Shown piece by piece: positions 1-64,000 of a stretch of 64,000 bases of DNA. The notes under the pieces were generated by a model. It was not told the DNA's origin and did not search any database. It worked only from the letters and a program-made list of their open reading frames with translations. The first letter of the stretch is position 1, and each line of letters opens with the position of its first letter. The position numbers were made by a program, and so were the translations under genes. Origin of the DNA: Wenzhouxiangella marina. Its GTDB lineage: Bacteria; Pseudomonadota; Gammaproteobacteria; Xanthomonadales; Wenzhouxiangellaceae. The stretch covers positions 924,501-988,500 of the forward strand of contig NZ_CP012154.1 of the NCBI RefSeq assembly GCF_001187785.1, in the 5' to 3' direction.

Positions 1-79
1 TGGCCTCTTCCAGCAGCGCGCTGTCAAGCGACAGATTGGCAGCTTTACGGCTGGATTCTTTCCTTTTGGTAGCTTGCAT
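1..79 (-). CDS. ccdA: CcdA-type antitoxin, N-terminal part (cut by window edge)
   Basis: Reading the minus strand from the ATG at 79 gives 26 codons, MQATKRKESSRKAANLSLDS followed by ALLEEA, before the window ends. The basic N-terminus running into a ribbon-like 'KAANLSLDSALLEEA' is the classic start of CcdA antitoxins, which bind DNA through this ribbon-helix-helix and neutralise the gyrase poison CcdB. A ccdB toxin would be expected just outside the window. The gene diverges from the HTH gene at 316. The family call rests only on this short N-terminus. Confidence 0.6.
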   Translation of the reverse strand, partial: MQATKRKESSRKAANLSLDSALLEEA

Positions 80-158
80 GGCGCGGTCCCGGCACAAACA
101 TGTGTGGAACATATGCGCACAACTGATGCGCATCAAGTTCGTCTCCCTGGGTTCCAGG

Positions 159-242
159 GATCAGGTCCTGGCGGATCAGGTCCTGGCTGTCCTGAATTGC
201 CGTCCTGAATTGCCGTCCCGTCAGTCGCTGTCCTGGATTGCC
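159..242. repeat. Short tandem repeats between divergent TA genes
   Basis: Two adjacent 15-base units (GATCAGGTCCTGGCG, then the same with a final T) occupy 159-188. Two exact 13-base units GTCCTGAATTGCC follow at 189-214, and a one-mismatch copy GTCCTGGATTGCC lies at 230-242. They fill most of the intergenic space between the partial antitoxin (ending at 79) and the HTH gene (316). No protein reading seems likely. They may be replication slippage or a binding array. Confidence 0.7.
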
Positions 243-289
243 AGCCCATCCATGTATTTCCATGACTCGATCTTTCCTTTTTGCAAATA

Positions 290-306
290 TACGCATTGGA
301 TGCGTA
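290..306. promoter_or_regulatory. Perfect 17-bp palindrome, candidate operator
   Basis: TACGCAT-TGG-ATGCGTA is a perfect 7-bp inverted repeat with a 3-base spacer. It ends 10 bases before the ATG at 316. This is the position expected for autorepression by the downstream helix-turn-helix protein. The function is inferred from position and symmetry only. Confidence 0.5.
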
Positions 307-315
307 GAATGCCGT

Positions 316-915
316 ATGGACTGCAACGCACAATTGGAAGAACTGATGATTCGCTACGCCCTGCGCCGCCGGGATGTGGCGCGATTATTGGGCAAGCCCT
401 TGAATTCGGCCGAGGGTTACAGCAACTCGACCGTTGATCGCTGGCTGAGCGGCGACAACCCGGTGCCGGAAATGGCGCTGGAGTTGCTGACGATGAAGCT
501 AGAGGGCCGGGAAGAGCGCTCCGACCACTGGCAGTGCCTGATCCGGCAACCGCTGGGATACCGCGATCAGCGGGCACTGGAGGTCGATCTCGCGGCCGTG
601 ATGGCGCAGATCGAGCGTGGAAATCTCCCGCGCACCGGACGCACTTCGAGACCAGAAGCACTGCAGCGAGCTGGCTACCTGCTTGAATTGATCGCTCAGC
701 TTGGGGGGCCGCGGTTTCAGCCGCATCGGGAAAAGCTCCTGAAGGAAGCCGCGCGGTTGCGGGCCCGGCTTGGTGAGCGTCGGCAATCGGTGCCGTTGCG
801 GGCCAACGAAGCGGTCCATAGCGAAACCATGGATGACCTGGCCCGCAAATGGGGCCTGAGCCGAGGGGCCGACATTCGGCGATTCCGCCAGCTTGCCCTG
901 AGCGGCCACGTCTGA
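316..915 (+). CDS. Helix-turn-helix DNA-binding protein, putative antitoxin partner
   Basis: This 199-residue protein has an N-terminal HTH-like segment (about residues 9-55) with 'RRRDVARLLGKP' and 'STVDRWLSGDNPVPEMAL', which resembles Cro/YdaS-like or phage-repressor helices. The rest is basic and helical. The ATG at 316 starts just after a perfect palindrome, while an upstream in-frame ATG (238) would place that palindrome inside the gene. The stop overlaps the next start (TGATG), so it is coupled to a nucleotidyltransferase. This layout is typical of two-gene toxin-antitoxin loci. I do not recognise the exact family. Confidence 0.65.
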   Translation: MDCNAQLEELMIRYALRRRDVARLLGKPLNSAEGYSNSTVDRWLSGDNPVPEMALELLTMKLEGREERSDHWQCLIRQPLGYRDQRALEVDLAAVMAQIERGNLPRTGRTSRPEALQRAGYLLELIAQLGGPRFQPHREKLLKEAARLRARLGERRQSVPLRANEAVHSETMDDLARKWGLSRGADIRRFRQLALSGHV

Positions 916-1502
916 TGCAGGACAGTCTGCAGCAGGCGCTCCAGGAGCTCGTCGATCGGATCGCCCGCCAGGTCAGAGCTGACCAGGTGGTCGACGCCTT
1001 TCTGGCCGGCGGTGTCGCCACCTACATGCACCTCCAGAAAGCCGGCGGATCCGCTGCTGAATCAGCAAGGTACTCCGAGGATGCGGATCTGCACTTCGGT
1101 CGATCCCTGATTCTCGAAGACCTCCCGGTGGTGGCCTACAAGGATCGGGATGGCGATGAGCGAATGCTGGCTTTGGATGGCAGCTACACGATCGATATCG
1201 GCTTGCGCCATCCCGACTGTTTCGACGACGCAGAATTCCTCTTTTCCAGTGCCAACGGACGTGTGCGCTTGTTTCTCTTGAACCCTATGGACCTTGCGGT
1301 CACCAAGACCGGCCGCTTTCAGGACCATGACAGGGCAGACATCGAATCGCTCGCGAGGGCCGGGCTGCTCGAAGCGGAAGCGTTTCGTGAACGGGCTACA
1401 GAGGCCCTGGATTACCTGGCAACCGACCCAGCAATGGTGCGCATCCATATCGACGAAGCGGCCGAGTTGATTGCGGCGTCATCTTCTTCCGCTCCCGAAT
1501 GA
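915..1502 (+). CDS. DUF6036/AbiEii-like nucleotidyltransferase, putative toxin
   Basis: This 195-residue protein has a minimal nucleotidyltransferase core. A 'FLAGGVATYMHL' glycine turn (about residues 30-41) is followed by 'ARYSEDADLHFG', carrying the metal-binding acidic pair, and a later 'SYTIDIGL' supplies the third acid. 'MDLAVTKTGRFQDHDRADI' matches the helical C-terminal part of DUF6036/AbiEii-type enzymes. Known relatives include toxins that add nucleotides to RNA. The start is taken at 915 because it overlaps the upstream stop (TGATG). Assignment as the toxin of the pair is an inference from context. Confidence 0.65.
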   Translation: MQDSLQQALQELVDRIARQVRADQVVDAFLAGGVATYMHLQKAGGSAAESARYSEDADLHFGRSLILEDLPVVAYKDRDGDERMLALDGSYTIDIGLRHPDCFDDAEFLFSSANGRVRLFLLNPMDLAVTKTGRFQDHDRADIESLARAGLLEAEAFRERATEALDYLATDPAMVRIHIDEAAELIAASSSSAPE

Positions 1503-1576
1503 ATGTAGATCGTAGTCATTGCTGGAACCCGGACGTATTCCGTTGCTCATTACCTGGATGTCCAAGGGCCGTTATT

Positions 1577-2020
1577 TCATTCATTTTCATTGTCATCGGA
1601 TGGCTTTGCAGCAAGCAACCGGAAGTTAATTGTCGGTAGCATGACAGAGCCCCAGGGCGCTCTTGAAGTGAACAGCGAGACGAATTCACGCATGGCGGAG
1701 TAGAGGACCGAAGAGCCATTGACTCGGATCAGATGTTCGATGTTGTCGTGCTTGAAATCTTCGTCCACAACGAAAAATCCGACTGCGGTGAAGCGAAGTT
1801 CATAGGGTGAAGGAGCCGGATAGTCGCCGCTGGTTCGAAGGTCTACGCTGACCTGCCACTGGTGCTCCGCTTCTGGATTGGTTGCAAGTTCGACGGTCAA
1901 CTGGAAACGACTGCTGTCCGCCTCGTGCCAGGCCCTCACATCCTCGAATTCGATGTCGGACTTCGCGAGGCAGTGCATGCGCTCGAAGAAGTAGTGCTCA
2001 AGCTGTAGCGGCGAGTTCAT
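1577..2020 (-). CDS. SecB-like chaperone of a toxin-antitoxin-chaperone (TAC) module
   Basis: This is a 147-residue SecB-family protein. The C-terminal half 'SVLYSAMREFVSLFTSRAPW' followed by 'GSVMLPTINF' is the SecB signature region (LR..V..L....PP..L.P.NF), and the N-terminal half has the alternating beta pattern of SecB. SecB normally keeps preproteins export-competent. Solitary copies next to HigBA genes, as in Mycobacterium tuberculosis Rv1955-1957, instead stabilise the antitoxin. Here it follows HigA with a 23-bp overlap and has GGAAG seven bases before its ATG. It lacks flanking export genes, so a TAC chaperone is the best reading. Confidence 0.75.
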   Translation of the reverse strand: MNSPLQLEHYFFERMHCLAKSDIEFEDVRAWHEADSSRFQLTVELATNPEAEHQWQVSVDLRTSGDYPAPSPYELRFTAVGFFVVDEDFKHDNIEHLIRVNGSSVLYSAMREFVSLFTSRAPWGSVMLPTINFRLLAAKPSDDNENE

Positions 2021-2411
2021 GTTCGACTTCCGAGGATCCGATGAGGCGGTATTGAGTGCGTTGTGTTGGCTTGGGTATTTGGGCTAGGCGGCTACCCATC
2101 ATTTTTTCTGGCTGGATCGCATGAAACCAGCGCGCCTTGTCTTCCTTGGCGCAGGCGCGGAGGTGCAGCTCGCCGTCGAGGGCTCGTACCAGCTTGACCA
2201 TCGTTTCCAGCGTGAAGTTGGTGCTGCCGCGCAGAATCTTGGTGATGTAGGCCGGGCTCGTTTCGATGCGGCGAGCCAGCTCGCTCTTGTTGACGCCGCG
2301 ACGCTGCATCAGTGATTCCAGCGAGTCGGTGAAATCCATTTCCACATTGGCGAGCTCGTAGTCGAGCGTATCGCGGAATCGGTCGAGCGGATTGGTCTGA
2401 GTGTGGTGCAT
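1998..2411 (-). CDS. higA: HigA-type XRE antitoxin with C-terminal chaperone-addiction-like tail
   Basis: This 137-residue antitoxin has an HTH at about residues 28-80 ('GVNKSELARRIETSPAYITK' then 'ILRGSTNFTLETMVKLVRAL'). About 50 further residues include 'WFHAIQPEKM' and 'TQYRLIGSSEVE'. In known TAC systems a tail of this kind makes the antitoxin aggregation-prone unless a SecB-like partner binds it. The start at 2411 is preferred over 2441 because AGGAGAG lies just upstream. It sits 20 bp after the toxin gene and overlaps the chaperone gene. It is expected to bind toxin and repress the operon. Confidence 0.8.
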   Translation of the reverse strand: MHHTQTNPLDRFRDTLDYELANVEMDFTDSLESLMQRRGVNKSELARRIETSPAYITKILRGSTNFTLETMVKLVRALDGELHLRACAKEDKARWFHAIQPEKMMGSRLAQIPKPTQRTQYRLIGSSEVEHELAATA

Positions 2412-2431
2412 TCTTTGCTCTCCTGTCTGGC

Positions 2432-2821
2432 TTAGCCCCATTCGAGGTCGTTGCCGTCACGCGCCTCGCGGAATTCCCTGAGGATCCGCTCGGCCCGCTT
2501 GATTTCCTTCTTTGGTGTTTTCTGGGATTTCTTGATGAATCCGCGGGTGCAGACGATCAATTGATGCCCGTCATGGGCAAACAGTATTCGTAGCTGGCCG
2601 TGGATCAATTCCCAGATTTCACCCTGAATCTGATGGCATTTTGCCGTGCCCTGGCGAGGGCCATGGGCGGCGACACGGTCCAGCAGTGCGGTCATCCTCG
2701 CGGCTTCTCGTTGCTTGTTGGCGCCCAGTCCAGTCAGAAAGCCCGAAACCAGCCCGGAACCGCTGGCGTCGACTTTTTCGATCAGGTGCCAGTTTTTACG
2801 GCTGAGCGTCTGGACCCGCAT
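2432..2821 (-). CDS. higB: HigB/RelE-type toxin (phage Gp49-like)
   Basis: This 129-residue RelE/ParE-superfamily toxin has the conserved beta strands 'GEIWELIHGQLRILFAHDG' and 'HQLIVCTRGFIKKSQKTPK', followed by a helix with 'KEIKRAERILREF'. Family members cleave mRNA at the ribosome. It is first in the operon, with toxin before antitoxin as is usual for HigBA, and is followed by the antitoxin and the SecB-like chaperone. A palindrome lies just before its start codon. The basic and aromatic residues expected for RNA cleavage are present (R, K, W), but I cannot assign the catalytic set precisely. Confidence 0.8.
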   Translation of the reverse strand: MRVQTLSRKNWHLIEKVDASGSGLVSGFLTGLGANKQREAARMTALLDRVAAHGPRQGTAKCHQIQGEIWELIHGQLRILFAHDGHQLIVCTRGFIKKSQKTPKKEIKRAERILREFREARDGNDLEWG

Positions 2822-2823
2822 TA

Positions 2824-2839
2824 TTAACCTGTGGGTTAA
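2824..2839. promoter_or_regulatory. Palindromic operator candidate before higB
   Basis: TTAACC-TGTG-GGTTAA is a perfect 6-bp inverted repeat ending three bases before the higB ATG (minus strand). A TTGACA-like -35 hexamer lies on the minus strand at 2849-2844. HigA-type antitoxins repress their own operon by binding such palindromes, so this is the likely operator. The exact transcription start cannot be placed, because the best -10 match would overlap the start codon. Confidence 0.5.
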
Positions 2840-2865
2840 ATTTTGTCAATTCAAGCATACCCGCC

Positions 2866-3390
2866 TCAATTTTCACGAATCCGGAAACCGCCAGCCTCGT
2901 CTTGTTTCACCATACCCAGCTCAGCGAGGGCGTCGAGAACCTGGGTGACGCTTTTTTCGGGCTTGCGTTTGAACTGGGCGGCCGGTGTTTGGGCGTCCAT
3001 GGGGGTGGTGGCGAGCTGGTCGCGGACGGCTCGGATCTGGGCTTGCAGGGTCTTGGGCCAGGCAATCTTCTTGGTGCTCGGGGCGGCGGCTGCCGGCTTG
3101 GCGGGTTTGTCGCGCTTACCTGTGTGCAATTTGGTTTGCTCTGGGGTCTCGTCAGGGGCCTGGTAGTCGGGGCGGAGCCAGTGGATCTTGCCCTGGGCTT
3201 CCTCGGCGGCGCGCTGGTGGTTGAGGTTGACGAGGCGCTGGAGCAGTTCTTCTTCGGCTTCAAGTTGATCTTCGGGCTTTTCCGGCCAGGGGGTGGTGGC
3301 GCCGGGGCGGCCGACGAGTTGGTCGGCCAGTTCGTCCCAGCCGTAGGCCGTGAAGACCGCGCGGTCTAGCTCGTCGTGCAGCTCGCTCAA
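2866..3390 (-). pseudogene. C-terminal fragment (copy B) of a type IIL/MmeI-like DNA methyltransferase
   Basis: The 174-residue reading begins in the middle of a conserved C-terminal block ('ELHDELDRAVFTAYGWDEL', 'LNHQRAAEEAQGKIHWLRPD') found at the end of large type IIL restriction-methylation proteins. A winged-helix-like tail contains 'AAQFKRKPEKSVTQVLDALA'. The catalytic parts are absent. It is nearly identical to copy A at 4135-4722, so the two form direct repeats around the hic genes. The only start is TTG at 3390, with AGGAGG upstream at a long spacing, so expression as a stand-alone protein is possible but unproven. Confidence 0.7.
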
Positions 3391-3419
3391 ATGGAACGGT
3401 TCCTCCTAAAAGTGCCGGG

Positions 3420-3632
3420 CTAAGCGTACAGCAAGCGGCGACCCTTGGGTTCTGGAATGGGATCTCCGAACTCTCGAGCGGTGTCGAGCCAGAGGTCGAT
3501 GGCCTGTTGAGCCTTGGTCAGCGCCTCGGCCTGTGAGCTGCCGTGCGCTTGACAGCCCGGGAGTTCCAAAACGTCTGCGATGAAGGCATCGTCCTCGTCG
3601 CTCCAGAAAATGATGATCGCGTATCTGTGCAT
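3420..3632 (-). CDS. hicB: HicB-type antitoxin (second copy, after hicA)
   Basis: This 70-residue protein has the HicB fold signature: 'MHRYAIIIFWSDEDDAFIAD' with 'VLELPGCQAHGSSQAEALTK' and a helix 'AQQAIDLWLDTA'. HicB proteins mimic an RNase H-like fold and block the HicA RNase. No clear DNA-binding tail is visible beyond 'PIPEPKGRRLLYA'. The ATG overlaps the hicA stop by one base (TGATG), so it is cotranslated. It is one of two HicB genes flanking a single HicA. Confidence 0.8.
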   Translation of the reverse strand: MHRYAIIIFWSDEDDAFIADVLELPGCQAHGSSQAEALTKAQQAIDLWLDTAREFGDPIPEPKGRRLLYA

Positions 3633-3853
3633 CAGGCCTCGAAGAGCTCGCGTGGGAGCTTGCTCTGACGGATGATCGACTGCAGGGTGCCGCCTTTCAG
3701 TTCCTTGTGCAGTGGAACAGGTACGGTAATTGACGAGTTGCCTACGGATCTTTGCATGATGACGTGGCTGCCCTTCTGGCGCACTTGCTCGAAACCCCGC
3801 GACTCGAGAATCCTGCAAACGTCGGCTCCGGACAGGACCTTAAGGCGACCCAA
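3632..3853 (-). CDS. hicA: HicA-type mRNA interferase toxin
   Basis: This is a 73-residue HicA protein: 'VLSGADVCRILESRGFEQVR' then 'QKGSHVIMQ'. The GSH histidine is the catalytic residue of the double-stranded-RNA-binding-like fold. It cuts mRNA and tmRNA in characterised relatives. The TTG at 3853 is preferred because GAGG lies six bases upstream and the protein then begins like other HicA proteins. A GTG at 3889 would add 12 atypical residues. It overlaps the upstream hicB by 14 bases and abuts the downstream hicB, giving a B-A-B order. Confidence 0.8.
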   Translation of the reverse strand: MGRLKVLSGADVCRILESRGFEQVRQKGSHVIMQRSVGNSSITVPVPLHKELKGGTLQSIIRQSKLPRELFEA

Positions 3854-4067
3854 CGGCAACCTCCATCTGGGTGATGTAGATTTCGTCACTCAGGCGGCTC
3901 TGGATTTCATCGGGTGACGCTGCTTCCAGGAACAGCTCGATCGCTTCGCGGAGGTTATTCCGAGCCTCGGACACCGATTCACCCTGGCTGGCGATGTCCA
4001 GTTCCGGGCAAAGCGCGACATACATGTCGTCCTCGCGTTCGATGATGGCCGTGAAACGCTGGGTCAT
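3840..4067 (-). CDS. hicB: HicB-type antitoxin (first copy, before hicA)
   Basis: This 75-residue protein has 'MTQRFTAIIEREDDMYVALC' and 'PELDIASQGESVSEARNNLR', then helix 'EAIELFLEAASPDEIQSRL'. It is the short HicB form without an HTH. GGAG precedes its ATG at a good distance. Its 3' end overlaps hicA by 14 bases, so it is probably the cognate antitoxin. It differs clearly in sequence from the downstream HicB at 3420-3632, so the pair is not a recent duplication. Confidence 0.8.
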   Translation of the reverse strand: MTQRFTAIIEREDDMYVALCPELDIASQGESVSEARNNLREAIELFLEAASPDEIQSRLSDEIYITQMEVAVGSP

Positions 4068-4134
4068 AAAGGTGCTCCGGGACTCTTGCTGCCATTATGC
4101 GACACTTCAGTTCTTTTCGACATCGCCGCGGCAA

Positions 4135-4722
4135 TCAGGTTTCTCGCAGGCGGTATTGGCCCGAGTCGTCGGAGCCGACCATGCCCAGCTCGGCCAACGC
4201 GTCGAGGACCTGGGTGACGCTCTTCTCTGGTTTGCGTTTGAACTGGGCGGCCAGGGTTGGGGCGTCCATGGGGGTGGTGGCGAGCTGGTCGCGGACGGCT
4301 CGGATCTGGGCTTGCAGGGTTTTTGGCCAGGTGAGTTTTTTGGTGGGCCCCGGATCGGGTCCGGGGTGACGGCTGGTGGCCTCGGCATCGGTGTGGGTGT
4401 CGAGTTTGGTCTGTTCCGGGGTCTCGTCGGGCGCCTGGTAGTCGGGGCGGAGCCAGCGGATCTTGCCCTGGGCTTCCTCGGCGGCGCGCTGGTGGTTGAG
4501 GTCGACGAGGCGCTGGAGGAGGTCTTCTTCGGCTTCCAGCTGGTCTTCGGGCTTTTCCGGCCAGGGGGTGGTGGCGCCGGGGCGGCCGACGAGTTGCTCT
4601 GCCAGGTCGTCCCAACCGTAGGTCTGGAAGACCGCGCGGTCGAGCTCGTCGTGCAGCTCGCGCAGGACGGAGACCAGGTCCTGTTCGTGGATCTCCTTTT
4701 CCTTGGCTCTCAACGATGGCAT
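4135..4722 (-). pseudogene. C-terminal fragment (copy A) of the type IIL/MmeI-like methyltransferase
   Basis: The 195-residue reading starts slightly further upstream in the family than copy B: 'LRAKEKEIHEQDLVSVLREL' then 'HDELDRAVFQTYGWDDL'. This matches the end of proteins whose first ~500 residues survive at 6149-7639. The ATG at 4722 lies 14 bp after the MT-A70 methylase stop. It shares long identical DNA stretches with copy B. Its linker differs because a REP-like palindrome (4348-4366) reads through it as 'SRHPGPDPGP'. It is best seen as the stranded 3' end of the interrupted gene. Confidence 0.7.
4348..4366. repeat. REP-like palindrome inside coding sequence
   Basis: CCCCGGA-TCGGG-TCCGGGG followed by TGAC is a 7-bp stem with a 5-base loop. 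It has the same design as the intergenic element at 13713-13731 (TCCCGGC-TCAAG-GCCGGGA then TGAG). It lies in the reading frame of methyltransferase copy A and is absent from the otherwise near-identical copy B, so it was probably gained as an insertion that kept the frame open. Confidence 0.55.
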
Positions 4723-4735
4723 CTTCGTGGAGCTG

Positions 4736-5422
4736 CTACTTGACTTTGTAACCCTTGGGTGTATCTAAAAGCCGCATCTGTCCTTCACTGTGAGCTTTTC
4801 GCTTAGCGACGCCATAAAGGGAGTTTTCCTCAACATCTTCGTTGCCCCACTGGTGCCAGCCAGGCTGCTTGAACCGGGCGAAAAGCTCCAAATAAGGTCC
4901 TGGGGAACACGACTCTACTAGCTGATAGACTTCGTCGGGCTTACGCGAGTGCTCTCTTTTCCTCGTAGCGAGCAAATTCACTTGACTACGGCCAGGTGGT
5001 AGAGTTCTCATGCTTCCTCGAACGCCAAACAAAATCAACTCTGTCACATTGCGAAAATAGAATCCGACGCCGCGCCCGTCTGGTCCCCCATCCTTCCTGA
5101 CCTTATACCAGACCAAGTTCGTCTTGTAGGTGAATCCCCAAGCTTCCATTACGCGGAGTCCCTCCATAAGCAACGCGTTCGGAACCCAGAGGTAAAGATG
5201 TGATGTCGCTGCCGCCAGTCTCGAGACTGGTAAATCCATAATCTCCTTCAGCTCCATCGTTGGGTAACGTAGTAAGCGTCGATGCTCTGGCGCCACCTTG
5301 CCCGTGCGGTTTTGAAACTGCCACGGTGGGTCCGCCAAGATCGTTGAATACTCGCCGGAGACTTTGTTGATCAGATCGTTTGACGGGTTAGGTTCTGTGA
5401 TCTTATGTACTTTTCCTATCAT
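4736..5422 (-). CDS. MT-A70 family DNA N6-adenine methyltransferase
   Basis: This 228-residue protein carries 'YSTILADPPWQFQNR' with the DPPW catalytic motif at about residues 31-34. It also has the MT-A70 blocks 'LAAATSHLYLWVPNALLMEG', 'WGFTYKTNLVWYK' and 'HSRKPDEVYQLVE'. It is expected to methylate adenine in a short site and protect DNA from the endonuclease encoded 17 bp upstream. The start at 5422 is chosen because AGGAG lies just before it, whereas a longer frame runs back into the endonuclease gene. Base composition is clearly less GC-rich than its surroundings, which suggests recent transfer as a cassette. Confidence 0.85.
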   Translation of the reverse strand: MIGKVHKITEPNPSNDLINKVSGEYSTILADPPWQFQNRTGKVAPEHRRLLRYPTMELKEIMDLPVSRLAAATSHLYLWVPNALLMEGLRVMEAWGFTYKTNLVWYKVRKDGGPDGRGVGFYFRNVTELILFGVRGSMRTLPPGRSQVNLLATRKREHSRKPDEVYQLVESCSPGPYLELFARFKQPGWHQWGNEDVEENSLYGVAKRKAHSEGQMRLLDTPKGYKVK

Positions 5423-5439
5423 CCTGAACTCCTGGCAAA

Positions 5440-6148
5440 CTAAAAAGTGACTACGGAAGAAGGGATTCCTATTAAGAGCAGTGGACATGGATTTCCTACT
5501 CCACGATGAACTCTATCCTCCAACTTCCGCCAGTGAGTCGTTGCTTCTCCGAACTTGTCGGACACAAAGGCATTTGCCCAGCCTGTATGAAAATCGTCGG
5601 CTGATTTGATTGCGCGCCTGATTTTTTCTATTTGTCTTGTTGTAGGGCTATAGTAATCACGCAAATTCTCAATATCTGAGAATCCTTGGTCTCTCGAGAA
5701 CCTGGTAACAAGGTCGCGCATCGAATTCTGAAGGGAGCTCCCGCGAGTGATGATCGCGCCCACTGAGATAACTCCATCAGCATGCAGGCGCTTGAAGTTT
5801 TCCAAGTCCCGGTCAAAGAACGGGTCTTTGTTGTTCCACTCGATTTCCAACGCAAAAGTCCAGCCGTCGAAAGTCTTAACGTGATCGATCTCGTGAGACA
5901 GTGATTCTTTTTCTTCCCCGTCAACGGTCTTTTTGATTTCAAAATTGTGCTTTACCCAACCGTAGTCCGCTAAAGCGTGTCTGATCCGTTGCGTGAGCTT
6001 TCCTTCGCCACCTCCCCCTCTAATAAGTTCTTCAATGGGAAGTGATATTTCCTGCAATACAGACTCAATCTCGATCGCTGACTGGGGCATGTCTTTCGAG
6101 ATAATTGCCTCGGCATGATGCAGCGCCAACACCTCAAACCCTAGCTTT

Positions 6149-6165
<17 letters not shown>
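5440..6165 (-). CDS. BglII/BstYI-like type II restriction endonuclease
   Basis: This 241-residue protein has 'SHEIDHVKTFDGWTFALEIE' then 'WNNKDPFFDRDLENFKRLH' (about residues 90-125). That is the acidic core and flanking segment of the BglII/BstYI endonuclease family. D94, E107 and E109 are the likely metal ligands. Relatives cut AGATCT or RGATCY. The site here is unknown. It forms a two-gene system with the MT-A70 methylase and sits exactly where a type IIL gene is broken. Its ATG lies inside the out-of-frame tail of that gene. Composition is less GC-rich than the neighbours. Confidence 0.8.
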
Positions 6166-7639
<1,474 letters not shown>

Positions 7640-7824
7640 GGATTGCTGCGGTTCCCCTGGTTGCCGTGTCAAAGATTACCAGCATTGCCGGGGCGATCTG
7701 CCCGCGCTCGGTGCGCCTTGTCCACCACGGGCCAGCCCCCCTTGTTCGGGGGGGTGCGTTCCGGACGGCGGTCTGGCTAGAATCTGCGATCCGAACGACC
7801 GCTGTCCGATGACCGGGGGAAACC

Positions 7825-9291
7825 ATGAAATCATTGTTGCTGCTGCCGTTGATCTGCCTGATGGTGCCCACCTGGGCGCAGGGTGCGTCCGAATCGCTGC
7901 AGGGTGATCCGGTGCCGGCCATCGAGGTCGGTGTTCGCACGCCGGCCACCTTCGATACCTGGAAGCAGGGCGCCGGCGGCGATGGGGAAATGCGTTTTCA
8001 GGTGCGCCTGACCAATGGCGTGACGGCGGTGGCGCCGACGATCGTGCGCACGACGCTGCCCGAGGGGCTCACCTTCGTCAACCACAGCGGTTCGGCCTGG
8101 AGCTGCAGCGCGGTCGGCCAGGCGCTGACCTGCCAGTACAACAACAATCTGACCAGCTCCTCGCCCACCAACAATGTTCGTGTTCGGGTCAATGTGGCAG
8201 GTGACATTCCCGTGCCGGGGGACTCGCTGATGCGCCTGACCGTCGAACACGCGCTGGTGCCCCTGCCGGATCCGCTGGTCTGCGAGTCGAACGCCTCGGC
8301 CGGCGGCTACTACGTGTCGGACACGGGCTGCGTCGAGCGCCTGGTGCCGCATCGCGAGTCGCAGGTCTTCTTCGACCCGGCCAGCTGGACGCGTTCACCC
8401 AATACCTTCATCGCCGGTTCGACCGACAACAGCATCGAGGCGGCCTTCTTCAACCAGGGTTTTACCCCTGCCAATGGTGCGATCACCGTGCGTTATCGGC
8501 TGCCGCCGGGCTTCCTGTTCGATCGCGCCGGGCCGACCACCTTCTGGGGCTGCATCCCCTCGCCGCCGGGGCCCGAGGGCCAGGTGGTGACCTGCTCGCG
8601 CTCGGGCTTCAGTGACAACGCCACGCCCTCGACCACCGGCTTCTTCATGCGCGTCGACCTGGCCCTGGACACGCCGGTGCCCGGCCCCCTGACCCTGATC
8701 GGGATCGTCGAGAACGCCTACCAGCCGGGGCCGGCGGATTTCGAGGACTGCCTGGTCGCCGAGCCGCCGATCGGCTGCAGCACCTACCAGATCCCCACCG
8801 GCAGCCCGCCGCAGGCGCGGATGGAGTTCGTCGAGATCTCGCCCGACCCCGATGCCTTCACCCCGGGTCAGACGGGCAGGGTGTTCATCCGGTACAGCAA
8901 CCAGGGCCAGGCGACGGCCGGCCCGCTCAACCTCGACATTGCCGCGCCGCCGGGCTTCGAGTTCATCCAGACCATCGGCGCCAACCCGGCCATCGGCTGC
9001 ACCGCCAGCGGCGATCCGGCCATGGGTCAGACGATCAATTGCTCCGGTGCCTCGGGTGTCGGCGTCGGCCAGACCGGCCAGCTGTCCCTGGACTTCCAGG
9101 TCGAATGGGCCGGCAGCCTGCTGGTGCCCGTGCTCGGCAGCATCGGTGACAGCACGCGCCCGGCGCCGGGCCTGGTGGCCTGCGAGGTCGATCCCGAGCA
9201 ATCCGGTTGTGGCCTCGGTCAGGTGCCGATCCTGGATGCCCTGTTCTGTGATCGCTTCGAGAGCCCGAGCGGCGGGTGCCGACCGCTCTGA
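7825..9291 (+). CDS. Secreted DUF11-like repeat protein with F-x-D-R-F-E tail
   Basis: This 488-residue protein has a signal peptide (residues 1-20, 'MKSLLLLPLICLMVPTWAQG'). It is built from beta-rich DUF11-like units marked by 'VTAVAPTIVRTTLPEGLTFV' and 'ATAGPLNLDIAAPPGFEFI', each with paired cysteines. It ends 'ILDALFCDRFESPSGGC' plus three residues, matching the tail shared with other secreted proteins here. The gene diverges from the broken R-M gene, and a TAGAAT -10-like box sits at 7778-7783. The 3' end forms a strong inverted repeat with downstream DNA. The molecular function is unknown, and surface or extracellular localisation is likely. Confidence 0.75.
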   Translation: MKSLLLLPLICLMVPTWAQGASESLQGDPVPAIEVGVRTPATFDTWKQGAGGDGEMRFQVRLTNGVTAVAPTIVRTTLPEGLTFVNHSGSAWSCSAVGQALTCQYNNNLTSSSPTNNVRVRVNVAGDIPVPGDSLMRLTVEHALVPLPDPLVCESNASAGGYYVSDTGCVERLVPHRESQVFFDPASWTRSPNTFIAGSTDNSIEAAFFNQGFTPANGAITVRYRLPPGFLFDRAGPTTFWGCIPSPPGPEGQVVTCSRSGFSDNATPSTTGFFMRVDLALDTPVPGPLTLIGIVENAYQPGPADFEDCLVAEPPIGCSTYQIPTGSPPQARMEFVEISPDPDAFTPGQTGRVFIRYSNQGQATAGPLNLDIAAPPGFEFIQTIGANPAIGCTASGDPAMGQTINCSGASGVGVGQTGQLSLDFQVEWAGSLLVPVLGSIGDSTRPAPGLVACEVDPEQSGCGLGQVPILDALFCDRFESPSGGCRPL

Positions 9292-9322
9292 CGGCGCATC
9301 GGGCTCGAGGCTCGAAGCGATC
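9250..9322. other. Long inverted repeat spanning the stop codon
   Basis: GATCGCTTCGAG (9250-9261), which encodes the DRFE tail, pairs with CTCGAAGCGATC at 9311-9322. The inner AGCCCGA (9262-9268) pairs with TCGGGCT (9299-9305). This could fold as a 12+7-bp stem with a 5-base bulge and a 30-base loop. No T tract follows. It may act as an mRNA-end hairpin or be the trace of a local inverted duplication. Confidence 0.55.
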
Positions 9323-9460
9323 GTGAAGCGGTCGCTCGCAGGGATCGTCGAACAGCTCCTTGCAGCGCCTGGTGGTCGCGGTTTGCGCAAGTCATGGCGG
9401 CTTGTCGCCGGATTTTCCGTAATCGATGGCGACTTGATCAATCACTGAGGCACCTCGGCC

Positions 9461-11176
9461 ATGCAACGCGTTTGTCTGCTTTCCATCCTGTCCTTTCTGC
9501 TGGCGGGCGCTGCCCCGGCCCTGGCCCGCGAGAACGTGATGCTGGTCCTCGATGCCTCGGGCTCGATGTGGGGCCAGATCGACGGCCTGAGCAAGGTCGA
9601 GATCGCGCGCGAGGCGGTCGACGAGCTGCTGGATGACTGGCCGGCGGCGCATCATCTGGGGCTGGTGGCCTATGGGCACAATCGGCGGGGTGACTGTGGT
9701 GACATCGAAGTGCTGCTGCCGCCGGGGCCGCTGGATACGGATGCGTTCCGGGCTCGCGTCCGGGGCCTGAACGCGCGCGGGATGACGCCCCTGTCTGCCG
9801 CGGTGATCCGGGCGGCCGAGGCCCTGCGGAGTTCGGAGCAGAAGGCCACGGTGATCCTGATTTCCGACGGCGAGGAGACCTGCGATCTCGATCCCTGCCA
9901 GGTCGGTGAGCGACTGGAAGCCGAGGGCATCGACTTCACCGCCCATGTCATCGGCTTCGACATCAGCGATCCGGCCCTGCAGGCGCCCTTGCGCTGCCTG
10001 GCCGAGCGGACCGGCGGGCGCTACGTGAATGCGGCCGATGCCGCCGAGCTGAGCGGCAGCCTGACGACCCTGGCCCAGGTCGCCACGGAAGCGCCCCTGC
10101 CTGCGGCCAGCGCCTCGCTCGAGGCGGCGCCGGAGGTGACGGCGGCGACCCCTTTGCGCGTCCGCTATGCCGGCCCGGCCGATGCCGGTGATTTCATCGC
10201 CATTGTCGATGCGGAGGGACGGGAACTCGTCTGGGGCTTCGTCGAAGCGGGGCAGGGCGAGGGCGACATCGAGCTGCGCGCACCGGCCGAGCCCGGAAGT
10301 GTCCGCATTCGCTATACGAGTCCGCGGCGTGCGGAGCCGGTGCTGGCCGAGCGAGCGCTGATGGTCCTTGCGGCCGAGGCGAGCATCGAGGCTCCAGACC
10401 GCGTGCCGATGGGAAGCCCCGTCACGGTTCGCAGCCGTGGTCCCTTCGAGGGGGGCGAACACTGGATCGGCATTGCCGCCCTGGGCGCTCCGACGCTCGA
10501 ACATCTGAGCTACCGCTACATCCACAGTGAAGTCTTCGAGACGACCCTGCAGGCGCCGACGACCCCGGGTGAGTACGAAATCCGCTACGTGCTCGCCGGT
10601 GCCTCGACGCCGCTGCTGGTTCGGCCGCTTCAGGTGACCGAGGCGGAGCAAAGCCTGGTCGGCCCGGACGCGGCGTCGGTAGGCAGCCGCATCGAAGTGC
10701 AGGCCATCGGGCCGAAGGGCGGCGGCCACTGGATCGCCTTCGCTCCGCTGGAGTCAGGCGATGCGGCCCATCTCGATTACGCCTATCTCGAGCCGGGAGT
10801 GGACGAGTACCTGCTCAACACGCCGGACGAGCCGGGAGAGTACGAGCTGCGCTACGTGCTGGTCGAGCCGATGCGCGTGATCGCCCGGCAGCGCGTGCGG
10901 GTGGAGCCGGCCTCGGTGCGTTTCCAGGCGCCGGCCAGCGTCGTGGCCAACGAGCGATTCGAATTCGCGGTCCAGGGGCCCAATCGCCCCGAGCACTGGG
11001 TCACGATCGTGCCCGTCGGCAGCGGGGACGACGCCTATCTGGAGTATCGGTACATGACCCTCGATGGCGAGCTTGCGCTCGATGCGCCGGAGACACCTGG
11101 CGCGTACGAGTTGCGCTTCGTGCTGGCCGATGGGCGGGTGCTGGGGCGGCACGGGATCGAGGTGGTTGCACCGTAG
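9461..11176 (+). CDS. Secreted von Willebrand factor A (VWA) protein with four C-terminal repeats
   Basis: This 571-residue protein has a signal peptide ending near residue 23 ('AAPALA'). A VWA domain (about 25-205) has a complete MIDAS: 'DASGSM' (DxSxS), the 'MTPLS' threonine and 'SDGEET'. The remainder is four ~85-residue beta repeats, each with 'GPxxxxxHWIxIxPxG' and ending 'PGxYELRYVLAxGRVL'. VWA proteins bind partners through a metal ion. The start is ATG 9461 with GAGG upstream. It does not carry the F-x-D-R-F-E tail of its neighbours. A periplasmic or surface adhesion/scaffold role is inferred. Confidence 0.8.
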   Translation: MQRVCLLSILSFLLAGAAPALARENVMLVLDASGSMWGQIDGLSKVEIAREAVDELLDDWPAAHHLGLVAYGHNRRGDCGDIEVLLPPGPLDTDAFRARVRGLNARGMTPLSAAVIRAAEALRSSEQKATVILISDGEETCDLDPCQVGERLEAEGIDFTAHVIGFDISDPALQAPLRCLAERTGGRYVNAADAAELSGSLTTLAQVATEAPLPAASASLEAAPEVTAATPLRVRYAGPADAGDFIAIVDAEGRELVWGFVEAGQGEGDIELRAPAEPGSVRIRYTSPRRAEPVLAERALMVLAAEASIEAPDRVPMGSPVTVRSRGPFEGGEHWIGIAALGAPTLEHLSYRYIHSEVFETTLQAPTTPGEYEIRYVLAGASTPLLVRPLQVTEAEQSLVGPDAASVGSRIEVQAIGPKGGGHWIAFAPLESGDAAHLDYAYLEPGVDEYLLNTPDEPGEYELRYVLVEPMRVIARQRVRVEPASVRFQAPASVVANERFEFAVQGPNRPEHWVTIVPVGSGDDAYLEYRYMTLDGELALDAPETPGAYELRFVLADGRVLGRHGIEVVAP

Positions 11177-11216
11177 GTCTGCTGCCACGGTGGTTGGTGT
11201 AGCTGAGGGCGGGAGC

Positions 11217-12626
11217 TTATTCGAAGCGGTCGGCGAAGATTCCATCATTCAGGCCCAGCGCCGTGCTCAGGTCGGCGACGAAGATCCCTTGGGCGACCGG
11301 GGAGCCGCTGGCTTCCTTGATTGTGGCGGTGAAATAGAACAGGCCCGTGTCACTGAGGTAGCCGTCGTCATTGCCGAAGGTGTTGAAGAATAGGTTGTCA
11401 TCGTCCAGGCCGTTGCCGTTCAGGTCGACCGGGTCGCCTTCGCGGACGACGACGAATTCACCGTTCGCTACCAGTACGCCGTTGCTGGCGGAGTCGCCGT
11501 CCGTGACGCCGCCGATGACGTAGTCACCGCGGCTGTTGCCGGCATGCAGAAAGAAGCAGTCGCTGAAGTCGATGTCCGACCAGAGCTCGGCCGAGCCGGT
11601 GGTCACCGGGGCACCGGTGCTGGCGATGATCTCGCCGTTGCGGTAGACCCAGTCCTGTTCGGTCCCTGCATTGTTACCACGCACGAACCAGTTTCCGCCC
11701 GCATCCATATGGACGCCGACGATGCCGCTTGTGTCGACCGCCTCACTGAAGCTCGATCCAGACAGGATGCTGCCTTCCTGAACGACGACGTTGCCGTCGA
11801 CAACCACCACGTCATCGCTGGCAGTGTCGCCAGTCAGATCGCCCTGGATCAGCCAGCGGCTGCCGTCGGCGGAGAGATGGGAGTCGATGAAGTCGAAGTT
11901 GTCCCAGAATTCACTGCCGACCTGGCCGGGCGGGACCGTGACACCGCTCTGGGCCAGCACTATGGGTCCGAGAACCAGCAGCTCGCTCTGGGAGGGATCG
12001 ACGCCGGTCACGCCCGAACTCACCAGGCCGACATTGCCGAGTTCATCCATGACGACGTTGCGGATGACCGGCCCCCAGCTGGCACCGGGCACTGCCAGGA
12101 TGGCCTGGCCCTCCTGCGCGACCGAGGCGAAGCTGCCGTTGATGACACGCACCACGTATTCGTCGTTGCCTGATGGGCCGTCGGTATTGGTCGAAAAGGC
12201 CCAGTCGCCGTTATCGTTGATGGCCATCTCGGTTCGGAACACACCGAAGTTTTCCGCGCCGCCGGTCCAGGGGGCGGGCGTACCTTCGCGGGCGCTGGTG
12301 ACGCCATTGACCAGAATGACTTCGTTTTCGGTGCTTGGGGCCGTGGTGTTGGCGCTCACGATCCAGTTGCCGTTCGGGCTGCCGTAGATGCGGTCGAAGT
12401 TGCTCGTCCCGCCACCGGGAAAGAACTCGAAGCCCGGGAAGCCCGGGACCGCGGCGCTGGGATCACCGGTGACGTTGGTGAACACGATCTCGATCGCGGG
12501 GACGGTGGCCCCCTGGATGGACGCGGAAGGCGGAACCCGCTGATCGGTGAGCTCGTCCTGGGCGATGGCGAGGCCGGTGAGAAGCAACAGTGTCAGGGCG
12601 ACGGTACGTGCGAGCATCGAGGTCAT
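11217..12626 (-). CDS. Secreted repeat protein ending in F-A-D-R-F-E
   Basis: From ATG 12626 the protein is 469 residues, with a signal peptide 'MLARTVALTLLLLTGLAIAQ'. The body repeats short blade-like units with 'NGDWAFSTNT', 'GNWFVRGNN' and 'SRWLIQGDL', interspersed with 'VVVDGNVVVQEG'. This suggests a beta-propeller or similar all-beta fold. The last nine residues are 'DGIFADRFE', the purest example of the shared C-terminal motif. It converges with the VWA gene. I do not recognise a named family. An exported, probably surface-associated role is inferred. Confidence 0.7.
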   Translation of the reverse strand: MTSMLARTVALTLLLLTGLAIAQDELTDQRVPPSASIQGATVPAIEIVFTNVTGDPSAAVPGFPGFEFFPGGGTSNFDRIYGSPNGNWIVSANTTAPSTENEVILVNGVTSAREGTPAPWTGGAENFGVFRTEMAINDNGDWAFSTNTDGPSGNDEYVVRVINGSFASVAQEGQAILAVPGASWGPVIRNVVMDELGNVGLVSSGVTGVDPSQSELLVLGPIVLAQSGVTVPPGQVGSEFWDNFDFIDSHLSADGSRWLIQGDLTGDTASDDVVVVDGNVVVQEGSILSGSSFSEAVDTSGIVGVHMDAGGNWFVRGNNAGTEQDWVYRNGEIIASTGAPVTTGSAELWSDIDFSDCFFLHAGNSRGDYVIGGVTDGDSASNGVLVANGEFVVVREGDPVDLNGNGLDDDNLFFNTFGNDDGYLSDTGLFYFTATIKEASGSPVAQGIFVADLSTALGLNDGIFADRFE

Positions 12627-12821
12627 CGGAGGGGCCGATTGAAGAAGGGGTTCGTCAACAATAGCGCCTTTCGAGCCGAGAAGCGGACATGAAGGGCCGC
12701 TGGCGCGCTCCAGCTTGACATCCTGCGCGCGCCTGCCCCGATCGTCCCCGGCTTCGCGATCTTCCCCGCCCCTGCGATTGACCACGCCATGGTCGCTTGA
12801 CAGTTCCGCGCTGTAGTTTTA

Positions 12822-12855
12822 CGATAAACATAAATTAAATTTCGATATACATTAA
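12822..12855. promoter_or_regulatory. Two phased direct repeats, operator candidate
   Basis: CGATAAACATAAA (12822-12834) and CGATATACATTAA (12843-12855) match at 11 of 13 bases and start exactly 21 bp apart, two helical turns. They lie in an A+T-rich stretch ending 17 bp before the HTH gene. This is a good arrangement for cooperative binding by the small regulator encoded next. Confidence 0.5.
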
Positions 12856-12872
12856 CCAAGGCCGGAGCAGCC

Positions 12873-13094
12873 ATGCCCATCCGCATCAATCTCGATATCG
12901 AGCTGGCGCGTAACAAGATGTCCCTGACCGAGCTCTCGGAGCGCGTCGGAGTGTCGATGACCAATCTGTCACTGCTCAAGAATGGCCGAGTCAAGGCCAT
13001 TCGCTTCAGCACGCTGGAGTCCATCTGTCGGATCCTGGGCTGTCAGCCCGGCGATCTTCTTGAATTCGTTGAAAATGACCAGGGAGTGAACTGA
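12873..13094 (+). CDS. Small XRE/Cro-like transcriptional regulator (YozG-like)
   Basis: This 73-residue single-domain HTH protein reads 'MSLTELSERVGVSMTNLSLL' then 'KNGRVKAIRFSTLESICRIL', ending 'GCQPGDLLEF'. This matches the YozG/YdaS-like Cro family, which often sits with a multi-pass membrane protein (DUF2975-type). Here a membrane protein starts two bases after the stop. Two phased repeats upstream are the probable binding sites, and autoregulation is likely. The signal sensed by the pair is unknown. Confidence 0.85.
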   Translation: MPIRINLDIELARNKMSLTELSERVGVSMTNLSLLKNGRVKAIRFSTLESICRILGCQPGDLLEFVENDQGVN

Positions 13095-13096
13095 GT

Positions 13097-13708
13097 ATGA
13101 ATCGTGATTACCTGCTGCCGGGCCTGGTGGCGATCCTGCTGGCCGTGTTGTACCCCGTATTCTGGCTATCGACCATGGCGAGCATCGAGGATCTGCCCCT
13201 GCTGGAGATCTTCCGGGCTGAGGTGAGCCGACTCGGTGCCATGGACGCGATGTTCGTGTTGATCGGCCTGATGGAGGTTTACGTGTTGCTGAGCCTTCGG
13301 CGCGCGTTGCGGCAGGAGCTGAACGGCAGCCTGGGCGCCGCCCTGGCCATGGCCATGGCGATCGCGGTGGCCTTGATGACGCTCACGGTGCTTTTCGATG
13401 TCGCGGTCGCGCTCCTGCCCGGTCTTAGCGAGGGAACACTCGATGGCCTGGTCAGGGTCGCGGCCGGTACGTTCATTGCGTCCTGTATCGCGGTCAGTCT
13501 GATCAGCCTCGTGCTGGCGGTGGCCCTGCTGGTTCGCGCTGCCGATTCCGCGCTATTGCTGAAGCTGTTCGCCGTCGTCCTGCTCATCAGCGGCCTGATG
13601 TTTCTGAGCCTCATCCTGGCGCCGATCGCCTGCCTGGTCTACCCGCTGGGCCTGCTGCTCCTCGCCGCCTGGTTCCTGCGCGGCGGCAGCGAGGTGGAAG
13701 TGGTGTGA
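13097..13708 (+). CDS. Multi-pass membrane protein paired with XRE regulator (DUF2975-like)
   Basis: This 203-residue hydrophobic protein has about five membrane segments, at roughly residues 5-25, 52-70, 82-110, 122-148 and 158-195. It has short loops and no obvious catalytic motif. The size and its position immediately after a YozG-like HTH resemble DUF2975 membrane proteins, which are assigned largely by this pairing. The gene is probably cotranscribed with the regulator. Function is unknown. Confidence 0.65.
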   Translation: MNRDYLLPGLVAILLAVLYPVFWLSTMASIEDLPLLEIFRAEVSRLGAMDAMFVLIGLMEVYVLLSLRRALRQELNGSLGAALAMAMAIAVALMTLTVLFDVAVALLPGLSEGTLDGLVRVAAGTFIASCIAVSLISLVLAVALLVRAADSALLLKLFAVVLLISGLMFLSLILAPIACLVYPLGLLLLAAWFLRGGSEVEVV

Positions 13709-13712
13709 GGGG

Positions 13713-13792
13713 TCCCGGCTCAAGGCCGGGATGAGGGTTGGTGTAGAGGGGGAGGGGGACGAGTCAATGGGTCCCGGGGCGTGTACCGGGAC
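13713..13792. repeat. Pair of REP-like palindromes between convergent genes
   Basis: The first palindrome is TCCCGGC-TCAAG-GCCGGGA at 13713-13731. The second is GTCCCGG, an 8-base loop, then CCGGGAC at 13771-13792. Both are preceded by GG(G) and followed by a TGAG/GTG-like base run, like the coding-sequence element at 4348-4366. They lie between two converging genes and could stop transcription in both directions. No T tract is present. Confidence 0.6.
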
Positions 13793-13807
13793 GTGCCTGG
13801 GACGGGA

Positions 13808-14818
13808 TCAGCCCTGCTCCAGCAGTCGCCGCAGATCGATCACGGCCGCGTTCGCCCGGGCGATGTAGTTCGCCATCACCAGTGAATGGTTGGCAGTGAA
13901 GCCGAAACCGCCGCCGTTCAGGATCATCGGGCTCCAGATCGGCCGCTGGCTGGCTTCCAGTTCACGGATGATCTGCGCCAGGCTGGGGCTGGCGTTCTTG
14001 TTTTCCAGCACGGCGGCGAAATCGTGCTCGATGGCACGCAGGAAGTGAATCAGGGCCCAGGTCGTGCCGCGGGCCTGGTAGAACACGTCGTCGATTTCCA
14101 GCCAGGGCGTCTTGACGCGTACTTCCGGGCCGAGGTTGCCGCTGGGATGGGCGATGGGGTCGCCGGCCAGGTCCGTGTTCAGGCGGCGCTCGCCGACGCT
14201 GGCCGAGAGCTGCTGGCCGATGTCACCGAGGCGCTTCTCGACCAGGGCCAGGTATTCGCGCAGATTGTCGGCGCGGTCGAAGAAGCGGGCGTCGGTCGGG
14301 TCCTCGTTGCCGAGGCGCTCGAGGTAGCGTTCCAGCGCGTCGATGCCTTCCTGATACTCGCCCTCGGTGCTCGGCAGCAGCCAGGAGCCGTAGTCGAAGC
14401 TGAACTGCGGGTCGGCGAGGGCCAGGTCGGCATCCTCGGCCGACTGGGTCTGGGAACGGCTGAAGTCGTTGCGCAGGGAGCGGGCCAGATCGCGGGCCTG
14501 GAAGACCACACCGATCTCCCAGCTCGGGATGTTGTCGAGCAGCACCCAGGGCGGCATGACGTCGTTCTGCAGGTAGCCGCCGCGTTTGTCGAGCAGGATG
14601 TCCATCACCTCGATCAGGGTGGCGGTGGTGACGTAGCCGGTGCGCAGCTCGTGGCCGTGGGCATCGGCGCGGGCCTGGGCGGCCGCGACCACGTCGAAGC
14701 GTTCGGGCTCGTGGTCCACGTAGAACATGACGACCGCGCTGGCAATGATCAGGGCCAGCACGCTCAGGGTGATGATCCGGCGCCAGCCGGTGCCGATCAG
14801 TCGATGGATCCAGGCCAT
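13808..14818 (-). CDS. DUF2333 family membrane-anchored protein
   Basis: This 336-residue protein has one N-terminal membrane anchor (about residues 14-33, 'IITLSVLALIIASAVVMFYV') and a large helical periplasmic domain with conserved blocks. The blocks are 'RGGYLQNDVMPPWVLLDNIP', 'WEIGVVFQARDLARSLRNDF', 'DVFYQARGTTWALIHFLRAI' and 'NGGGFGFTANHSLVMANYIA'. They match DUF2333, a proteobacterial family of unknown function. The full length is present. It diverges from the TolB-like/TPR gene across a 305-bp spacer. Confidence 0.85.
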   Translation of the reverse strand: MAWIHRLIGTGWRRIITLSVLALIIASAVVMFYVDHEPERFDVVAAAQARADAHGHELRTGYVTTATLIEVMDILLDKRGGYLQNDVMPPWVLLDNIPSWEIGVVFQARDLARSLRNDFSRSQTQSAEDADLALADPQFSFDYGSWLLPSTEGEYQEGIDALERYLERLGNEDPTDARFFDRADNLREYLALVEKRLGDIGQQLSASVGERRLNTDLAGDPIAHPSGNLGPEVRVKTPWLEIDDVFYQARGTTWALIHFLRAIEHDFAAVLENKNASPSLAQIIRELEASQRPIWSPMILNGGGFGFTANHSLVMANYIARANAAVIDLRRLLEQG

Positions 14819-15123
14819 GGGACAACGCTCCGCAAACGGATTCAGGGTCGATCATCGAAGATGGGGGCGATGTCCGCCAGTGTCAAAGGTTGGGTTCGGT
14901 CCGATCAACTTGTGTTCAGCCCGTGCCGCGGCCTAGACTCGGACGCGGGACTGTCACATTTTTGCGCTCGGCAACGCTGTATTCACAGAGGGTCGGGGGA
15001 TGCTGAACGAGGAACACCCAGGATGAAGAGGGGAGAGCGCCCGATGGGGCAGGTCGACGCGTTCGGCGCGGGTGGATCGGTCGACAAACCCGCCAGGGGG
15101 ACCTCGAGCAAGGGGGTGGCCTC
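14819..15123. other. Divergent intergenic region
   Basis: These 305 bp separate the divergent DUF2333 and TolB-like genes. A plausible sigma-70 promoter for the plus-strand gene is visible (14910-14939). I see no convincing small gene, RNA or further repeat. Readings that cross it have atypical codon use. Confidence 0.5.
14910..14939 (+). promoter_or_regulatory. Candidate sigma-70 promoter for TolB-like/TPR gene
   Basis: TTGTGT at 14910-14915 and TAGACT at 14934-14939 are separated by 18 bases. They leave a ~175-base leader before the GTG start at 15124. Both hexamers match the consensus only partly. Confidence 0.35.
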
Positions 15124-16941
15124 GTGAGCTTCATTCAAGAGCTCAAGCGCCGCAACGTCTTCCGCGTGGGTCTGTTCTATCTGGTGGCGTCCTGGTTGAT
15201 CATCCAGGTAGCGGAGACCCTGCTGCCCGTCTTCGATGTGCCGGATGCGGTGATCCGGGGCATCGTGCTGATTCTGGCGCTGGGCTTCGTTCCGGCTCTG
15301 GTCTTTGCCTGGGCCTTCGAGCTGACGCCCGAGGGCCTCAAGCTCGATCGCAACGCCCCGAGTGATCCCGATGCCAAGCGCCAGACGGCCAACAAGCTGA
15401 ACCTGGCAACCCTGATTGCTGCGGTTCTGGCCATCGGGCTACTGGCGGTGGATCGCCTGGTTCCCGAAAGCCCGACGCCCGCACCGCTGGCCGACCAGCA
15501 GATCGACACGTCCGGGCCCGATCCGGCCTCGATCGCCGTGCTGGCCTTCGAAGACCTGTCGCAGGCGGGCAACCAGGCCTATTTTTCCGACGGCATCGCC
15601 GAGGAGATCCTGAACGTGCTGGTAAGCGTCGACGGTCTCGCCGTGGCCTCCCGGACCTCCGCCTTCCAGTTCAAGGGCCAGCGCGCGATCGGCATTCCCG
15701 AGATCGCCAGGCTGCTGGGCGTGCGCCACGTGCTCGAAGGCAGCGTGCGCACGGCCGGCGAGCAGATTCGCGTCACCGCGCAGCTGATCGATGGCGAGAG
15801 CGATCAGCACCTCTGGTCCGAGACCTTCGACCGGGCGCTCTCGACGGCCAATCTCTTCGCCATCCAGGACGAGATCGCGCGTTCCATCGTCGACGCTATC
15901 CGTCAGGAGCTGGGCATCGAACTGGAAGTGCCGGAAGCCGTGTCGGCCATCACCGGCAACGTCGATGCCTATGGCCTGTTCCTGCGGGCACGCTCCCTGT
16001 TCCGCGCGCGTTCGGATTTTCGCGAGATCGATTTACTCCTTGCCCGGGCCGTTGAACTGGACCCGAGTTTCGACGACGCCCTGGCGATGCGAGCGGCCGT
16101 GCTGGCGATCTCGCCGGAGTATGGCGTCTTTCTCTACGAGGACTGGGAACAGAGCAGCCGGATGAGCCTGGACCTGGCGCAGCAGGCGCTGGCCATCGAC
16201 CCCGAGAATGCCCTGGCCGTCGGTGTGCTGGGTCTGCGCGATGACTTCATGATCTATCGCGAGATGGGCTCCATGAGCTGGGACGAGATGATGGGCCGCT
16301 ACAACGACGCCCTGGCCATCGATCCCGATGGGCTGAACCTGTTGAACTGGCGCGGGCACACCTATCTCCGGATGGGGTATTTCGATCTGGCCGAGCAGGA
16401 CTTCACGCGCTGCCTGGAGATCGAGCCGGCGATGGTGCCCTGTCGCAACAACCGGGTCGCTGCCATCCTGCTGTCCGGTCGCGAGGCCGAGGCGGATGCG
16501 GCCTTTTCCGAGGCCCTTCGATTCGGCACCATCGGCGCTGACATGTCCACCTTGATGATGGTTCATCATCTGGGGCGCGAAGACGCTTTCTACATGCAGG
16601 CCCTGCGCCAGCCGCCGCTGCGGGGGTGGCTGGACATGGGAGAGCTGCACCGCGCCCTGGCCGAGCCCTACGTGGATCATGCCGTGCTTCGCCAGCGCTT
16701 GCAGGCGCACGCGGAAGCGCTGGGCACCGAGTACGCTCTGTCCGACATCCTGCTGGCCCTCGGCGACTACGAGCAGACGACCGTGACCTATGCCTACTGG
16801 TTCGCTCCGTACTCGGGCTATCGCGACTCCCCGCAATTCAAGCGCTATGTCCGCGAGCTCGGCCTGCTCGATCACTGGCAGACGCACGGCTTTCCGGCTC
16901 GCTGCCGCGCCGTGGGCCAGGACGATTTCGAATGCGACTGA
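15124..16941 (+). CDS. Membrane TolB-like/TPR protein
   Basis: This 605-residue protein starts at GTG 15124. The N-terminus 'MSFIQELKRRNVFRVGLFYL' and two membrane segments (about 17-35 and 43-66) are typical of a TolB-like/TPR family, and a third segment lies near 93-110. A TolB-like/FlgO-type domain follows ('SIAVLAFEDLSQAGNQAYFS', 'VRHVLEGSVRTAGEQIRVTA'). Tetratricopeptide repeats run from about residue 285 to the end. Related proteins sometimes carry cyclase or DNA-binding domains at the N-terminus, but none is seen here. It may sense or scaffold at the inner membrane. The beta-lactamase-like gene follows after 35 bp. Confidence 0.75.
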   Translation: MSFIQELKRRNVFRVGLFYLVASWLIIQVAETLLPVFDVPDAVIRGIVLILALGFVPALVFAWAFELTPEGLKLDRNAPSDPDAKRQTANKLNLATLIAAVLAIGLLAVDRLVPESPTPAPLADQQIDTSGPDPASIAVLAFEDLSQAGNQAYFSDGIAEEILNVLVSVDGLAVASRTSAFQFKGQRAIGIPEIARLLGVRHVLEGSVRTAGEQIRVTAQLIDGESDQHLWSETFDRALSTANLFAIQDEIARSIVDAIRQELGIELEVPEAVSAITGNVDAYGLFLRARSLFRARSDFREIDLLLARAVELDPSFDDALAMRAAVLAISPEYGVFLYEDWEQSSRMSLDLAQQALAIDPENALAVGVLGLRDDFMIYREMGSMSWDEMMGRYNDALAIDPDGLNLLNWRGHTYLRMGYFDLAEQDFTRCLEIEPAMVPCRNNRVAAILLSGREAEADAAFSEALRFGTIGADMSTLMMVHHLGREDAFYMQALRQPPLRGWLDMGELHRALAEPYVDHAVLRQRLQAHAEALGTEYALSDILLALGDYEQTTVTYAYWFAPYSGYRDSPQFKRYVRELGLLDHWQTHGFPARCRAVGQDDFECD

Positions 16942-16976
16942 GGATCCATCGGTCCAGTCACAAGGGAGAAGGAAGA

Positions 16977-18455
16977 ATGAAGCATCGCAACGCATCACTC
17001 CGCAAACGCTGCCTGTTGGCACTGTCGGTCGCCTTGCTGGCGGTGTCGGCCGTGCAGGCGGATGATCCCCGAGCCCTGGCCGATGACCCGAGGGTGGCCG
17101 ATGCCATTTCACTCTGGTCGGAATGGGTGGCCTATCAGGCGGGCCGAGATCGCGTGCCCGCCGTGAGCTGGGGCATCGTCCACGATCAGGACCTCATCGC
17201 CAGCGGTGCCTTCGGCCTGGCCAATCCGGCCGAGGGCATCGAGGCCACGCCGGACACGCTCTACAGCATCTGTTCCATCTCCAAACTGTTCACCAGTGTG
17301 GGCCTGATGCAGCGCTACGATGCGGGCGAGCTGCGCCTCGATGATCATGTCAGCGAACACCTGGACTGGTTCGATATCCAGGATGCCCACCCTGACGACG
17401 AGCCGATCACCATCCGGCGCCTGCTGACCCACTCTTCGGGCCTGCCGCGGGAATCCGATTTTCCCTACTGGACGGACGCCGACTATCCCTTCCCGACCTC
17501 CGAGGAGATTCGCGAGCGTCTGAGCTCTCAGCAGACCCTGTATCCGAGCTCGCGCTATTTCCAGTATTCGAACCTGGGCCTGACCCTTGTCGGCGAGATC
17601 GTGGCCGCCGTCTCTGGGCAGAGCTACGACGCCTACATGCGCGAGCACCTGCTCGATCCACTGGGCATGGACTCGACGACGACGGACATTCCCGTCGAGC
17701 TGCGCGGTACGCGCCTGGCCATCGGTCATACGGCGCGTGATCATCACGGGAATCGCGAGGTGGTCGGGCCGTTCCAGACGCGGGGTATCGCGCCGGCGGC
17801 CGGCTACGCGTCCAATTTGACCGATCTGGCGAAGTTCGCTGCCTGGCAGTTCCGCGCCCTCGAAGGGCAGGGCGATGGTCTGCTGCGCGCATCGACCCTG
17901 CGCGAAATGCAGCGCGTACAGTGGCTGGACCCGGACTTCGGCACGACCTGGGGTCTGGGTTTCAGCGTGGTGCAGGAAGGCGATCGCGTCTACGCGCGCC
18001 ATGGCGGCGGCTGTCCCGGCTACTACACGGAGTTCCGCCTGGAGCCGGCGAGCAAGATCGGGGTCATCGTCCTGACCAATACGATCGGCTCCACACCGGG
18101 CGCCTACGCCGGCGCTGCCTTTCCGCTGATCGGCCCGGCCATCGCCAGCGCCCTGGCCTCACCCGAGGAGGCGCCCGAGCGTGATGGTGATCTCGCGCGC
18201 TATGCCGGCCTCTACGGGACCATCTGGGGACGGGACGCGGTCGTGCCCTGGGAAGACGGTCTGGCGATTCTCGATCTGGCCTCCTCGGCACCCGCCCAGG
18301 GCATGGAGCGACTCAAACACATCGAGGGCCATGTGTTCCGCCGCATCCGCAGCGACGACTCCCTCGGTGAAGAGATTCGGTTCGAGCTGGGGGCGGATGG
18401 CCGAGCGACCCGCTACATGCGTCATAGCATCTGGGCGGAGCGCGTCGAGCGCTGA
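16977..18455 (+). CDS. Periplasmic serine hydrolase, class C beta-lactamase/esterase-like
   Basis: This 492-residue protein has a signal peptide ending near residue 28 ('AVQA'). The penicillin-binding/class C fold motifs are complete: SxxK at 100-103 ('SISK'), YxN at 197-199 ('YSN') and an 'RHGGG' triad in place of KTG near residue 341. Such proteins include EstB-like esterases, D-amino-acid peptidases and true AmpC enzymes. The sequence alone does not say which. A C-terminal ~110-residue domain follows the hydrolase. The start has a strong AAGGGAGAAGGA run upstream. Confidence 0.85.
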   Translation: MKHRNASLRKRCLLALSVALLAVSAVQADDPRALADDPRVADAISLWSEWVAYQAGRDRVPAVSWGIVHDQDLIASGAFGLANPAEGIEATPDTLYSICSISKLFTSVGLMQRYDAGELRLDDHVSEHLDWFDIQDAHPDDEPITIRRLLTHSSGLPRESDFPYWTDADYPFPTSEEIRERLSSQQTLYPSSRYFQYSNLGLTLVGEIVAAVSGQSYDAYMREHLLDPLGMDSTTTDIPVELRGTRLAIGHTARDHHGNREVVGPFQTRGIAPAAGYASNLTDLAKFAAWQFRALEGQGDGLLRASTLREMQRVQWLDPDFGTTWGLGFSVVQEGDRVYARHGGGCPGYYTEFRLEPASKIGVIVLTNTIGSTPGAYAGAAFPLIGPAIASALASPEEAPERDGDLARYAGLYGTIWGRDAVVPWEDGLAILDLASSAPAQGMERLKHIEGHVFRRIRSDDSLGEEIRFELGADGRATRYMRHSIWAERVER

Positions 18456-18553
18456 GCGCTTTCAGTCCTCCTGGCCTCGCTTTCGATCGTGTGTGGCTTT
18501 TTCATGCCATGCTGTTCGGCCCGCGCCTAAAACCAACCGGAGCAACACTCATA

Positions 18554-20575
18554 ATGCGCCTGACCCCGATCCTTGCATTCGCTTTCGCCCTGGCCTCGAC
18601 GGCGACCCTGGCCGACACGACCGTTCACTACGACTGGCTGACCCAGGGCGAGGTGTCCGGTGAGTTGGTCCTGACCCGCCATGACGACGGCGCGCGCAGC
18701 GTGCATTTCGAGTTCAATGATCGTGGCCGTGGACCGTTCCTGGACACGCGCTTCGAGGTCGATGGCTCCGGGCGCGTGCGGCATTTCGAAAGCCGTGGCA
18801 AGGCCTACATGGGCGCTCCCGTCGAAGAAGTCTTCACCTACGAGGACGGCGTGGCCGAATGGCGGAGCACGCTGGAATCCGGCGAGGCCCGATCCGTCTC
18901 GCTCGACGCCTTCTACCTGGCCAACGACTCCAGCCCGGAGTACCTGGCGGCCATGGCGCGCGCCCTGCTGGCCGCGCCGGGGCAGTCGCTTCCGATCTGG
19001 CCGGTCGGTACGGCCAGCATCGAGAAGCTGGCCGAAGAAACCGTGGCGCACAATGGCGAGTCGAAACTCGCGTCCCTGTATGCCATCAACGGCCTGGGCT
19101 TCGATCCCCAGTACCTCTGGCTGGACGAGGAGCAGGAACTCTTCGCCCTGGCGATGGGCTGGATGGGGCTGGTGCCGCAGGGCTGGGCCGAGGTGCTGCC
19201 CGCCCTGGATGCGCGACAGCAATCCGCCGAGCGTGCCCAGCTGGCCGATCGTGCTGCCGCGCTGACTCACGAATTGCCCGATGCCTACTGCCTGCGCGAC
19301 TTTCGAGTGCTGGATGTGGATGCAGGACGCCTGCGCGATGCGAGCACGGTTCGGGTCGAGGATGGACTGATCAAGGCGGTCGGAGCCAACGACTCCATCG
19401 ACTGCTCCGGCCTGTCCGTGCTGGAGGGGCAGGGACGCAGCCTGATCCCGGGGCTCTGGGACATGCACGTGCACGTCGGGGCCACGGACGGGGCCCTGCA
19501 TGTGGCCGCCGGCGTGACTTCGGTGCGGGATCTGGCCAATACGCACGAGCGCCTGATGGAAACGATCGGCCAGTTCCAGGACGGCACGGCGATCGGACCG
19601 GACGTCTATCGCGCCGGTTTCATCGATGCGGCCGGGCCCTTCGCCGCACCGACCGGCAATCTGGCCGAATCACTGGATGAGGCGCTCGGCTACATCGAGC
19701 AGATCCATGAGCAGGGCTATCGGCACATCAAGATCTACTCCTCGATCCATCCCGAGTGGGTCGCGCCCATGGCAGCGGCCATTCATGAGCGGGGCATGCG
19801 CATTTCCGGACATGTCCCGTCCGGCATGAGCGCCGAGGCGGCCATCCGCGACGGCTTCGATGAGATCCAGCACATCAATATGGTGTTCCTGAACTTCCTG
19901 GCCGGGCCCGACGACGACACGCGCACGCCCGTGCGCTTCGTGCTGGTCGCCGAGGAGGGCGGTGATCTGGATCTGGACTCCGAGGAAGTGCAGGCCTTCA
20001 TCGACCTGCTAGTGCGCGAAGACGTCGTGGTCGATCCGACCGTGGCCATCTTCGACGACATGTTTCGCCATCGCTCGGGCGAAGTCAGCCCGAGCTACGC
20101 GATGATCGCCGACCATTTGCCGCCGAACGTCCGTCGCTCGATGCTGGGCGGCCGCATGGACATCAACGAGGAGAACGCCGAGCGCTATGCCGCTTCGGCC
20201 CAGGCCCTGCTGGACATGATCCGCCGCCTGCACGAGGCCGGCGTGCCCCTGGTGGCTGGCACGGATGCGCTGCCGGGCTTCACCCTGCACCGCGAGCTCG
20301 AACTCTACGTCCAGGCCGGGATTCCGAACGCGGAGGTGCTGCGCCTGGCCACGATCGGCTCGGCCGAGCTGCTGGGTGAGGGCGACGCGGTCGGTCGCAT
20401 CGCGCCCGGTTATCGCGCCGACCTGGTGGCTCTGGACGGCGATCCGCTCGACGACATTCGCGCGATCCGTCGCGCGGCGATGACCTTGCAGGGACAGCGA
20501 CTGTACCGGCCCGCCGACATCCACCGTGCCCTGGGCATCAAGCCCTTCGCCGAGCCCTTCGAGCTGGACGACTGA
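18554..20575 (+). CDS. Exported metal-dependent amidohydrolase
   Basis: This 673-residue protein has a signal peptide (about 1-20). A ~250-residue N-terminal domain precedes an imidazolonepropionase-like amidohydrolase. The metal ligands are visible: 'DMHVHV' near 304, the lysine in 'HIKIYS', histidines in 'RISGHVPSG' and 'EIQHINMVF', and the aspartate in 'AGTDALPGF' near 571. 'GYRADLVALDGDPL' closes the composite beta-sandwich. Relatives hydrolyse cyclic amides or dipeptides, and the substrate here is unknown. Its stop overlaps the next gene start (TGATG). Confidence 0.85.
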   Translation: MRLTPILAFAFALASTATLADTTVHYDWLTQGEVSGELVLTRHDDGARSVHFEFNDRGRGPFLDTRFEVDGSGRVRHFESRGKAYMGAPVEEVFTYEDGVAEWRSTLESGEARSVSLDAFYLANDSSPEYLAAMARALLAAPGQSLPIWPVGTASIEKLAEETVAHNGESKLASLYAINGLGFDPQYLWLDEEQELFALAMGWMGLVPQGWAEVLPALDARQQSAERAQLADRAAALTHELPDAYCLRDFRVLDVDAGRLRDASTVRVEDGLIKAVGANDSIDCSGLSVLEGQGRSLIPGLWDMHVHVGATDGALHVAAGVTSVRDLANTHERLMETIGQFQDGTAIGPDVYRAGFIDAAGPFAAPTGNLAESLDEALGYIEQIHEQGYRHIKIYSSIHPEWVAPMAAAIHERGMRISGHVPSGMSAEAAIRDGFDEIQHINMVFLNFLAGPDDDTRTPVRFVLVAEEGGDLDLDSEEVQAFIDLLVREDVVVDPTVAIFDDMFRHRSGEVSPSYAMIADHLPPNVRRSMLGGRMDINEENAERYAASAQALLDMIRRLHEAGVPLVAGTDALPGFTLHRELELYVQAGIPNAEVLRLATIGSAELLGEGDAVGRIAPGYRADLVALDGDPLDDIRAIRRAAMTLQGQRLYRPADIHRALGIKPFAEPFELDD

Positions 20576-21354
20576 TGATCCTGCGCTCCGTCATGCGCCA
20601 TGTCCGTGATCAGAACTGGGTCGCGGTCGGCCTCGATTTCCTGATCGTGGTGGTCGGGGTGTTCATCGGTATCCAGGTGGCGAACTGGAACGATTGGCGC
20701 CTGGAACGTATCGAGGAACAGACCATCCTCGAGCGATTGCAGGTGGAGGTCGAGGAGTTGATCGACGCCCAGCGCGACGAGCTCGATGGGTACGGCCTCA
20801 TCGCGGCCAATTGGCTGTCCGCCCAGCCCGTACTGTTCGGCCAGGCTCAGCCGCGAACGCTGTCGGTGGAAGAATGCATGAGCATCGTGAGCTCTCATAT
20901 CTTCCGCCGGCCGAGCGATGAACTGCCGGTGCTCGACGAGGTTCGGGATTCGGGCCGATTCGATCTGCTGCGCGATCCGAACATCAAGTCGGAGCTTCGC
21001 AACTACATTCTCCTGCGAGAACGCCAGAGGAATCGCTTCGATGAACTCAGCAACGAACCGTTCCGACTCCACAGCCGGCACCCGGAGGTGATCGGGATCC
21101 AGCGGGCTCCGATCCGTGCCGGCGAGGAGTCCGGCTGGAGCAACTTCAGCGGCGCGGGCTTCCAGTGGAACCCGGAGTGCGACGTGCTCGGAATGCGAGA
21201 GTCGCCGGGGTTCCTGAACGAGTATGTCGACAACATGTCGCGCAATGGTTCCATGGTCGAGATGTACGAGGAACGGATCCGGACCTTGCTCTCACTTCAG
21301 CAAGCGCTTGCCGACGGCGCCATGACATCCTCGAAGGGAGAGCCACCGGAATGA
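20575..21354 (+). CDS. DUF6090-like single-pass membrane protein
   Basis: This 259-residue protein begins 'MILRSVMRHVRDQNWVAVGL' and continues into a membrane helix 'DFLIVVVGVFIGIQVANWND'. This is the layout of DUF6090-type proteins: a short cytoplasmic head, one helix ending in VANWN, then a helical periplasmic domain. It is translationally coupled to the amidohydrolase upstream and to a decayed copy of itself downstream (ATGA overlap). A second full copy lies at 27966-28754. The function of the family is unknown. Confidence 0.75.
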   Translation: MILRSVMRHVRDQNWVAVGLDFLIVVVGVFIGIQVANWNDWRLERIEEQTILERLQVEVEELIDAQRDELDGYGLIAANWLSAQPVLFGQAQPRTLSVEECMSIVSSHIFRRPSDELPVLDEVRDSGRFDLLRDPNIKSELRNYILLRERQRNRFDELSNEPFRLHSRHPEVIGIQRAPIRAGEESGWSNFSGAGFQWNPECDVLGMRESPGFLNEYVDNMSRNGSMVEMYEERIRTLLSLQQALADGAMTSSKGEPPE

Positions 21355-21590
21355 TCCTCCGCAGTATCACGGAACACGTCCGTGATCAGAACTGGTTCGC
21401 GGTGTTTCTTGATTTTCCGGTCGGCGTCATCGATCTCGAGGGCTCGGTCATCGTGCTGGCCGCCGAGCGAAGAGTTTGTCGAATGATACTGCCGGGCCAT
21501 CGGGAGAGCGTTCGGAACGGTAGCGATGAAAGCAGGGCGTATTCGCCTGACCTGCCGGCATGGCACATTCAACGCCCACACAAGCGATGA
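21351..21590 (+). pseudogene. Decayed copy of the DUF6090-like gene
   Basis: The first ~35 codons match the neighbouring gene ('MILRSITEHVRDQNWFAVFL', then 'DFPVGVIDLEGSVIV' in place of the membrane helix). After that similarity is lost and the reading stops at 80 codons. The ATG overlaps the previous stop by four bases, so the start signals survive. It looks like a tandem duplicate that lost its membrane helix and body, with its 3' end overlapped by the regulator gene. Confidence 0.65.
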
Positions 21591-23668
21591 CGGACGGAGC
21601 CGAGCAAGGTTCCTGTCCGCTAAGGGTCACCGTGTTCGGTCCCTTTCAGCTGAGGGCTGCTGGCGGCGAGCAGATCGTCATCAACGGCAAGCGGGCCCAG
21701 GCGGTGCTGGCGATTCTGTGTCTTGCGCCGGGGCAGACCTTCGAGCGCGAGCAGCTCAGTCAATTGCTGTGGCGCGGCAAGTTCCGGGCCCAGGCTCGGG
21801 CCAGCCTGCGCCAGACCCTGCTCGATCTCAAGAAACAGTTGGCGCATCTCTGCCCGGACCTGTTCGAGAGCACGCGCGAAGGCATCGCCATTCGGGCCGA
21901 AGCGGTGGCATCGGACCTGAGCGAGCTGGAAGCCGCACTGGCCTCGGGCGCCTACGATCGCGTCTGCGAGCTGCTGCTGGCGATCGGTTCGCAGGCGCTT
22001 CTCGATGGCCTGGACTTCGGACCGGTCTTTGCCGACTGGCGCAGCGCCCGGTGTCAGCAGGTCGAGCAGCGGTTGAGCCAACAGATCGAACGGGCGCTCA
22101 GCCAGGACGGCATGCGCGGGCTGGATCACGCCCGCAGCCGGCTTCGCGACGCCTGGAGCCAGCGTGATCGAGAGCCCGCTGCACATGGCCACGAGATCCG
22201 GGTCGCGGTGCTGCCCTTCGCGACCCCGCCGGGTGATCAGTCCCTGCAGCTTTTTTCCCATGGATTGTTCGATGAATTGATCACCACGCTCGGTCAGGTG
22301 CCCCAGCTGCGCGTGGCGGGGCGCGGTTCGTCGCGCCAGCTCGATTCGGCTGCAGGCAGCGCGACCGATGCGGCCAGGACTTTGAACGTGACCCATCTGG
22401 TCGAGGGATCGATCCGCCGCCAGGGCCGCACCGTGAGGGTCCATGCGGGCCTGGTCGAGGGACGCGACGGGTGCCGGAGCTGGTCGGGCAGTTTCGACGG
22501 ACAGAACGATGATCTGTTTGCGCTGCAGCAGAGCATCGCCGAGGCGGTCACGCAGGAACTGGGCGAGGTGCTCGAGCGCCAGATCAGCCCGCCGGCGTAT
22601 CGACGTAGCACGGCCAACAAGGATGCCTACAGCCTGTATCTGCAGGGGCGGGCGCTGACCGCACGAGCAATCGGGGATGGCGTGTTGGCCAAGGCCATCG
22701 AACTGCTGGAATCTGCCCTGAGGATCGACCCCGATTTTGCCGCCTGCTGGACCGCGCTGGCCGAGGCGCAGGTCTACACGGCGGTCTACACGCCCTGCCT
22801 CGACCGGCTTGGACAGTCCGCGAGGATGGCCGAATGCGCGATGAAGGCCATCGAGCTCGATCCCGGCCAGGGCCATGCCCGCGCCATGCTCGGCATTCAT
22901 CGCTGGACCGAGAACGATCCGGTCGGTGCGCTCGATCTGGCGCATGAAGCCTACCGGCTCGAGCCTCATAATCCCGAAGTCGTGCTCCGTCTCGGTTCGT
23001 TTCTGCTCTATATCGGTCGCACGCGCGAAGCGCTGCCCTACATCGAGGCCGCGGTCGATCAGGATCCGGCAAACGGCCGCAACCACGCGATGCTCTCGGT
23101 GGCCCAGCTGAATCTCGGCAATCTCGATGCCGCCATCCGGGCCGGTGAGCGCATGGTCGATCTGGGGCTGCCTTCCATGTGGCTGGCGGTGGCCACGGCC
23201 GCCTCCGGGGACCGCCGGCTCGCCGTGCAGCAGTACCGGCAGACCATGAAACTGATGAACAAGACGATGTTCCCGCCGGCCGGTTCACGGCCGCTGAAGG
23301 GACCGTCCCTGTATGCGTTCTGGCAGATCGCCGCCCGTGGGGTGTGCAGCGGGCGGGCAGTCGATCGCCGGGTGTACCGGGCCATGCTCGACCACCTCCA
23401 CGCCAGCCTGCACGATCCCTGCGACACCAGCATCGTCCAGCCGGCGATCTGGATGGGGCAGGCCGATCTGGTCTTCCGGACTTTGGGTGCACAGATCAGC
23501 CCCGCCAACATGTTCTGTCTGATGTCGCTCTGGGCCGATCTGGAGCCGATTCGGCAGATCCGCCTCGATCCGGGCTTCCTGCCCTTTGCCGAGCGCATCG
23601 GTCTGGTCGCGGCCTGGGAGAAGTACGGTTGGCCCGATCTGATGTCGACCTGTGGAGTTGGCGACTGA
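21560..23668 (+). CDS. SARP-like regulator with TolB-like and TPR domains
   Basis: This 702-residue protein has an N-terminal winged-helix and activator segment (about 20-115) with 'LRVTVFGPFQLRAAGGEQIV' and 'AILCLAPGQTFEREQLSQLL', as in SARP/AfsR-type activators. A TolB-like domain follows ('IRVAVLPFATPPGDQSLQLF', 'VTHLVEGSIRRQGRTVRVH'), then TPR repeats from about 360. No membrane segment is evident, unlike the two larger regulators in this window. The start may be ATG 21560 or 21587. It overlaps the decayed gene upstream. Targets are unknown. Confidence 0.75.
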   Translation: MAHSTPTQAMTDGAEQGSCPLRVTVFGPFQLRAAGGEQIVINGKRAQAVLAILCLAPGQTFEREQLSQLLWRGKFRAQARASLRQTLLDLKKQLAHLCPDLFESTREGIAIRAEAVASDLSELEAALASGAYDRVCELLLAIGSQALLDGLDFGPVFADWRSARCQQVEQRLSQQIERALSQDGMRGLDHARSRLRDAWSQRDREPAAHGHEIRVAVLPFATPPGDQSLQLFSHGLFDELITTLGQVPQLRVAGRGSSRQLDSAAGSATDAARTLNVTHLVEGSIRRQGRTVRVHAGLVEGRDGCRSWSGSFDGQNDDLFALQQSIAEAVTQELGEVLERQISPPAYRRSTANKDAYSLYLQGRALTARAIGDGVLAKAIELLESALRIDPDFAACWTALAEAQVYTAVYTPCLDRLGQSARMAECAMKAIELDPGQGHARAMLGIHRWTENDPVGALDLAHEAYRLEPHNPEVVLRLGSFLLYIGRTREALPYIEAAVDQDPANGRNHAMLSVAQLNLGNLDAAIRAGERMVDLGLPSMWLAVATAASGDRRLAVQQYRQTMKLMNKTMFPPAGSRPLKGPSLYAFWQIAARGVCSGRAVDRRVYRAMLDHLHASLHDPCDTSIVQPAIWMGQADLVFRTLGAQISPANMFCLMSLWADLEPIRQIRLDPGFLPFAERIGLVAAWEKYGWPDLMSTCGVGD

Positions 23669-23836
23669 AACGCGCTCCGAGCGTGGTTATTCAGGGGGTC
23701 CTTGATTCGAGTTCTGCCGCAGAAATGACGCAAGTTTGACGCTTGCGCGATTGATCGGGGCAGCACTGCAGCGCACGATGACTTCTGATCATCGTCTCGC
23801 CGCGCTGGTGAGTCGAACCCCCGTCAGGACGCGAGC

Positions 23837-24229
23837 ATGAAACCGACAGCGCCACTGAATTCACCCCCGCCGTCGACGGCCGAAGTGGCGTCTGGCTTCA
23901 TCGCCCTCTGGCGCGCTGGCGAGTTTCGTGCCGCCGGCGAGAAGTACTGGGCGGAAGAGGTCGTCAGCATCGAGCCACATGATCTGTCCGACGGCACCGC
24001 AGCGGTGTGTTGCGGGATCGAGGCCGTGCGCGCCAAGACCCGTCGCTGGTTGGCCACGCACGGGATCGAGGATCTGAGCCTGGACGGCCCCTTCATCACC
24101 GGTGATCGCTTTGCCATCTTTGCCGACCTGATCATCGCCCACGCCGGCAGGCGAATCCCCCACAGCCAGATTGCGATATTTACCGTGCGCGACGGCCGCA
24201 TCATCGAGGAGCGACATTTCTATGACTGA
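23837..24229 (+). CDS. NTF2-like (SnoaL-type) small protein
   Basis: This 130-residue protein has the NTF2-like cone fold pattern: 'ASGFIALWRAGEFRAAGEKY' then 'WAEEVVSIEPHDLS', a central 'SLDGPFITGDRFAIFADLII' and the final strand 'IPHSQIAIFTVRDGRIIEER'. SnoaL-type proteins are polyketide cyclases, isomerases or ligand binders, and substrate cannot be read from sequence. Its 3' end overlaps the VOC gene by eight bases, so the two probably work together on one small molecule. Confidence 0.8.
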   Translation: MKPTAPLNSPPPSTAEVASGFIALWRAGEFRAAGEKYWAEEVVSIEPHDLSDGTAAVCCGIEAVRAKTRRWLATHGIEDLSLDGPFITGDRFAIFADLIIAHAGRRIPHSQIAIFTVRDGRIIEERHFYD

Positions 24230-24833
24230 GACATCACGGATCGATTCGGGTCCCAGCGCCACCCCACGAGCACTCGCGCACGTGGTCTACCGGACCCGCC
24301 GCTTCGAACAGCAGCTGGACTGGTACGGCGAGGTCTTCGGTGCACGGGTGCAGCATCGCAATCCGGCGATGGCCTTTCTGACCTTCGACGACGAGCATCA
24401 CCGATTTGCTTTTCTGGATCTGTCCGTGGTCGACCCCGACGGCGAAGAACCATCGACCAGGTCATGGGTCGGCATCGACCACCTGGCCTGGACCTTCGCC
24501 TCGCTGGACGATCTGTTCGAGAACTACCGTCGCTGCAGGGCTGCGGGCATCGAACCCTATTGGTGCGTGCATCACGGCCTGACCATCTCGATGTACTACG
24601 CCGACCCCGACGGCAACCAGATGGAGTTCCAGGTCAACGCCTTCGACACCGACGAAGCGTGCAACCGCTACATCTGCGGGCCAGCCTTCGAGCTCAACCC
24701 GGTGGGCGTGGAGTTCGATCCCGAGGCGTGGTTGGCGGCGGTGGCGCAGGGCGCTTCGCTGGACGATTTCCGGGAGCGCAAGCAACACGAGCCAGTGTCT
24801 CCGATTCGCGGTGCGGTCAGCGCGCTGCTTTGA
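24222..24833 (+). CDS. VOC-family (glyoxalase/extradiol dioxygenase-like) protein
   Basis: This 203-residue protein consists of two VOC beta-alpha-beta-beta-beta units. Likely metal ligands are the histidines in 'ALAHVVYRTRRFEQQLDWYG' and 'GIDHLAWTFAS' and the glutamate in 'YYADPDGNQMEFQVNAFD'. Together they resemble type I extradiol dioxygenase or biphenyl-diol dioxygenase relatives. The ATG at 24222 lies inside the end of the NTF2-like gene. The substrate is unknown, and a small aromatic or lactone is plausible from the family. Confidence 0.8.
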   Translation: MTETSRIDSGPSATPRALAHVVYRTRRFEQQLDWYGEVFGARVQHRNPAMAFLTFDDEHHRFAFLDLSVVDPDGEEPSTRSWVGIDHLAWTFASLDDLFENYRRCRAAGIEPYWCVHHGLTISMYYADPDGNQMEFQVNAFDTDEACNRYICGPAFELNPVGVEFDPEAWLAAVAQGASLDDFRERKQHEPVSPIRGAVSALL

Positions 24834-24882
24834 ATCGGATTGAATTTCCGTCCATCGCTGATCTCTCGATAGGGTTTCAACC

Positions 24883-26139
24883 ATGTCCCTGACGCTCGAC
24901 ACCCCGGTCAACGCGCCCACCCGATCCGCCGATCGCTACGTCGTGATGGATGCTCTGCGCGGCTTCGCGCTGCTGGGCGTCATGATGATCAATCTCTACG
25001 AGTTCGGTGGCATCGATGTGCTGATCACCGCCGAGCAACTGGCCGCCCTGCCGTCGGCAGCGCTCGACCAGCGGGTCGAGTTCTGGCTGCGACTGCTGGT
25101 CGTCGACAAGGCCAATACCCTGTTCGCCTTCCTGTTCGGACTCGGCTTCTGGATCCAGATGGAGCGGCTCGAAGCGCGCGGCGCGCCGTTCCGCTCGATC
25201 TACCTGCGACGGGCCGGCATCCTTCTGATTCTCGGCTGGATTCACCTGCTGGGCCTGTTCAGCTGGGACATCCTGCATGTCTACGGCATCACGGCCTTCC
25301 TGCTTTTCGCCTGCCGCAAGCTGCCTGACCGGACCTTGCTGTGGATAGGGATCATCCTGCTGATGTTCGCCAGGCCCCTGGTGACCTGGCTGTTCGAACT
25401 GGGCGGGCTTGCCTACGGGTCGGAAGATCCCGCGGTGACCAACGCCGGAGTGCTGTCACGCCAGGCCGCGGCCCAGTCGGGCGACTTCGTCCACTTCATG
25501 GGCCTGATGAACCGCGACTACCTCGCCTGGTTCCTGGCCGGTGGTCTGCTGGGCTGGATCTTCTACGCCCTCGGGCGCTTCTTCATGGGGGCCTGGGTCG
25601 GCCGTCGCGGCTGGATCCAGAACGCATCGGACCACCTGTCGCTTTTTCGTCGCGGCCTCTGGCCGCTGCTGCTCACCGGCCTGCTCCTGGAGCTTGTTCA
25701 CCTGTGGACGGCCGATCTGCCCGAAGGGGCATGGTTCGGACAACTGGAGTTGCTGCGCACCGTATTGCACGTCGTGGCCACACCCTTGCTCGCCGCCGGA
25801 TACATCTGCGCGATCGTGCTTCTGTTCCACAGTCCCAGGCTCCGCTGGCTGGTCAAGCCCTTCGCGCCGGTCGGCCAGATGGCGCTGAGCAACTACCTGA
25901 GCCAGAGCGTCGCGATCATCCTGATCCTGACCGCGGTGGGCCCGGGCCTCGGGCTGGCAGGGAAGGCGGCCGCCTCGACCTTCGTCCCCCTGGTGCTGGC
26001 CTTCTTCTTGCTCCAGATCGTCGTCAGCTACTTCTGGATGAAGGTCTTTGCCTTCGGCCCGGCCGAGTGGCTCTGGCGGACCTTGACCTACGGGAGTCGC
26101 CCGCGCTTCCTGCGCCGCGCACCCAGGAGTTCGGCATGA
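24883..26139 (+). CDS. DUF418 membrane protein (first of tandem pair)
   Basis: This 418-residue multi-pass protein has the family start 'RYVVMDALRGFALLGVMMIN' then 'LYEFGG'. Central features are 'FLFGLGFWIQMERLEARG' and 'YLRRAGILLILGWIHLLGLF', and the DUF418 C-terminal domain carries 'GQMALSNYLSQSVAIILIL' and 'YFWMKVFAFGPAEWLWRTLT'. DUF418 proteins (YeiB-like) are inner-membrane proteins distantly resembling acyltransferases. Their role is unproven. It overlaps the next DUF418 gene by four bases (ATGA). Confidence 0.9.
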   Translation: MSLTLDTPVNAPTRSADRYVVMDALRGFALLGVMMINLYEFGGIDVLITAEQLAALPSAALDQRVEFWLRLLVVDKANTLFAFLFGLGFWIQMERLEARGAPFRSIYLRRAGILLILGWIHLLGLFSWDILHVYGITAFLLFACRKLPDRTLLWIGIILLMFARPLVTWLFELGGLAYGSEDPAVTNAGVLSRQAAAQSGDFVHFMGLMNRDYLAWFLAGGLLGWIFYALGRFFMGAWVGRRGWIQNASDHLSLFRRGLWPLLLTGLLLELVHLWTADLPEGAWFGQLELLRTVLHVVATPLLAAGYICAIVLLFHSPRLRWLVKPFAPVGQMALSNYLSQSVAIILILTAVGPGLGLAGKAAASTFVPLVLAFFLLQIVVSYFWMKVFAFGPAEWLWRTLTYGSRPRFLRRAPRSSA

Positions 26140-27362
26140 CAGCATCTCCCGCCACCGCACCCACCTCATGCGGCGATCGTCTCGACGTCCTTGACGCGCT
26201 GCGCGGCTTCGCCTTGTTTGGCATCTTTCTCGCCAATATCCGTTTTTTCAGTGGCTGGGAATTCCTCGGCGAAGAACAGAGGGCCGAGCTGTCTCCGACG
26301 CTGCATGCCTGGGCCGACTTCCTGAACCTCGCGGTGATCGACGGCAAGTTCTACACGCTGTTTTCGTTCCTGTTCGGCCTGGGCTTCGCGCTGCAGCTGC
26401 AGCGGCTGACGGAACGAGGCGCGGCCGCGACCCGCATCTACCTGCGCCGGACCACCATCCTGTTGGTGATCGGCTTCATCCACATGTTCCTGATCTGGCT
26501 GGGCGACATCCTGCTGCCGTACGCGCTGCTCGGCTTCGTGCTGCTGGCCATTCGCAACTGGACCGATCGAAGCCTGCTGATCGCCGCCGGCATCGCATTC
26601 CTGGTGCCGATCGTCGGCTATGCGATGTTCTGGTGTCTTGGCGTCGACCAGAGTCTCGGCCTGTACAGCGTCGCCTATTCGATCATGACGCCGGGTGCGC
26701 AGAATCCGATCGTCGATCTTCAGCTCACCCACTGGGGCGATCGCTTGCAAACCTCCGTTGGCGGCGGAGTGCTCCGCATCGGCTACCTGTTCGATACCTG
26801 GCGCTGGCCGAAGCTGTTCGCGATCATGGTGCTGGGCCTGTGGGCCGGTCGGCGACTGATGCGTGGTCAACTGCTGGACGACACGCGCCTGCTGGTCGCC
26901 GTGCTGGTGGTGGGCGGAGTGTGCGGCATCGTGGCCGGTCCGATTCTCGCCGGGCTCGGCGGCATCGGCTTTCAGCGGCCGTATTCCATCGACGGCTTCT
27001 ACGCGGTCATTGCCTATACCTTTGCCGTGATTCCGCTCGGGCTGGCCTACGCGGCCGGCTTCCTGCTGCTCTGGCGAGTCGCGTCGAGCGTGCTCGAGGT
27101 CTTCGCCGCTCCGGGGCGCATGGCGTTGAGCAACTATCTCGCGCAGACCCTGATTGCGCTGACCGTGTTCTACGGCATCGGATTCGGTCAGGCCGGACAA
27201 TGGCCGATCGAACGGCTGCTGCTGTTCGTGGTGGGTGTCTATGCGGTTCAGGTCGTGGTTTCGCACTTCTGGCTCAAGGTGTTTCGCTATGGCCCGATGG
27301 AATGGTTGTGGCGTGCTCTGACCTACGGAAGCATTCCGCCACTGCGCCGAATGAAACAATGA
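26136..27362 (+). CDS. DUF418 membrane protein (second of tandem pair)
   Basis: This 408-residue paralogue of the preceding gene has the same landmarks: 'RLDVLDALRGFALFGIFLAN', 'LFGLGFALQLQRLTERGAAA', 'GRMALSNYLAQTLIALTVFY' and 'HFWLKVFRYGPMEWLWRALT'. AGGAG sits just before its ATG inside the upstream coding end. Tandem, coupled, diverged copies suggest a heteromeric membrane complex or two substrates. A small lumazine-binding-like gene follows within 30 bp and may belong to the same unit. Confidence 0.9.
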   Translation: MTASPATAPTSCGDRLDVLDALRGFALFGIFLANIRFFSGWEFLGEEQRAELSPTLHAWADFLNLAVIDGKFYTLFSFLFGLGFALQLQRLTERGAAATRIYLRRTTILLVIGFIHMFLIWLGDILLPYALLGFVLLAIRNWTDRSLLIAAGIAFLVPIVGYAMFWCLGVDQSLGLYSVAYSIMTPGAQNPIVDLQLTHWGDRLQTSVGGGVLRIGYLFDTWRWPKLFAIMVLGLWAGRRLMRGQLLDDTRLLVAVLVVGGVCGIVAGPILAGLGGIGFQRPYSIDGFYAVIAYTFAVIPLGLAYAAGFLLLWRVASSVLEVFAAPGRMALSNYLAQTLIALTVFYGIGFGQAGQWPIERLLLFVVGVYAVQVVVSHFWLKVFRYGPMEWLWRALTYGSIPPLRRMKQ

Positions 27363-27392
27363 TCCGAGCCTTTCTTCACGGAGTTCCAGAGA

Positions 27393-27767
27393 ATGAACGA
27401 CACTATGCAGAATGACGATCAAAAGGCCATCGAGGCCTTGATGGCCACCTATGTCGAAGGAGGCCGCACAGGCCGCAGTGATCTGCTCCGTCCCGTGTTC
27501 CACGACCTGGCCACGATCTGCGGCTACGTCGGGCCTGACCTGTTCGCCGGTCCGATCGAGATGTTCTACGACTGGCATGCCGACAACGGCCCGGCCGCCG
27601 AGCTTGTGGTCGGAGATCTACGGATCGATGTCGAAGGCAGTGCGGCATCGGTCCGCTTCGAGCTCGACAACTGGACCGGCCATCGATTCACCGACTTCTT
27701 TACCCTGGTCAGGATCGATGGGCGGTGGCAGATCATGAGCAAGGTCTTCTTCCTTCATCCGGAGTAG
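27393..27767 (+). CDS. NTF2-like (putative lumazine-binding) protein
   Basis: This 124-residue protein resembles the 'putative lumazine-binding' NTF2-like family: 'AIEALMATYVEGGRTGRSDL', 'PVFHDLATICGY' and 'FTDFFTLVRIDGRWQIMSKV' closing with 'FFLHPE'. The pocket ligand is unknown. It lies 30 bp after the second DUF418 gene, in the same direction. A cupin-like remnant follows in the same frame right after its stop codon. Confidence 0.8.
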   Translation: MNDTMQNDDQKAIEALMATYVEGGRTGRSDLLRPVFHDLATICGYVGPDLFAGPIEMFYDWHADNGPAAELVVGDLRIDVEGSAASVRFELDNWTGHRFTDFFTLVRIDGRWQIMSKVFFLHPE

Positions 27768-27899
27768 CTGGATGAGTTCACCATCCTGGAGGATACTGTC
27801 GCCGTCGATGTCCTTTCGTCCGCACGCCAGGACCTGATCGACGCCGCTGCACGAGCGAAGGAGCAGCCATGGCCGGGGACAGGGAATGGCCGCGGTTGA
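27768..27899 (+). pseudogene. Remnant of a cupin-domain gene (C-terminal end)
   Basis: The plus-strand reading directly after the stop of the previous gene, in the same frame, is 'LDEFTILEDTVAVDVLSSAR' then 'QDLIDAAARAKEQ', ending in TGA at 27897-27899. 'LEDT..(L/V)DVFSPPRQD' is the usual last strand of small cupins, so this is probably the stranded 3' end of a deleted cupin gene. No start codon or upstream cupin sequence remains. Confidence 0.45.
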
Positions 27900-27965
27900 T
27901 CAGCAGCAGTGAGCGCCCTGCGTCGAACTGATACGGTATGGCTACAGGCAACGGGAGAGTGGCGG

Positions 27966-28754
27966 ATGATTCTGCGTCGCATCATGGAACACTTCAAGGA
28001 TCAGAACTGGACAGCCGTCGCCCTTGATTTCTGCATTGTCGTAGTCGGGGTGTTCATCGGCATCCAGGTCGCGAACTGGAACGAGGCGCGAACGAAGCAG
28101 ATCGATGCCGCAGCGGCGCGCGAGCGATTGGTCTCCGATTTGCGCGCGGATCTCGATGCCTATGCGGTTCGTTGGCATTGGTACGAAGAAGTGTTTGACG
28201 CCGCATGGCGCGTGGACGACGTGCTCCGGGCCGAAGAGCCGCAAGAGGTCCATGCGATGTGGCAGTTCGTGCGCGATGCATGGATCGCTGGTGGCGAATG
28301 GCCGTTTGCACCCTCGGCGCAGATCTACAAGGAGCTCCAGAACGCTGGCGATCTGGACCTGATCGCCAGCGGAGCGATGCAGCGCCGATTGCGTGACTAC
28401 TACGAAGATTCCGCACGGGAAATCGAGATCGCGTTGACGTTCAAGTCCAGCTATGTCGACTTGACACACCAATTGATCCGCGGCCGTATCGGGATTGCAA
28501 TGAGCGACTGCCTGTCCGCTGCCAGTCTCGAGCCGAGCCAGCCAGGCACCAGCCCCGATCTTTTCTACCAGGATTGCCCGCCGCCAGACAACCTCGCCCT
28601 GATCGCCGATTCGTCCAGCAGCCTCTACCGATCCGATGCCCTCCGAGGCGCGCTGAATGCGCGTCTGAACAGGCTATCAGGGCTGCGGTCGCTGCTCGGG
28701 TATCTTGATCGCCAGGCCGCTTCATTGGTTTCCGATCTGGAAGCGGCACCTTGA
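27966..28754 (+). CDS. DUF6090-like single-pass membrane protein (distant copy)
   Basis: This 262-residue protein has the head and helix 'MILRRIMEHFKDQNWTAVAL' and 'DFCIVVVGVFIGIQVANWNE', almost identical in pattern to the gene at 20575. The helical periplasmic part has diverged strongly. It is preceded by the cupin remnant and followed by the LRR gene. Strong conservation of the first ~40 residues suggests that the head and membrane helix make the key contact. Function is unknown. Confidence 0.75.
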   Translation: MILRRIMEHFKDQNWTAVALDFCIVVVGVFIGIQVANWNEARTKQIDAAAARERLVSDLRADLDAYAVRWHWYEEVFDAAWRVDDVLRAEEPQEVHAMWQFVRDAWIAGGEWPFAPSAQIYKELQNAGDLDLIASGAMQRRLRDYYEDSAREIEIALTFKSSYVDLTHQLIRGRIGIAMSDCLSAASLEPSQPGTSPDLFYQDCPPPDNLALIADSSSSLYRSDALRGALNARLNRLSGLRSLLGYLDRQAASLVSDLEAAP

Positions 28755-28898
28755 TCCTGTCCGGTGTGCCCGTCGCGCCGAGTCGAGCGACCTTCGTCGA
28801 ACTTCAGTCGACAGGTCGTCGGCCGAGGTAGTGAACCATTCCAGGCCTTGACTGCGCTTGATCAGGGAACAGCGTGGTCACCCCAAGAATGGAGTTGC

Positions 28899-30845
28899 AT
28901 GATGTCGGGTCTGAAACAGATTGCACCTTGCTTTCCGTCGAGAGAGATCAGGGCGTCGATGCTCGGTCTGGTCTGCTGGCTTCTCGCCGCACTGCCGGGA
29001 GTTGGCCAGGCGCAGATCCCGGCCAACGAGCGCCAGGCCTTGCTCGATCTCTATGCGCAGACCAACGGACCCGACTGGATTGAGGATTCGGGCTGGGGCG
29101 GTCCGCCGGGCAGCGAATGCGGCTGGTTCGGCGTCACCTGCCTGAATGGACAGGTGGGCGATCTTCGGCTGGCGGCCAACGGTCTGAGCGGCAGCCTGCC
29201 GGTCAGCATCGGTGATCTCGATGGCCTGCTTTTCCTCTGGTTGTCCTTCAACGATCTCGGCGGGCCCTTGCCGAGCAGTCTGGGTAATCTCGCACGATTG
29301 CAGTATCTCTATCTCGACGGCAACGCCTTCTCCGGCGGCATTCCGGCGTCGCTGGGTCAACTCGGAGCGCTGCAGTGGCTTCTGCTGCACGACAACCAGC
29401 TCAGTGGTCCGATCCCGTCGGGCCTGGGCAGCCTTTCCGAACTGCGAGTGCTCAGGCTCTACGACAATCAGCTCAGCGGATCCCTGCCGCCGGGCCTCGC
29501 CTCGCTGACCTCGATCGAGGAAATCGACCTGAGCGGCAACGCGCTGACCGGGGCACTTCCTTCGTCCTTGCCGGGTTGGGGCCAGCTCCGCCTTCTCGAC
29601 CTCAGCGACAACGCATTGACCGGGCCGCTGCCGGCAGCCATTGCCGAACTCGTCCGGCTGGAACGGCTTGCGATTCAGCGCAATCAGCTGAAGGGGCCGT
29701 TGCCGGAGGGTCTCGGCGGGCTGGCAGCATTGCGAGAGCTTTATCTGGATGGCAATCTCATCGGTGGCGGGTTGCCCGCCGAGATCGTCGAGTTGAGTCA
29801 GCTCGAAATCCTTTCCCTGGGTGATAATCCGCTCGGTGGGGAACTGCCTTCCACCATCGGTCAGATGTCGGCCCTGCGGGAGATCTACCTCGGAGACGCC
29901 GAGCTGGCCGGGTCGATCCCATCGAGCCTCGGGCAGCTCGACGAGCTCGAGCGCCTGTACCTGTTTTCCAATCAGCTCGAAGGTCCGCTGCCCGCCGCCT
30001 TCAATCAACTTTCCGGTCTGGTGGAAATCAACCTGGCGGGCAATCAGCTCAGCGGTGCCCTGCCCGGTGGGCTGAGCGGGCTGGTGCAACTCGAGCGACT
30101 CTGGCTGGAGGGCAATCGCTTCAGCGGACCGTTTCCCGCAGCCGTGGCGGAATTTCAGGCCTTGAGCAGCCTGCGTCTGCAGTTCAACTGTTTCAGTGGC
30201 CCGCTGCCCGACGGGCCGGGTCAGTGGGCCGCACTGGTCGAACTGGATGTTCGCGTCAATTGCCTGACAGGCGAACTGCCGACCGGTCTGGGCGAGGCGG
30301 CCTCGCTGGAGACGCTCCGTTTGAGTGCGAATGACTTCAGCGGTTCGATTCCGAGCGAGTGGCTGGCCCTCGACTCGATCATCGCTCTGGACCTCTACGA
30401 TAATCGTCTCGACACCGATGATCCGACCTTGATCGCCTGGCTGGATGCGCTGAATCCGAGCTGGGCGCGCTGGCAGACACGGCCGCCCGAAGATCTTTCG
30501 GTGGCTGCCGTCGATGCCACGAGCGTCACGCTGAGCTGGACGCCGATCGATTATCCGCTGCAGCAGGCCGGGTACTATCACGTCAGCGCGGAGTCCGACC
30601 CGTCGCTGTTCGCCGACCGATTCGAATCGGCCTTACCGGTCCCGCCCTTGGACGCATCCTTTCAGGCGGCGAGCACGGACTATTCAGCGAGCGCCTTGTC
30701 CCTGGTCGATCTGGTCCCGGACACGGTCTATCGGGTCGTGGTTCGATCGATCACCCCGGCGCGAGTCGATCCGGTCTTCCCGCAGCAGAATACCCTGATC
30801 AGCCGTCCGACGGCCGTGCTGCAATTCACCACGCCCGCACAATGA
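28899..30845 (+). CDS. Secreted leucine-rich-repeat protein with Fn3-like end and internal F-A-D-R-F-E
   Basis: This 648-residue protein has a signal peptide ending near residue 38. A cap 'ALLDLYAQTNGPDWIEDSGW' of the plant-type LRR N-terminal kind is followed by about 19 LRRs of ~24 residues with 'LxxLxLxxNxLSGxLPxxL'. After the repeats an Fn3-like unit ('LSVAAVDATSVTLSWTPIDY') contains 'SDPSLFADRFESALP', the motif found at the C-terminus of the other exported proteins, but here 71 residues before the end. Ligand is unknown and surface display is likely. ATG 28899 is chosen for its upstream GGAG. Confidence 0.8.
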   Translation: MMSGLKQIAPCFPSREIRASMLGLVCWLLAALPGVGQAQIPANERQALLDLYAQTNGPDWIEDSGWGGPPGSECGWFGVTCLNGQVGDLRLAANGLSGSLPVSIGDLDGLLFLWLSFNDLGGPLPSSLGNLARLQYLYLDGNAFSGGIPASLGQLGALQWLLLHDNQLSGPIPSGLGSLSELRVLRLYDNQLSGSLPPGLASLTSIEEIDLSGNALTGALPSSLPGWGQLRLLDLSDNALTGPLPAAIAELVRLERLAIQRNQLKGPLPEGLGGLAALRELYLDGNLIGGGLPAEIVELSQLEILSLGDNPLGGELPSTIGQMSALREIYLGDAELAGSIPSSLGQLDELERLYLFSNQLEGPLPAAFNQLSGLVEINLAGNQLSGALPGGLSGLVQLERLWLEGNRFSGPFPAAVAEFQALSSLRLQFNCFSGPLPDGPGQWAALVELDVRVNCLTGELPTGLGEAASLETLRLSANDFSGSIPSEWLALDSIIALDLYDNRLDTDDPTLIAWLDALNPSWARWQTRPPEDLSVAAVDATSVTLSWTPIDYPLQQAGYYHVSAESDPSLFADRFESALPVPPLDASFQAASTDYSASALSLVDLVPDTVYRVVVRSITPARVDPVFPQQNTLISRPTAVLQFTTPAQ

Positions 30846-30875
30846 AAAAGGGCCGACACCTCGCGGCGCCGGCCC
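30845..30875 (-). terminator. Rho-independent terminator for carbonic anhydrase gene
   Basis: On the minus strand GGGCCG, a 14-base loop, then CGGCCC is followed directly by TTTTT. It lies about 57 bases beyond the carbonic anhydrase stop and overlaps the stop codon of the converging LRR gene. Confidence 0.5.
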
Positions 30876-30932
30876 GGGCCCTCGTTCGAGCCGGGCGTCC
30901 ATCGCCAGGGCTCGAAGCAACAGCAGGCTCGA

Positions 30933-31631
30933 TTACAGGAAGCGGACTTCCCCTGTGGCGAGATCGTGAATGGCGCCGACGACCTTGACCTGACCCTGTT
31001 CGACCAGGCCGCGGATCACGTCGCTGCGACGCAGCAGTTCGTTGACCTGCATGCGGACGTTGGTTTCGGCGACGCGGTTGACGAACTCGGCGTTGGCCGA
31101 GCTGCGGTCCGTGCCGACCGGCGTGCTCACGGCGTCGATCGCCGGTTCGATTTCATCCAGCAGCGCGGTCAGGTTGCCGACCTCGACGCCGTCGCAGGCG
31201 CCCATGACCGCGCCGCAGGCAGTGTGGCCCATGACCACGATCAGCTTGGAGCCGGCGGCGGCGGTGGCGAACTCGAAGCTGCCGAGCAGGTTCGTGTCCA
31301 CCACATTGCCGGCCACGCGGCCAACGAAGATGTCACCCACGCCCTGGTCGAAGACGACTTCGGGGGCCGAGCGCGAATCGAGGCAGCTCAGCACCACGGC
31401 AAAGGGATACTGACCCCCGGCCGTCTCGCGCTGCTGCTCGATCAGGTCGCGCTCGATCGACTCACCGGCGACGAAGCGGGCGTTGCCGTCGATGAGCAAC
31501 TGCAGGGCTTCGTCCGGCGTCAGCGCGCTCTGCGAGGCCTGGTCGAAAGTCCGATAATCATCGTCTGCAACAGCGAACGGCGCGACGGCAAGCACGGCGA
31601 CGGCCATCAGGCCAGCAAGGCGATTCTTCAT
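30933..31631 (-). CDS. Exported beta-class carbonic anhydrase
   Basis: This 232-residue enzyme interconverts CO2 and bicarbonate. Zinc ligands and the Asp-Arg dyad are present: 'CLDSR' (C83, D85, R87) and 'GHTACG' (H136, C139). A clear signal peptide ('LMAVAVLAVAPFAVA', cleavage near residue 22) makes it periplasmic, whereas most beta-class enzymes are cytoplasmic. The start is ATG 31631. It stands alone, with a terminator behind it. Confidence 0.92.
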   Translation of the reverse strand: MKNRLAGLMAVAVLAVAPFAVADDDYRTFDQASQSALTPDEALQLLIDGNARFVAGESIERDLIEQQRETAGGQYPFAVVLSCLDSRSAPEVVFDQGVGDIFVGRVAGNVVDTNLLGSFEFATAAAGSKLIVVMGHTACGAVMGACDGVEVGNLTALLDEIEPAIDAVSTPVGTDRSSANAEFVNRVAETNVRMQVNELLRRSDVIRGLVEQGQVKVVGAIHDLATGEVRFL

Positions 31632-31781
31632 TTGAGTGTTCCTCTTTGACGTGGGTGAATGCTATTCAGGACCTTACTGGTCCAGAATAGAATCACGGAT
31701 GTGAAGGTGCGGTCGATGACGCGTTTGGTGCCGCCAGCCTGACATGCTGCCGGACTGGCAAGGCCGCAATCTTTCCGCGCC

Positions 31782-34700
31782 TTACGATGCCGGCAATTCG
31801 GCGGCCGTGTCGGACGCCGAGTTGCTCTGCTCGCTAATCGGCGCAGGGCTTCGACTGACAGCCAATGTCTCCAGCCTGCGTCGCGCCCGCTCCATCAGGG
31901 TCACGAAGCCCTGCTCGGCGGCTGCGGATTCGACCCAGGACAGGCGCTCTCGAGCCAGCTCCGGTGGCGAGATCCGGCTCCTCAGCAGGCCCATCCGGAG
32001 CGTTTGCTCCGCATCCGGCGAGTCTGCCAGTCGTTCGTCGGCCTGGGCCAGAATGCCGGCGGCTTCGTCTCCTCTGGCCTGCTCGATCAGGGCCTCGGCC
32101 AGCAGCATCAGCGCATCGATTTCTCGATTGATCATGCGGATTTCACGGAAGGCGAAAGCCAGATCGCGCCCGGTCTGCTCGGCGTTGATGGTCTCGCCCA
32201 TCGCCAGCTCGGCACGGGCGACGTGCATGCGCGTGACCAGCATGTGGTTGGCCGCCCCGATCGATTCCATCAGGGCGTGCGCCCGAGTGAATTCCCCGTG
32301 TGCCGTGTCCGGATCGCCCAGGACAAGCGCGCGCTCTCCGCGGACGATGTGCATCACCGCCAGTTCGGCCGGATCTTCGATGTCGAGTTCTTCGATGCGA
32401 GCCAGCAGGCGATCGAGCTCGTCGAACTCCCCCATGCTGACCAGCATCGCGCCCTCGGTGGTCAGGGCCCGGGTCTGCATCAGCACGGCGCCTTGACTGG
32501 CGAAGGCATCGCCGGCCTGACGAATACGCTCGATGGCCGCTTCAAGCGCCCCCTGGCGCCGGTGGATCAGGGCGAGGTTGTAGGACACGCGGGCGATGTC
32601 GGTCTGGGCACCGAGCTGCTCGAAGATGGCCAGGGATTGTTCAGCCAGGGTGATCGAGGTGGTCATGTCGCGACGATCGCCGGCGATGGCGGCCAGGTTG
32701 CCCAGGGCCATGGCTTCACCACGGCGGTCACCGGCGTCCTGGAAGGCCTCGAGGGCGCGCTGGAAGATCGGTTCGGCATCGGGCAGGCGTCCGGCCCGAG
32801 CGATCAGGGTGGCGTGATTGATCAGCGCCGCGCCTTCACCCTGGCGGTCGTTCAGGGCGCGGAAGCTGCGGGCGGCAGCTTCCAGACGCGCAATGGCTTC
32901 GTCGGCGCGATTGGCGCGCATGAGCGTGGTGCCGAACTGTACGTTGGCGTGCGCCGTTCGCCGCGGGTCGGCCACCGCATCGAAGCGTTCGAGGGCCTGC
33001 TCCAGCGCGAGAATCGATTCCTCGATGCGACCGGAGCGCTCGAGAATCGCGCCGCGCAGCATCGCGGCTTCGGCCAGGCCCGTCGGATGGGGCACTTCGG
33101 CAAAGCGCGCTTCAGCCCGTTCGACCGAGGCCAGGGCCGGCGCGAGATCGCCTTGCAGGAACTCCAGGCGGGCAAGCTCCAGCCGGGCGCGGGCCTGTTC
33201 TCCCGCCACCAGGCGCTCGTCGTCGACCAGCGCTTCGAGGCGGGTTCTGGCCTCATGCCACTCGCCGAGCTCGATCAAGGCCTCGCTTTCACTCAGCTCG
33301 GCTGCGGCCATGAGGCTCGTCGCGCCCTCGGCTTCAGCCATCTGTCGCGCCTGCCGAGCCTGTTCGAGCTGCGGCTCGGCAAGTTTCTGCAGGCTCGATA
33401 GCTCGGCTTCGAGCAGCGCGAGCCGGGCGTCATCCGGCTGCTTGAGGCGCAGCGAGTCCAGCGCCGTGGCCGCGTCCTGGAAGCGCCCGGCCTGGCCGAG
33501 CGCTCGGACCAGCTGGCGACTGCTCTCGGATTCGGGAAAGAACTGGTTGAGTGCCTGGAGCCGCTCGGCGGCGCGCTGCCAGTCGAAGGCGAGCATGGCC
33601 GCCATGGCTTCGATATCCAGGCGATCCCGACGTGGCCAGAACTCGGTGGCCGACATGGCCTGCAGGCTGAACTCGCGAGCGCTGGCCAGGTCGCCCCGGG
33701 CCGCGTGAACCTGCGCGGCCAGCAGATCAAGGCGAGGATTGTCCGGCTCCTGTCGGCGAGCGCGCTCGAGTGCGCTCAGGGCCACCTCCGGTCGGCGGTC
33801 GCCGAGCGCCTGCAGCGCGGCAAAGTAGGCCTGCTGACTGCCGGCTCGGCGCGGCAGTCGGGCTCGAATCGCCGCGCTATCGGCCTCCGGGGGTGCGCTG
33901 AAGCCCAGCCGGTCCCGGATGGCGGTCGCCATGTCGATGCTGACCGAGGCGATGTCCCACTCGTCGGGCCGGGATTCCAGACTGGTGACGATTTCCCGCG
34001 AGCCCGGGCGCCGCAGGCTGGCCAGCCAGCGGGGGCCTTCGACGCCGGCCATCAGGTACTGGCCCTCGATGACGTAGTCGACGCCGGTCAGGATGCTGGA
34101 TTCCTGGTCGGCCCGGGCATCGACGGACAGGACGCGAAAGCCGCCCAGCTCGACAAGCGCGTGGCCCAGGTAGGTCTCCAGCGCCGGACCCAGCCAGTTC
34201 ATGTCCGGATCGTCGCTGGCATTGACCATCTGGGCCACGGCCAGAGTGGGCAGGCGGTCCGATCGCGACTCCGACGGCTCGTTCGGGGCGAAGACGACGA
34301 AGGCGATGACGAGCACCACCAGCGCCAGCAGCGCGGCGGTCCAGGGCCAGCGCCTTCTGTCGGGGGAGGTGCTGCGGGCGGGCGGCAGCCCCGACACCAC
34401 GCGCTCTCCGATCACCTGCGCCGGATCGTCGGGCAGGGGCCGGACTTCGGCGATGAACTGGTAGCCCAGGCGCGGGCGGGTCGCGATCAGATGCGGGTCG
34501 CTGCTCGAATCGCCCAGCGCCTTTCGCAGCTCCTTGATGGTCTGCGCAACGGAGCTGACCGAGGTGGCCTGATGGCCCCAGACCGCGTCGAGTAGCTCAT
34601 CACGGCTGACCACCTTCGGTGCCTGCTCGATCAGATAGCTGAGCACGGAAAAGGTCAGCGGTCGCATGCTGACCGGCCCGTCCGGCCCGATGACCTGCAT

Positions 34701-34793
34701 CTGCTCCGAATCGAGCTGGAATTGATCGAATTCGAGTTTCAAGTTCAGTGCTGTCCGATATTCACGCCAAGGAGTTGCGTTTCCGCAGCCCAT
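31782..34793 (-). CDS. Giant CadC/ToxR-like regulator: OmpR-type DNA-binding domain, membrane helix, TPR
   Basis: This 1003-residue protein has a winged-helix domain (about 20-118) with 'RPLTFSVLSYLIEQAPKVVS' and 'SVSSVAQTIKELRKALGDSS'. One membrane helix follows (about 150-169), then a TolB-like segment and a very long TPR region to the end. It is a close paralogue of the protein at 42915-45770. Transmembrane regulators of this type sense a periplasmic signal and bind DNA directly. GAGG before ATG 34793 supports this start, although the homologous part begins at a TTG (34742). It diverges from the delta-60 gene, a natural target. Confidence 0.8.
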   Translation of the reverse strand: MGCGNATPWREYRTALNLKLEFDQFQLDSEQMQVIGPDGPVSMRPLTFSVLSYLIEQAPKVVSRDELLDAVWGHQATSVSSVAQTIKELRKALGDSSSDPHLIATRPRLGYQFIAEVRPLPDDPAQVIGERVVSGLPPARSTSPDRRRWPWTAALLALVVLVIAFVVFAPNEPSESRSDRLPTLAVAQMVNASDDPDMNWLGPALETYLGHALVELGGFRVLSVDARADQESSILTGVDYVIEGQYLMAGVEGPRWLASLRRPGSREIVTSLESRPDEWDIASVSIDMATAIRDRLGFSAPPEADSAAIRARLPRRAGSQQAYFAALQALGDRRPEVALSALERARRQEPDNPRLDLLAAQVHAARGDLASAREFSLQAMSATEFWPRRDRLDIEAMAAMLAFDWQRAAERLQALNQFFPESESSRQLVRALGQAGRFQDAATALDSLRLKQPDDARLALLEAELSSLQKLAEPQLEQARQARQMAEAEGATSLMAAAELSESEALIELGEWHEARTRLEALVDDERLVAGEQARARLELARLEFLQGDLAPALASVERAEARFAEVPHPTGLAEAAMLRGAILERSGRIEESILALEQALERFDAVADPRRTAHANVQFGTTLMRANRADEAIARLEAAARSFRALNDRQGEGAALINHATLIARAGRLPDAEPIFQRALEAFQDAGDRRGEAMALGNLAAIAGDRRDMTTSITLAEQSLAIFEQLGAQTDIARVSYNLALIHRRQGALEAAIERIRQAGDAFASQGAVLMQTRALTTEGAMLVSMGEFDELDRLLARIEELDIEDPAELAVMHIVRGERALVLGDPDTAHGEFTRAHALMESIGAANHMLVTRMHVARAELAMGETINAEQTGRDLAFAFREIRMINREIDALMLLAEALIEQARGDEAAGILAQADERLADSPDAEQTLRMGLLRSRISPPELARERLSWVESAAAEQGFVTLMERARRRLETLAVSRSPAPISEQSNSASDTAAELPAS

Positions 34794-35107
34794 GTCTGCC
34801 TCGAAAGCTTGCCATCGGCTGCGCCGATTGTCATGTCTCGCGCTCCGCGGAGGTGTTGTACAAGCCCGTTCGAGGCCCGCGCTTACTGGGCTTTATCGCA
34901 ATTTCACAAGTCCTTTAAGCCTTTCCTGCCGACCGTTTCCATAGTAACGCCTGAGCCGTGGTCCGGCATCGACGCCGACCCACGATGAATTCACCAGGAG
35001 CGAAGAGAACGATGATGCCAGCGAAATTGAAGTCAGTGGAATTCGATCGATTCGAGTCGGCGGTGGAGTCCGGTTCCGTCGCCCGGGATCGGGTCCGAAG
35101 GAGGTCG
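34794..35107. other. Divergent intergenic region before the delta-60 gene
   Basis: These 314 bp lie between the giant regulator and the large secreted protein. The frame of the secreted protein stays open back to 34958 and includes a 'VEFDRFES' string, probably by chance. AGGAGG right before 35108 marks the real start. I see no clear promoter pair, RNA or repeat. Binding sites for the regulator would be expected here. Confidence 0.4.
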
Positions 35108-38100
35108 ATGAGAGCGCAGGCACGTAGGAGAATTGTCGCACGCTGCATCGCGCTGCTCGGCCTGTTGATCAGCGCAGGCCCGGCGCTTGCCCTGAACGAG
35201 GATGAGGGCTATCAGCCCGATCCCAATGGCATGGTCTACAGCCTGATCAGTACGCCTTACGGCACCCTGGTGGGCGGCAACTTCACCAGCATTGCCGGGT
35301 TACCGCGCTCGCGCCTGGCGATGCTCGACGCGGCCGGTCGGAACACCTCGTTCTTCGCCGGGCCGAATCTGAGCGGTGGTGACGTCAACGTCAGCCTGCT
35401 GGCCGGTGGTACGGATCTGGTCATTGCCGGCAGTTTCAACGGCCGCATCCAGCGCCTGGACGGCGACGGTGCGCTGCTGTCGCCGTGGTTCAGTTCCAAT
35501 CCTGATGGCGATATCCACGCCCTGGCCGAAAAGCCCGATCCTATGACCGGCAATTACGGCATCTACATCGGTGGCAGTTTCGCCAACGTCGGCGGCCAGG
35601 CCCGGACGGGGGTGGCGCGCCTGAACTACAACGGCCTGCTCGATACCGGCTTCGTGCCGCCGGATTTCAGCGGCAGCGTGCGTGCCCTGGCGGTGCAGGA
35701 CGACGGCAAGCTGCTGGTGGCCGGCAGCATCGGCATTGCCGGGCAGATTCCGGCCCGGCGCCTTTACCGGCTCAATGAGGACGGTTCCGTCGACAACAGT
35801 TTCCAGGCGGCCGGCCTGGCCAGCGGTGTGCGCACGGTTCTGGCCCTGGAGATCGAGGACGATGGCCGCATTCTTGTTGCCGGCGAGGTCGACGGTGATG
35901 GCTTTGTCCTGCGCCTGAACGCCGACGGCAGCCTGGACGGGGACTACGAGCCGCCCAGCCTGAACGGCCCGGTCTACGCGCTGGATCTTCTGCCCGATGG
36001 CCGCGCCCTCATCGGCGGCGATTTCACCAGCGGCGTGGGCCCGCGCAGCCGAATCGCCCGCCTGAACGAAGACGGCAGCGTCGACAACGGCTTTGCCCCA
36101 CTCGTCAACCCCAACGCTGCAGTACGCACGGTGCTGGTTCAGGACGATGGCGCGGTGCTGCTCGGCGGGGCGTTCAATCAGATTACCGGCCTGGGTCGGA
36201 ATCGCCTGGCACGGCTGGATGCTCTGGGGAGGATCGATCAAGCGCAGGCGGAGGTGGAGTTTGCCCCGTCGGACATCGAAGCGCCGAGAACAATCGCGCT
36301 GCAAGCCGATGGTCGCATTCTGGTCGGGGGCAGTTTTACCCATATCAACGGCACCAGCCGCAGATTGCTGGCGCGCCTGCATCCCAACGGCAGCCTGGAC
36401 AGCAGCTTTGCGCCCGTGATCGGCGGCGTATCAATATATGCTATCGCCGTACAACGCGATGGTCGCATTCTCGTTGGCGGGTGGTTTGAAACTGTCAATG
36501 GCACGCCACGCTCCCGGCTGGCCCGTCTGCACCCGGACGGTAGTCTGGACACCAGTTTCAATGCGGGACTCATAGCAGGTAATCTCCCCAAAGTCAACTC
36601 GATCCATATTCTCGATGACGGCAAGATTCTGATCGGCGGGCGGTTTACTGAGGTCAACGAACAGGCGCGTCTCGACCTGGCGCGCTTGCACCCGGATGGC
36701 AGCCTGGATACCAATTTCTCACCCAGTTGGACCGAGTCGCAGACTCCTCTCACTCTCAAAAGCTTGGCGGTGGATGACAATGGTTGGGTGTACACATGTG
36801 GCGAAGGTTATGCCAGCCAAGATAGACTAGTGTTCGCCCGCTTCACCCCAAGCGGACAGCTCTGGTCAAGCTTTGATCCGCCGCTTGCCATTGGTGTTGG
36901 GCAGCACTTCTGCCGATCAATAGTCATCGACGATCACATCGTTGTGGGAGGGAGAATCCAATACTCCTTCGGTGGCAACCAGTATGGTTGGTCGCTGATT
37001 GATCAGAACGGCAACCATACCGTGGCCAGTCCTTTCGAAGGAGGCCGCGTTATTTCGATCCAGAAGACTGGTTCTGGCTATCTGGCCGCTGGAAATTTCC
37101 TGTTGAACGAGGAGAGCAAGCATCTTGCCCTGCTGAATCACGCCGGCAATGCCTTGCGGCCGGGCGTACAGCCGTGGTCCGCTGGTAGTGTTGAGTTATT
37201 CCGTGATAATACTACCCTGCAAATGACCCCTGATGGCCGGGTATTGCTGGGAATAGATGACCACCTGCATCGCTTAGCCAACCCCGACGGCCTGCCGTTG
37301 CGCCAGCGTATTGTCTGGGGCACACCGGGCAACCCCGAGCGCCTGGTCTGGGACCGCATGACCGGTTTCGGCTCGGCGCCGGCGCTGCTCGGTACGCCGC
37401 GCGTGCTGGTCTCGCAGACCTGCTGCGATGAGGACGACTTTGCGCCGGCCGCCGGTGGCGGCTGGATGAGCCGCGACGGGGACGACTGGCGCCTGGAGGG
37501 GTTTGCCGGCCTGCCGGGCAAGTTCTACGTGCGCATCGAGTACCGCGCCGGCAACTCGAAAGGATCCTCCACCTTCCTGACCCCCATCCAGCGCCTCTAC
37601 GGCGAGGTGCCGCCGGGCGTGGACACGGCCGATCTGTCGCTCAAGCTGGTGATCGATCAGGACCCGGTCGAGCCGGGTGATGTCGTGATCGTCGATGTGC
37701 TGGCCGGCAATGCCGGTCCCGACCTGGCCGGGCTACCCTCGGTCACCATTGATCTGCCGGCGGGCTACACGCTGATCGACTTCGACGACTCCGATCAGGG
37801 CACCTTCCTGCCTGGCGATAGGCTGTGGAAGCTCGACGACCTGGCCGGCAGCGGCCCGGCCGCCGGTGCGCAGCTTCGCCTGCAGCTGCAGGTCACGCAA
37901 CAGACACCTCATACAATCGAGGCGCAGATCTTCGCATCAGAGTTCGATCCGAACCTGAACAACAACGTCGCGACGCTGACCCCTGATGTCCTGCGCAGCC
38001 GCTCCGACCTCAAGCTCGTTCACAGCGTGTCGCCCGCCGCGGCGCTGCCGGGCGATCAGGTGACTTTCGCGGTGCTGGTCGACAACCTGGGCCCCGAACC

Positions 38101-39106
38101 GGCCGATGGGGTCGAGGTGGCGCATCTGCTGCCCACCGGCTACAGCTATCAGGGCCACAACAGCGACCTTGGCAGCTACAACTCGGCCACCGGCCAGTGG
38201 CAGATCGGCAGCCTGGAGGTGGGCGAGGGCGCGGTGCTGGAGGTCGAGGTCCTGGTCAACGGCGCCGGCGGCTTCACCAGCTCGGCCTCGGCCAGCAGCT
38301 TCTCGGAAGACCCCGAGCCCTTCAATAATCTGGCCTTTGCCGAGGTCGATCCCTTCACCGACCTGGCCGTTAGCATCGAGGCCGACGCCGAATGGGCGGG
38401 GATGGGCGATGCCCTGGCGATGACCGTCGAGGTGAGCAACGCCGGCCCGCGCGCGGCCGATGCCGTCAGCGTACAGGTGACGCCCCTGTCGGGCGGGTTC
38501 ATCCCCCAGGAGTATTTCGCCTCGATCGGCGACTACGAGCCGAACTCGGGCCTCTGGACCGTGGGGTCGCTGCAGCCGGGCGAAACGGCAGTGCTGGTGA
38601 TCGACGGCACGCCCGGCTTCGTAGAGGACACCGGTGTCGGCGCCACGGTCAGTAGTGCCGCATTCGATCTGGATCCCTCGAATAACAGCGACGACGTGCT
38701 GGTGCGCTATCAGTTTCCCGGAGCGTGGGGTGAGGTCTCACCGGCTTCGATCGACTTCGGTGAGGTCATGGTCGGTCAGTCCAGCGACTCGGTGGTGATC
38801 ACCGTGACCAGCGTCGGTGACGAGCCGTTGGATATGGGCTTCACGACGCTCTGGGGTGATGATGACGTGCATTTCGTATTCGACGGCGGCTCCTGCACTC
38901 CCAGCTCGCCGCCGTTGAATGTCGGTGAGACCTGCATCGTCTCGCTGCGCTTCGTCCCCGAGGCGGCAGGCACGTGGACCGATGCCGAGGTTCGAATCAG
39001 CTCCAATGATCCCAACGGGACCTATGTCATCCCGGTCAGCGGTATCGGTCTGCCCGATACGGTCGAGGACGCGATCTTCTCCGACCGCTTCCAGGGGTTC
39101 CAATGA
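35108..39106 (+). CDS. Very large secreted delta-60/DUF11/HYDIN-like protein with F-S-D-R-F tail
   Basis: This 1332-residue protein has a signal peptide ending near residue 28 ('ISAGPALA'). Residues ~30-760 are beta-propeller-type delta-60 repeats ('RLNEDGSVDNSF', 'DGRILVGG.F'). Next come DUF11-like domains (~840-1190) and an abnormal-spindle/HYDIN-like domain ('VSPASIDFGEVMVGQSSDSV'). It ends 'VEDAIFSDRFQGFQ', matching the shared tail. ATG 35108 has AGGAGG upstream. Codon use is less GC-biased at about 36.24-37.29 kb than on either side. Predicted to be exported and perhaps surface-bound, with unknown function. Confidence 0.8.
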   Translation: MRAQARRRIVARCIALLGLLISAGPALALNEDEGYQPDPNGMVYSLISTPYGTLVGGNFTSIAGLPRSRLAMLDAAGRNTSFFAGPNLSGGDVNVSLLAGGTDLVIAGSFNGRIQRLDGDGALLSPWFSSNPDGDIHALAEKPDPMTGNYGIYIGGSFANVGGQARTGVARLNYNGLLDTGFVPPDFSGSVRALAVQDDGKLLVAGSIGIAGQIPARRLYRLNEDGSVDNSFQAAGLASGVRTVLALEIEDDGRILVAGEVDGDGFVLRLNADGSLDGDYEPPSLNGPVYALDLLPDGRALIGGDFTSGVGPRSRIARLNEDGSVDNGFAPLVNPNAAVRTVLVQDDGAVLLGGAFNQITGLGRNRLARLDALGRIDQAQAEVEFAPSDIEAPRTIALQADGRILVGGSFTHINGTSRRLLARLHPNGSLDSSFAPVIGGVSIYAIAVQRDGRILVGGWFETVNGTPRSRLARLHPDGSLDTSFNAGLIAGNLPKVNSIHILDDGKILIGGRFTEVNEQARLDLARLHPDGSLDTNFSPSWTESQTPLTLKSLAVDDNGWVYTCGEGYASQDRLVFARFTPSGQLWSSFDPPLAIGVGQHFCRSIVIDDHIVVGGRIQYSFGGNQYGWSLIDQNGNHTVASPFEGGRVISIQKTGSGYLAAGNFLLNEESKHLALLNHAGNALRPGVQPWSAGSVELFRDNTTLQMTPDGRVLLGIDDHLHRLANPDGLPLRQRIVWGTPGNPERLVWDRMTGFGSAPALLGTPRVLVSQTCCDEDDFAPAAGGGWMSRDGDDWRLEGFAGLPGKFYVRIEYRAGNSKGSSTFLTPIQRLYGEVPPGVDTADLSLKLVIDQDPVEPGDVVIVDVLAGNAGPDLAGLPSVTIDLPAGYTLIDFDDSDQGTFLPGDRLWKLDDLAGSGPAAGAQLRLQLQVTQQTPHTIEAQIFASEFDPNLNNNVATLTPDVLRSRSDLKLVHSVSPAAALPGDQVTFAVLVDNLGPEPADGVEVAHLLPTGYSYQGHNSDLGSYNSATGQWQIGSLEVGEGAVLEVEVLVNGAGGFTSSASASSFSEDPEPFNNLAFAEVDPFTDLAVSIEADAEWAGMGDALAMTVEVSNAGPRAADAVSVQVTPLSGGFIPQEYFASIGDYEPNSGLWTVGSLQPGETAVLVIDGTPGFVEDTGVGATVSSAAFDLDPSNNSDDVLVRYQFPGAWGEVSPASIDFGEVMVGQSSDSVVITVTSVGDEPLDMGFTTLWGDDDVHFVFDGGSCTPSSPPLNVGETCIVSLRFVPEAAGTWTDAEVRISSNDPNGTYVIPVSGIGLPDTVEDAIFSDRFQGFQ

Positions 39107-39107
39107 C

Positions 39108-39635
39108 ATGCAGCGATGGATGAATCGAGTGCAGAAAGAGCGCCCGGCCGACCTGGCCGGGCAGCAACTCACCGCGGCGATCTATTTTCAGGGGCTGGGC
39201 AGCGCGGTCGGGCAATTGACCTTCGGATCCGTGCACGCGGCCGGCCAGCGGTCTTCGTTCATCAACGACGCCCAGGCCATGCAGAACGCCGTCGCCGCGC
39301 GTGATGAGGTGATTGCCCGCGAGCGCGAAGGCTTTCACCGCCCGCCTGGCTCGCTGGCCGCCGATTTCCCCGACAGCAAGGGCGTGCTGGCGGTCACGGA
39401 CCGCCAGCTGATCGTCTTCGGCTACCACCAGGGCCTGTTCCGGACCCGGATCGAAGACCCCGTCGCTCGCATCGCCCTGAGCGATCTGAGCGGCTGGTCG
39501 CATTCACCGGGAATGTTCGCCTGGACGCTCAACCTGGCCTTCCGTGACGACTCCGACGTCGGCCTCGACCTGCCGATCGCCAACAAGCCGGCCGATTTCG
39601 TATGGACATTGGGGGTTCCTGCGACGGCGGCCTGA
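39108..39635 (+). CDS. Hypothetical cytoplasmic protein coupled to the delta-60 gene
   Basis: This 175-residue protein has no signal peptide. The C-terminal half, 'GVLAVTDRQLIVFGYHQGLF' then 'RTRIEDPVARIALSDLSGWS', has the strand pattern of small PH-like/'GRAM-like' domains. The N-terminal half is helical. Its ATG is two bases beyond the delta-60 stop, so the two are surely cotranscribed. Whether it has a role linked to the secreted protein is unknown. Confidence 0.65.
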   Translation: MQRWMNRVQKERPADLAGQQLTAAIYFQGLGSAVGQLTFGSVHAAGQRSSFINDAQAMQNAVAARDEVIAREREGFHRPPGSLAADFPDSKGVLAVTDRQLIVFGYHQGLFRTRIEDPVARIALSDLSGWSHSPGMFAWTLNLAFRDDSDVGLDLPIANKPADFVWTLGVPATAA

Positions 39636-40006
39636 GCCTACTTTGCTGGCGCCGGGTCTTGCCCGCTCGACGCAGGCCCGTTCGCTCGATTGAGTTGGAA
39701 AGCGAGTGACCGGGTCAATAGCATAAAGGCGCGAGCCATCGGTGGTCGAGGTCGTCGAGCTGCTCTCCGACCTGGGATAAAGTCGAATCCGCGATGTCGA
39801 TCTGGATGACGCGATCCGGGAGGTCGATGCGCGATCCCCCGAGGGCGAGGAGGTCGATCTTCGTCTCAATGCATTCGTTGGCTCGATCCTGTACTCCGAG
39901 GCTAGCGACTAAGCGGGACGATGGTTCAAGTCCGGCTTGCGGACCGGAGGAATCGCCGGTTGGCCGCCGATGCCTTCCTCGCCGGCGGCCACCGGCCCGC
40001 TCTCTG
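39636..40006. other. Gene-poor 371-bp stretch between convergent units
   Basis: No convincing gene is visible. A minus-strand reading (39715 to ~39905) gives plausible residues ('SLGVQDRANECIETKIDLLA') but has no usable start codon. A plus-strand reading over the same bases ('DVDLDDAIREVDARSPEGEE') is broken by a stop. One of these may be the relic of a gene. No terminator or RNA was recognised. Confidence 0.4.
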
Positions 40007-40327
40007 TCATCCGTTGCGCTCCTGCGGACCTTCGATCCGCGTCGGCGAAGCATCGAAGCGATCCTCGAACAGGCGCCTGAACCGCTCCGGGTCGAAGTGA
40101 TGGCCGGAGCAGCCATCGATCAGGAAGTGCCCGGCAGATCGCTGGATGGCCTGACGCCCATGCCACTGGAGGGTGGCTTGGAGCCGGTGACCAGCGGAGG
40201 CGGCGAAGACCTGCCCGGCATTGAGCTCCGAGCACAACAGCTGGTGGCTTACGCCGCGGGTGTCCGCCAGCACCGTGGCGGCGTTCAGCCAGAGGACTGC
40301 AGTCAACAGCGCGCAGAGCCTGATCAT
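40007..40327 (-). CDS. Small secreted protein with L-F-E-D-R-F-D near C-terminus
   Basis: This 106-residue protein has a signal peptide ending near residue 21 ('WLNAATVLA'). The mature part has two cysteines ('LLCSELNAG', 'LIDGCSGHH') and ends 'FRRLFEDRFDASP' plus 11 residues, a weaker form of the tail seen in other secreted proteins here. Its ATG overlaps the stop of the MopE-like gene by four bases (ATGA), so it is cotranslated. The function is unknown. It could be a processed partner of the cysteine-rich protein. Confidence 0.55.
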   Translation of the reverse strand: MIRLCALLTAVLWLNAATVLADTRGVSHQLLCSELNAGQVFAASAGHRLQATLQWHGRQAIQRSAGHFLIDGCSGHHFDPERFRRLFEDRFDASPTRIEGPQERNG

Positions 40328-41439
40328 GGGGTGCACTGTCCAGCATTGCAGACGCCACCCGCGCAAGGAGTGCCATCGGCGACCGGGGTAAAGCTGCAGC
40401 CCGATGCGGGGCTGCACGAATCGACGGTGCAGGAATTGCCATCGTCGCAGGTGATCGGGCTGCCGATGCAGAAGCCGGAGCTACAGGTATCACCACTGGT
40501 GCAGGCATTCTGATCGCTGCAGGGACTGCCCTGGTAGGGGCTGCCGTCCAGGGCGCAGGAGCCACCCTGGCACGTCACATCGGCGCATTGGGAATCGCCC
40601 GGGCAGGCCAGATCGCAGGCGCTGCAGTGCTGGATGTCGTTGTCGATATCGATGCATGATCCCGCGGAGGCGCAGAAGACCAGGTTGCCTCCGCCACCGC
40701 CGCCGGGGCAGCCGAAATCGGAGCAATCGATCAGGCCGTTGCAGTTGTTGTCGATCGCGTCGTTGCAGATTTCAGTGGCGCCCGGGTTGACCCCATCGTC
40801 GGCGTCGTTGCAGTCGCCGCACTGGGTTGTCGTGTAGGCGCCCATCGGCGTGCAGGACTGGATGCTGTCATTGCATCGACCCCAACCGTCGATGTCGTCA
40901 TCGCGGTAGAAGGTCTGCGGAGTGCAGGTGCCGCAACTGCCCAGTACGCAGGTTTCGCCCACACCGCAGCTCAGGCCGCAGGACCCGCAGTTTTCGACGT
41001 CGGTCTGGAGATCGGCGCAGATGCCGTTGCAGTTGGTCTGGCCAGAGCCGCAGGCCAGGAGGCCACCGCTGATGCGCGCGAATGGAACGCTGCCGATGCG
41101 CATCCTGGGGCTCATCTCCGCTTCGCCGTCGATACGAATCCCGAGAAACAGCGGTGCATCGAACAGGGAGTCCTCGAGCGGCGTCGTGGTGCCCAGCTCG
41201 ATCTGGAAGAAGCCGCTGGTAACGGCCACGCCGGTATGGGTCTCGGTCCAGACGGCAATGCCCCCGCTGGACTGACCGTACAGCGCGAAGTGCATGTCCC
41301 GGTTTCCCGTGATGGGCACACCCGCGTTGTCGGCCAGAAAACCCTGATAGGGCAATATCGTTGGCACTGCGGCCGTCAGACTCACCATGAATGCGGTGAG
41401 CAGCGTCGCGGACATTATGCGAAGTGAACGTATCGGCAT
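40324..41439 (-). CDS. Secreted cysteine-rich MopE-like protein
   Basis: From ATG 41439, with GGGAGAA upstream, the protein has 371 residues. A signal peptide ends near residue 25. A ~100-residue N-terminal beta domain ('PYQGFLADNAGVPITGNRDM') is followed by cysteine-rich repeats. These include putative metal-binding MopE motifs 'YRDDDIDGWG', 'CGDCNDADDGVNPGATEICN' and 'DAIDNNCNGLIDC', then EGF-like 'C-x-CxxGxC' stretches. MopE relatives bind copper or calcium. It lacks the F-x-D-R-F-E tail but is coupled to a small protein that has a version of it. Confidence 0.75.
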   Translation of the reverse strand: MPIRSLRIMSATLLTAFMVSLTAAVPTILPYQGFLADNAGVPITGNRDMHFALYGQSSGGIAVWTETHTGVAVTSGFFQIELGTTTPLEDSLFDAPLFLGIRIDGEAEMSPRMRIGSVPFARISGGLLACGSGQTNCNGICADLQTDVENCGSCGLSCGVGETCVLGSCGTCTPQTFYRDDDIDGWGRCNDSIQSCTPMGAYTTTQCGDCNDADDGVNPGATEICNDAIDNNCNGLIDCSDFGCPGGGGGGNLVFCASAGSCIDIDNDIQHCSACDLACPGDSQCADVTCQGGSCALDGSPYQGSPCSDQNACTSGDTCSSGFCIGSPITCDDGNSCTVDSCSPASGCSFTPVADGTPCAGGVCNAGQCTP

Positions 41440-41605
41440 GACCGGTTCTCCCTGAAGCGTGGCGGCGGGCGCCGACCCTCCCGCCGGCGCGGTTTCCGGC
41501 CAAGTGTATACCTGTTCGGCGACCGATGGCGGGGTGGAGGCGGGCTCGTCCTTCTCGGGCCGGGACGGCCGGCGCGCGCGACCGCGAAGGCGTTCCGGAA
41601 TGCGT

Positions 41606-42778
41606 TCAGCCGCCAGGTTCGAAGCGTGAGGAAAAGATCCGGTCCGGAACCAGGGCGCCACGATAACGTCCCACGAAACCGCCGGCACCGACCACGGTGA
41701 CTTCCCCGTCCGAGGCGATCGCACAGCGGCTGACACTCTCGGCGGACGGCGTCGGCGTGATGTTGCTGAAGCTCTGGCCGCCGTCGGTCGAGATCATCAC
41801 CCGGCCCGTATTCGTGCCCAGGGGCTGGCGTTCGCCGACCACGACGATCGTGTCGTTGCGCATGCACACGCCGCGGGCCCAGGTGCCGAAGCCGCCGTCG
41901 CCGACGATGTCGGGCAGGTCGAAGACCGTGTAGTCGTTGGCGTTGTAGGGATCGTTGCCGCTGACGTAGATCTTGCCCGTATCGTTGTCCTGGTCGACGC
42001 CGACGGCGACGACGCGCTGGGCATTCACGGCGATCCCCCACATTTCCCCGTCGTAGGACGCATCGAGGATCACTTCGACCAGCTGCCAGGGCTCGCTCCC
42101 GGGCGTCTGCGGCGGAAGGAAGACCCGCGGGGCGATATTGATCCGGCTGCCGGCGGCATAGAAGCCCTCATCGAAGGCGACCAGGTCCTGGAACTGTTCC
42201 AGGCCGGTGGCCGGTGCGTCCCAATCGGCGGCCGAGCTGCCGGTGAGGGCATCCGGGCGGTACAGGCGATCGAAACCGGTTTCCGAATCCGCCAGAGCGC
42301 GTCCATCGGACAGCTCGACGTAGTTGCCGACGTTGAACTGGCGGCCGACCTGGGGAACCGAGGTCAGGGTGGCCGTGGTCGGGTAGGGCATCGGGCCGCT
42401 GGTGTCGAGGCGAACCACGCGCAGATTGGTCCCCGCCGTGGTGTCGACGCCGCCGGCGTAGAGGGCGCCGTCGTGGCCGCGGGTCAGGGTCATGACGCGA
42501 AATTCGTCGACCATGTCGGCCGGGCTGGTGGTCACCGCCTGCCAGTTGTCGCCACCATCGGGACTGACGAACAGGCCCAGGCCGTTGGTATTGGTGCCGC
42601 AGCCGACCCAGAGCGTCCCGTCGGCATCGAGTTGCATGGCATCGGTTCGGGAGGGGCCTGGACAGGGATGGGCATCGATCTCCCAATCGGCTCCGGCCCG
42701 GGCCGCTGGACTGAACTGTAGACACAGGGTGGTGGCCGCGCAGAGCGCAAGACGCCGAAGCGAAGAAGCGTGGTTCAT
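41606..42778 (-). CDS. Secreted beta-propeller (BNR/sialidase-like) protein with F-S-S-R-F-E tail
   Basis: From ATG 42778 (GAGGAA upstream) the protein has 390 residues, with a signal peptide ending near residue 28 ('SPAARA'). Asp-box-like blades appear as 'LFVSPDGGDNWQAVTTSP' and 'VMISTDGGQSFSNITPTP', so a beta-propeller related to exo-alpha-sialidase/BNR proteins is likely. No glycosidase active site is visible. It ends 'VPDRIFSSRFEPGG'. It is downstream of the second giant regulator in the same direction, with about 136 bp between them. Confidence 0.75.
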   Translation of the reverse strand: MNHASSLRRLALCAATTLCLQFSPAARAGADWEIDAHPCPGPSRTDAMQLDADGTLWVGCGTNTNGLGLFVSPDGGDNWQAVTTSPADMVDEFRVMTLTRGHDGALYAGGVDTTAGTNLRVVRLDTSGPMPYPTTATLTSVPQVGRQFNVGNYVELSDGRALADSETGFDRLYRPDALTGSSAADWDAPATGLEQFQDLVAFDEGFYAAGSRINIAPRVFLPPQTPGSEPWQLVEVILDASYDGEMWGIAVNAQRVVAVGVDQDNDTGKIYVSGNDPYNANDYTVFDLPDIVGDGGFGTWARGVCMRNDTIVVVGERQPLGTNTGRVMISTDGGQSFSNITPTPSAESVSRCAIASDGEVTVVGAGGFVGRYRGALVPDRIFSSRFEPGG

Positions 42779-42914
42779 GATCAATTCCTCAGGGTGGGGA
42801 GAACGAAGCGAATGGTCCGCTCCAGCCCCCAGGACTGCTTGATCAAAGCGTGAAACTTCCTTGAAAGTGCTTCGCTTTCTGTGAAGAAGCCCGCGCTTTC
42901 AGCGGGCCAGGGGC

Positions 42915-45770
42915 TTACTCCTCCAGCAGGGCAAGCCAGCGCCGGGCGCGCTCGAGGAGGGGCAGGTAGCCCTGCGCTCCGGCGGTCTCGATGACCCATT
43001 GCAGCCGCTCCCGGGCCAGATCCGGCGGGCTGATGCGACTGCGCAGGATGGCGAGTTCGAGGGCCTGGCGGGCATCCGGTGCGTCGGCCAGCAGGCGATC
43101 AGCCTCCTCGAGTTCGCGGGCGCCAGCCTCGCTTCGGTCCTGTTCGATCAGGGCTTCGGCCAGCAGCAGGAGCACGTCGAGCTGGCGAGACGAGTCACGG
43201 GTCTCGGCGTACTCCGAGCGCAGGGCCAGTGCTTCCTGCTCGGCGGTCACCGCGCTGCCCTCGGCCAGTGCCACCCTGGCCAGCTGGAAGCGTGCGAGCA
43301 GCCGGCCAAGCTGGCTATCGGCTGCATCGGCCAGTTCGAGGGCGCGTTGAAAGTGGGCTCTCGCCTCGGCAAGCTCACCGTCCATCAGGGCCTGCCGACC
43401 GAGTGCGATGTCGACGACCGAGCGTTCGTCGGGGTCCTCGACGGACAGCTCCTGCGTCTGTTCGATCACCGCTCCCAGCGCGTTCGGACGCCCCATGTCG
43501 ACCATCAGATTGGCCAGGGTGGTCAGGGTTCGCATCTGCATCTGCGCCGCGCCCTGGGACGAGAAGGCCTCGGCCGCCTGGCGGATGCGTCGTTCCGCTT
43601 CGAGCAAGCGGCCCTGGCTGCGTTGCGTCAGGCCCAGGTTGTAGGACACGCGGGCGATATCGGTTTGCGCGTTCAGGACTTCGAACAGACCCAGCGCCTC
43701 TTCGGACAGTTCGATGGAACGGCTGACGTCGCGCCGCTGATAGGCGACGGCGGCCAGGTTGCCGAGGACGATGGCCTGTCCACGGAGATCGCCGGCATCG
43801 AGGAAGGCTTCGAGGGCGCGCTCGAAGACCGGCTCAGCATCGTTGGCCCGGCCGGCGCGTGCCAGCAGGGTGGCCCGATTGATCAGCGCCGCACCTTCGC
43901 CCTGGCGGTCCCGGACCCGTCGGAAGTAGCTGGCGGCTTCCTCCAGGCGGGTTTCGGCGGCCTCGGTCTGGCGAGCGCGCATCAGGGTCACGCCGTACAG
44001 GACGCCCGCGCGGGCCAGCTGCCTGGGATCTCCGAGTGTTTCGAGCTGCTCCATCGCTGCTTCCATGGCTGCGATCGACGCATCGCTCCGTCCGCTCCGA
44101 TCGAGCACCGAGGCCTCGAGCATGTAGGCCTCGGCGAGGCCTTCCGGGTGGTTCAGGGCCTGGTAGCGGGCCTTGAGCTCGGGAATCATGTTCAGCGCGG
44201 ACTCGAGGCGACCTTGCTGGAACTCGATCGTGGCCAGGCCGAGCCGGGCTTCGGCCTCGTCTTCCGCTGCCAGATCGGAAAACTCGTCGAGCAGGGACTC
44301 CAGGACCGCCCGCGCGTCGTCGAGCTGGCCACTGCGCGTCAGGGCGCCTGCTTCGGCGAGGCGGGCGGCGGCGATCAAGCCCGGCGTCTGCTCGGCTTCG
44401 GCCAGGCGCCGTGCGTCCCGTGCGGCGTCGAGACGGGCGGACTGGTCGCGCTCCAGCCGCGCCAGTTCGACGGCCAGCAGGGCCAGTCGGGCATCGTCGG
44501 GGCGGGCGGCGCGAAGCGAGCTCAGGGCCTGCCGTCCCGCTTCCAGCCGGCCGGACTGGATCAGGGCATTGACCAGGCGTCGGCTGTTGGCCGGGTCGGG
44601 GTAGAACTGAGTGATGGCCTGGAGCCGGTCGGTGGCACGTTCGTAGTCGAAGTCCAGCAGGGCGGCGGCCGCCTCGATGTCCAGCCGTTCCCGTGCCGGC
44701 CAGAGGCGAGTCGACTCGAGCGCCTGCTCGATGATCGATCGGGCCGCCTCGATGTCGCCGCTCTCGGCGAGCACCTGGGCCTGCAGGCGGCGGAGTTGCG
44801 GGCCATCGGCCGGCCCGTTCAAGGCCACGTTCAGCGCGTCCAGGGCCCCGGCTCGATCGAAGCGTTCCAGTGCCTGGCCGGCGGCGAAGTAGGCCCGCTG
44901 TCCTTCCGTGTCGGCGGGCAGGCGGGCGCGCAGCACCGAGCCATCGTCAGCGGTGGCTGGCAAACCCAGTCGCCGGCGAATCTCGTTGGCCATGTCGATG
45001 CTCATTCGGGCCACGTCCCAGCGACCCAGGCCGGTTTCGATGTTGCCGATGATCTCGCCGGAGTCCTGGCGTCGCAGCTGCGCCAGCAGTCGTGGGCCCT
45101 GGCCATCGACATCGAGATAGCGACCTTCGACCAGAACGTCGGCCGGCTCCGGGGCGTCGACGGTCTCCTGATCCCGCGCCAGGACCCGGAAGCCACCCAG
45201 TTCGACCAGGGCATGGCCGAGGTAGGTCTCGAAGGCAGGCGCCAGCCAGTTCAGCTCGGGGTCGTCGGCGGAATTGACCATCGCACTGATCGCCAGGGTC
45301 GGCGGCATGGCCGGCGGGCTCGGCGGAAGGGGTTGCAGTCGCCAGACGACGAAGGCGGCGATCAACAGGCCCAGCAGGCCGAGCAGGGCCCAGGGCGCTC
45401 TCTTTCCGGTGCCGGTCGGGCCCGGCGGTGGATGGGGAGGCGTCGAAGCGTTTTCGGAGTTCGAGGATTCGACGGTCGCGATGAACTGATAGCCCAGGCC
45501 TCGCCGCGTGGCGATGATCCGAGGGTCGCTGCTCGAGTCGCCCAGCGCCTGGCGCAGCTCCTTGATGGTCTGGGGAACCGAGCTGACGGAGGTGGCCTGG
45601 TGGCCCCAGACCGCGTCGAGGAGTTCGTCCCGGCTGACGACCGCCGGTGCCTGCTCGATCAGATGGCAGAGCACGGCAAAGGTCTGGGGTCGGAGCTGGA
45701 TCGGACCGTCGGGGCCCAGGACCAGTTTCTGGGCCAGGTCGAGTTCGAAGTCCTGAAAGTGGATGCTCAT
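42915..45770 (-). CDS. Giant CadC/ToxR-like regulator (second paralogue)
   Basis: This 951-residue protein has a winged-helix domain (1-100) with 'RPQTFAVLCHLIEQAPAVVS' and 'SVSSVPQTIKELRQALGDSS'. A Pro-rich linker precedes a membrane helix at 126-143, then a TolB-like part and TPR repeats from ~290 onward. The DNA-binding domain is nearly identical to that of 31782-34793, so both may read similar sites, while their TPR parts have drifted. Placed upstream of tagged secreted genes (41606, 40324), it is a candidate controller of that set. Confidence 0.8.
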   Translation of the reverse strand: MSIHFQDFELDLAQKLVLGPDGPIQLRPQTFAVLCHLIEQAPAVVSRDELLDAVWGHQATSVSSVPQTIKELRQALGDSSSDPRIIATRRGLGYQFIATVESSNSENASTPPHPPPGPTGTGKRAPWALLGLLGLLIAAFVVWRLQPLPPSPPAMPPTLAISAMVNSADDPELNWLAPAFETYLGHALVELGGFRVLARDQETVDAPEPADVLVEGRYLDVDGQGPRLLAQLRRQDSGEIIGNIETGLGRWDVARMSIDMANEIRRRLGLPATADDGSVLRARLPADTEGQRAYFAAGQALERFDRAGALDALNVALNGPADGPQLRRLQAQVLAESGDIEAARSIIEQALESTRLWPARERLDIEAAAALLDFDYERATDRLQAITQFYPDPANSRRLVNALIQSGRLEAGRQALSSLRAARPDDARLALLAVELARLERDQSARLDAARDARRLAEAEQTPGLIAAARLAEAGALTRSGQLDDARAVLESLLDEFSDLAAEDEAEARLGLATIEFQQGRLESALNMIPELKARYQALNHPEGLAEAYMLEASVLDRSGRSDASIAAMEAAMEQLETLGDPRQLARAGVLYGVTLMRARQTEAAETRLEEAASYFRRVRDRQGEGAALINRATLLARAGRANDAEPVFERALEAFLDAGDLRGQAIVLGNLAAVAYQRRDVSRSIELSEEALGLFEVLNAQTDIARVSYNLGLTQRSQGRLLEAERRIRQAAEAFSSQGAAQMQMRTLTTLANLMVDMGRPNALGAVIEQTQELSVEDPDERSVVDIALGRQALMDGELAEARAHFQRALELADAADSQLGRLLARFQLARVALAEGSAVTAEQEALALRSEYAETRDSSRQLDVLLLLAEALIEQDRSEAGARELEEADRLLADAPDARQALELAILRSRISPPDLARERLQWVIETAGAQGYLPLLERARRWLALLEE

Positions 45771-45931
45771 GATCTGGGCGGTTTCGTAGCGCTCAAGGCT
45801 CTGATTTCACGAAGAATTCAAGTTGGTTTCATGCAGGACCTTACCGCAGGTGATGGAATGACCTGACCGTAGCATCCTGATCGTCGATGCGCCCCCCGGC
45901 CATCAGCTTGCCATCATTCGAGAGCCTTGTC

Positions 45932-46507
45932 ATGCCGAATCCGCTTCGAACCATCGACGCCGCAGAGCACCCTTCGAGGGTGGGCTTGCGGGGGTGGGTC
46001 GAGCGCGGCTGCGCCATTTCCGTATGCGCGATCGGCCTCTGGCTCTCCCTCGAAGCCTGGCTTCCCGTCTACCTGGATCACTCCACCGCCTATGCCGAGC
46101 CCGTCCGGGCCCAGGTCGTCGAATCCCGCTTCCAGGGCCGCAGCGATTCGGATTGGCGCCTTGGCCCGGGCCAGCCCGTCTTTGCCTACCGATACGTCCA
46201 CAGGGGAAGGATCTTTCATGCCTCGGGCTATCGGCCCGGCGGCGGGCTCGTTGAAGCGGTTCGTCGCTTCCCGCCCGGCACGATGGTCACCGCCTACCTC
46301 GACCCGGCGAGGCCGCAGGCCGCGATGTTGTTTCCCGGCGTTCACGGCGATCAGATCGCGCGCGGTCTGGTCGGTCTCTGCCTGCTCCTGTCCGGGATGC
46401 TGTTCGTGCAGCGGCTCTGGCCGGGTCCCGATCCGAGCGCTTCGTCCCCTCCTTCCTCCGCCGCGCCTCGCTGGCGCTCGGTGTTGACCAAGGAACCTCG
46501 ATCATGA
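45932..46507 (+). CDS. DUF3592-like membrane protein
   Basis: This 191-residue protein has two membrane segments, about residues 28-50 and 145-166. Between them is a beta-rich domain with 'EPVRAQVVESRFQGRSDSDW' and 'GQPVFAYRYVHRGRIFHASG', and 'FPPGTMVTAYLDPARPQAAM' near its end. This is the pattern of DUF3592. The stop overlaps the start of the large tagged beta-helix gene (ATGA), so they are cotranslated. Function is unknown. Confidence 0.75.
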   Translation: MPNPLRTIDAAEHPSRVGLRGWVERGCAISVCAIGLWLSLEAWLPVYLDHSTAYAEPVRAQVVESRFQGRSDSDWRLGPGQPVFAYRYVHRGRIFHASGYRPGGGLVEAVRRFPPGTMVTAYLDPARPQAAMLFPGVHGDQIARGLVGLCLLLSGMLFVQRLWPGPDPSASSPPSSAAPRWRSVLTKEPRS

Positions 46508-49179
46508 TCCAGCACCGACTTCTGATCTGCCTGTTCTCCCTGAACCTGTTGATGCCGACGATCACCCGGGCCGCGATCATCGACATCGGGCCGAACGGCT
46601 GCTCCCTGGCCGACGCCATCCGCAGTGCCAACCTGGACTCGGCCATTGGCCAGTGCAGCGCAGGCGCCGGCACCGATCAGATCGTGGCGCCGGACGGCTG
46701 GGAGATCACCCTGTCGAGCGAGTTGCCGACGATCGAGTCCGACCTGACCCTGCGCACCCAGACGGCGGCCGGCCATCTGCGGATTTCAGGCGACTTTTCC
46801 GTGCCGATCCTGAAGATTCATGGCAGCGGCACCGCCGTCAACATCCATCGCGTGGAGTTCTTCGGCGGCAAGCGTGACGGCGTCGGCAATCCGGGCGGCG
46901 CGGCACTCAGCATCCGCGACGCCACGGTCAGCATCGTCGACAGCGAGTTCCGGGCCAATACGGCCAGCCTGTCCGATGGCGGGGCGATCAATATCCGGGA
47001 CGGCGTGCTGCTGATGACCCGCACCGTGATCAGTAACAACTGGACGCGACGCACGGGCCTGACGCCGAAGCGCGGCGGGGGCATCTATGCCGAAGACAGC
47101 GTGCTGGATCTGGAAGAGGTCTTCTTCGATCAGAACTTCTCCCTGCTGTTCAACCCGGAAGAGGCGGGCACGACGCTCTCGGACGGCCTGTTCATGAACG
47201 GGGGCAGCCTCGTGCTCCGAAAGAGCGAGGTCTACGAGAGCTACTACGGCATTCGGGCGATCAACGCAGCCGATGTGCTGATCGAGAACACGACCTTCGA
47301 GGATGCGGAATCGGGCTATGTCGATATTCCGAAGCTCGAGTACGAGGGGCCCGGCGTGCTCGTCCTCAATCACGTGACGATGAGCGCGGAAATGCGCGTG
47401 GTCAACGCCATCCTCGAGGCCAGCAATTCGATCTTCGCCCAGTGCGTGACCACGGGCACGACCTGGACCGTCGACACGGCCAACAAGTACTTCAATTTCG
47501 ACTGCAACGGCCCCCGGGACTGGCCCGGCGTGATTGCGCTGGCGGACAACGGCGGCTTCACGCGCACCCGCGCATCGACGCTGAACTCGAGCGTCGTCGA
47601 CGCCGGTGATCCAGCCTACTGCCTGGCCGAGGATCAACGCGGCGAGCCCCGCGGCGCCCAGTGCGATATCGGTGCCTATGAATTGACCTCCTTCGCGGAT
47701 GTCGGGGTCAGCCTGGTCATCGAGCCAGCCGGGCCCTGGGTGGACGGCCAGGCCGTGCGGGCCATGGTCGAAGTGTCCAATGCCGGTCCGGGGAACGCCA
47801 ATGCAGTGTCCCTGAGCGCGGCCACTCAGCAGTTCTTCGTGCAGGGCGTCGATGCCTCCTTCTGCAGCTCGCTGCCCTGCCTGATCAATCAGATTCCGGC
47901 GGGCGAAACGGTACGCGTGCCGATCGATGCCGTGCTGGGCAGCTTTCAGTCGGCCGGCTTCGACGTCGATGTGGCGGCCTCGCGCACGGGGGCGTCCTAT
48001 TACCAGGACCCGGACGAATCCGATCCGGGAGGCAACAACCGGGCTTCGGCCAGCGGTGCCATCGATCCCGGTGCGGATCTGTCTCTGCAGCTCGATCTGC
48101 TGACGCCGCCCCCTTACTTTGTCGGCCAGACGGTGGTCTATCGGGCAGTCATCGCCAATGGTGGCGGCCAGGCCGCCTCACCCGTGGAGCTGGAACTGTT
48201 TCCAGCCGGTGGCACTATCGAGGCCTTCGCCGGCTGCAGCTCGGTCAACGGCCCGCTCTGCACACTTGGCCAACTGAACGACGGCCAGACGGCCCAGATC
48301 GACCTGGACTTCAAGGTCAATGCCGCGGCCTTCGTGCTCGATGGTGAGGTGAGCGCGCCCCAGCTCGACATCGCGCCCGCCGACAACCTGGACGATCAGG
48401 GCAATCAGGGCGCGGTCAGCGAAGCCGATGTGTCCGTGGAGCTCGAGCTGGCCCAGAGCGCTCCGTATTATTCGGATCAGTTTCTGGTGTTCACGGCTCG
48501 CATCCGGACCGGCAACGCGCCGGCATCGAATGTCCGCTTCTGGTCGGAGATGCCGGGTGCGGTCGGAGGTTTCTTCGATGCGCCGTTCTGCACCGGGGGC
48601 TCGCCCTGCGTCATACCGAGCATGGCGGCCAACGAAGAATTGGTGGCCACCATCGCCGTGTTCGCTCCCGTTGCGCCCGATGATGGCAGTGTTCCGAGCT
48701 GGGCGCATCGGATCTACGCCGAGCCGGGCCAGGTGGATTCGAACCCTGCCAACAACGAGGCCATCATCCAGCAGAACTACCAGGCCGCCACCAATCTGGT
48801 CGTCGATGTGGAGCTGCTCAGCCAGCCGCCCTTTGCCGCCGGGGACGTGGTCGATTACGAAATCGAGCTGATCAACGGCGGCGTCAATCGGGCCCGTGAT
48901 GTGGTGTTGACGGTGGACGCCGACAACCTGGAGCTCGAATTCCTGTCCGGTAACCAGTGCCAGGCGGTCGATTGCGAACTCGCGACCATGGACTTTGCGC
49001 AACGGGAGCGAATTCTCCTTCAGTACCGCGTCGTCGATCCCGGCGACTTCAACCTCGGGGCGAGCATCACGGGCGCCGATTACGACCCCGCCCTCTCGAA
49101 CAACAGCGACCCGCTCAACGGCGCCACAGCCGTCGCGCCCTTGACCGATAGCCTGTTCTCGGATCGGTTCCGGCCATGA
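46504..49179 (+). CDS. Secreted right-handed beta-helix/DUF11 protein with F-S-D-R-F tail
   Basis: This 891-residue protein has a signal peptide ending near residue 23. The first ~370 residues are a parallel beta-helix, marked by 'LSIRDATVSIVDSEFRANTA' and 'SDGGAINIRDGVLLMTRTVI'. It closes with a choice-of-anchor-Q-type segment 'RGEPRGAQCDIGAYEL'. Several DUF11-like domains follow. The last residues are 'DSLFSDRFRP'. It is coupled to a DUF3592-like membrane protein. Beta-helix proteins of this kind are often surface structures or polysaccharide lyases, but no lyase motif is seen. Confidence 0.8.
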   Translation: MIQHRLLICLFSLNLLMPTITRAAIIDIGPNGCSLADAIRSANLDSAIGQCSAGAGTDQIVAPDGWEITLSSELPTIESDLTLRTQTAAGHLRISGDFSVPILKIHGSGTAVNIHRVEFFGGKRDGVGNPGGAALSIRDATVSIVDSEFRANTASLSDGGAINIRDGVLLMTRTVISNNWTRRTGLTPKRGGGIYAEDSVLDLEEVFFDQNFSLLFNPEEAGTTLSDGLFMNGGSLVLRKSEVYESYYGIRAINAADVLIENTTFEDAESGYVDIPKLEYEGPGVLVLNHVTMSAEMRVVNAILEASNSIFAQCVTTGTTWTVDTANKYFNFDCNGPRDWPGVIALADNGGFTRTRASTLNSSVVDAGDPAYCLAEDQRGEPRGAQCDIGAYELTSFADVGVSLVIEPAGPWVDGQAVRAMVEVSNAGPGNANAVSLSAATQQFFVQGVDASFCSSLPCLINQIPAGETVRVPIDAVLGSFQSAGFDVDVAASRTGASYYQDPDESDPGGNNRASASGAIDPGADLSLQLDLLTPPPYFVGQTVVYRAVIANGGGQAASPVELELFPAGGTIEAFAGCSSVNGPLCTLGQLNDGQTAQIDLDFKVNAAAFVLDGEVSAPQLDIAPADNLDDQGNQGAVSEADVSVELELAQSAPYYSDQFLVFTARIRTGNAPASNVRFWSEMPGAVGGFFDAPFCTGGSPCVIPSMAANEELVATIAVFAPVAPDDGSVPSWAHRIYAEPGQVDSNPANNEAIIQQNYQAATNLVVDVELLSQPPFAAGDVVDYEIELINGGVNRARDVVLTVDADNLELEFLSGNQCQAVDCELATMDFAQRERILLQYRVVDPGDFNLGASITGADYDPALSNNSDPLNGATAVAPLTDSLFSDRFRP

Positions 49180-49207
49180 GCCTGGCGAGCTCGACACATG
49201 AAGCCGA

Positions 49208-49369
49208 TTGCTCGGAATCCACGGCGCCGTCGTCAGGTTCGGTCGCTTGGAAATCAGCGATATCAAGGGCTCTGGCCCGGGCCTCTTGCGAGTGGATGAT
49301 CAATCCGAGCTGCAGATGCCGGCCGACGAGATCATTCAGGATGCCTGTTGCGCTCGGCCTGGCTCCTGA
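49208..49369 (+). CDS. Possible small ORF (uncertain)
   Basis: A TTG-started 53-codon frame reads 'GIHGAVVRFGRLEISDIKGS' then 'GPGLLRVDDQSELQMPADEI'. Its residue mix is protein-like, but it has no clear ribosome binding site and no recognised relatives. It lies in the 274-bp gap between the beta-helix gene and a convergent membrane-protein gene. It may equally be a relic of a longer gene. Confidence 0.2.
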   Translation: MLGIHGAVVRFGRLEISDIKGSGPGLLRVDDQSELQMPADEIIQDACCARPGS

Positions 49370-49453
49370 GGGGATGCTCGGTTGAATGAGGCGTCCCGGC
49401 TGCCGACCGTCCGGCGTCGAGGCAGTCCCCGAAGGAGTGGTTGAACCGCCTCT

Positions 49454-50227
49454 TCAGAGTCTTGAAAGTCCCCAGGCCAGCGCCAGCACCAGGCTCAGGC
49501 CCGTGAGGGTCATGATCGCCAGACCGCCGAGTACGGCGGACAGCACAAGGGCGCCGGCCAACAGGGGCTGTTTTCGGCTCAGGCGCTCGAGGCGCGTCGG
49601 TGCACTCTGCACCGTCGGATCGGGCAGGCCTTCAGCGCCTTCGGCGATCCGGGCGGCTCGCCGCAGCACCGATTCGATCCAGGTCGCATCCATGTCGCTG
49701 ACTTGAAGCAGGCCGCTGCCGTAGTGCAGGCGCTCGGGCTGAAAGTAGACGCTGCCGCGCAGCTGCTCACTGCTGCGCTCGGTCAGCAGACTGGCGACAT
49801 TGAGCATGCTGGCCCAATCCTCGATCAGGGTCAGCCCCCAGGTCTCATCGGCCGCAACCACATCGAAGCCCTCCAGCACGCTCGGTAGATCCTCGATCAC
49901 GCTCTGCTTCTTCAGGCGGTAGAGCCAGCGCAGGAGCCGCCAGCGCGTCACGCTTTCCTTGACGAAGTACAGTCGGGTCATGACCCGGCATTCCATCTCG
50001 ATGCGAAGACGCCAGCCCAGGTGGGCACGCCGGCGGGTTCTGCCCTGGTAGCGCGTACGGGTCTGGCGGCTGATGGTCAGGGAGGTTCTGCGGCCCTCGA
50101 AAGCGCCCTCCCAGATCAGGCTTGCAAAGCGCGTGTGCTTCTGAAATCCCAGTTCGCGCAGGCGCTCGAACAAGTCGTCCGATGCGCGCCAGGGCTTTTC
50201 AACAGGGCTGGACTCAGAACGGGTCAT
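49454..50227 (-). CDS. Hypothetical membrane protein, third gene of a tagged-protein operon
   Basis: This 257-residue protein has a soluble N-terminal ~205 residues rich in Arg and Trp ('RVMTRLYFVKESVTRWRLLR'). A hydrophobic hairpin closes it ('LLAGALVLSAVLGGLAIMTL', then 'TGLSLVLALAWGLSRL'). I do not recognise the family. ATG 50227 overlaps the preceding gene by 14 bases. With the small single-pass protein and the tagged propeller it forms a three-gene overlapping unit. Confidence 0.65.
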   Translation of the reverse strand: MTRSESSPVEKPWRASDDLFERLRELGFQKHTRFASLIWEGAFEGRRTSLTISRQTRTRYQGRTRRRAHLGWRLRIEMECRVMTRLYFVKESVTRWRLLRWLYRLKKQSVIEDLPSVLEGFDVVAADETWGLTLIEDWASMLNVASLLTERSSEQLRGSVYFQPERLHYGSGLLQVSDMDATWIESVLRRAARIAEGAEGLPDPTVQSAPTRLERLSRKQPLLAGALVLSAVLGGLAIMTLTGLSLVLALAWGLSRL

Positions 50228-50552
50228 CGCGCTCCGGCGCATCGGGCTGGGTTCCTTCATGACCTTTCTGCACCTGATGTTCGCGTTCGAGGCGCAGCGC
50301 CTCGAGTTCGCGATGGGTGCGGCGGACCTGTTCGTCCAGGCCGAGATCGAGTTTGGGCAGTGGCCGTTCGACGCGAATCGACGAGGCGTCGAACGCTGCC
50401 GGCTCGGTCGAGGGTGCCTGCCGTGGCTGGACGATGAAGCGATCGATGCCCAGGATGCTCAGGCCCAAAGCGATCACGACCGCGCAGACCTTGAGAATCA
50501 GCTTCTGTGCCGGACTGAAACTGTCGACCAGATGTTGCCAGAATTCGCTCAT
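50214..50552 (-). CDS. Small single-pass membrane protein, second gene of a tagged-protein operon
   Basis: This 112-residue protein has an N-terminal amphipathic start, a membrane helix at about 18-40 ('LKVCAVVIALGLSILGIDRF'), then a polar tail with a short helical or coiled-coil segment 'RRTHRELEALRLEREHQVQK'. Its ATG overlaps the stop of the tagged propeller gene by four bases, and its 3' end overlaps the next membrane protein. The tight coupling suggests a complex at the inner membrane. Function is unknown. Confidence 0.65.
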   Translation of the reverse strand: MSEFWQHLVDSFSPAQKLILKVCAVVIALGLSILGIDRFIVQPRQAPSTEPAAFDASSIRVERPLPKLDLGLDEQVRRTHRELEALRLEREHQVQKGHEGTQPDAPERDDPF

Positions 50553-52909
50553 TGGTCCGCTCCCTCGAAGCGATCGGAGAAGATCGCGTCTTCCACCTGT
50601 GTGTCGAAGGTGAAGATCGAGAATCCGGCAACAGGCAATCCAGTGAGCCAGTTGTAGGCGCCGCCAACGAGCAGCGTGTTCTGGTGCCGCCTGACAGCGA
50701 TGGCGCCGCCGAGGTCCAGGGCCAGGGCGGGGAAGACCGGCTCGCCGAGACGCTGGATCTGACCGCTGTCATCCAGGATCGAGATGCCGAGGCTCAGGCC
50801 AGCCTGGGTCTCGATGCGTCCGGCGATCACCAGCCCGGCCGGATCGTCGAGGAGACCGCTGGCAAAGCCATCGTCGAGGTCTGCTGGATCGAGCCAGCTT
50901 CCGTCGCTGAAGCTTGACAGGACGCGCGAAAAATCGCCGCTGTCCGGGCTGAAGGCACCGCCGCCGACGACCAGGCGGTTGGGGTTCGCGACGAGCGAAT
51001 AGACATCCCCGCCTGGACCCCCGGCTGGACTGCTGAAGCCCGTGCCGTCCCAGAGGGCCACCCCTTCGGCAGCCACCCCGCCGGCGGTGTTGAACCAGCC
51101 GCCGAGGTAGAGGCCCTCGCCACTGCTCGCCAGGCTGTAGACCGCATCATCGACGCCATTGCCGAGGAAGTTTTCCAGCGCGCTCCAGACGCTGCCATCG
51201 AAGGCGGCGATTCGATTGACGGTCTGTCCGCCGAAGAGGGTCAGGAAATTGCCGCCCACCAGCAGCTCGCCCTCGTGAATGGTCAGGGCGTTGACCGTGC
51301 TCGAGGGGGGTGTGTTGATGGGATTCCAGGCGCTGCCGGTCCACCGAATCAGGTTGCTGGCGGTCTGCAGGCCCAGCTCGGCGACATCGTCGAAGTCGCC
51401 GCCGACATGGAGTTCGCCCTGGTAGACGGCCAGGGCGTTCACTTCCCGGCCGACGACCGTCGAGGATTCCACGCCGATGAAGCCATTATCCTCCAGCGCA
51501 TGCCACTGCTGGCCGTCGAAGCGGGCGATGCGGTTGACGCGGGTCGGGCCGGCGTAGCTGAAGGTGCCGCCGACGTAGATGTCGTTCTGGAACACCGCCA
51601 CCGCCTGCACCCGGCCGTCCAGGCCGAGGCCATCATCGGGGCCGAGGGGGAGGGTGGTGGCGTCGAGGAAACGCGCGATGCCCATGGCCTTGATCCCGTC
51701 CGCGGTGGAGAAGGTCCCGCCGACCAGAACGCTGTTGCCGACCTTGGCCAGGCTGAAGACCGAGCCATCGTTCAGGCCGCCGGAGCCATTGTTGCCGACC
51801 ACGCCACCGCCCGTGAGTGCACCGACCGGATGCCAGCCGCTGCCATCCCAGCGTGCCAGGTTGTTGACCTCGATGGCATCGATCTCGCCGAAGCTGCCGC
51901 CGGCATACAGATCGCTGCCGTCGACGAGCAGGGCCGAGACGCGATCACTGGTGGGAAACTGCGTGTCCTCGGCGCCGAAGGCCTGCCAGGCCGTGCCGTC
52001 CCAGCGCACGAGGTTGCTTCGCTCCACGCCGGCGATGTCGCGGTCGAAGCGCCCGCCGACGACCAGGTCCGAACCCAGGCTGGCCAGGGCGCTGACCGAA
52101 TGTGTGGAGCTCGTGCCGACGCCGTTGTCGGGGCCCGTTCCGATCGACGCCCAGGCGCTGCCCGTCCAAAGGGCCACGCGGTTGGCCTCGATCGTGCCGG
52201 CCTGGGTGAAGCCTCCGCCGAGCACGATCTGGTTGCCCAGCGCCAGCAGGTCGTTGACGCCCCCGTCGACGCCGTTCTCGGCGCCACTGCCGACGCTGGA
52301 CCACTGCTCGTTTTCCCAGTAGGCGATGTTGTTGGCCGTGATGGCGCCGGCCGTGTCGAAGCTCCCGGCGACGTACAGGCGGCTGCCGATCAGGACCATG
52401 TCCAGAATAAACACACTGAAGATCGTGGTGGTGGTCACGCCATTGTCCTGCTCGGTCCCCAGCCGGGACCAGCCATTGCCATCGAGTCGGGCGATGCGAT
52501 TGGCGCTGAGGCTGCCGGCCTGGGTGAAGCTGCCCGCCACATAGAGCGAGTTGCCGTCGAAGACCAGGGCGCGAACCGTCCCATTGACGCCAGCCACGCC
52601 CTGGTCGATGACCGCGGAGTAGCTCTGACTGGTGGGGTCGAAGACGGCCAGGTTGTTGACCACCACGCCGTTGCAGCTGGCGAACTGGCCGCCAAGAAAC
52701 AGCCGCCCATCCGGCGCCAGTGCCGTCGCCAGGATGCTGCCATCGCAGCCCGGTGAAAGGAAGAAGCGGTCGTCCCATTGGCCCGCGATCGTCGCGGATG
52801 CCAGTGCCGGAAGAAGTGTCAGGACGAGAAGCAGTGGGAGCAGAGCGCGCCAGCCTCCGATCGATGCGTGGTTGTCGGGGCAGCGCTGGGTTCGGGCCTG
52901 GAAGTGCAT
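50549..52909 (-). CDS. Secreted beta-propeller-like repeat protein with F-S-D-R-F-E tail
   Basis: This 786-residue protein has a signal peptide ending near residue 39 ('LPALASA'). About a dozen repeats of ~48 residues carry 'GNQIVLGGGFTQAG', 'VNNLARWDGSGWHPVG' and similar, as in Kelch-like or delta-60-type propellers. The end is 'VEDAIFSDRFEGADQ'. It is first in an overlapping operon with two membrane proteins. It is presumed exported, and the repeat face could bind carbohydrate or protein. Confidence 0.8.
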   Translation of the reverse strand: MHFQARTQRCPDNHASIGGWRALLPLLLVLTLLPALASATIAGQWDDRFFLSPGCDGSILATALAPDGRLFLGGQFASCNGVVVNNLAVFDPTSQSYSAVIDQGVAGVNGTVRALVFDGNSLYVAGSFTQAGSLSANRIARLDGNGWSRLGTEQDNGVTTTTIFSVFILDMVLIGSRLYVAGSFDTAGAITANNIAYWENEQWSSVGSGAENGVDGGVNDLLALGNQIVLGGGFTQAGTIEANRVALWTGSAWASIGTGPDNGVGTSSTHSVSALASLGSDLVVGGRFDRDIAGVERSNLVRWDGTAWQAFGAEDTQFPTSDRVSALLVDGSDLYAGGSFGEIDAIEVNNLARWDGSGWHPVGALTGGGVVGNNGSGGLNDGSVFSLAKVGNSVLVGGTFSTADGIKAMGIARFLDATTLPLGPDDGLGLDGRVQAVAVFQNDIYVGGTFSYAGPTRVNRIARFDGQQWHALEDNGFIGVESSTVVGREVNALAVYQGELHVGGDFDDVAELGLQTASNLIRWTGSAWNPINTPPSSTVNALTIHEGELLVGGNFLTLFGGQTVNRIAAFDGSVWSALENFLGNGVDDAVYSLASSGEGLYLGGWFNTAGGVAAEGVALWDGTGFSSPAGGPGGDVYSLVANPNRLVVGGGAFSPDSGDFSRVLSSFSDGSWLDPADLDDGFASGLLDDPAGLVIAGRIETQAGLSLGISILDDSGQIQRLGEPVFPALALDLGGAIAVRRHQNTLLVGGAYNWLTGLPVAGFSIFTFDTQVEDAIFSDRFEGADQ

Positions 52910-52995
52910 GGTCTCGGGCTGTGGAATGGGCTCGTCTTCCTATACGGCAGGGCCGATCCGAATCCTTCACCGCCAGTCACGCCAGAAGCCTTTCC

Positions 52996-53028
52996 AAAAA
53001 AAACGCCGCCGGACGAGCCGGCGGCGTT
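52996..53028 (-). terminator. Strong Rho-independent terminator
   Basis: Minus strand: AACGCCGCCGG-CTCGT-CCGGCGGCGTT followed by a run of T, eight including the end of the stem. The 11-bp stem is perfect. It lies 27 bases beyond the stop of the 1089-residue tagged protein and ends that transcript. Confidence 0.9.
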
Positions 53029-53054
53029 GGATCGATCCGACCCGAGGGGCGGAA

Positions 53055-56000
53055 TCAGTTCTCGAAGCGATCGTTGAAGATCGAGTCGACCGGGAGTTCG
53101 ACGGTGAAGTCGACGGTCAGGACTTCGGCGTCGACCGTGACGGTGACCGTATCGCCGGTCGCGAAACCCGGGGCCGTGTAGTCGGCATCGAGGAGTGCCG
53201 CGCTGGTCGCACCGACGGCCGGCGTGACCGAGCCCTCGTTGGCCGCGAGAATGACCGGGGTCGCCGGCAGCGTGCAGCTGGTGACCTCATTGCCGTCGGA
53301 GTTGCTGCGCAGGTCCAGGTTCAGACCGGTGGTCGAGTTGATCAGCACCGTGCCGGCATCGGCCGTCAGTCCGGCCACCAGCCAACGATCGGTGGTCAGA
53401 CCGGTGTCATAGGCATCGCAGTCGCCGGCATTGGGGCCGGCATTGCAACCCCACCAGTTGTCGTCGGCCAGCGAGATGCGGCCGGCCTGGGTGATGTTGC
53501 TCAGCCCCAGATCGTTGCCATGGATGCGGTTGCAGCTCAGGTCCGCGGCACCGTTGGAGTCGATGAGGATGCCGGTGAGGTTATCGACGGCCGTATTCGA
53601 AACGAACTCGATCGGATCCCGGGTCGAGAAGTCCGCACCGTAGGTATCGAAGCTCAGCCAGCCGTAACCGACGTTGGCACCTTCCGCGTAATTGCCCTCG
53701 TAGCGCGTTGTTGACGAGGCGGACGAGTGCGAGGTGATGCGGAAGGCCTCCTGGTCGTTCAATGACGGATCGTTGGCTGGATCCAGATTGATGAAACGGT
53801 TGTTGCGTACCGTGATATTGCTGGTATGCGCGTTGCCGTTCTCCCAGATGCCGATGATGCCGGCCGGGATCTCGGCCTGGGCCAGCAGGATCCGGATCTC
53901 GTTGTCTTCGATGACCAGACCTTCATAGGCGCCGCCGGAGGTGTTGGACTGCATGGCCACCTGGGCCGCGCGCAGACTGGCCGTCGACGCGGAGTCTCCC
54001 GGGATCTCGATCACGTTGCGGGCGATCAGGATATTGTCGCCGAAGGAGTAGTGAATGCCGATGTTCTGGAACGCCTCTCCGCCCTGCGAGTTGCCGGCGA
54101 CATCGCGCGGCATGGCGATGAAGTTGTCGATGATGGTCAGATTGTCGTAGACGTTGACGCCGCCGCCGTTGTAGTAGATGCCGATGGCGACATCGAAGTC
54201 CTCGATGACCAGATTGGAGATTTCCAGCCCCGGGTTGGTGCCGTAGACCAGCAGGAAGCCTTCGAGATCGACGCCGGCCAGGTCGCCCGGTCCCTTGATC
54301 GTTGCATCGCCCGGTGCAGTGGCGGTGATGGTCAGATCAGCCAGGCCGTCGGGCACGTAGATCGTCCAGTCATCGACGGTGCCGTCGATGCCGTCCGAGC
54401 CGAGCGCCCAGCTGGCAAAGGCATTGCTTTCGTTCCAGTCGAAAACGCCGTTCAACACGATCTGGTCGCCGGGGCCTGCGATCTGGACGACGTCGTTGAT
54501 GCGGGTGTAGTCGTTGTCGGTCGGGCTCGGGATGTCGCCGGTCAGGGCGACTGACTCGATCACCCCCAGCAATCTCACGCTGGCGGCGTTGTTGTTCGCA
54601 TCGCCGTCGTTGTCGGCGGCCACGCTCGCGCTGTTGACGATCGTGCCACTGGAGGCCACGACCGTGTCGATCGTGCAGATCGTGCTGGCGCCGCTGGGCA
54701 GGTCGGCCAGGGCGAAGTCGACGCTCTGCCCGGCCACGTTGGCGACGCTGCCATCGTCGCAGCTGCCGGCCACGAAGCTCAGATTGTCCGGCAGCACGTT
54801 GAGGATCGAGACGTTCGCTGCCTTGGCCAGGTCCGTGTTGCTGGCGACGAGCTGATAGGTGATCGCGTCGCCGGTGAACTGGGTGCCTGTGGCCGTGGTG
54901 CTCATGCTCAGCTCGACGTCGGACACGGTGCCGCCGCTTGCACTGCCGACCAGGATGTCGATATCGCTGCGGGCGACTTCGACACCGTCGGCGTTGTAGG
55001 CCGCCAGGTAGATGCGGTAGCTGCCGTCGACGGTCGGATCGAAACCGGCGATCGGACCGCTGGCGAAGAACTCGTAGCGCCAGGAGTTCTGGGCCACGTT
55101 GTTGTTGGCGATCAGGTTCTGATAGGTGGCGCCGGCGTTCGGGTCCCCGAGGCAGTTGGCGGACGTGCCGCCCCCGTTGGGCGTTCCGTTGTTACCCATG
55201 GCGTGATCCCAGCACGGGACCTCGGCCGTCGGGGTGATCGGATCGAAGACCAGGAAGTCCGTGCCCAGGCTCGGATCCGCGTCCAGGCCCAACTCGTAGG
55301 TATAGGCATCGACGTTCGGTCCCGCGCCGCCCTGATAGTTGGTGTTGACCGACCACTCGAAGCCCCATTCCGCGCGCAGCGGGCTGCCGCCCGGAACCAG
55401 GCGCGGGGCAAAGGAGTAGGTGCCGTCACCGTTGCTGTTGAAGGTGTTCTCGGGCACGCCCGAGGCGTTGTAACGGAGCTTGCCGCGCAGGCCGAGCTCG
55501 ATGTCGTTGCGACGATCCGTGGTGAACTCACCATTGGCGTTGCCGCTGCCGAAGATGGCCTCGGGGGTGACGTTCTGATCGAAGGCCAGCGGCGGATCGA
55601 CCACGATGACCTCGATCTCGCTGCGCGCGACCACGCCACTGCCGTTGGATGCCTGGAGGTAGATCGTGTACCGGCCGGGCAGGCGCGGATCGTAGTCGGC
55701 AAGTTCGTCGATCAGGAAGAAGCCGTACTGCCAGGAGTTCTGGGCGACGTTGTTGTCCGTCAGCAGTCCGGCGTAGCTTTGCCCGGGGTTCGGATCGGTG
55801 ATGCAGTTGACGGCGGTGCCGCCACCATTGCCGGTTCCGTTGTTGCCGATGGCATGATCCCAGCATGGCGCTTCGGCGCTGGGTGTGATCGGATCGAAGA
55901 CGAGGAAGTTCGTGCCCGGGCCGGGATCGGCGTCCAGGCCGAGCTCGTAGCTCAGGTCATCGAGGTTCAGTAGCGAACTTCCGTCGAAGTCCGTGTTGAC

Positions 56001-56324
56001 CGCCCATTCGAAGCTCCATTCGCCGCGCTGACCGTCGGGAAAATTCGGGCGGCTGCGCGTGTAGAAGGTATAGCTGCCGTCGCCGTTGCTGTTGAAGACG
56101 TTCTGCGGCACGCCGTTCTCGTCGTAGCGGAGCTTGGCTCGCAGGCCGATTTCGACGCCGTTGAATCGGTCCGTGGTGAACGCACCGTTATTGTTTCCGG
56201 CGCCGAAGATGATCGTCGGTGTGACGTCCTGATCGTATTCCACGGTCGCGATTGCGTGCGTGGCCAGCAGACCAGCGGCCATGGCAAGCAGAGATCCCCT
56301 TCGGGAGCTTGATCGATTGAACAT
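53055..56324 (-). CDS. Very large secreted tandem-domain/DUF11/beta-helix protein with F-N-D-R-F-E tail
   Basis: From ATG 56324 (GGGGA upstream; 56339 is a poorer alternative) the protein has 1089 residues, with a signal peptide ending near residue 26. Two tandem ~220-residue domains share 'PCWDHAxGNNGTxNGGGT', 'NNVAQNSW' and 'FNSNGDGxY'. Then come a DUF11-like domain ('GDAITYQLVASNTDLAKAAN') and a right-handed beta-helix ('NLTIIDNFIAMPRDVAGN'). The final residues are 'DSIFNDRFEN'. A strong terminator follows. It is a probable surface or extracellular protein, and I do not recognise the tandem domain. Confidence 0.8.
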   Translation of the reverse strand: MFNRSSSRRGSLLAMAAGLLATHAIATVEYDQDVTPTIIFGAGNNNGAFTTDRFNGVEIGLRAKLRYDENGVPQNVFNSNGDGSYTFYTRSRPNFPDGQRGEWSFEWAVNTDFDGSSLLNLDDLSYELGLDADPGPGTNFLVFDPITPSAEAPCWDHAIGNNGTGNGGGTAVNCITDPNPGQSYAGLLTDNNVAQNSWQYGFFLIDELADYDPRLPGRYTIYLQASNGSGVVARSEIEVIVVDPPLAFDQNVTPEAIFGSGNANGEFTTDRRNDIELGLRGKLRYNASGVPENTFNSNGDGTYSFAPRLVPGGSPLRAEWGFEWSVNTNYQGGAGPNVDAYTYELGLDADPSLGTDFLVFDPITPTAEVPCWDHAMGNNGTPNGGGTSANCLGDPNAGATYQNLIANNNVAQNSWRYEFFASGPIAGFDPTVDGSYRIYLAAYNADGVEVARSDIDILVGSASGGTVSDVELSMSTTATGTQFTGDAITYQLVASNTDLAKAANVSILNVLPDNLSFVAGSCDDGSVANVAGQSVDFALADLPSGASTICTIDTVVASSGTIVNSASVAADNDGDANNNAASVRLLGVIESVALTGDIPSPTDNDYTRINDVVQIAGPGDQIVLNGVFDWNESNAFASWALGSDGIDGTVDDWTIYVPDGLADLTITATAPGDATIKGPGDLAGVDLEGFLLVYGTNPGLEISNLVIEDFDVAIGIYYNGGGVNVYDNLTIIDNFIAMPRDVAGNSQGGEAFQNIGIHYSFGDNILIARNVIEIPGDSASTASLRAAQVAMQSNTSGGAYEGLVIEDNEIRILLAQAEIPAGIIGIWENGNAHTSNITVRNNRFINLDPANDPSLNDQEAFRITSHSSASSTTRYEGNYAEGANVGYGWLSFDTYGADFSTRDPIEFVSNTAVDNLTGILIDSNGAADLSCNRIHGNDLGLSNITQAGRISLADDNWWGCNAGPNAGDCDAYDTGLTTDRWLVAGLTADAGTVLINSTTGLNLDLRSNSDGNEVTSCTLPATPVILAANEGSVTPAVGATSAALLDADYTAPGFATGDTVTVTVDAEVLTVDFTVELPVDSIFNDRFEN

Positions 56325-56353
56325 GTATTGAATCCCCATTGTTTTTTGGTGGT

Positions 56354-56419
56354 TTCTAACGAAGACTTGCGCTTCTAACCTGAGAGACCGGAGGCTGCCA
56401 TTCCTCCAAGCCTTCTAAA
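56354..56419. repeat. Spaced TTCTAAC repeats upstream of the large tagged gene
   Basis: TTCTAAC occurs at 56354-56360 and 56373-56379, with TTCTAAA at 56413-56419, at offsets of 19 and 40 bases. The copies lie in the leader/promoter zone of the minus-strand gene starting at 56324. They could be activator sites on one face of the helix. Confidence 0.3.
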
Positions 56420-56508
56420 CCATACCTCATTCATCGCTGCCGAGTGTGAAATCCGCGCGAATGGGCAGGGCGCTTCGCGGGCTGTCGGGCGATTCCGCGG
56501 CTCTCTCT

Positions 56509-57126
56509 TCAGTGTGTGCTCGTTGAAACTGCCAGTAGTCGATGCTCGAGCACGTGCATGGCGAGGTCCGCAAGAATCTTCAGCAACATGAAGAAGACGA
56601 CCGTGCCCGGGCCGCCGAGGAGGACGCCGAGGATCAGGGTCAGATGCATGGGCAGGATTCGCAGGTAGGGGATGGCGAACAGACGACCGACGCTCGGGCG
56701 ACTGGCCAGGTCGGCCTCAAGGTGGGCGCGGTAGGAGGCGCGGTGACTGAGCCAGAAGGACACCGCAAGGCCGGCGTAGAGAATCCAGTCCAGCGGGTGG
56801 TAGACCCCGGCATACAGTTGCATGACCTCGCCCGAGTTGGTGTTGGTGACCGGGACCATCCCGGCGGCATCGGCGCTGGTCGTCAGGGCGATGAGAAAGA
56901 CCAGGTAGCCGAAGTGGAAGCCGCCGTAGTGGAGCAGGAAGAACAGGAGATGGCGGGCATCGCCATCCGCGCTACGACGGATTCGCGCCATGGAATAGAG
57001 GCCGATGATCACGCTCTGCGCCCAGAAGGGCCAGAGCAGCTGAACCATGCCCCAGCCCTGGATCAGGGCAGCGATCAGCGTGGCGACATTGCTGGCCACG
57101 ATGGCCTGTAGGGGCGTCAGCTTCAT
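56509..57126 (-). CDS. DUF6498-like multi-pass membrane protein
   Basis: This 205-residue protein has about six hydrophobic segments. Landmarks include 'MVQLLWPFWAQSVIIGLYSM', 'LLFFLLHYGGFHFGYLVFLI' and 'LRILPMHLTLILGVLLGGPG'. The HYGGFH and PMHLTLI blocks are typical of DUF6498 membrane proteins. The start at 57126 gives 'MKLTPLQAIVASNVATLIAA'; an upstream alternative adds nine residues. The gene diverges from the thiamine operon. The function of the family is unknown. Confidence 0.65.
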   Translation of the reverse strand: MKLTPLQAIVASNVATLIAALIQGWGMVQLLWPFWAQSVIIGLYSMARIRRSADGDARHLLFFLLHYGGFHFGYLVFLIALTTSADAAGMVPVTNTNSGEVMQLYAGVYHPLDWILYAGLAVSFWLSHRASYRAHLEADLASRPSVGRLFAIPYLRILPMHLTLILGVLLGGPGTVVFFMLLKILADLAMHVLEHRLLAVSTSTH

Positions 57127-57212
57127 CCCGGCAATCCTGCATTGCTCGAACAACCTGGGTCAAGCCGGCATGGCCGGGTCAATGCCGAGCAGCAGGTCAA
57201 CGGTCCGGGCGT

Positions 57213-57218
57213 TACAAT
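57213..57218 (+). promoter_or_regulatory. Likely -10 box of thiamine operon
   Basis: TACAAT matches five of six consensus positions and would place the transcription start near 57225, right at the first base of the riboswitch. No good -35 hexamer is seen upstream. Confidence 0.4.
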
Positions 57219-57225
57219 AGCGGCG

Positions 57226-57341
57226 ATTCCTCGGGGTGGCGCTTGCGCCTGAGACAGCCCGAGCCTGGCCGAGCACGACGGCCGGGTTCCTGCTGGACCC
57301 GTTGAACCTGATCCGGTTAATGCCGGCGTAGGGAAGGAACG
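57226..57341 (+). ncRNA. TPP riboswitch (THI element)
   Basis: The conserved parts are in order: 'CGGGGTGGC', 'GCCTGAGACAGCCC', a variable stem (GGCCG...CGGCC), then 'GACCCGTTGAACCTGATC', 'CGGTTAATGCCGGCGTAGGG' and the closing 'AAGGAAC', which pairs with the first bases to form P1. TPP binding normally lowers expression of thiamine genes. It precedes a TonB-dependent receptor, PnuT and a thiamine-kinase-like gene. Confidence 0.95.
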
Positions 57342-57342
57342 G

Positions 57343-57373
57343 AGAACCACCGGTCTGGCTCGAAGGTGGTTTT
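57343..57373 (+). terminator. Possible riboswitch expression-platform hairpin
   Basis: AGAACCACC (57343-57351) pairs with GGTGGTTTT (57365-57373), a 9-bp stem with one G-U pair and a 13-base loop. The U-rich end of the stem could serve as a short terminator when TPP is bound. An alternative is control at the ribosome binding site, but the start codon is 60 bases further on. Confidence 0.4.
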
Positions 57374-57432
57374 CGATGATCCCGCGTGCATTCCGGGTCT
57401 CCCTTTTGAATCGATTGAAGGAGACCTTTCCG

Positions 57433-59559
57433 ATGAAACTGAAGTTGCTTCTGGCCTGTCTGGCCTGTTCCCCATCCAGCGTCGTCCTCGCGCAGACGCC
57501 GGCCTCCGATGAATCCCCGCTGGATCTGGGCGATCCGATCGTCGTCACGGCGGAGTTTCGCGGCACCGAACTGCTCGATCTCAGCGGCAGCGCGACCGTG
57601 ATCGATGCCGAGACCATCGAGCAGCGCGAGGCGGCCCACATCGAGCAGATTCTCAATCTGGCTCCGAACGTGAATTTCTCCAGCGGCGCTTCGCGCGGCC
57701 GTTTCTTTCAGATCCGCGGCATCGGCGCGCGCAGCCAGTTCGTCGAGCCCTCCAATGCCTCGGTCGGGCTGGTCGTCGACGGCATCGATCTGACCGGCCT
57801 GGGCGGTGCCGCCACGACCCTGGACATCGCCCAGGTCGAGATCCTGCGCGGGCCGCAGGGCACCCTGTTCGGCGCGAACGCCCTGGCCGGCATGATCAAC
57901 ATGGTCTCCGCCAGCCCCACGGAGGTCTTCTCGGGCGAGATGCGCCTGCGCCTGGCCGAGCGCGATACCCGCGAGTTCGAGGGCGCGATCTCGGGCCCCC
58001 TGGGCGAGTCGCTCGGCTATCGCATGGCCTATTCCAATGTCCGAAGCAATGGGTATCAGGACAACGCCTTTCTCGGCATCGACGACAATGGCGCGATCGA
58101 CGAACAGACGCTTCGCGGTCGGCTTCGCTGGCAGGCCAGCGACTCGCTCTCCATCGACTTCGGCGCCCTGCTGCTCGACGTCGATAATCGCTACGACGGC
58201 TTCTCCCTCGACAACACGCGAACCACCCTGTCCGACGAACTCGGCCATGATCGGCAGGAAACGGTGGCCGGTTCGGCGCGATTGATCTGGCAGGCGCGGC
58301 CAGCGCTGAGCGTCGAGGCCCTGCTCAGCCATGCCGATGCCGATCTCGAGTACGGCTATGACGAAGACTGGAGCTTCGACGGCTTCTGCGACGTCTTCGA
58401 TTGCGTCTTCGATGCGTATTCTTCCTTCGATAACTACCTTCGTGACAATCGCAACACCACCGTGGATCTGCGCATGCTTTCCGGCGAGCCGGGCGCGCAG
58501 AGCTGGGTGCTGGGTGCCTACTATCGTGATCAGTCGCAATCCCTCCGGCGCATCTATACCTATCTGGAGAACGACTTCCTGAGTGATTTCGATACGGAGA
58601 ACCGCGCGCTCTATGGTCAGTACGATCTGCCGCTGAGCGAATCGCTGCTGCTCAAGGCGGGCCTGCGCTACGAGCAGCGCGATGCCGACTACACCGACAG
58701 CGATGGAGCGGCCTTCGATCCCGACGAAGACTTCTGGGGCGGGCGCCTGGCGCTCGAGTACCGGAGCGAGGACGGTCATCTGTTCTACGCGCTGGCCTCG
58801 CGGGGATACAAGGCCGGCGGCGTGAACAGTGACTCCACCGTGCCCGACGCGCAGCGCGAATACGCGACCGAAACCCTGTGGAACTACGAGCTGGGGATCA
58901 AGACCCGTCTCCGGGACGGACGGCTCGATCTGAGAACGGCGCTGTTCTTCCAGGACCGCGATGACATCCAGACCCAGCAGTCCCTGGTCCTGCCCATCGA
59001 TGGCGAGCTCTGCCCCTGCCGCTTCATCGAGTACATCAGCAATGCCACGGCCGGTCAGAGTTATGGGCTGGAGACCGAGTTCAACTGGTGGATCAGTCCT
59101 TCGGTTCAGGCCTACGGCAGCCTCGGTCTGCTGGATTCCCGCTTCGACGATTTCCAGAGTTTCTCGCACGTCGAGGCCGATCCCGAAACGGGCCAGGCCT
59201 TCGATCTGGATGGCCGCGACCTGCCGCATGCGCCCAATTACATGTTCAGTCTGGGCGCCGTTTTCCGCTGGGCCGATCACTGGTACCTGCGGGCCGAGGT
59301 CGAGGGCAAGGATGCGTTCTACTTTTCCAGCCGACACGAGGAGCGCTCGAATGCCTACGAGCTGTTCAATCTGCGCCTGGGTTATCAGCTGGGCCTCTGG
59401 GAGGTGGCCTTGTGGGCCCGCAACCTGGGTGACGAGACCGTTCGCGTTCGCGGCTTCGGCAGCTTCGGCAACGATCCGCGCAAGGGCTATGCCGTCGAGC
59501 CCTACTATCAGTTCGGCGAGCCGCGCACGGTCGGTTTGAGTGCCAGCTATGCGTTCTGA
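57433..59559 (+). CDS. TonB-dependent receptor for thiamine (riboswitch-controlled)
   Basis: This 708-residue outer-membrane receptor has a signal peptide (about 1-20), a TonB box-like 'DPIVVTAEFRG' (34-44), and a plug domain with 'IEQILNLAPNVNFSSGASRG' and 'VEILRGPQGTLFGANALAGM'. A 22-strand barrel ends in an aromatic residue ('LSASYAF'). The TPP riboswitch upstream and PnuT downstream make thiamine or a precursor the likely substrate. GGAG before ATG 57433 fixes the start, and an in-frame ATG at 57376 is less likely. Confidence 0.88.
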   Translation: MKLKLLLACLACSPSSVVLAQTPASDESPLDLGDPIVVTAEFRGTELLDLSGSATVIDAETIEQREAAHIEQILNLAPNVNFSSGASRGRFFQIRGIGARSQFVEPSNASVGLVVDGIDLTGLGGAATTLDIAQVEILRGPQGTLFGANALAGMINMVSASPTEVFSGEMRLRLAERDTREFEGAISGPLGESLGYRMAYSNVRSNGYQDNAFLGIDDNGAIDEQTLRGRLRWQASDSLSIDFGALLLDVDNRYDGFSLDNTRTTLSDELGHDRQETVAGSARLIWQARPALSVEALLSHADADLEYGYDEDWSFDGFCDVFDCVFDAYSSFDNYLRDNRNTTVDLRMLSGEPGAQSWVLGAYYRDQSQSLRRIYTYLENDFLSDFDTENRALYGQYDLPLSESLLLKAGLRYEQRDADYTDSDGAAFDPDEDFWGGRLALEYRSEDGHLFYALASRGYKAGGVNSDSTVPDAQREYATETLWNYELGIKTRLRDGRLDLRTALFFQDRDDIQTQQSLVLPIDGELCPCRFIEYISNATAGQSYGLETEFNWWISPSVQAYGSLGLLDSRFDDFQSFSHVEADPETGQAFDLDGRDLPHAPNYMFSLGAVFRWADHWYLRAEVEGKDAFYFSSRHEERSNAYELFNLRLGYQLGLWEVALWARNLGDETVRVRGFGSFGNDPRKGYAVEPYYQFGEPRTVGLSASYAF

Positions 59560-59577
59560 TTGCGGTCAGCTGCGCTC

Positions 59578-60198
59578 ATGAACTGGCTCGAGAGCCTGGC
59601 CCGAGCCTGGGCCGAGCAGTCCGGCTGGGAGATGCTGGCCGTGGTCCTGGCCCTGGCCTATCTGATTCTGGCCGTGCGCCAGAACGCCTGGTGCTGGGCC
59701 GCGGCCCTGGCCAGCACGGCGATCTACACCGTGCTGTTCTGGCAGGTCCAGCTCCCGATGCAGTCCGCGCTGAATGTCTACTACATGGGCATGGCAGTGT
59801 ACGGCTGGTGGCACTGGCGTCACGGCGGGTCGGCGGATCGGGCGTTGCCCGTTACCCGCTGGCCCTGGCGTCATCATCTGATCGCCGTCGCGCTGATCGC
59901 CGTGAGTACGCTCATCTCGGGCTTTCTGCTGAGTCGCCACGCCGACGCGGCCTGGCCGTATCTGGATTCCCTGGTCACCTGGGGCGCCGTCGTGACCACC
60001 TTCATGGTGGCTCGAAAGCTGCTGGAGAACTGGGCCTACTGGATGGTGCTCAATGCCCTGGCCATCGTGCTCTTCGTCGAGCGAGCCATGGTGCTGACCG
60101 CAGCCCTCTACGTCGCCTACCTGGTGCTCTCCGTGGTCGGCTGGGCCAGCTGGCTTCGGGCCTGGCGAGCGCAGAACGAGACGGTGAGCTCGCAATGA
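59578..60198 (+). CDS. pnuT: PnuT-type thiamine transporter
   Basis: This 206-residue PnuC-family membrane protein has about seven helices. Family marks are 'LAYLILAVRQNAWCWAAALA', 'YTVLFWQVQLPMQSALNVYY' and 'GMAVYGWWHW', and near the end 'YLVLSVVGWASWLRAW'. PnuC proteins move nicotinamide riboside; the PnuT branch moves thiamine and is recognised by TPP-riboswitch control, as here. It carries unphosphorylated thiamine by facilitated diffusion, which the downstream kinase would trap. Confidence 0.88.
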   Translation: MNWLESLARAWAEQSGWEMLAVVLALAYLILAVRQNAWCWAAALASTAIYTVLFWQVQLPMQSALNVYYMGMAVYGWWHWRHGGSADRALPVTRWPWRHHLIAVALIAVSTLISGFLLSRHADAAWPYLDSLVTWGAVVTTFMVARKLLENWAYWMVLNALAIVLFVERAMVLTAALYVAYLVLSVVGWASWLRAWRAQNETVSSQ

Positions 60199-60941
60199 AA
60201 GCCCCCGATCCTCGACTGTCGAAGGCCCTGGCCAGCTGGCGCGATTGGGGTTTGCCGCTGACGGCGCCACCCGTCGTGAGGACGATGATTCCCGGGGGGC
60301 TGACCAACCGGAACTTCCGATTGCGCGCACCGGGGCTGGGGGAGGACCTGGTGCTCAGGCTGGGGCATCCCGAGCCGGAGCGCTTGGGCATCGACCGGGG
60401 CCTCGAGTTCGAGGTCATGAACGTGACCGACGCTGCCGGACTGAGCCGACCGGTCTGGCACTGGGATGGGGACGCCGGTGTGGCGGTGTTCCCCTGGATC
60501 GACGCTCGAAGCTGGGCGGATGCGGATTTCTCCGACCCCGTTCAGCGTCAGCGCCTGTGGCCCCTGATCGAGGCCATGGGCGAGCTTCGTCTGGCCGGAC
60601 CCCGTCGACGCTATCTCGACTATCTGGATCGCTACTGGGCGCAGATCGTCTCGCATGGCCTGGCCGATGATCGCCTGAGCGAGGATTGGCAGAGCTTCCG
60701 CCCCCGCCTGGCGGAATTCGATCGTGCCGACTGGCAGGCCAGCCTGGTCCACCATGACCTGATCCCGTCCAACGTGCTCGATACCGGTGAGCGCCTGATC
60801 CTGATCGACTGGGAATACGCCGCCATGGGGCATCCTGCGATCGATCGCTGGACGCTCGATCGAAGCTGGGTCCAGGACGACTGGATCGACGAGATGATGC
60901 GCTGGATCAACCGTTTGTGGAGCCTTCTGGTCGAGCTCTGA
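60195..60941 (+). CDS. Aminoglycoside/choline-kinase-like phosphotransferase, likely thiamine kinase
   Basis: This 248-residue APH-fold kinase has 'GGLTNRNFRLRAPG' as the nucleotide loop, the Brenner motif 'VHHDLIPSNVL' with catalytic aspartate, and 'LIDWEYAAMGHPAIDRW' with the metal-binding aspartate. It overlaps pnuT by four bases (ATGA). In this riboswitch operon it most likely phosphorylates imported thiamine, as YcfN/ThiK-type kinases do. Substrate is inferred from context. Confidence 0.82.
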   Translation: MKAPDPRLSKALASWRDWGLPLTAPPVVRTMIPGGLTNRNFRLRAPGLGEDLVLRLGHPEPERLGIDRGLEFEVMNVTDAAGLSRPVWHWDGDAGVAVFPWIDARSWADADFSDPVQRQRLWPLIEAMGELRLAGPRRRYLDYLDRYWAQIVSHGLADDRLSEDWQSFRPRLAEFDRADWQASLVHHDLIPSNVLDTGERLILIDWEYAAMGHPAIDRWTLDRSWVQDDWIDEMMRWINRLWSLLVEL

Positions 60942-61032
60942 TCCCGACGGACGTCGCGCCGACTTGCCTGAGCCGTGGATCGTGGACATACTTCCTCAGA
61001 CAGTCGTTAGCCGCCCTCGGTCATCCAAGCCC

Positions 61033-61614
61033 ATGAACGAGCCCCCCATTACCCAGCTACTGGCCGACGCCGCGCGGGGCGATCAGGCGGCCGATACGCG
61101 GCTGGTGGCCGCGGTGGTGCAGCGCCTCGAGCAGATCGCACGGCGCGAGATGGCGGGGATGAACCAGGGGCGCGTCGATGGTCTGACGATGGAACCGAGG
61201 ATGCTGGCGCATGACGCGCTGCTCAAGATTCTCGAGCGGCCGCTGGAATTCGAGAATCGCCGACATTTCTTCGCCTATGCCACCCAGGTCATGGCGCGCG
61301 CCATGATCGACTACCAGCGCCGGCGTCAGGCGCAGAAGCGAGGTGGTGACCAGTTGCGCGTGACCTTGAACGAGGTCTCCGACGAGATCGACGTCGACCT
61401 GTCCCACGTACCGAAGGTGCTCAAGGAGCTCGAAGCGCTGGATGCGCGCAAGGCCGAACTGGTCGGTCTGCGTGTGTTCTGGGGCGCGAGCATGCGGGAG
61501 GCCGCCGAACTCCTCGAGATTTCCGAATCCACGGCGGAGCGCGACTGGCGCTTCGCCCGTCGCTGGCTGGCCGCGCGCTTGGCCGAAGGTGACGATCGGG
61601 CCCCGCAGGAATGA
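61033..61614 (+). CDS. ECF-type RNA polymerase sigma factor
   Basis: This 193-residue protein has a sigma-2 region with 'QRLEQIARREMAGMNQGRVD' and 'RHFFAYATQVMARAMIDYQR', and a sigma-4 HTH 'SMREAAELLEISESTAERDW'. It matches the ECF subfamily often encoded beside Ser/Thr protein kinases (TIGR02999-like). It overlaps the kinase gene by four bases (ATGA), so sigma activity is probably controlled by that kinase rather than by a classic anti-sigma factor. None is visible here. Confidence 0.88.
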   Translation: MNEPPITQLLADAARGDQAADTRLVAAVVQRLEQIARREMAGMNQGRVDGLTMEPRMLAHDALLKILERPLEFENRRHFFAYATQVMARAMIDYQRRRQAQKRGGDQLRVTLNEVSDEIDVDLSHVPKVLKELEALDARKAELVGLRVFWGASMREAAELLEISESTAERDWRFARRWLAARLAEGDDRAPQE

Positions 61615-63974
61615 GTGACGCGAAGGCCTTCCGCCGGCTGGAGACCTTGTTCCACGAAGTCGAGGCCCTCGGGCCAGAGGCGCGGAAGCAGCGCTTGAGC
61701 GAGCTGGCGCAGACGGATCCGGAGCTCCATGCTCAGCTGACGACGCTGCTCGGCGGGACGCAGGCCGGCGGCGCGCAGCTGCTCGATGATCTGGCCGAGT
61801 CCTCGGGAGCGCTGCTGGCCGAACCGGCGGCGATGCCGGAACGGATCGGGCCTTACCGCTTGCGCGGCGAGCTGGGACGGGGCGGCATGGGCGTGGTCTA
61901 CGAGGCAGAGCAGACCGAGCCGATGCAGCGCAGGGTGGCGCTGAAGCTCGCCCGTACGGGCTTTCTGTCGGAGGCGGGACGGGCGCGCTTTCTCGCCGAG
62001 CGTCAGGCCCTGGCGGTGCTCGACCACCCGAACATCGCCAAGGTGTTCGATGCCGGCAGTACGGCTTCCGGACAGCTGTGGTTCGCGATGGAGCTGGTGC
62101 GCGGGCAGCCGATCACGCAGTGGGTCGCGGATCGTGGGCTGAGCCTCGAACAGCGCATCGAACTGTTCCTGCCCGTCTGCGAAGCCATCCAGCACGCGCA
62201 TCAGAAGGGTCTGATCCATCGCGACATCAAGCCTTCGAACCTGCTGGTGGTCGACCAGGATGGCCGGGGCCAGGTCCGGGTGATCGACTTCGGCATCGCC
62301 AAAGCCCTGGAGTCTGCCGACCATGCCTCGAGCGGCGCCACCCGCGTGGGCGAGGCGGTCGGGACGCCGGAGTACATGAGCCCGGAGCAGGCCAGCCTGG
62401 GCGAGGTCGACATCGATACCCGTTCCGATGTCTACGCCCTGGGCCTGGTGCTCTATGAATTGCTGACCGGGCGCCTGCCCATTGATCCCGATACGGTCGA
62501 TGATGCGTCCTTCGGGGAATTGTGCCGTCGCGTGCGCGAGGATCCGGTGCCGCCACCGAGCCGGGTTGCGCTGGCCGGACCGTCTGCCATCGAACGCAGC
62601 GCCTTGCGCGGCGATCTCGATCGGGTGGTGCTCAAGGCGCTGGCTCAGGATCGCGAACGGCGCTATCCCTCCGCCTCGGCGCTGGCCGACGATCTGCGTC
62701 GGGTGCTGGCCTGTCAGCCCGTGATGGCCGCGCCGCCCACGCTGGCCTATCGAGTCGGCAGGTTCCTGCGCCGCCATCGCCTGCCCGTGTCGCTGGCTGC
62801 CCTGGCCGGACTGGCTCTGATCAGCCTGACCGCCTTGACCTATTGGCAGGCCGGCATCGCTGCCTCGGAGCGCGACCGCGCGCGCATCGAAGCGCAGCGA
62901 TCGGAAGCCGTGGTGCGCTTTCTGCAGGACATGCTGGCCTCCGTGGATCCGGCCCAGGCGCAGGGGCGCGATCCGACCGTTCGCGAACTGCTCGACCGGA
63001 CGCGATCGTCCTTGCCCGAGGCCGGATTGGATCTGCAGGCGAGGGCGGCGGTGGAGGAAACGCTCGCGACGACCTACGTCAGCCTCGGCGAGCCCGAAAG
63101 CGGTCTGCCCCTGGCGCAGGCGGCCAGCGCTCGCCTGCGGGAAGCGCTCGGACCCGAGCATCCGCTGACCCTGTCGGCCCAGCACGCCGAAGCCCGCTTC
63201 TATCTCTATCTGGGCCACTACGATCAGGCCGCCGACTTGCTTGAAACGACCCTGGTCGGCCGGGAGCGCGTGCTCGGCGTGCACATGGACACGGCGAGCA
63301 CGATGCACAATCTGGCCTACGCCTATGCCGAGCAGGGCGACATCGAGCGGGCCCTGGCGCTGGACTATCGCCAGCTCGAACTGGTGGAGCAGCTCAGTGG
63401 CCCGGGGAGCGAAGAGGCCCTGGTCACCATGAGCAGCGTGGCGCATGGTCTGACCATGCTCGAGCGCTTCGAGGAGGCCGTCGAGATGTTCGAGCGCATT
63501 CTCGAAGGTTATCGTCAGCATCTCGGTGCCCGACACCCCAACACGCTCAGCGTGCTGCACAACCTGGCCTACCTGACGCGCGCGATGGGCGACAGCGAAG
63601 CGGCCGAGCAGCGTTATCGCGAGGTGATCGCGCTGCGTCGTGAGGTGCTCGGCTCGGAACACCTGCAGACGCTCAACAGCATCGCCAACCTCGGCGCCCT
63701 GCTGATCGAGCAGAATCGCCCGGAGGATGCCCGGCCACTGATCGAAGAGTCCTTGCGGACGCGGCGCTCGATCCTCGAGGAGGGGCATCCCGATGTGCTG
63801 GCCTCCAGGCTGGATGCCCTGCGTCTGCGCTGGCTCGACGGTCGGAGCGAGGGGTTGGCAGAGGAGCTGCGGGCGCTCGACGAGCAGATTTCGGCCGTTA
63901 TGGGCAATGACTCTGATCTGGCACGCCTGTCGGCCTCGTTTGCGGAGCAGCTCTCCGCCAGGCAGGCCCGTTGA
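61611..63974 (+). CDS. Transmembrane Ser/Thr protein kinase with TPR sensor domain
   Basis: This 787-residue protein has a kinase domain at about 80-345: glycine loop 'GRGGMGVVYEAE' (89-100), K112 in 'VALKLA', catalytic 'HRDIKPSN' (203-210), 'DFGIAK' (226-231) and 'GTPEYMSPEQ'. All key residues are present. A membrane helix lies near 390-411, and TPR repeats fill the extracytoplasmic C-terminal part. It is coupled to the ECF sigma gene and is predicted to phosphorylate or otherwise control it. Confidence 0.92.
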   Translation: MSDAKAFRRLETLFHEVEALGPEARKQRLSELAQTDPELHAQLTTLLGGTQAGGAQLLDDLAESSGALLAEPAAMPERIGPYRLRGELGRGGMGVVYEAEQTEPMQRRVALKLARTGFLSEAGRARFLAERQALAVLDHPNIAKVFDAGSTASGQLWFAMELVRGQPITQWVADRGLSLEQRIELFLPVCEAIQHAHQKGLIHRDIKPSNLLVVDQDGRGQVRVIDFGIAKALESADHASSGATRVGEAVGTPEYMSPEQASLGEVDIDTRSDVYALGLVLYELLTGRLPIDPDTVDDASFGELCRRVREDPVPPPSRVALAGPSAIERSALRGDLDRVVLKALAQDRERRYPSASALADDLRRVLACQPVMAAPPTLAYRVGRFLRRHRLPVSLAALAGLALISLTALTYWQAGIAASERDRARIEAQRSEAVVRFLQDMLASVDPAQAQGRDPTVRELLDRTRSSLPEAGLDLQARAAVEETLATTYVSLGEPESGLPLAQAASARLREALGPEHPLTLSAQHAEARFYLYLGHYDQAADLLETTLVGRERVLGVHMDTASTMHNLAYAYAEQGDIERALALDYRQLELVEQLSGPGSEEALVTMSSVAHGLTMLERFEEAVEMFERILEGYRQHLGARHPNTLSVLHNLAYLTRAMGDSEAAEQRYREVIALRREVLGSEHLQTLNSIANLGALLIEQNRPEDARPLIEESLRTRRSILEEGHPDVLASRLDALRLRWLDGRSEGLAEELRALDEQISAVMGNDSDLARLSASFAEQLSARQAR

Positions 63975-64000
63975 CACCGATCGGTGCCCGGCCGCGACGA

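Follow-up and report, generated by a model that had tools for sequence, protein, structure and literature searches.

Short C-terminal homology regions that mark many different Sec-exported proteins of one genome are known from the PEP-CTERM/exosortase, GlyGly-CTERM/rhombosortase and MYXO-CTERM/myxosortase systems, and their occurrence among genomes is patchy. Type IX secretion also sends many different proteins outward by means of a C-terminal signal, which is a folded domain some 70-100 residues long. For the type II secretion system (T2SS), the signals described in PelI (loop 3 of an Fn3 domain) and in VesB (an Ig fold) each belong to a folded domain of one particular cargo protein. In the consulted parts of two reports, the choice of cargo by the T2SS is presented as an open question and the prevailing view is that of structural signals (PMC7949064, PMC12369372). 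The PelI signal consists of nine residues located between the strands C and C′ (PMC7949064), and the PDZ domain of GspC is required for some T2SS cargo (PMC12369372). Here we analyze a protein tail from Wenzhouxiangella marina which resembles these signals in part, and which we propose, with a probability of roughly 0.48, to be a linear sorting tag for a second T2SS locus, hereafter system B.

The window, a whole stretch of 64,000 nt (NZ_CP012154.1, assembly GCF_001187785.1, positions 924,501 to 988,500 of the forward strand), contains seven tails of the form D-x-[IL]-F-x-[DS]-R-F-[EQR] at the genes named by a first-pass annotation, and between motif and stop stand 0 to 9 residues. The minus strand carries four of these genes. 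On the plus strand, DALFCDRFE (9235..9261) is found 9 residues before the stop of the DUF11 protein 7825-9291, DAIFSDRFQ (39068..39094) 3 residues before that of protein 35108-39106, which has delta-60/DUF5122, DUF11 and choice_anch_D domains, and DSLFSDRFR (49147..49173) 1 residue before that of protein 46504-49179 (choice_anch_Q, DUF11). On the minus strand, DGIFADRFE (11220..11246) forms the final residues (0 to the stop) of protein 11217-12626, in which a weak NxxGxxAF repeat match stayed below the cut-off. The three others are DRIFSSRFE (41618..41644; 3 residues before the stop of protein 41606-42778), DAIFSDRFE (50564..50590; 4 residues before the stop of protein 50549-52909, made of propeller repeats) and DSIFNDRFE (53061..53087; 1 residue before the stop of the DUF11 protein 53055-56324). 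An internal copy and a weaker form had also been announced, and both are present. In the leucine-rich-repeat protein 28899-30845, the Fn3 stretch holds LFADRFE (30606..30626, plus strand) at a distance of 72 residues from the protein's end, and LFEDRFD (40052..40072, minus strand) lies 14 residues before the end of protein 40007-40327. The statement that the bodies have nothing else in common held in part: the folds do differ, but DUF11 is common to four proteins (7825, 35108, 46504, 53055) and the DUF5122 propeller repeats to two (35108, 50549).

The tail is distinct from the tripartite PEP-, GlyGly- and MYXO-CTERM signals, as the first-pass annotation had maintained for the first two. The 38 tags of this genome that lie near a stop end 0-14 residues past the motif, most short-form chains ending 0-5 residues past it, with neither room for nor sign of a helix on reading the sequences; a basic cluster and a conserved cysteine are likewise lacking, and internal copies occur. 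The NCBIfam tail models gave no match with the seven window proteins at E up to 1, the type IX tail models included, and none with five tail peptides at E up to 10, one of these peptides being a mixed sequence and the HMMER filters dropping most weak matches of this kind. A search with a peptide of 17 residues gave no matches. On architecture and models together, we reject the tripartite signals. The tag also differs from a type IX domain in that it consists of nine residues (21 in a form from Acidobacteriota) rather than a folded domain. It shares with the PelI and VesB signals a possible recruitment through the GspC PDZ domain and GspD, and it differs from them in its linear nature. When placed by eye, the LFADRFE copy, the only one internal to an Fn3 domain, seems to lie between the C and C′ strands, that is, in the same Fn3 loop 3 as the PelI signal.

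Genome-wide, a strict DNA pattern gave 36 matches against none for the reversed control, and a loosened pattern gave 74 (with positions checked for part of them), again against none. These controls rule out a chance origin of the motif. Within 14 residues of the stop lie 32 of the 36 strict sites (26 of 30 in a first set and the remaining six in a second), while four (L001, L019, L020, L029) are internal or distant from it. Selection was held to act on the peptide; these counts agree with this, and the codons for the fixed residues vary. The predicted presence of signal peptides was borne out as well. The signal-peptide rule was passed by 31 of 34 motif ORFs, the three failures being those without a 5′ end, so that all 31 ORFs with a complete 5′ end passed; in the comparison with cytoplasmic proteins, made through 79 control ORFs, 33 passed. 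Once the tag was removed, the 38 tag-bearing bodies fell into 20 blastp groups (of 11, 6 and 4 members plus 17 singletons). By its place near the C-terminus of many exported proteins with differing bodies, the tag would qualify as a C-terminal sorting signal in the broad sense. The suggestion of an export, sorting or anchoring signal is supported in its testable parts, the action of the tag itself being a deduction.

PDZ proteases recognise C-termini, and a mostly C-terminal motif with two Phe would suit a degron or quality-control signal for a periplasmic PDZ protease. We consider this very improbable, because the motif is conserved on many exported proteins, unlike a destruction signal, and the residues that follow it vary. 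The sorting-tag reading draws instead on a regular change within the motif. Residue 7 is R in all 38 near-stop tags of this genome, for most of which the retrieval pattern permitted R or G at this place (the Phe positions were fixed by it), and at 271 of 278 sites found across 24 genomes from the genus of Wenzhouxiangella. It is R at only 8 of 463 sites in 34 genomes of other families, and G across most of the remaining order. For six proteins of W. marina, a comparison covering tag-bearing loci gave long homologues from sister genera in which residue 7 is G; in the sister-genus genome G158, the homologue of 35108-39106 carries DVIFYDGFE and that of 50549-52909 carries DRIFADGFE. That the switch is lineage-wide and extends to sister-genus homologues points to a shared reader. 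In genome G011 (family f11), position 6 is N in 23 of 31 loosened matches.

Within the order Lysobacterales, 121 of 299 genomes have the tag, and the D-G-F-E form is found throughout this order; the general impression that F-x-D-G-F-E relatives occur there was thus correct. In the class outside the order, 6 of 365 genomes gave a single match each, a rarity equal to that of the reversed control. A longer form of 21 residues occurs in Acidobacteriota metagenome-assembled genomes, where it is mostly of fixed length: 23 of 27 tails have one length, and 18 of these 23 end in Pro. In one such genome, G304, there are 18 sites but no homologue of GspD-B, which counts against system B as the reader. 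In Anaerolineae, a domain of 202 to 208 residues, which is repeated in L106, begins with the stretch D-[LV]-I-F-x-D-G-F-E-S-G-N-L-x-A-W-S. By eye, the Acidobacteriota tail resembles the first 17 residues of this domain. The place of the Anaerolineae stretch and this resemblance would agree with a structural module, namely the first strand left over from a jelly-roll-like domain, which would cap or dimerise its host and have spread through gene fusions, no trans-acting reader being involved. We regard such a module as unlikely. Without a common reader, a one-residue, lineage-wide switch over differing bodies would be difficult to account for, and the Anaerolineae domain, which has no Pfam or NCBIfam match, was judged to be a jelly roll by eye.

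A candidate for the reader is system B, the locus gspCDEF-B with gspC, gspD, gspE and gspF. In a tree, GspD-B forms a clade separate from the widespread GspD-A. Among 159 genomes of the order, GspD-B is found in 78 of 84 tag-bearing but only 7 of 75 tag-poor genomes. The association recurs within families: in f12, none of the 28 genomes lacking B exceeds two loosened matches, and 10 of the 11 that have B count as tag-bearing; in f2, none of the 21 lacking B exceeds this number, and both that have B count as tag-bearing. A GspD match of any kind was obtained in 80 of 80 genomes, tagged or not (77 above the cut-off), and only clade B separates the two groups; the T2SS as such was therefore rejected as the partner. 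The co-occurrence of cargo tag and secretion system that marks T2SS substrates is thus observed for GspD-B. Another gene may fit the tag distribution better. In 39 of 40 fetched loci, a GspC-like ORF ends at most 315 bases upstream of gspD-B; no gspC was found adjoining gspD-B in G108. The GspC and GspF of system B score under the NCBIfam cut-offs and over the Pfam cut-offs. In its neighbourhood, the locus has only C to F, with no pseudopilins or GspL/M beside it.

The co-occurrence has exceptions on both sides. Six tag-bearing genomes have no GspD-B. Two of them, G063 and G097 (family f8), are 97-98% complete and have C-terminal tags, which goes against a strict need of the tag for system B. 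G122 and G171 have 7 and 6 loosened matches (raw counts, blind to position), and G048 and G059 are 90% and 77% complete. Conversely, seven genomes (G006, G064, G082, G084, G127, G201, G229) have system B and few or no tags. The persistence of tags in G063 and G097 is in line with a signal that, once export is over, retains proteins at the surface or directs their processing and is read by an enzyme or an outer-membrane receptor. Its outcome would resemble that of GlyGly-CTERM or MYXO-CTERM, and system B would then be only the usual export route or a marker of lifestyle. Choice-of-anchor domains are named for preceding varying C-terminal anchors, and two of the seven window bodies contain them. 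The fixed length and Pro end of the Acidobacteriota form would suit recognition of the chain end. There is also a precedent in the MYXO-CTERM proteins, which, according to the consulted part of one report, are predicted to be lipidated and cleaved before the T2SS places them on the surface (PMC11980579). This possibility deserves some weight, though the tag has none of the helix, basic cluster and conserved cysteine (by reading), the short form stands at no fixed distance from the end (0 to 14 residues in this genome), and internal as well as near-N-terminal copies occur.

Our preferred reading remains that of a short, linear tag by which Sec-exported proteins are sorted and which, in Lysobacterales, would be read in the periplasm by system B. 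What we observe is the tag, its mostly C-terminal place, its signal-peptide proteins with varied bodies, the switch at residue 7 and its joint occurrence with the B locus among genomes. From these we infer that system B may work as a full T2SS and recruit folded proteins through the tag, most likely by GspC (homology region and PDZ domain) and/or the N-domains of GspD, and that it would then move the cargo out for release or display, presumably outside the cell. The idea of a PDZ contact is weakened by the variable residues after the motif and by the internal copies. No charge change in the GspC columns tracks the R/G switch when 4 R-lineage sequences are compared with 34 others (G178, G084 and G108 were set aside).

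Among the literature matches listed, no paper on the motif was found. The S-layer protein NpdA was considered as a possible partner; besides many other genera, a report on it names Wenzhouxiangella, Dokdonella and Tahibacter in the part consulted (PMC10765051). New in this analysis are the G/R switch across the lineage, the association with a second T2SS locus and the form from Acidobacteriota. We tentatively raise the possibility that the tail represents the first linear signal of general use in recruitment to a T2SS, a nine-residue tag on dozens of cargo proteins that changes as a set with a dedicated second T2SS, and that its longer, fixed-length relative in Acidobacteriota serves a machine of that phylum. 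If the reading is true, a short portable tag is tied to one T2SS, and cargo selection would become directly testable by fusion and point mutation, the G/R switch offering natural variants for mapping the reader. The sorted proteins could then be listed from sequence in Wenzhouxiangella, Dokdonella, Tahibacter, Pseudofulvimonas and many uncultured Lysobacterales and Acidobacteriota.

The nine-residue tag D-x-[IL]-F-x-[DS]-R-F-[EQR] was found in the sequence at the ends of all seven window proteins where the first-pass annotation had placed it, with 0 to 9 residues between motif and stop, and the internal and the weak copy that it had claimed were also present. Pfam and NCBIfam searches identified DUF11 in four of the seven bodies, DUF5122 propeller repeats in two, and choice-of-anchor D and choice-of-anchor Q in one each. 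Because of the first two domains, the statement that the bodies share nothing else was a little too strong. No tail family was matched for the seven proteins in either collection. The tag had also been set apart from the PEP-CTERM/GlyGly-CTERM type, and this holds, as it lies outside the tripartite CTERM families and no NCBIfam tail model matched. We found no paper on the motif in the open-access literature searched, most subscription journals lying outside the scope of the search. By kind the tag is a C-terminal sorting signal; its form is new relative to the sources searched. Two large proteins, alike at their start and encoded at 31782-34793 (-) and 42915-45770 (-), adjoin tag genes. By eye they look like OmpR-type winged-helix regulators, and they possibly regulate tag cargo.

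In the 3.68 Mb genome of W. marina, the strict pattern D-x-[ILM]-F-x-D-[RG]-F-E gave 36 matches versus none for the reversed pattern (the control). Thirty-two of these sites ended at most 14 residues from a stop, four did not, and position 7 was R in all 36. The loosened pattern [ILM]-F-x-[DN]-[RG]-F-[DE] gave 74 matches, whose positions were checked in part, against a control of 0. Export was evaluated with a lenient in-house signal-peptide rule (not SignalP), applied equally to control ORFs. The test set held 34 motif ORFs, in two of which the motif and the stop are far apart; none was recovered from the sequence stretches L208, L215 and L223. Of the seven window proteins, just four carry the strict motif. 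The rule was passed by 31/34 motif ORFs versus 33/79 controls, which bears out the signal peptides reported for the tagged proteins. The three failing ORFs are all truncated at the 5′ end (31/31 versus 33/79, Fisher p 8e-10). Once the tag was removed, 38 tag-bearing bodies fell into 20 blastp groups. One protein end (L213, 761200-766600 of the same genome) carries two tandem tag-like copies, ILQDRFE...DDIFRDRFE. Internal or near-N-terminal copies stand in L001 and L029 of this genome and in L112 and L042 of the wider survey; one precedes a CxxCH-like stretch, and those of L112 and L042 directly follow an apparent signal peptide, as judged by eye.

Within the order Lysobacterales the motif occurred in 121/299 genomes (two control matches in total), and in the class outside the order in 6/365, with one match each (five control matches in four genomes). 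Among the matches listed for named genomes, near-stop tags belonged to Wenzhouxiangella, Dokdonella, Tahibacter, Pseudofulvimonas and Lysobacterales MAGs. Those listed for Nocardia, Mycobacterium, Rhizobium and similar groups look like chance, because they are mostly distant from a stop. Sites were counted in 23 genomes chosen for having at least one listed match. Ten of them (eight labelled Acidobacteriota or Thermoanaerobaculia, one Deltaproteobacteria) had 5 to 18 sites each with a control of 0; a second 'Deltaproteobacteria' genome, Gemmatimonadetes and Planctomycetota had 1 site, and Chloroflexi 1 to 3. These ten site-rich genomes carry a longer tail. Of 27 tails, taken from loci selected for nearness to a stop (L193 belongs to the second 'Deltaproteobacteria' genome), 23 continue for exactly 12 residues beyond F-[ED]; the seventh of these residues is W in 23/23 and the last is P in 18/23. 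In Anaerolineae the tag-like stretch stands at the start of a longer domain. In L106 and L158 this domain spans 202-208 residues, is repeated in L106 and closes near F-D-A-F-E-S-R-R; the one copy scanned had no Pfam or NCBIfam match.

Position 7 switches between lineages. Counting CGN codons only, R was found at 271/278 sites in 24 of the 30 Wenzhouxiangella genomes seen, and at 8/463 sites in 34 genomes from other families of the order. The own genus, g1, is identified as Wenzhouxiangella, G009 and W. sediminis (G320) agreeing in their counts and in the positions listed. In other genera of the own family, R was found at 15/15 sites in g6, 3/22 in g7 and 0 to 2 per genome in g3. That one residue changes jointly across different bodies is most easily accounted for by a common partner. 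Alternatively, the R set could have expanded from a few R founders; this view is weakened by R/G homologue pairs, six own tag proteins having sister-genus homologues with G. The best partners, sought among tag-bearing loci only, are 33-61% identical across alignments of 372 to 1358 positions that reach to at most 17 residues from the tag (partner L251 is cut off by its stretch), and are likely orthologues. One of the six additionally has an R-bearing homologue, in genome G173. In genome G158 (family f1, genus g7), the strict sites comprise 19 G and 3 R, as if it were caught mid-switch, and its GspD-B is 73% identical to the own one, as close as that of R-lineage relatives (71-78%). Position 6 also varies: G011, G003, G015 and G048 have many tags with N replacing D (23/31 loosened matches in G011), and the f4 genomes listed also often show N. 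The strict pattern therefore undercounts these four genomes (G011: 0 strict, 31 loosened).

A type II secretion system as such was rejected as the partner, since GspD matched in 80/80 genomes tested (77 above cut-off). A quick tree of 60 GspD sequences separated clade A, which is widespread, from clade B (core support 98), the latter with 24 rows from tag-rich genomes and 6 from genomes without a strict match. The own B locus reads rhlB-gspC-gspD-gspE-gspF-ftsE-ftsX. Its GspC matches T2SSC and PDZ; GspD and GspE exceed the NCBIfam cut-offs, while GspC (80 of 102 bits) and GspF (415 of 424) fall below. No pseudopilin gene adjoins the locus, where alone it was searched for. The A locus looks like an E-to-N-D operon by gene size and order, GspD alone being search-identified. 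A GspC-like ORF ends at most 315 bases upstream of gspD-B in 39/40 loci. The exception is G108, where the upstream region yielded only a PDZ-like stretch, at about 1.1 kb. Among the GspC columns examined, none with a charge change tracks the R/G switch. Genome G074 (f12) has three GspD-A-type paralogues and neither strict nor loosened tag matches.

With the own GspD-B as query, presence was called at E <=1e-110 and absence at 1e-37 or weaker; seven f2 genomes, whose paralogues fell at 1e-57 to 1e-77, were scored as absent and G118, G167 and G212 as present from fragments. A genome was taken as tag-bearing from 3 strict or 4 loosened matches upwards, a cut set after the data were seen. On this basis GspD-B occurred in 78/84 tag-bearing versus 7/75 tag-poor genomes of the order (159 genomes; p 4e-29, kinship ignored), and in 75/81 versus 7/75 without the fragment calls. 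By strict count alone, B was present in 61/63 genomes with at least 3 matches, 13/24 with 1-2 and 11/72 with none; where the loosened pattern was run (111/159 genomes), it was present in 30/36 tag-bearing and 7/75 tag-poor genomes. None of the genomes lacking B in families f12 (28) and f2 (21) had more than 2 matches. The contrast in f8 is not clean: 3/5 genomes with B are tag-bearing, and 4/22 without B have 6 to 13 matches. In stretches fetched around loosened matches of the f8 genomes G063 (13) and G097 (7), both near-complete and without B, the motif lay at most 7 residues from a stop in 14/20, one of them (L456) in a frame only 19 residues long. G048 and G059 also lack B and are 90% and 77% complete; same-genus relatives carry it (G062 for the former, G030 and G066 for the latter).

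A reading of the tag by system B is opposed by the exceptions in f8, by genomes that have B but few tags, and by G304, which has tags and no GspD-B homologue. The main rival, in which the tag would anchor proteins after export, we consider somewhat less probable. Published work describes recruitment of some type II cargo via the GspC PDZ (PMC12369372) and via an Fn3 loop, the PelI signal lying between strands C and C' (PMC7949064). In the window, the leucine-rich-repeat protein has its internal tag copy within its Fn3 stretch, by eye at this same place. Recruitment by system B fits these precedents, the varied cargo, the shared reader and the agreement between tag and B distribution in f12, f2 and partly f8. 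We commit, at a probability of about 0.48, to the view that the tag would be a linear signal recruiting diverse cargo to this candidate secretion system.
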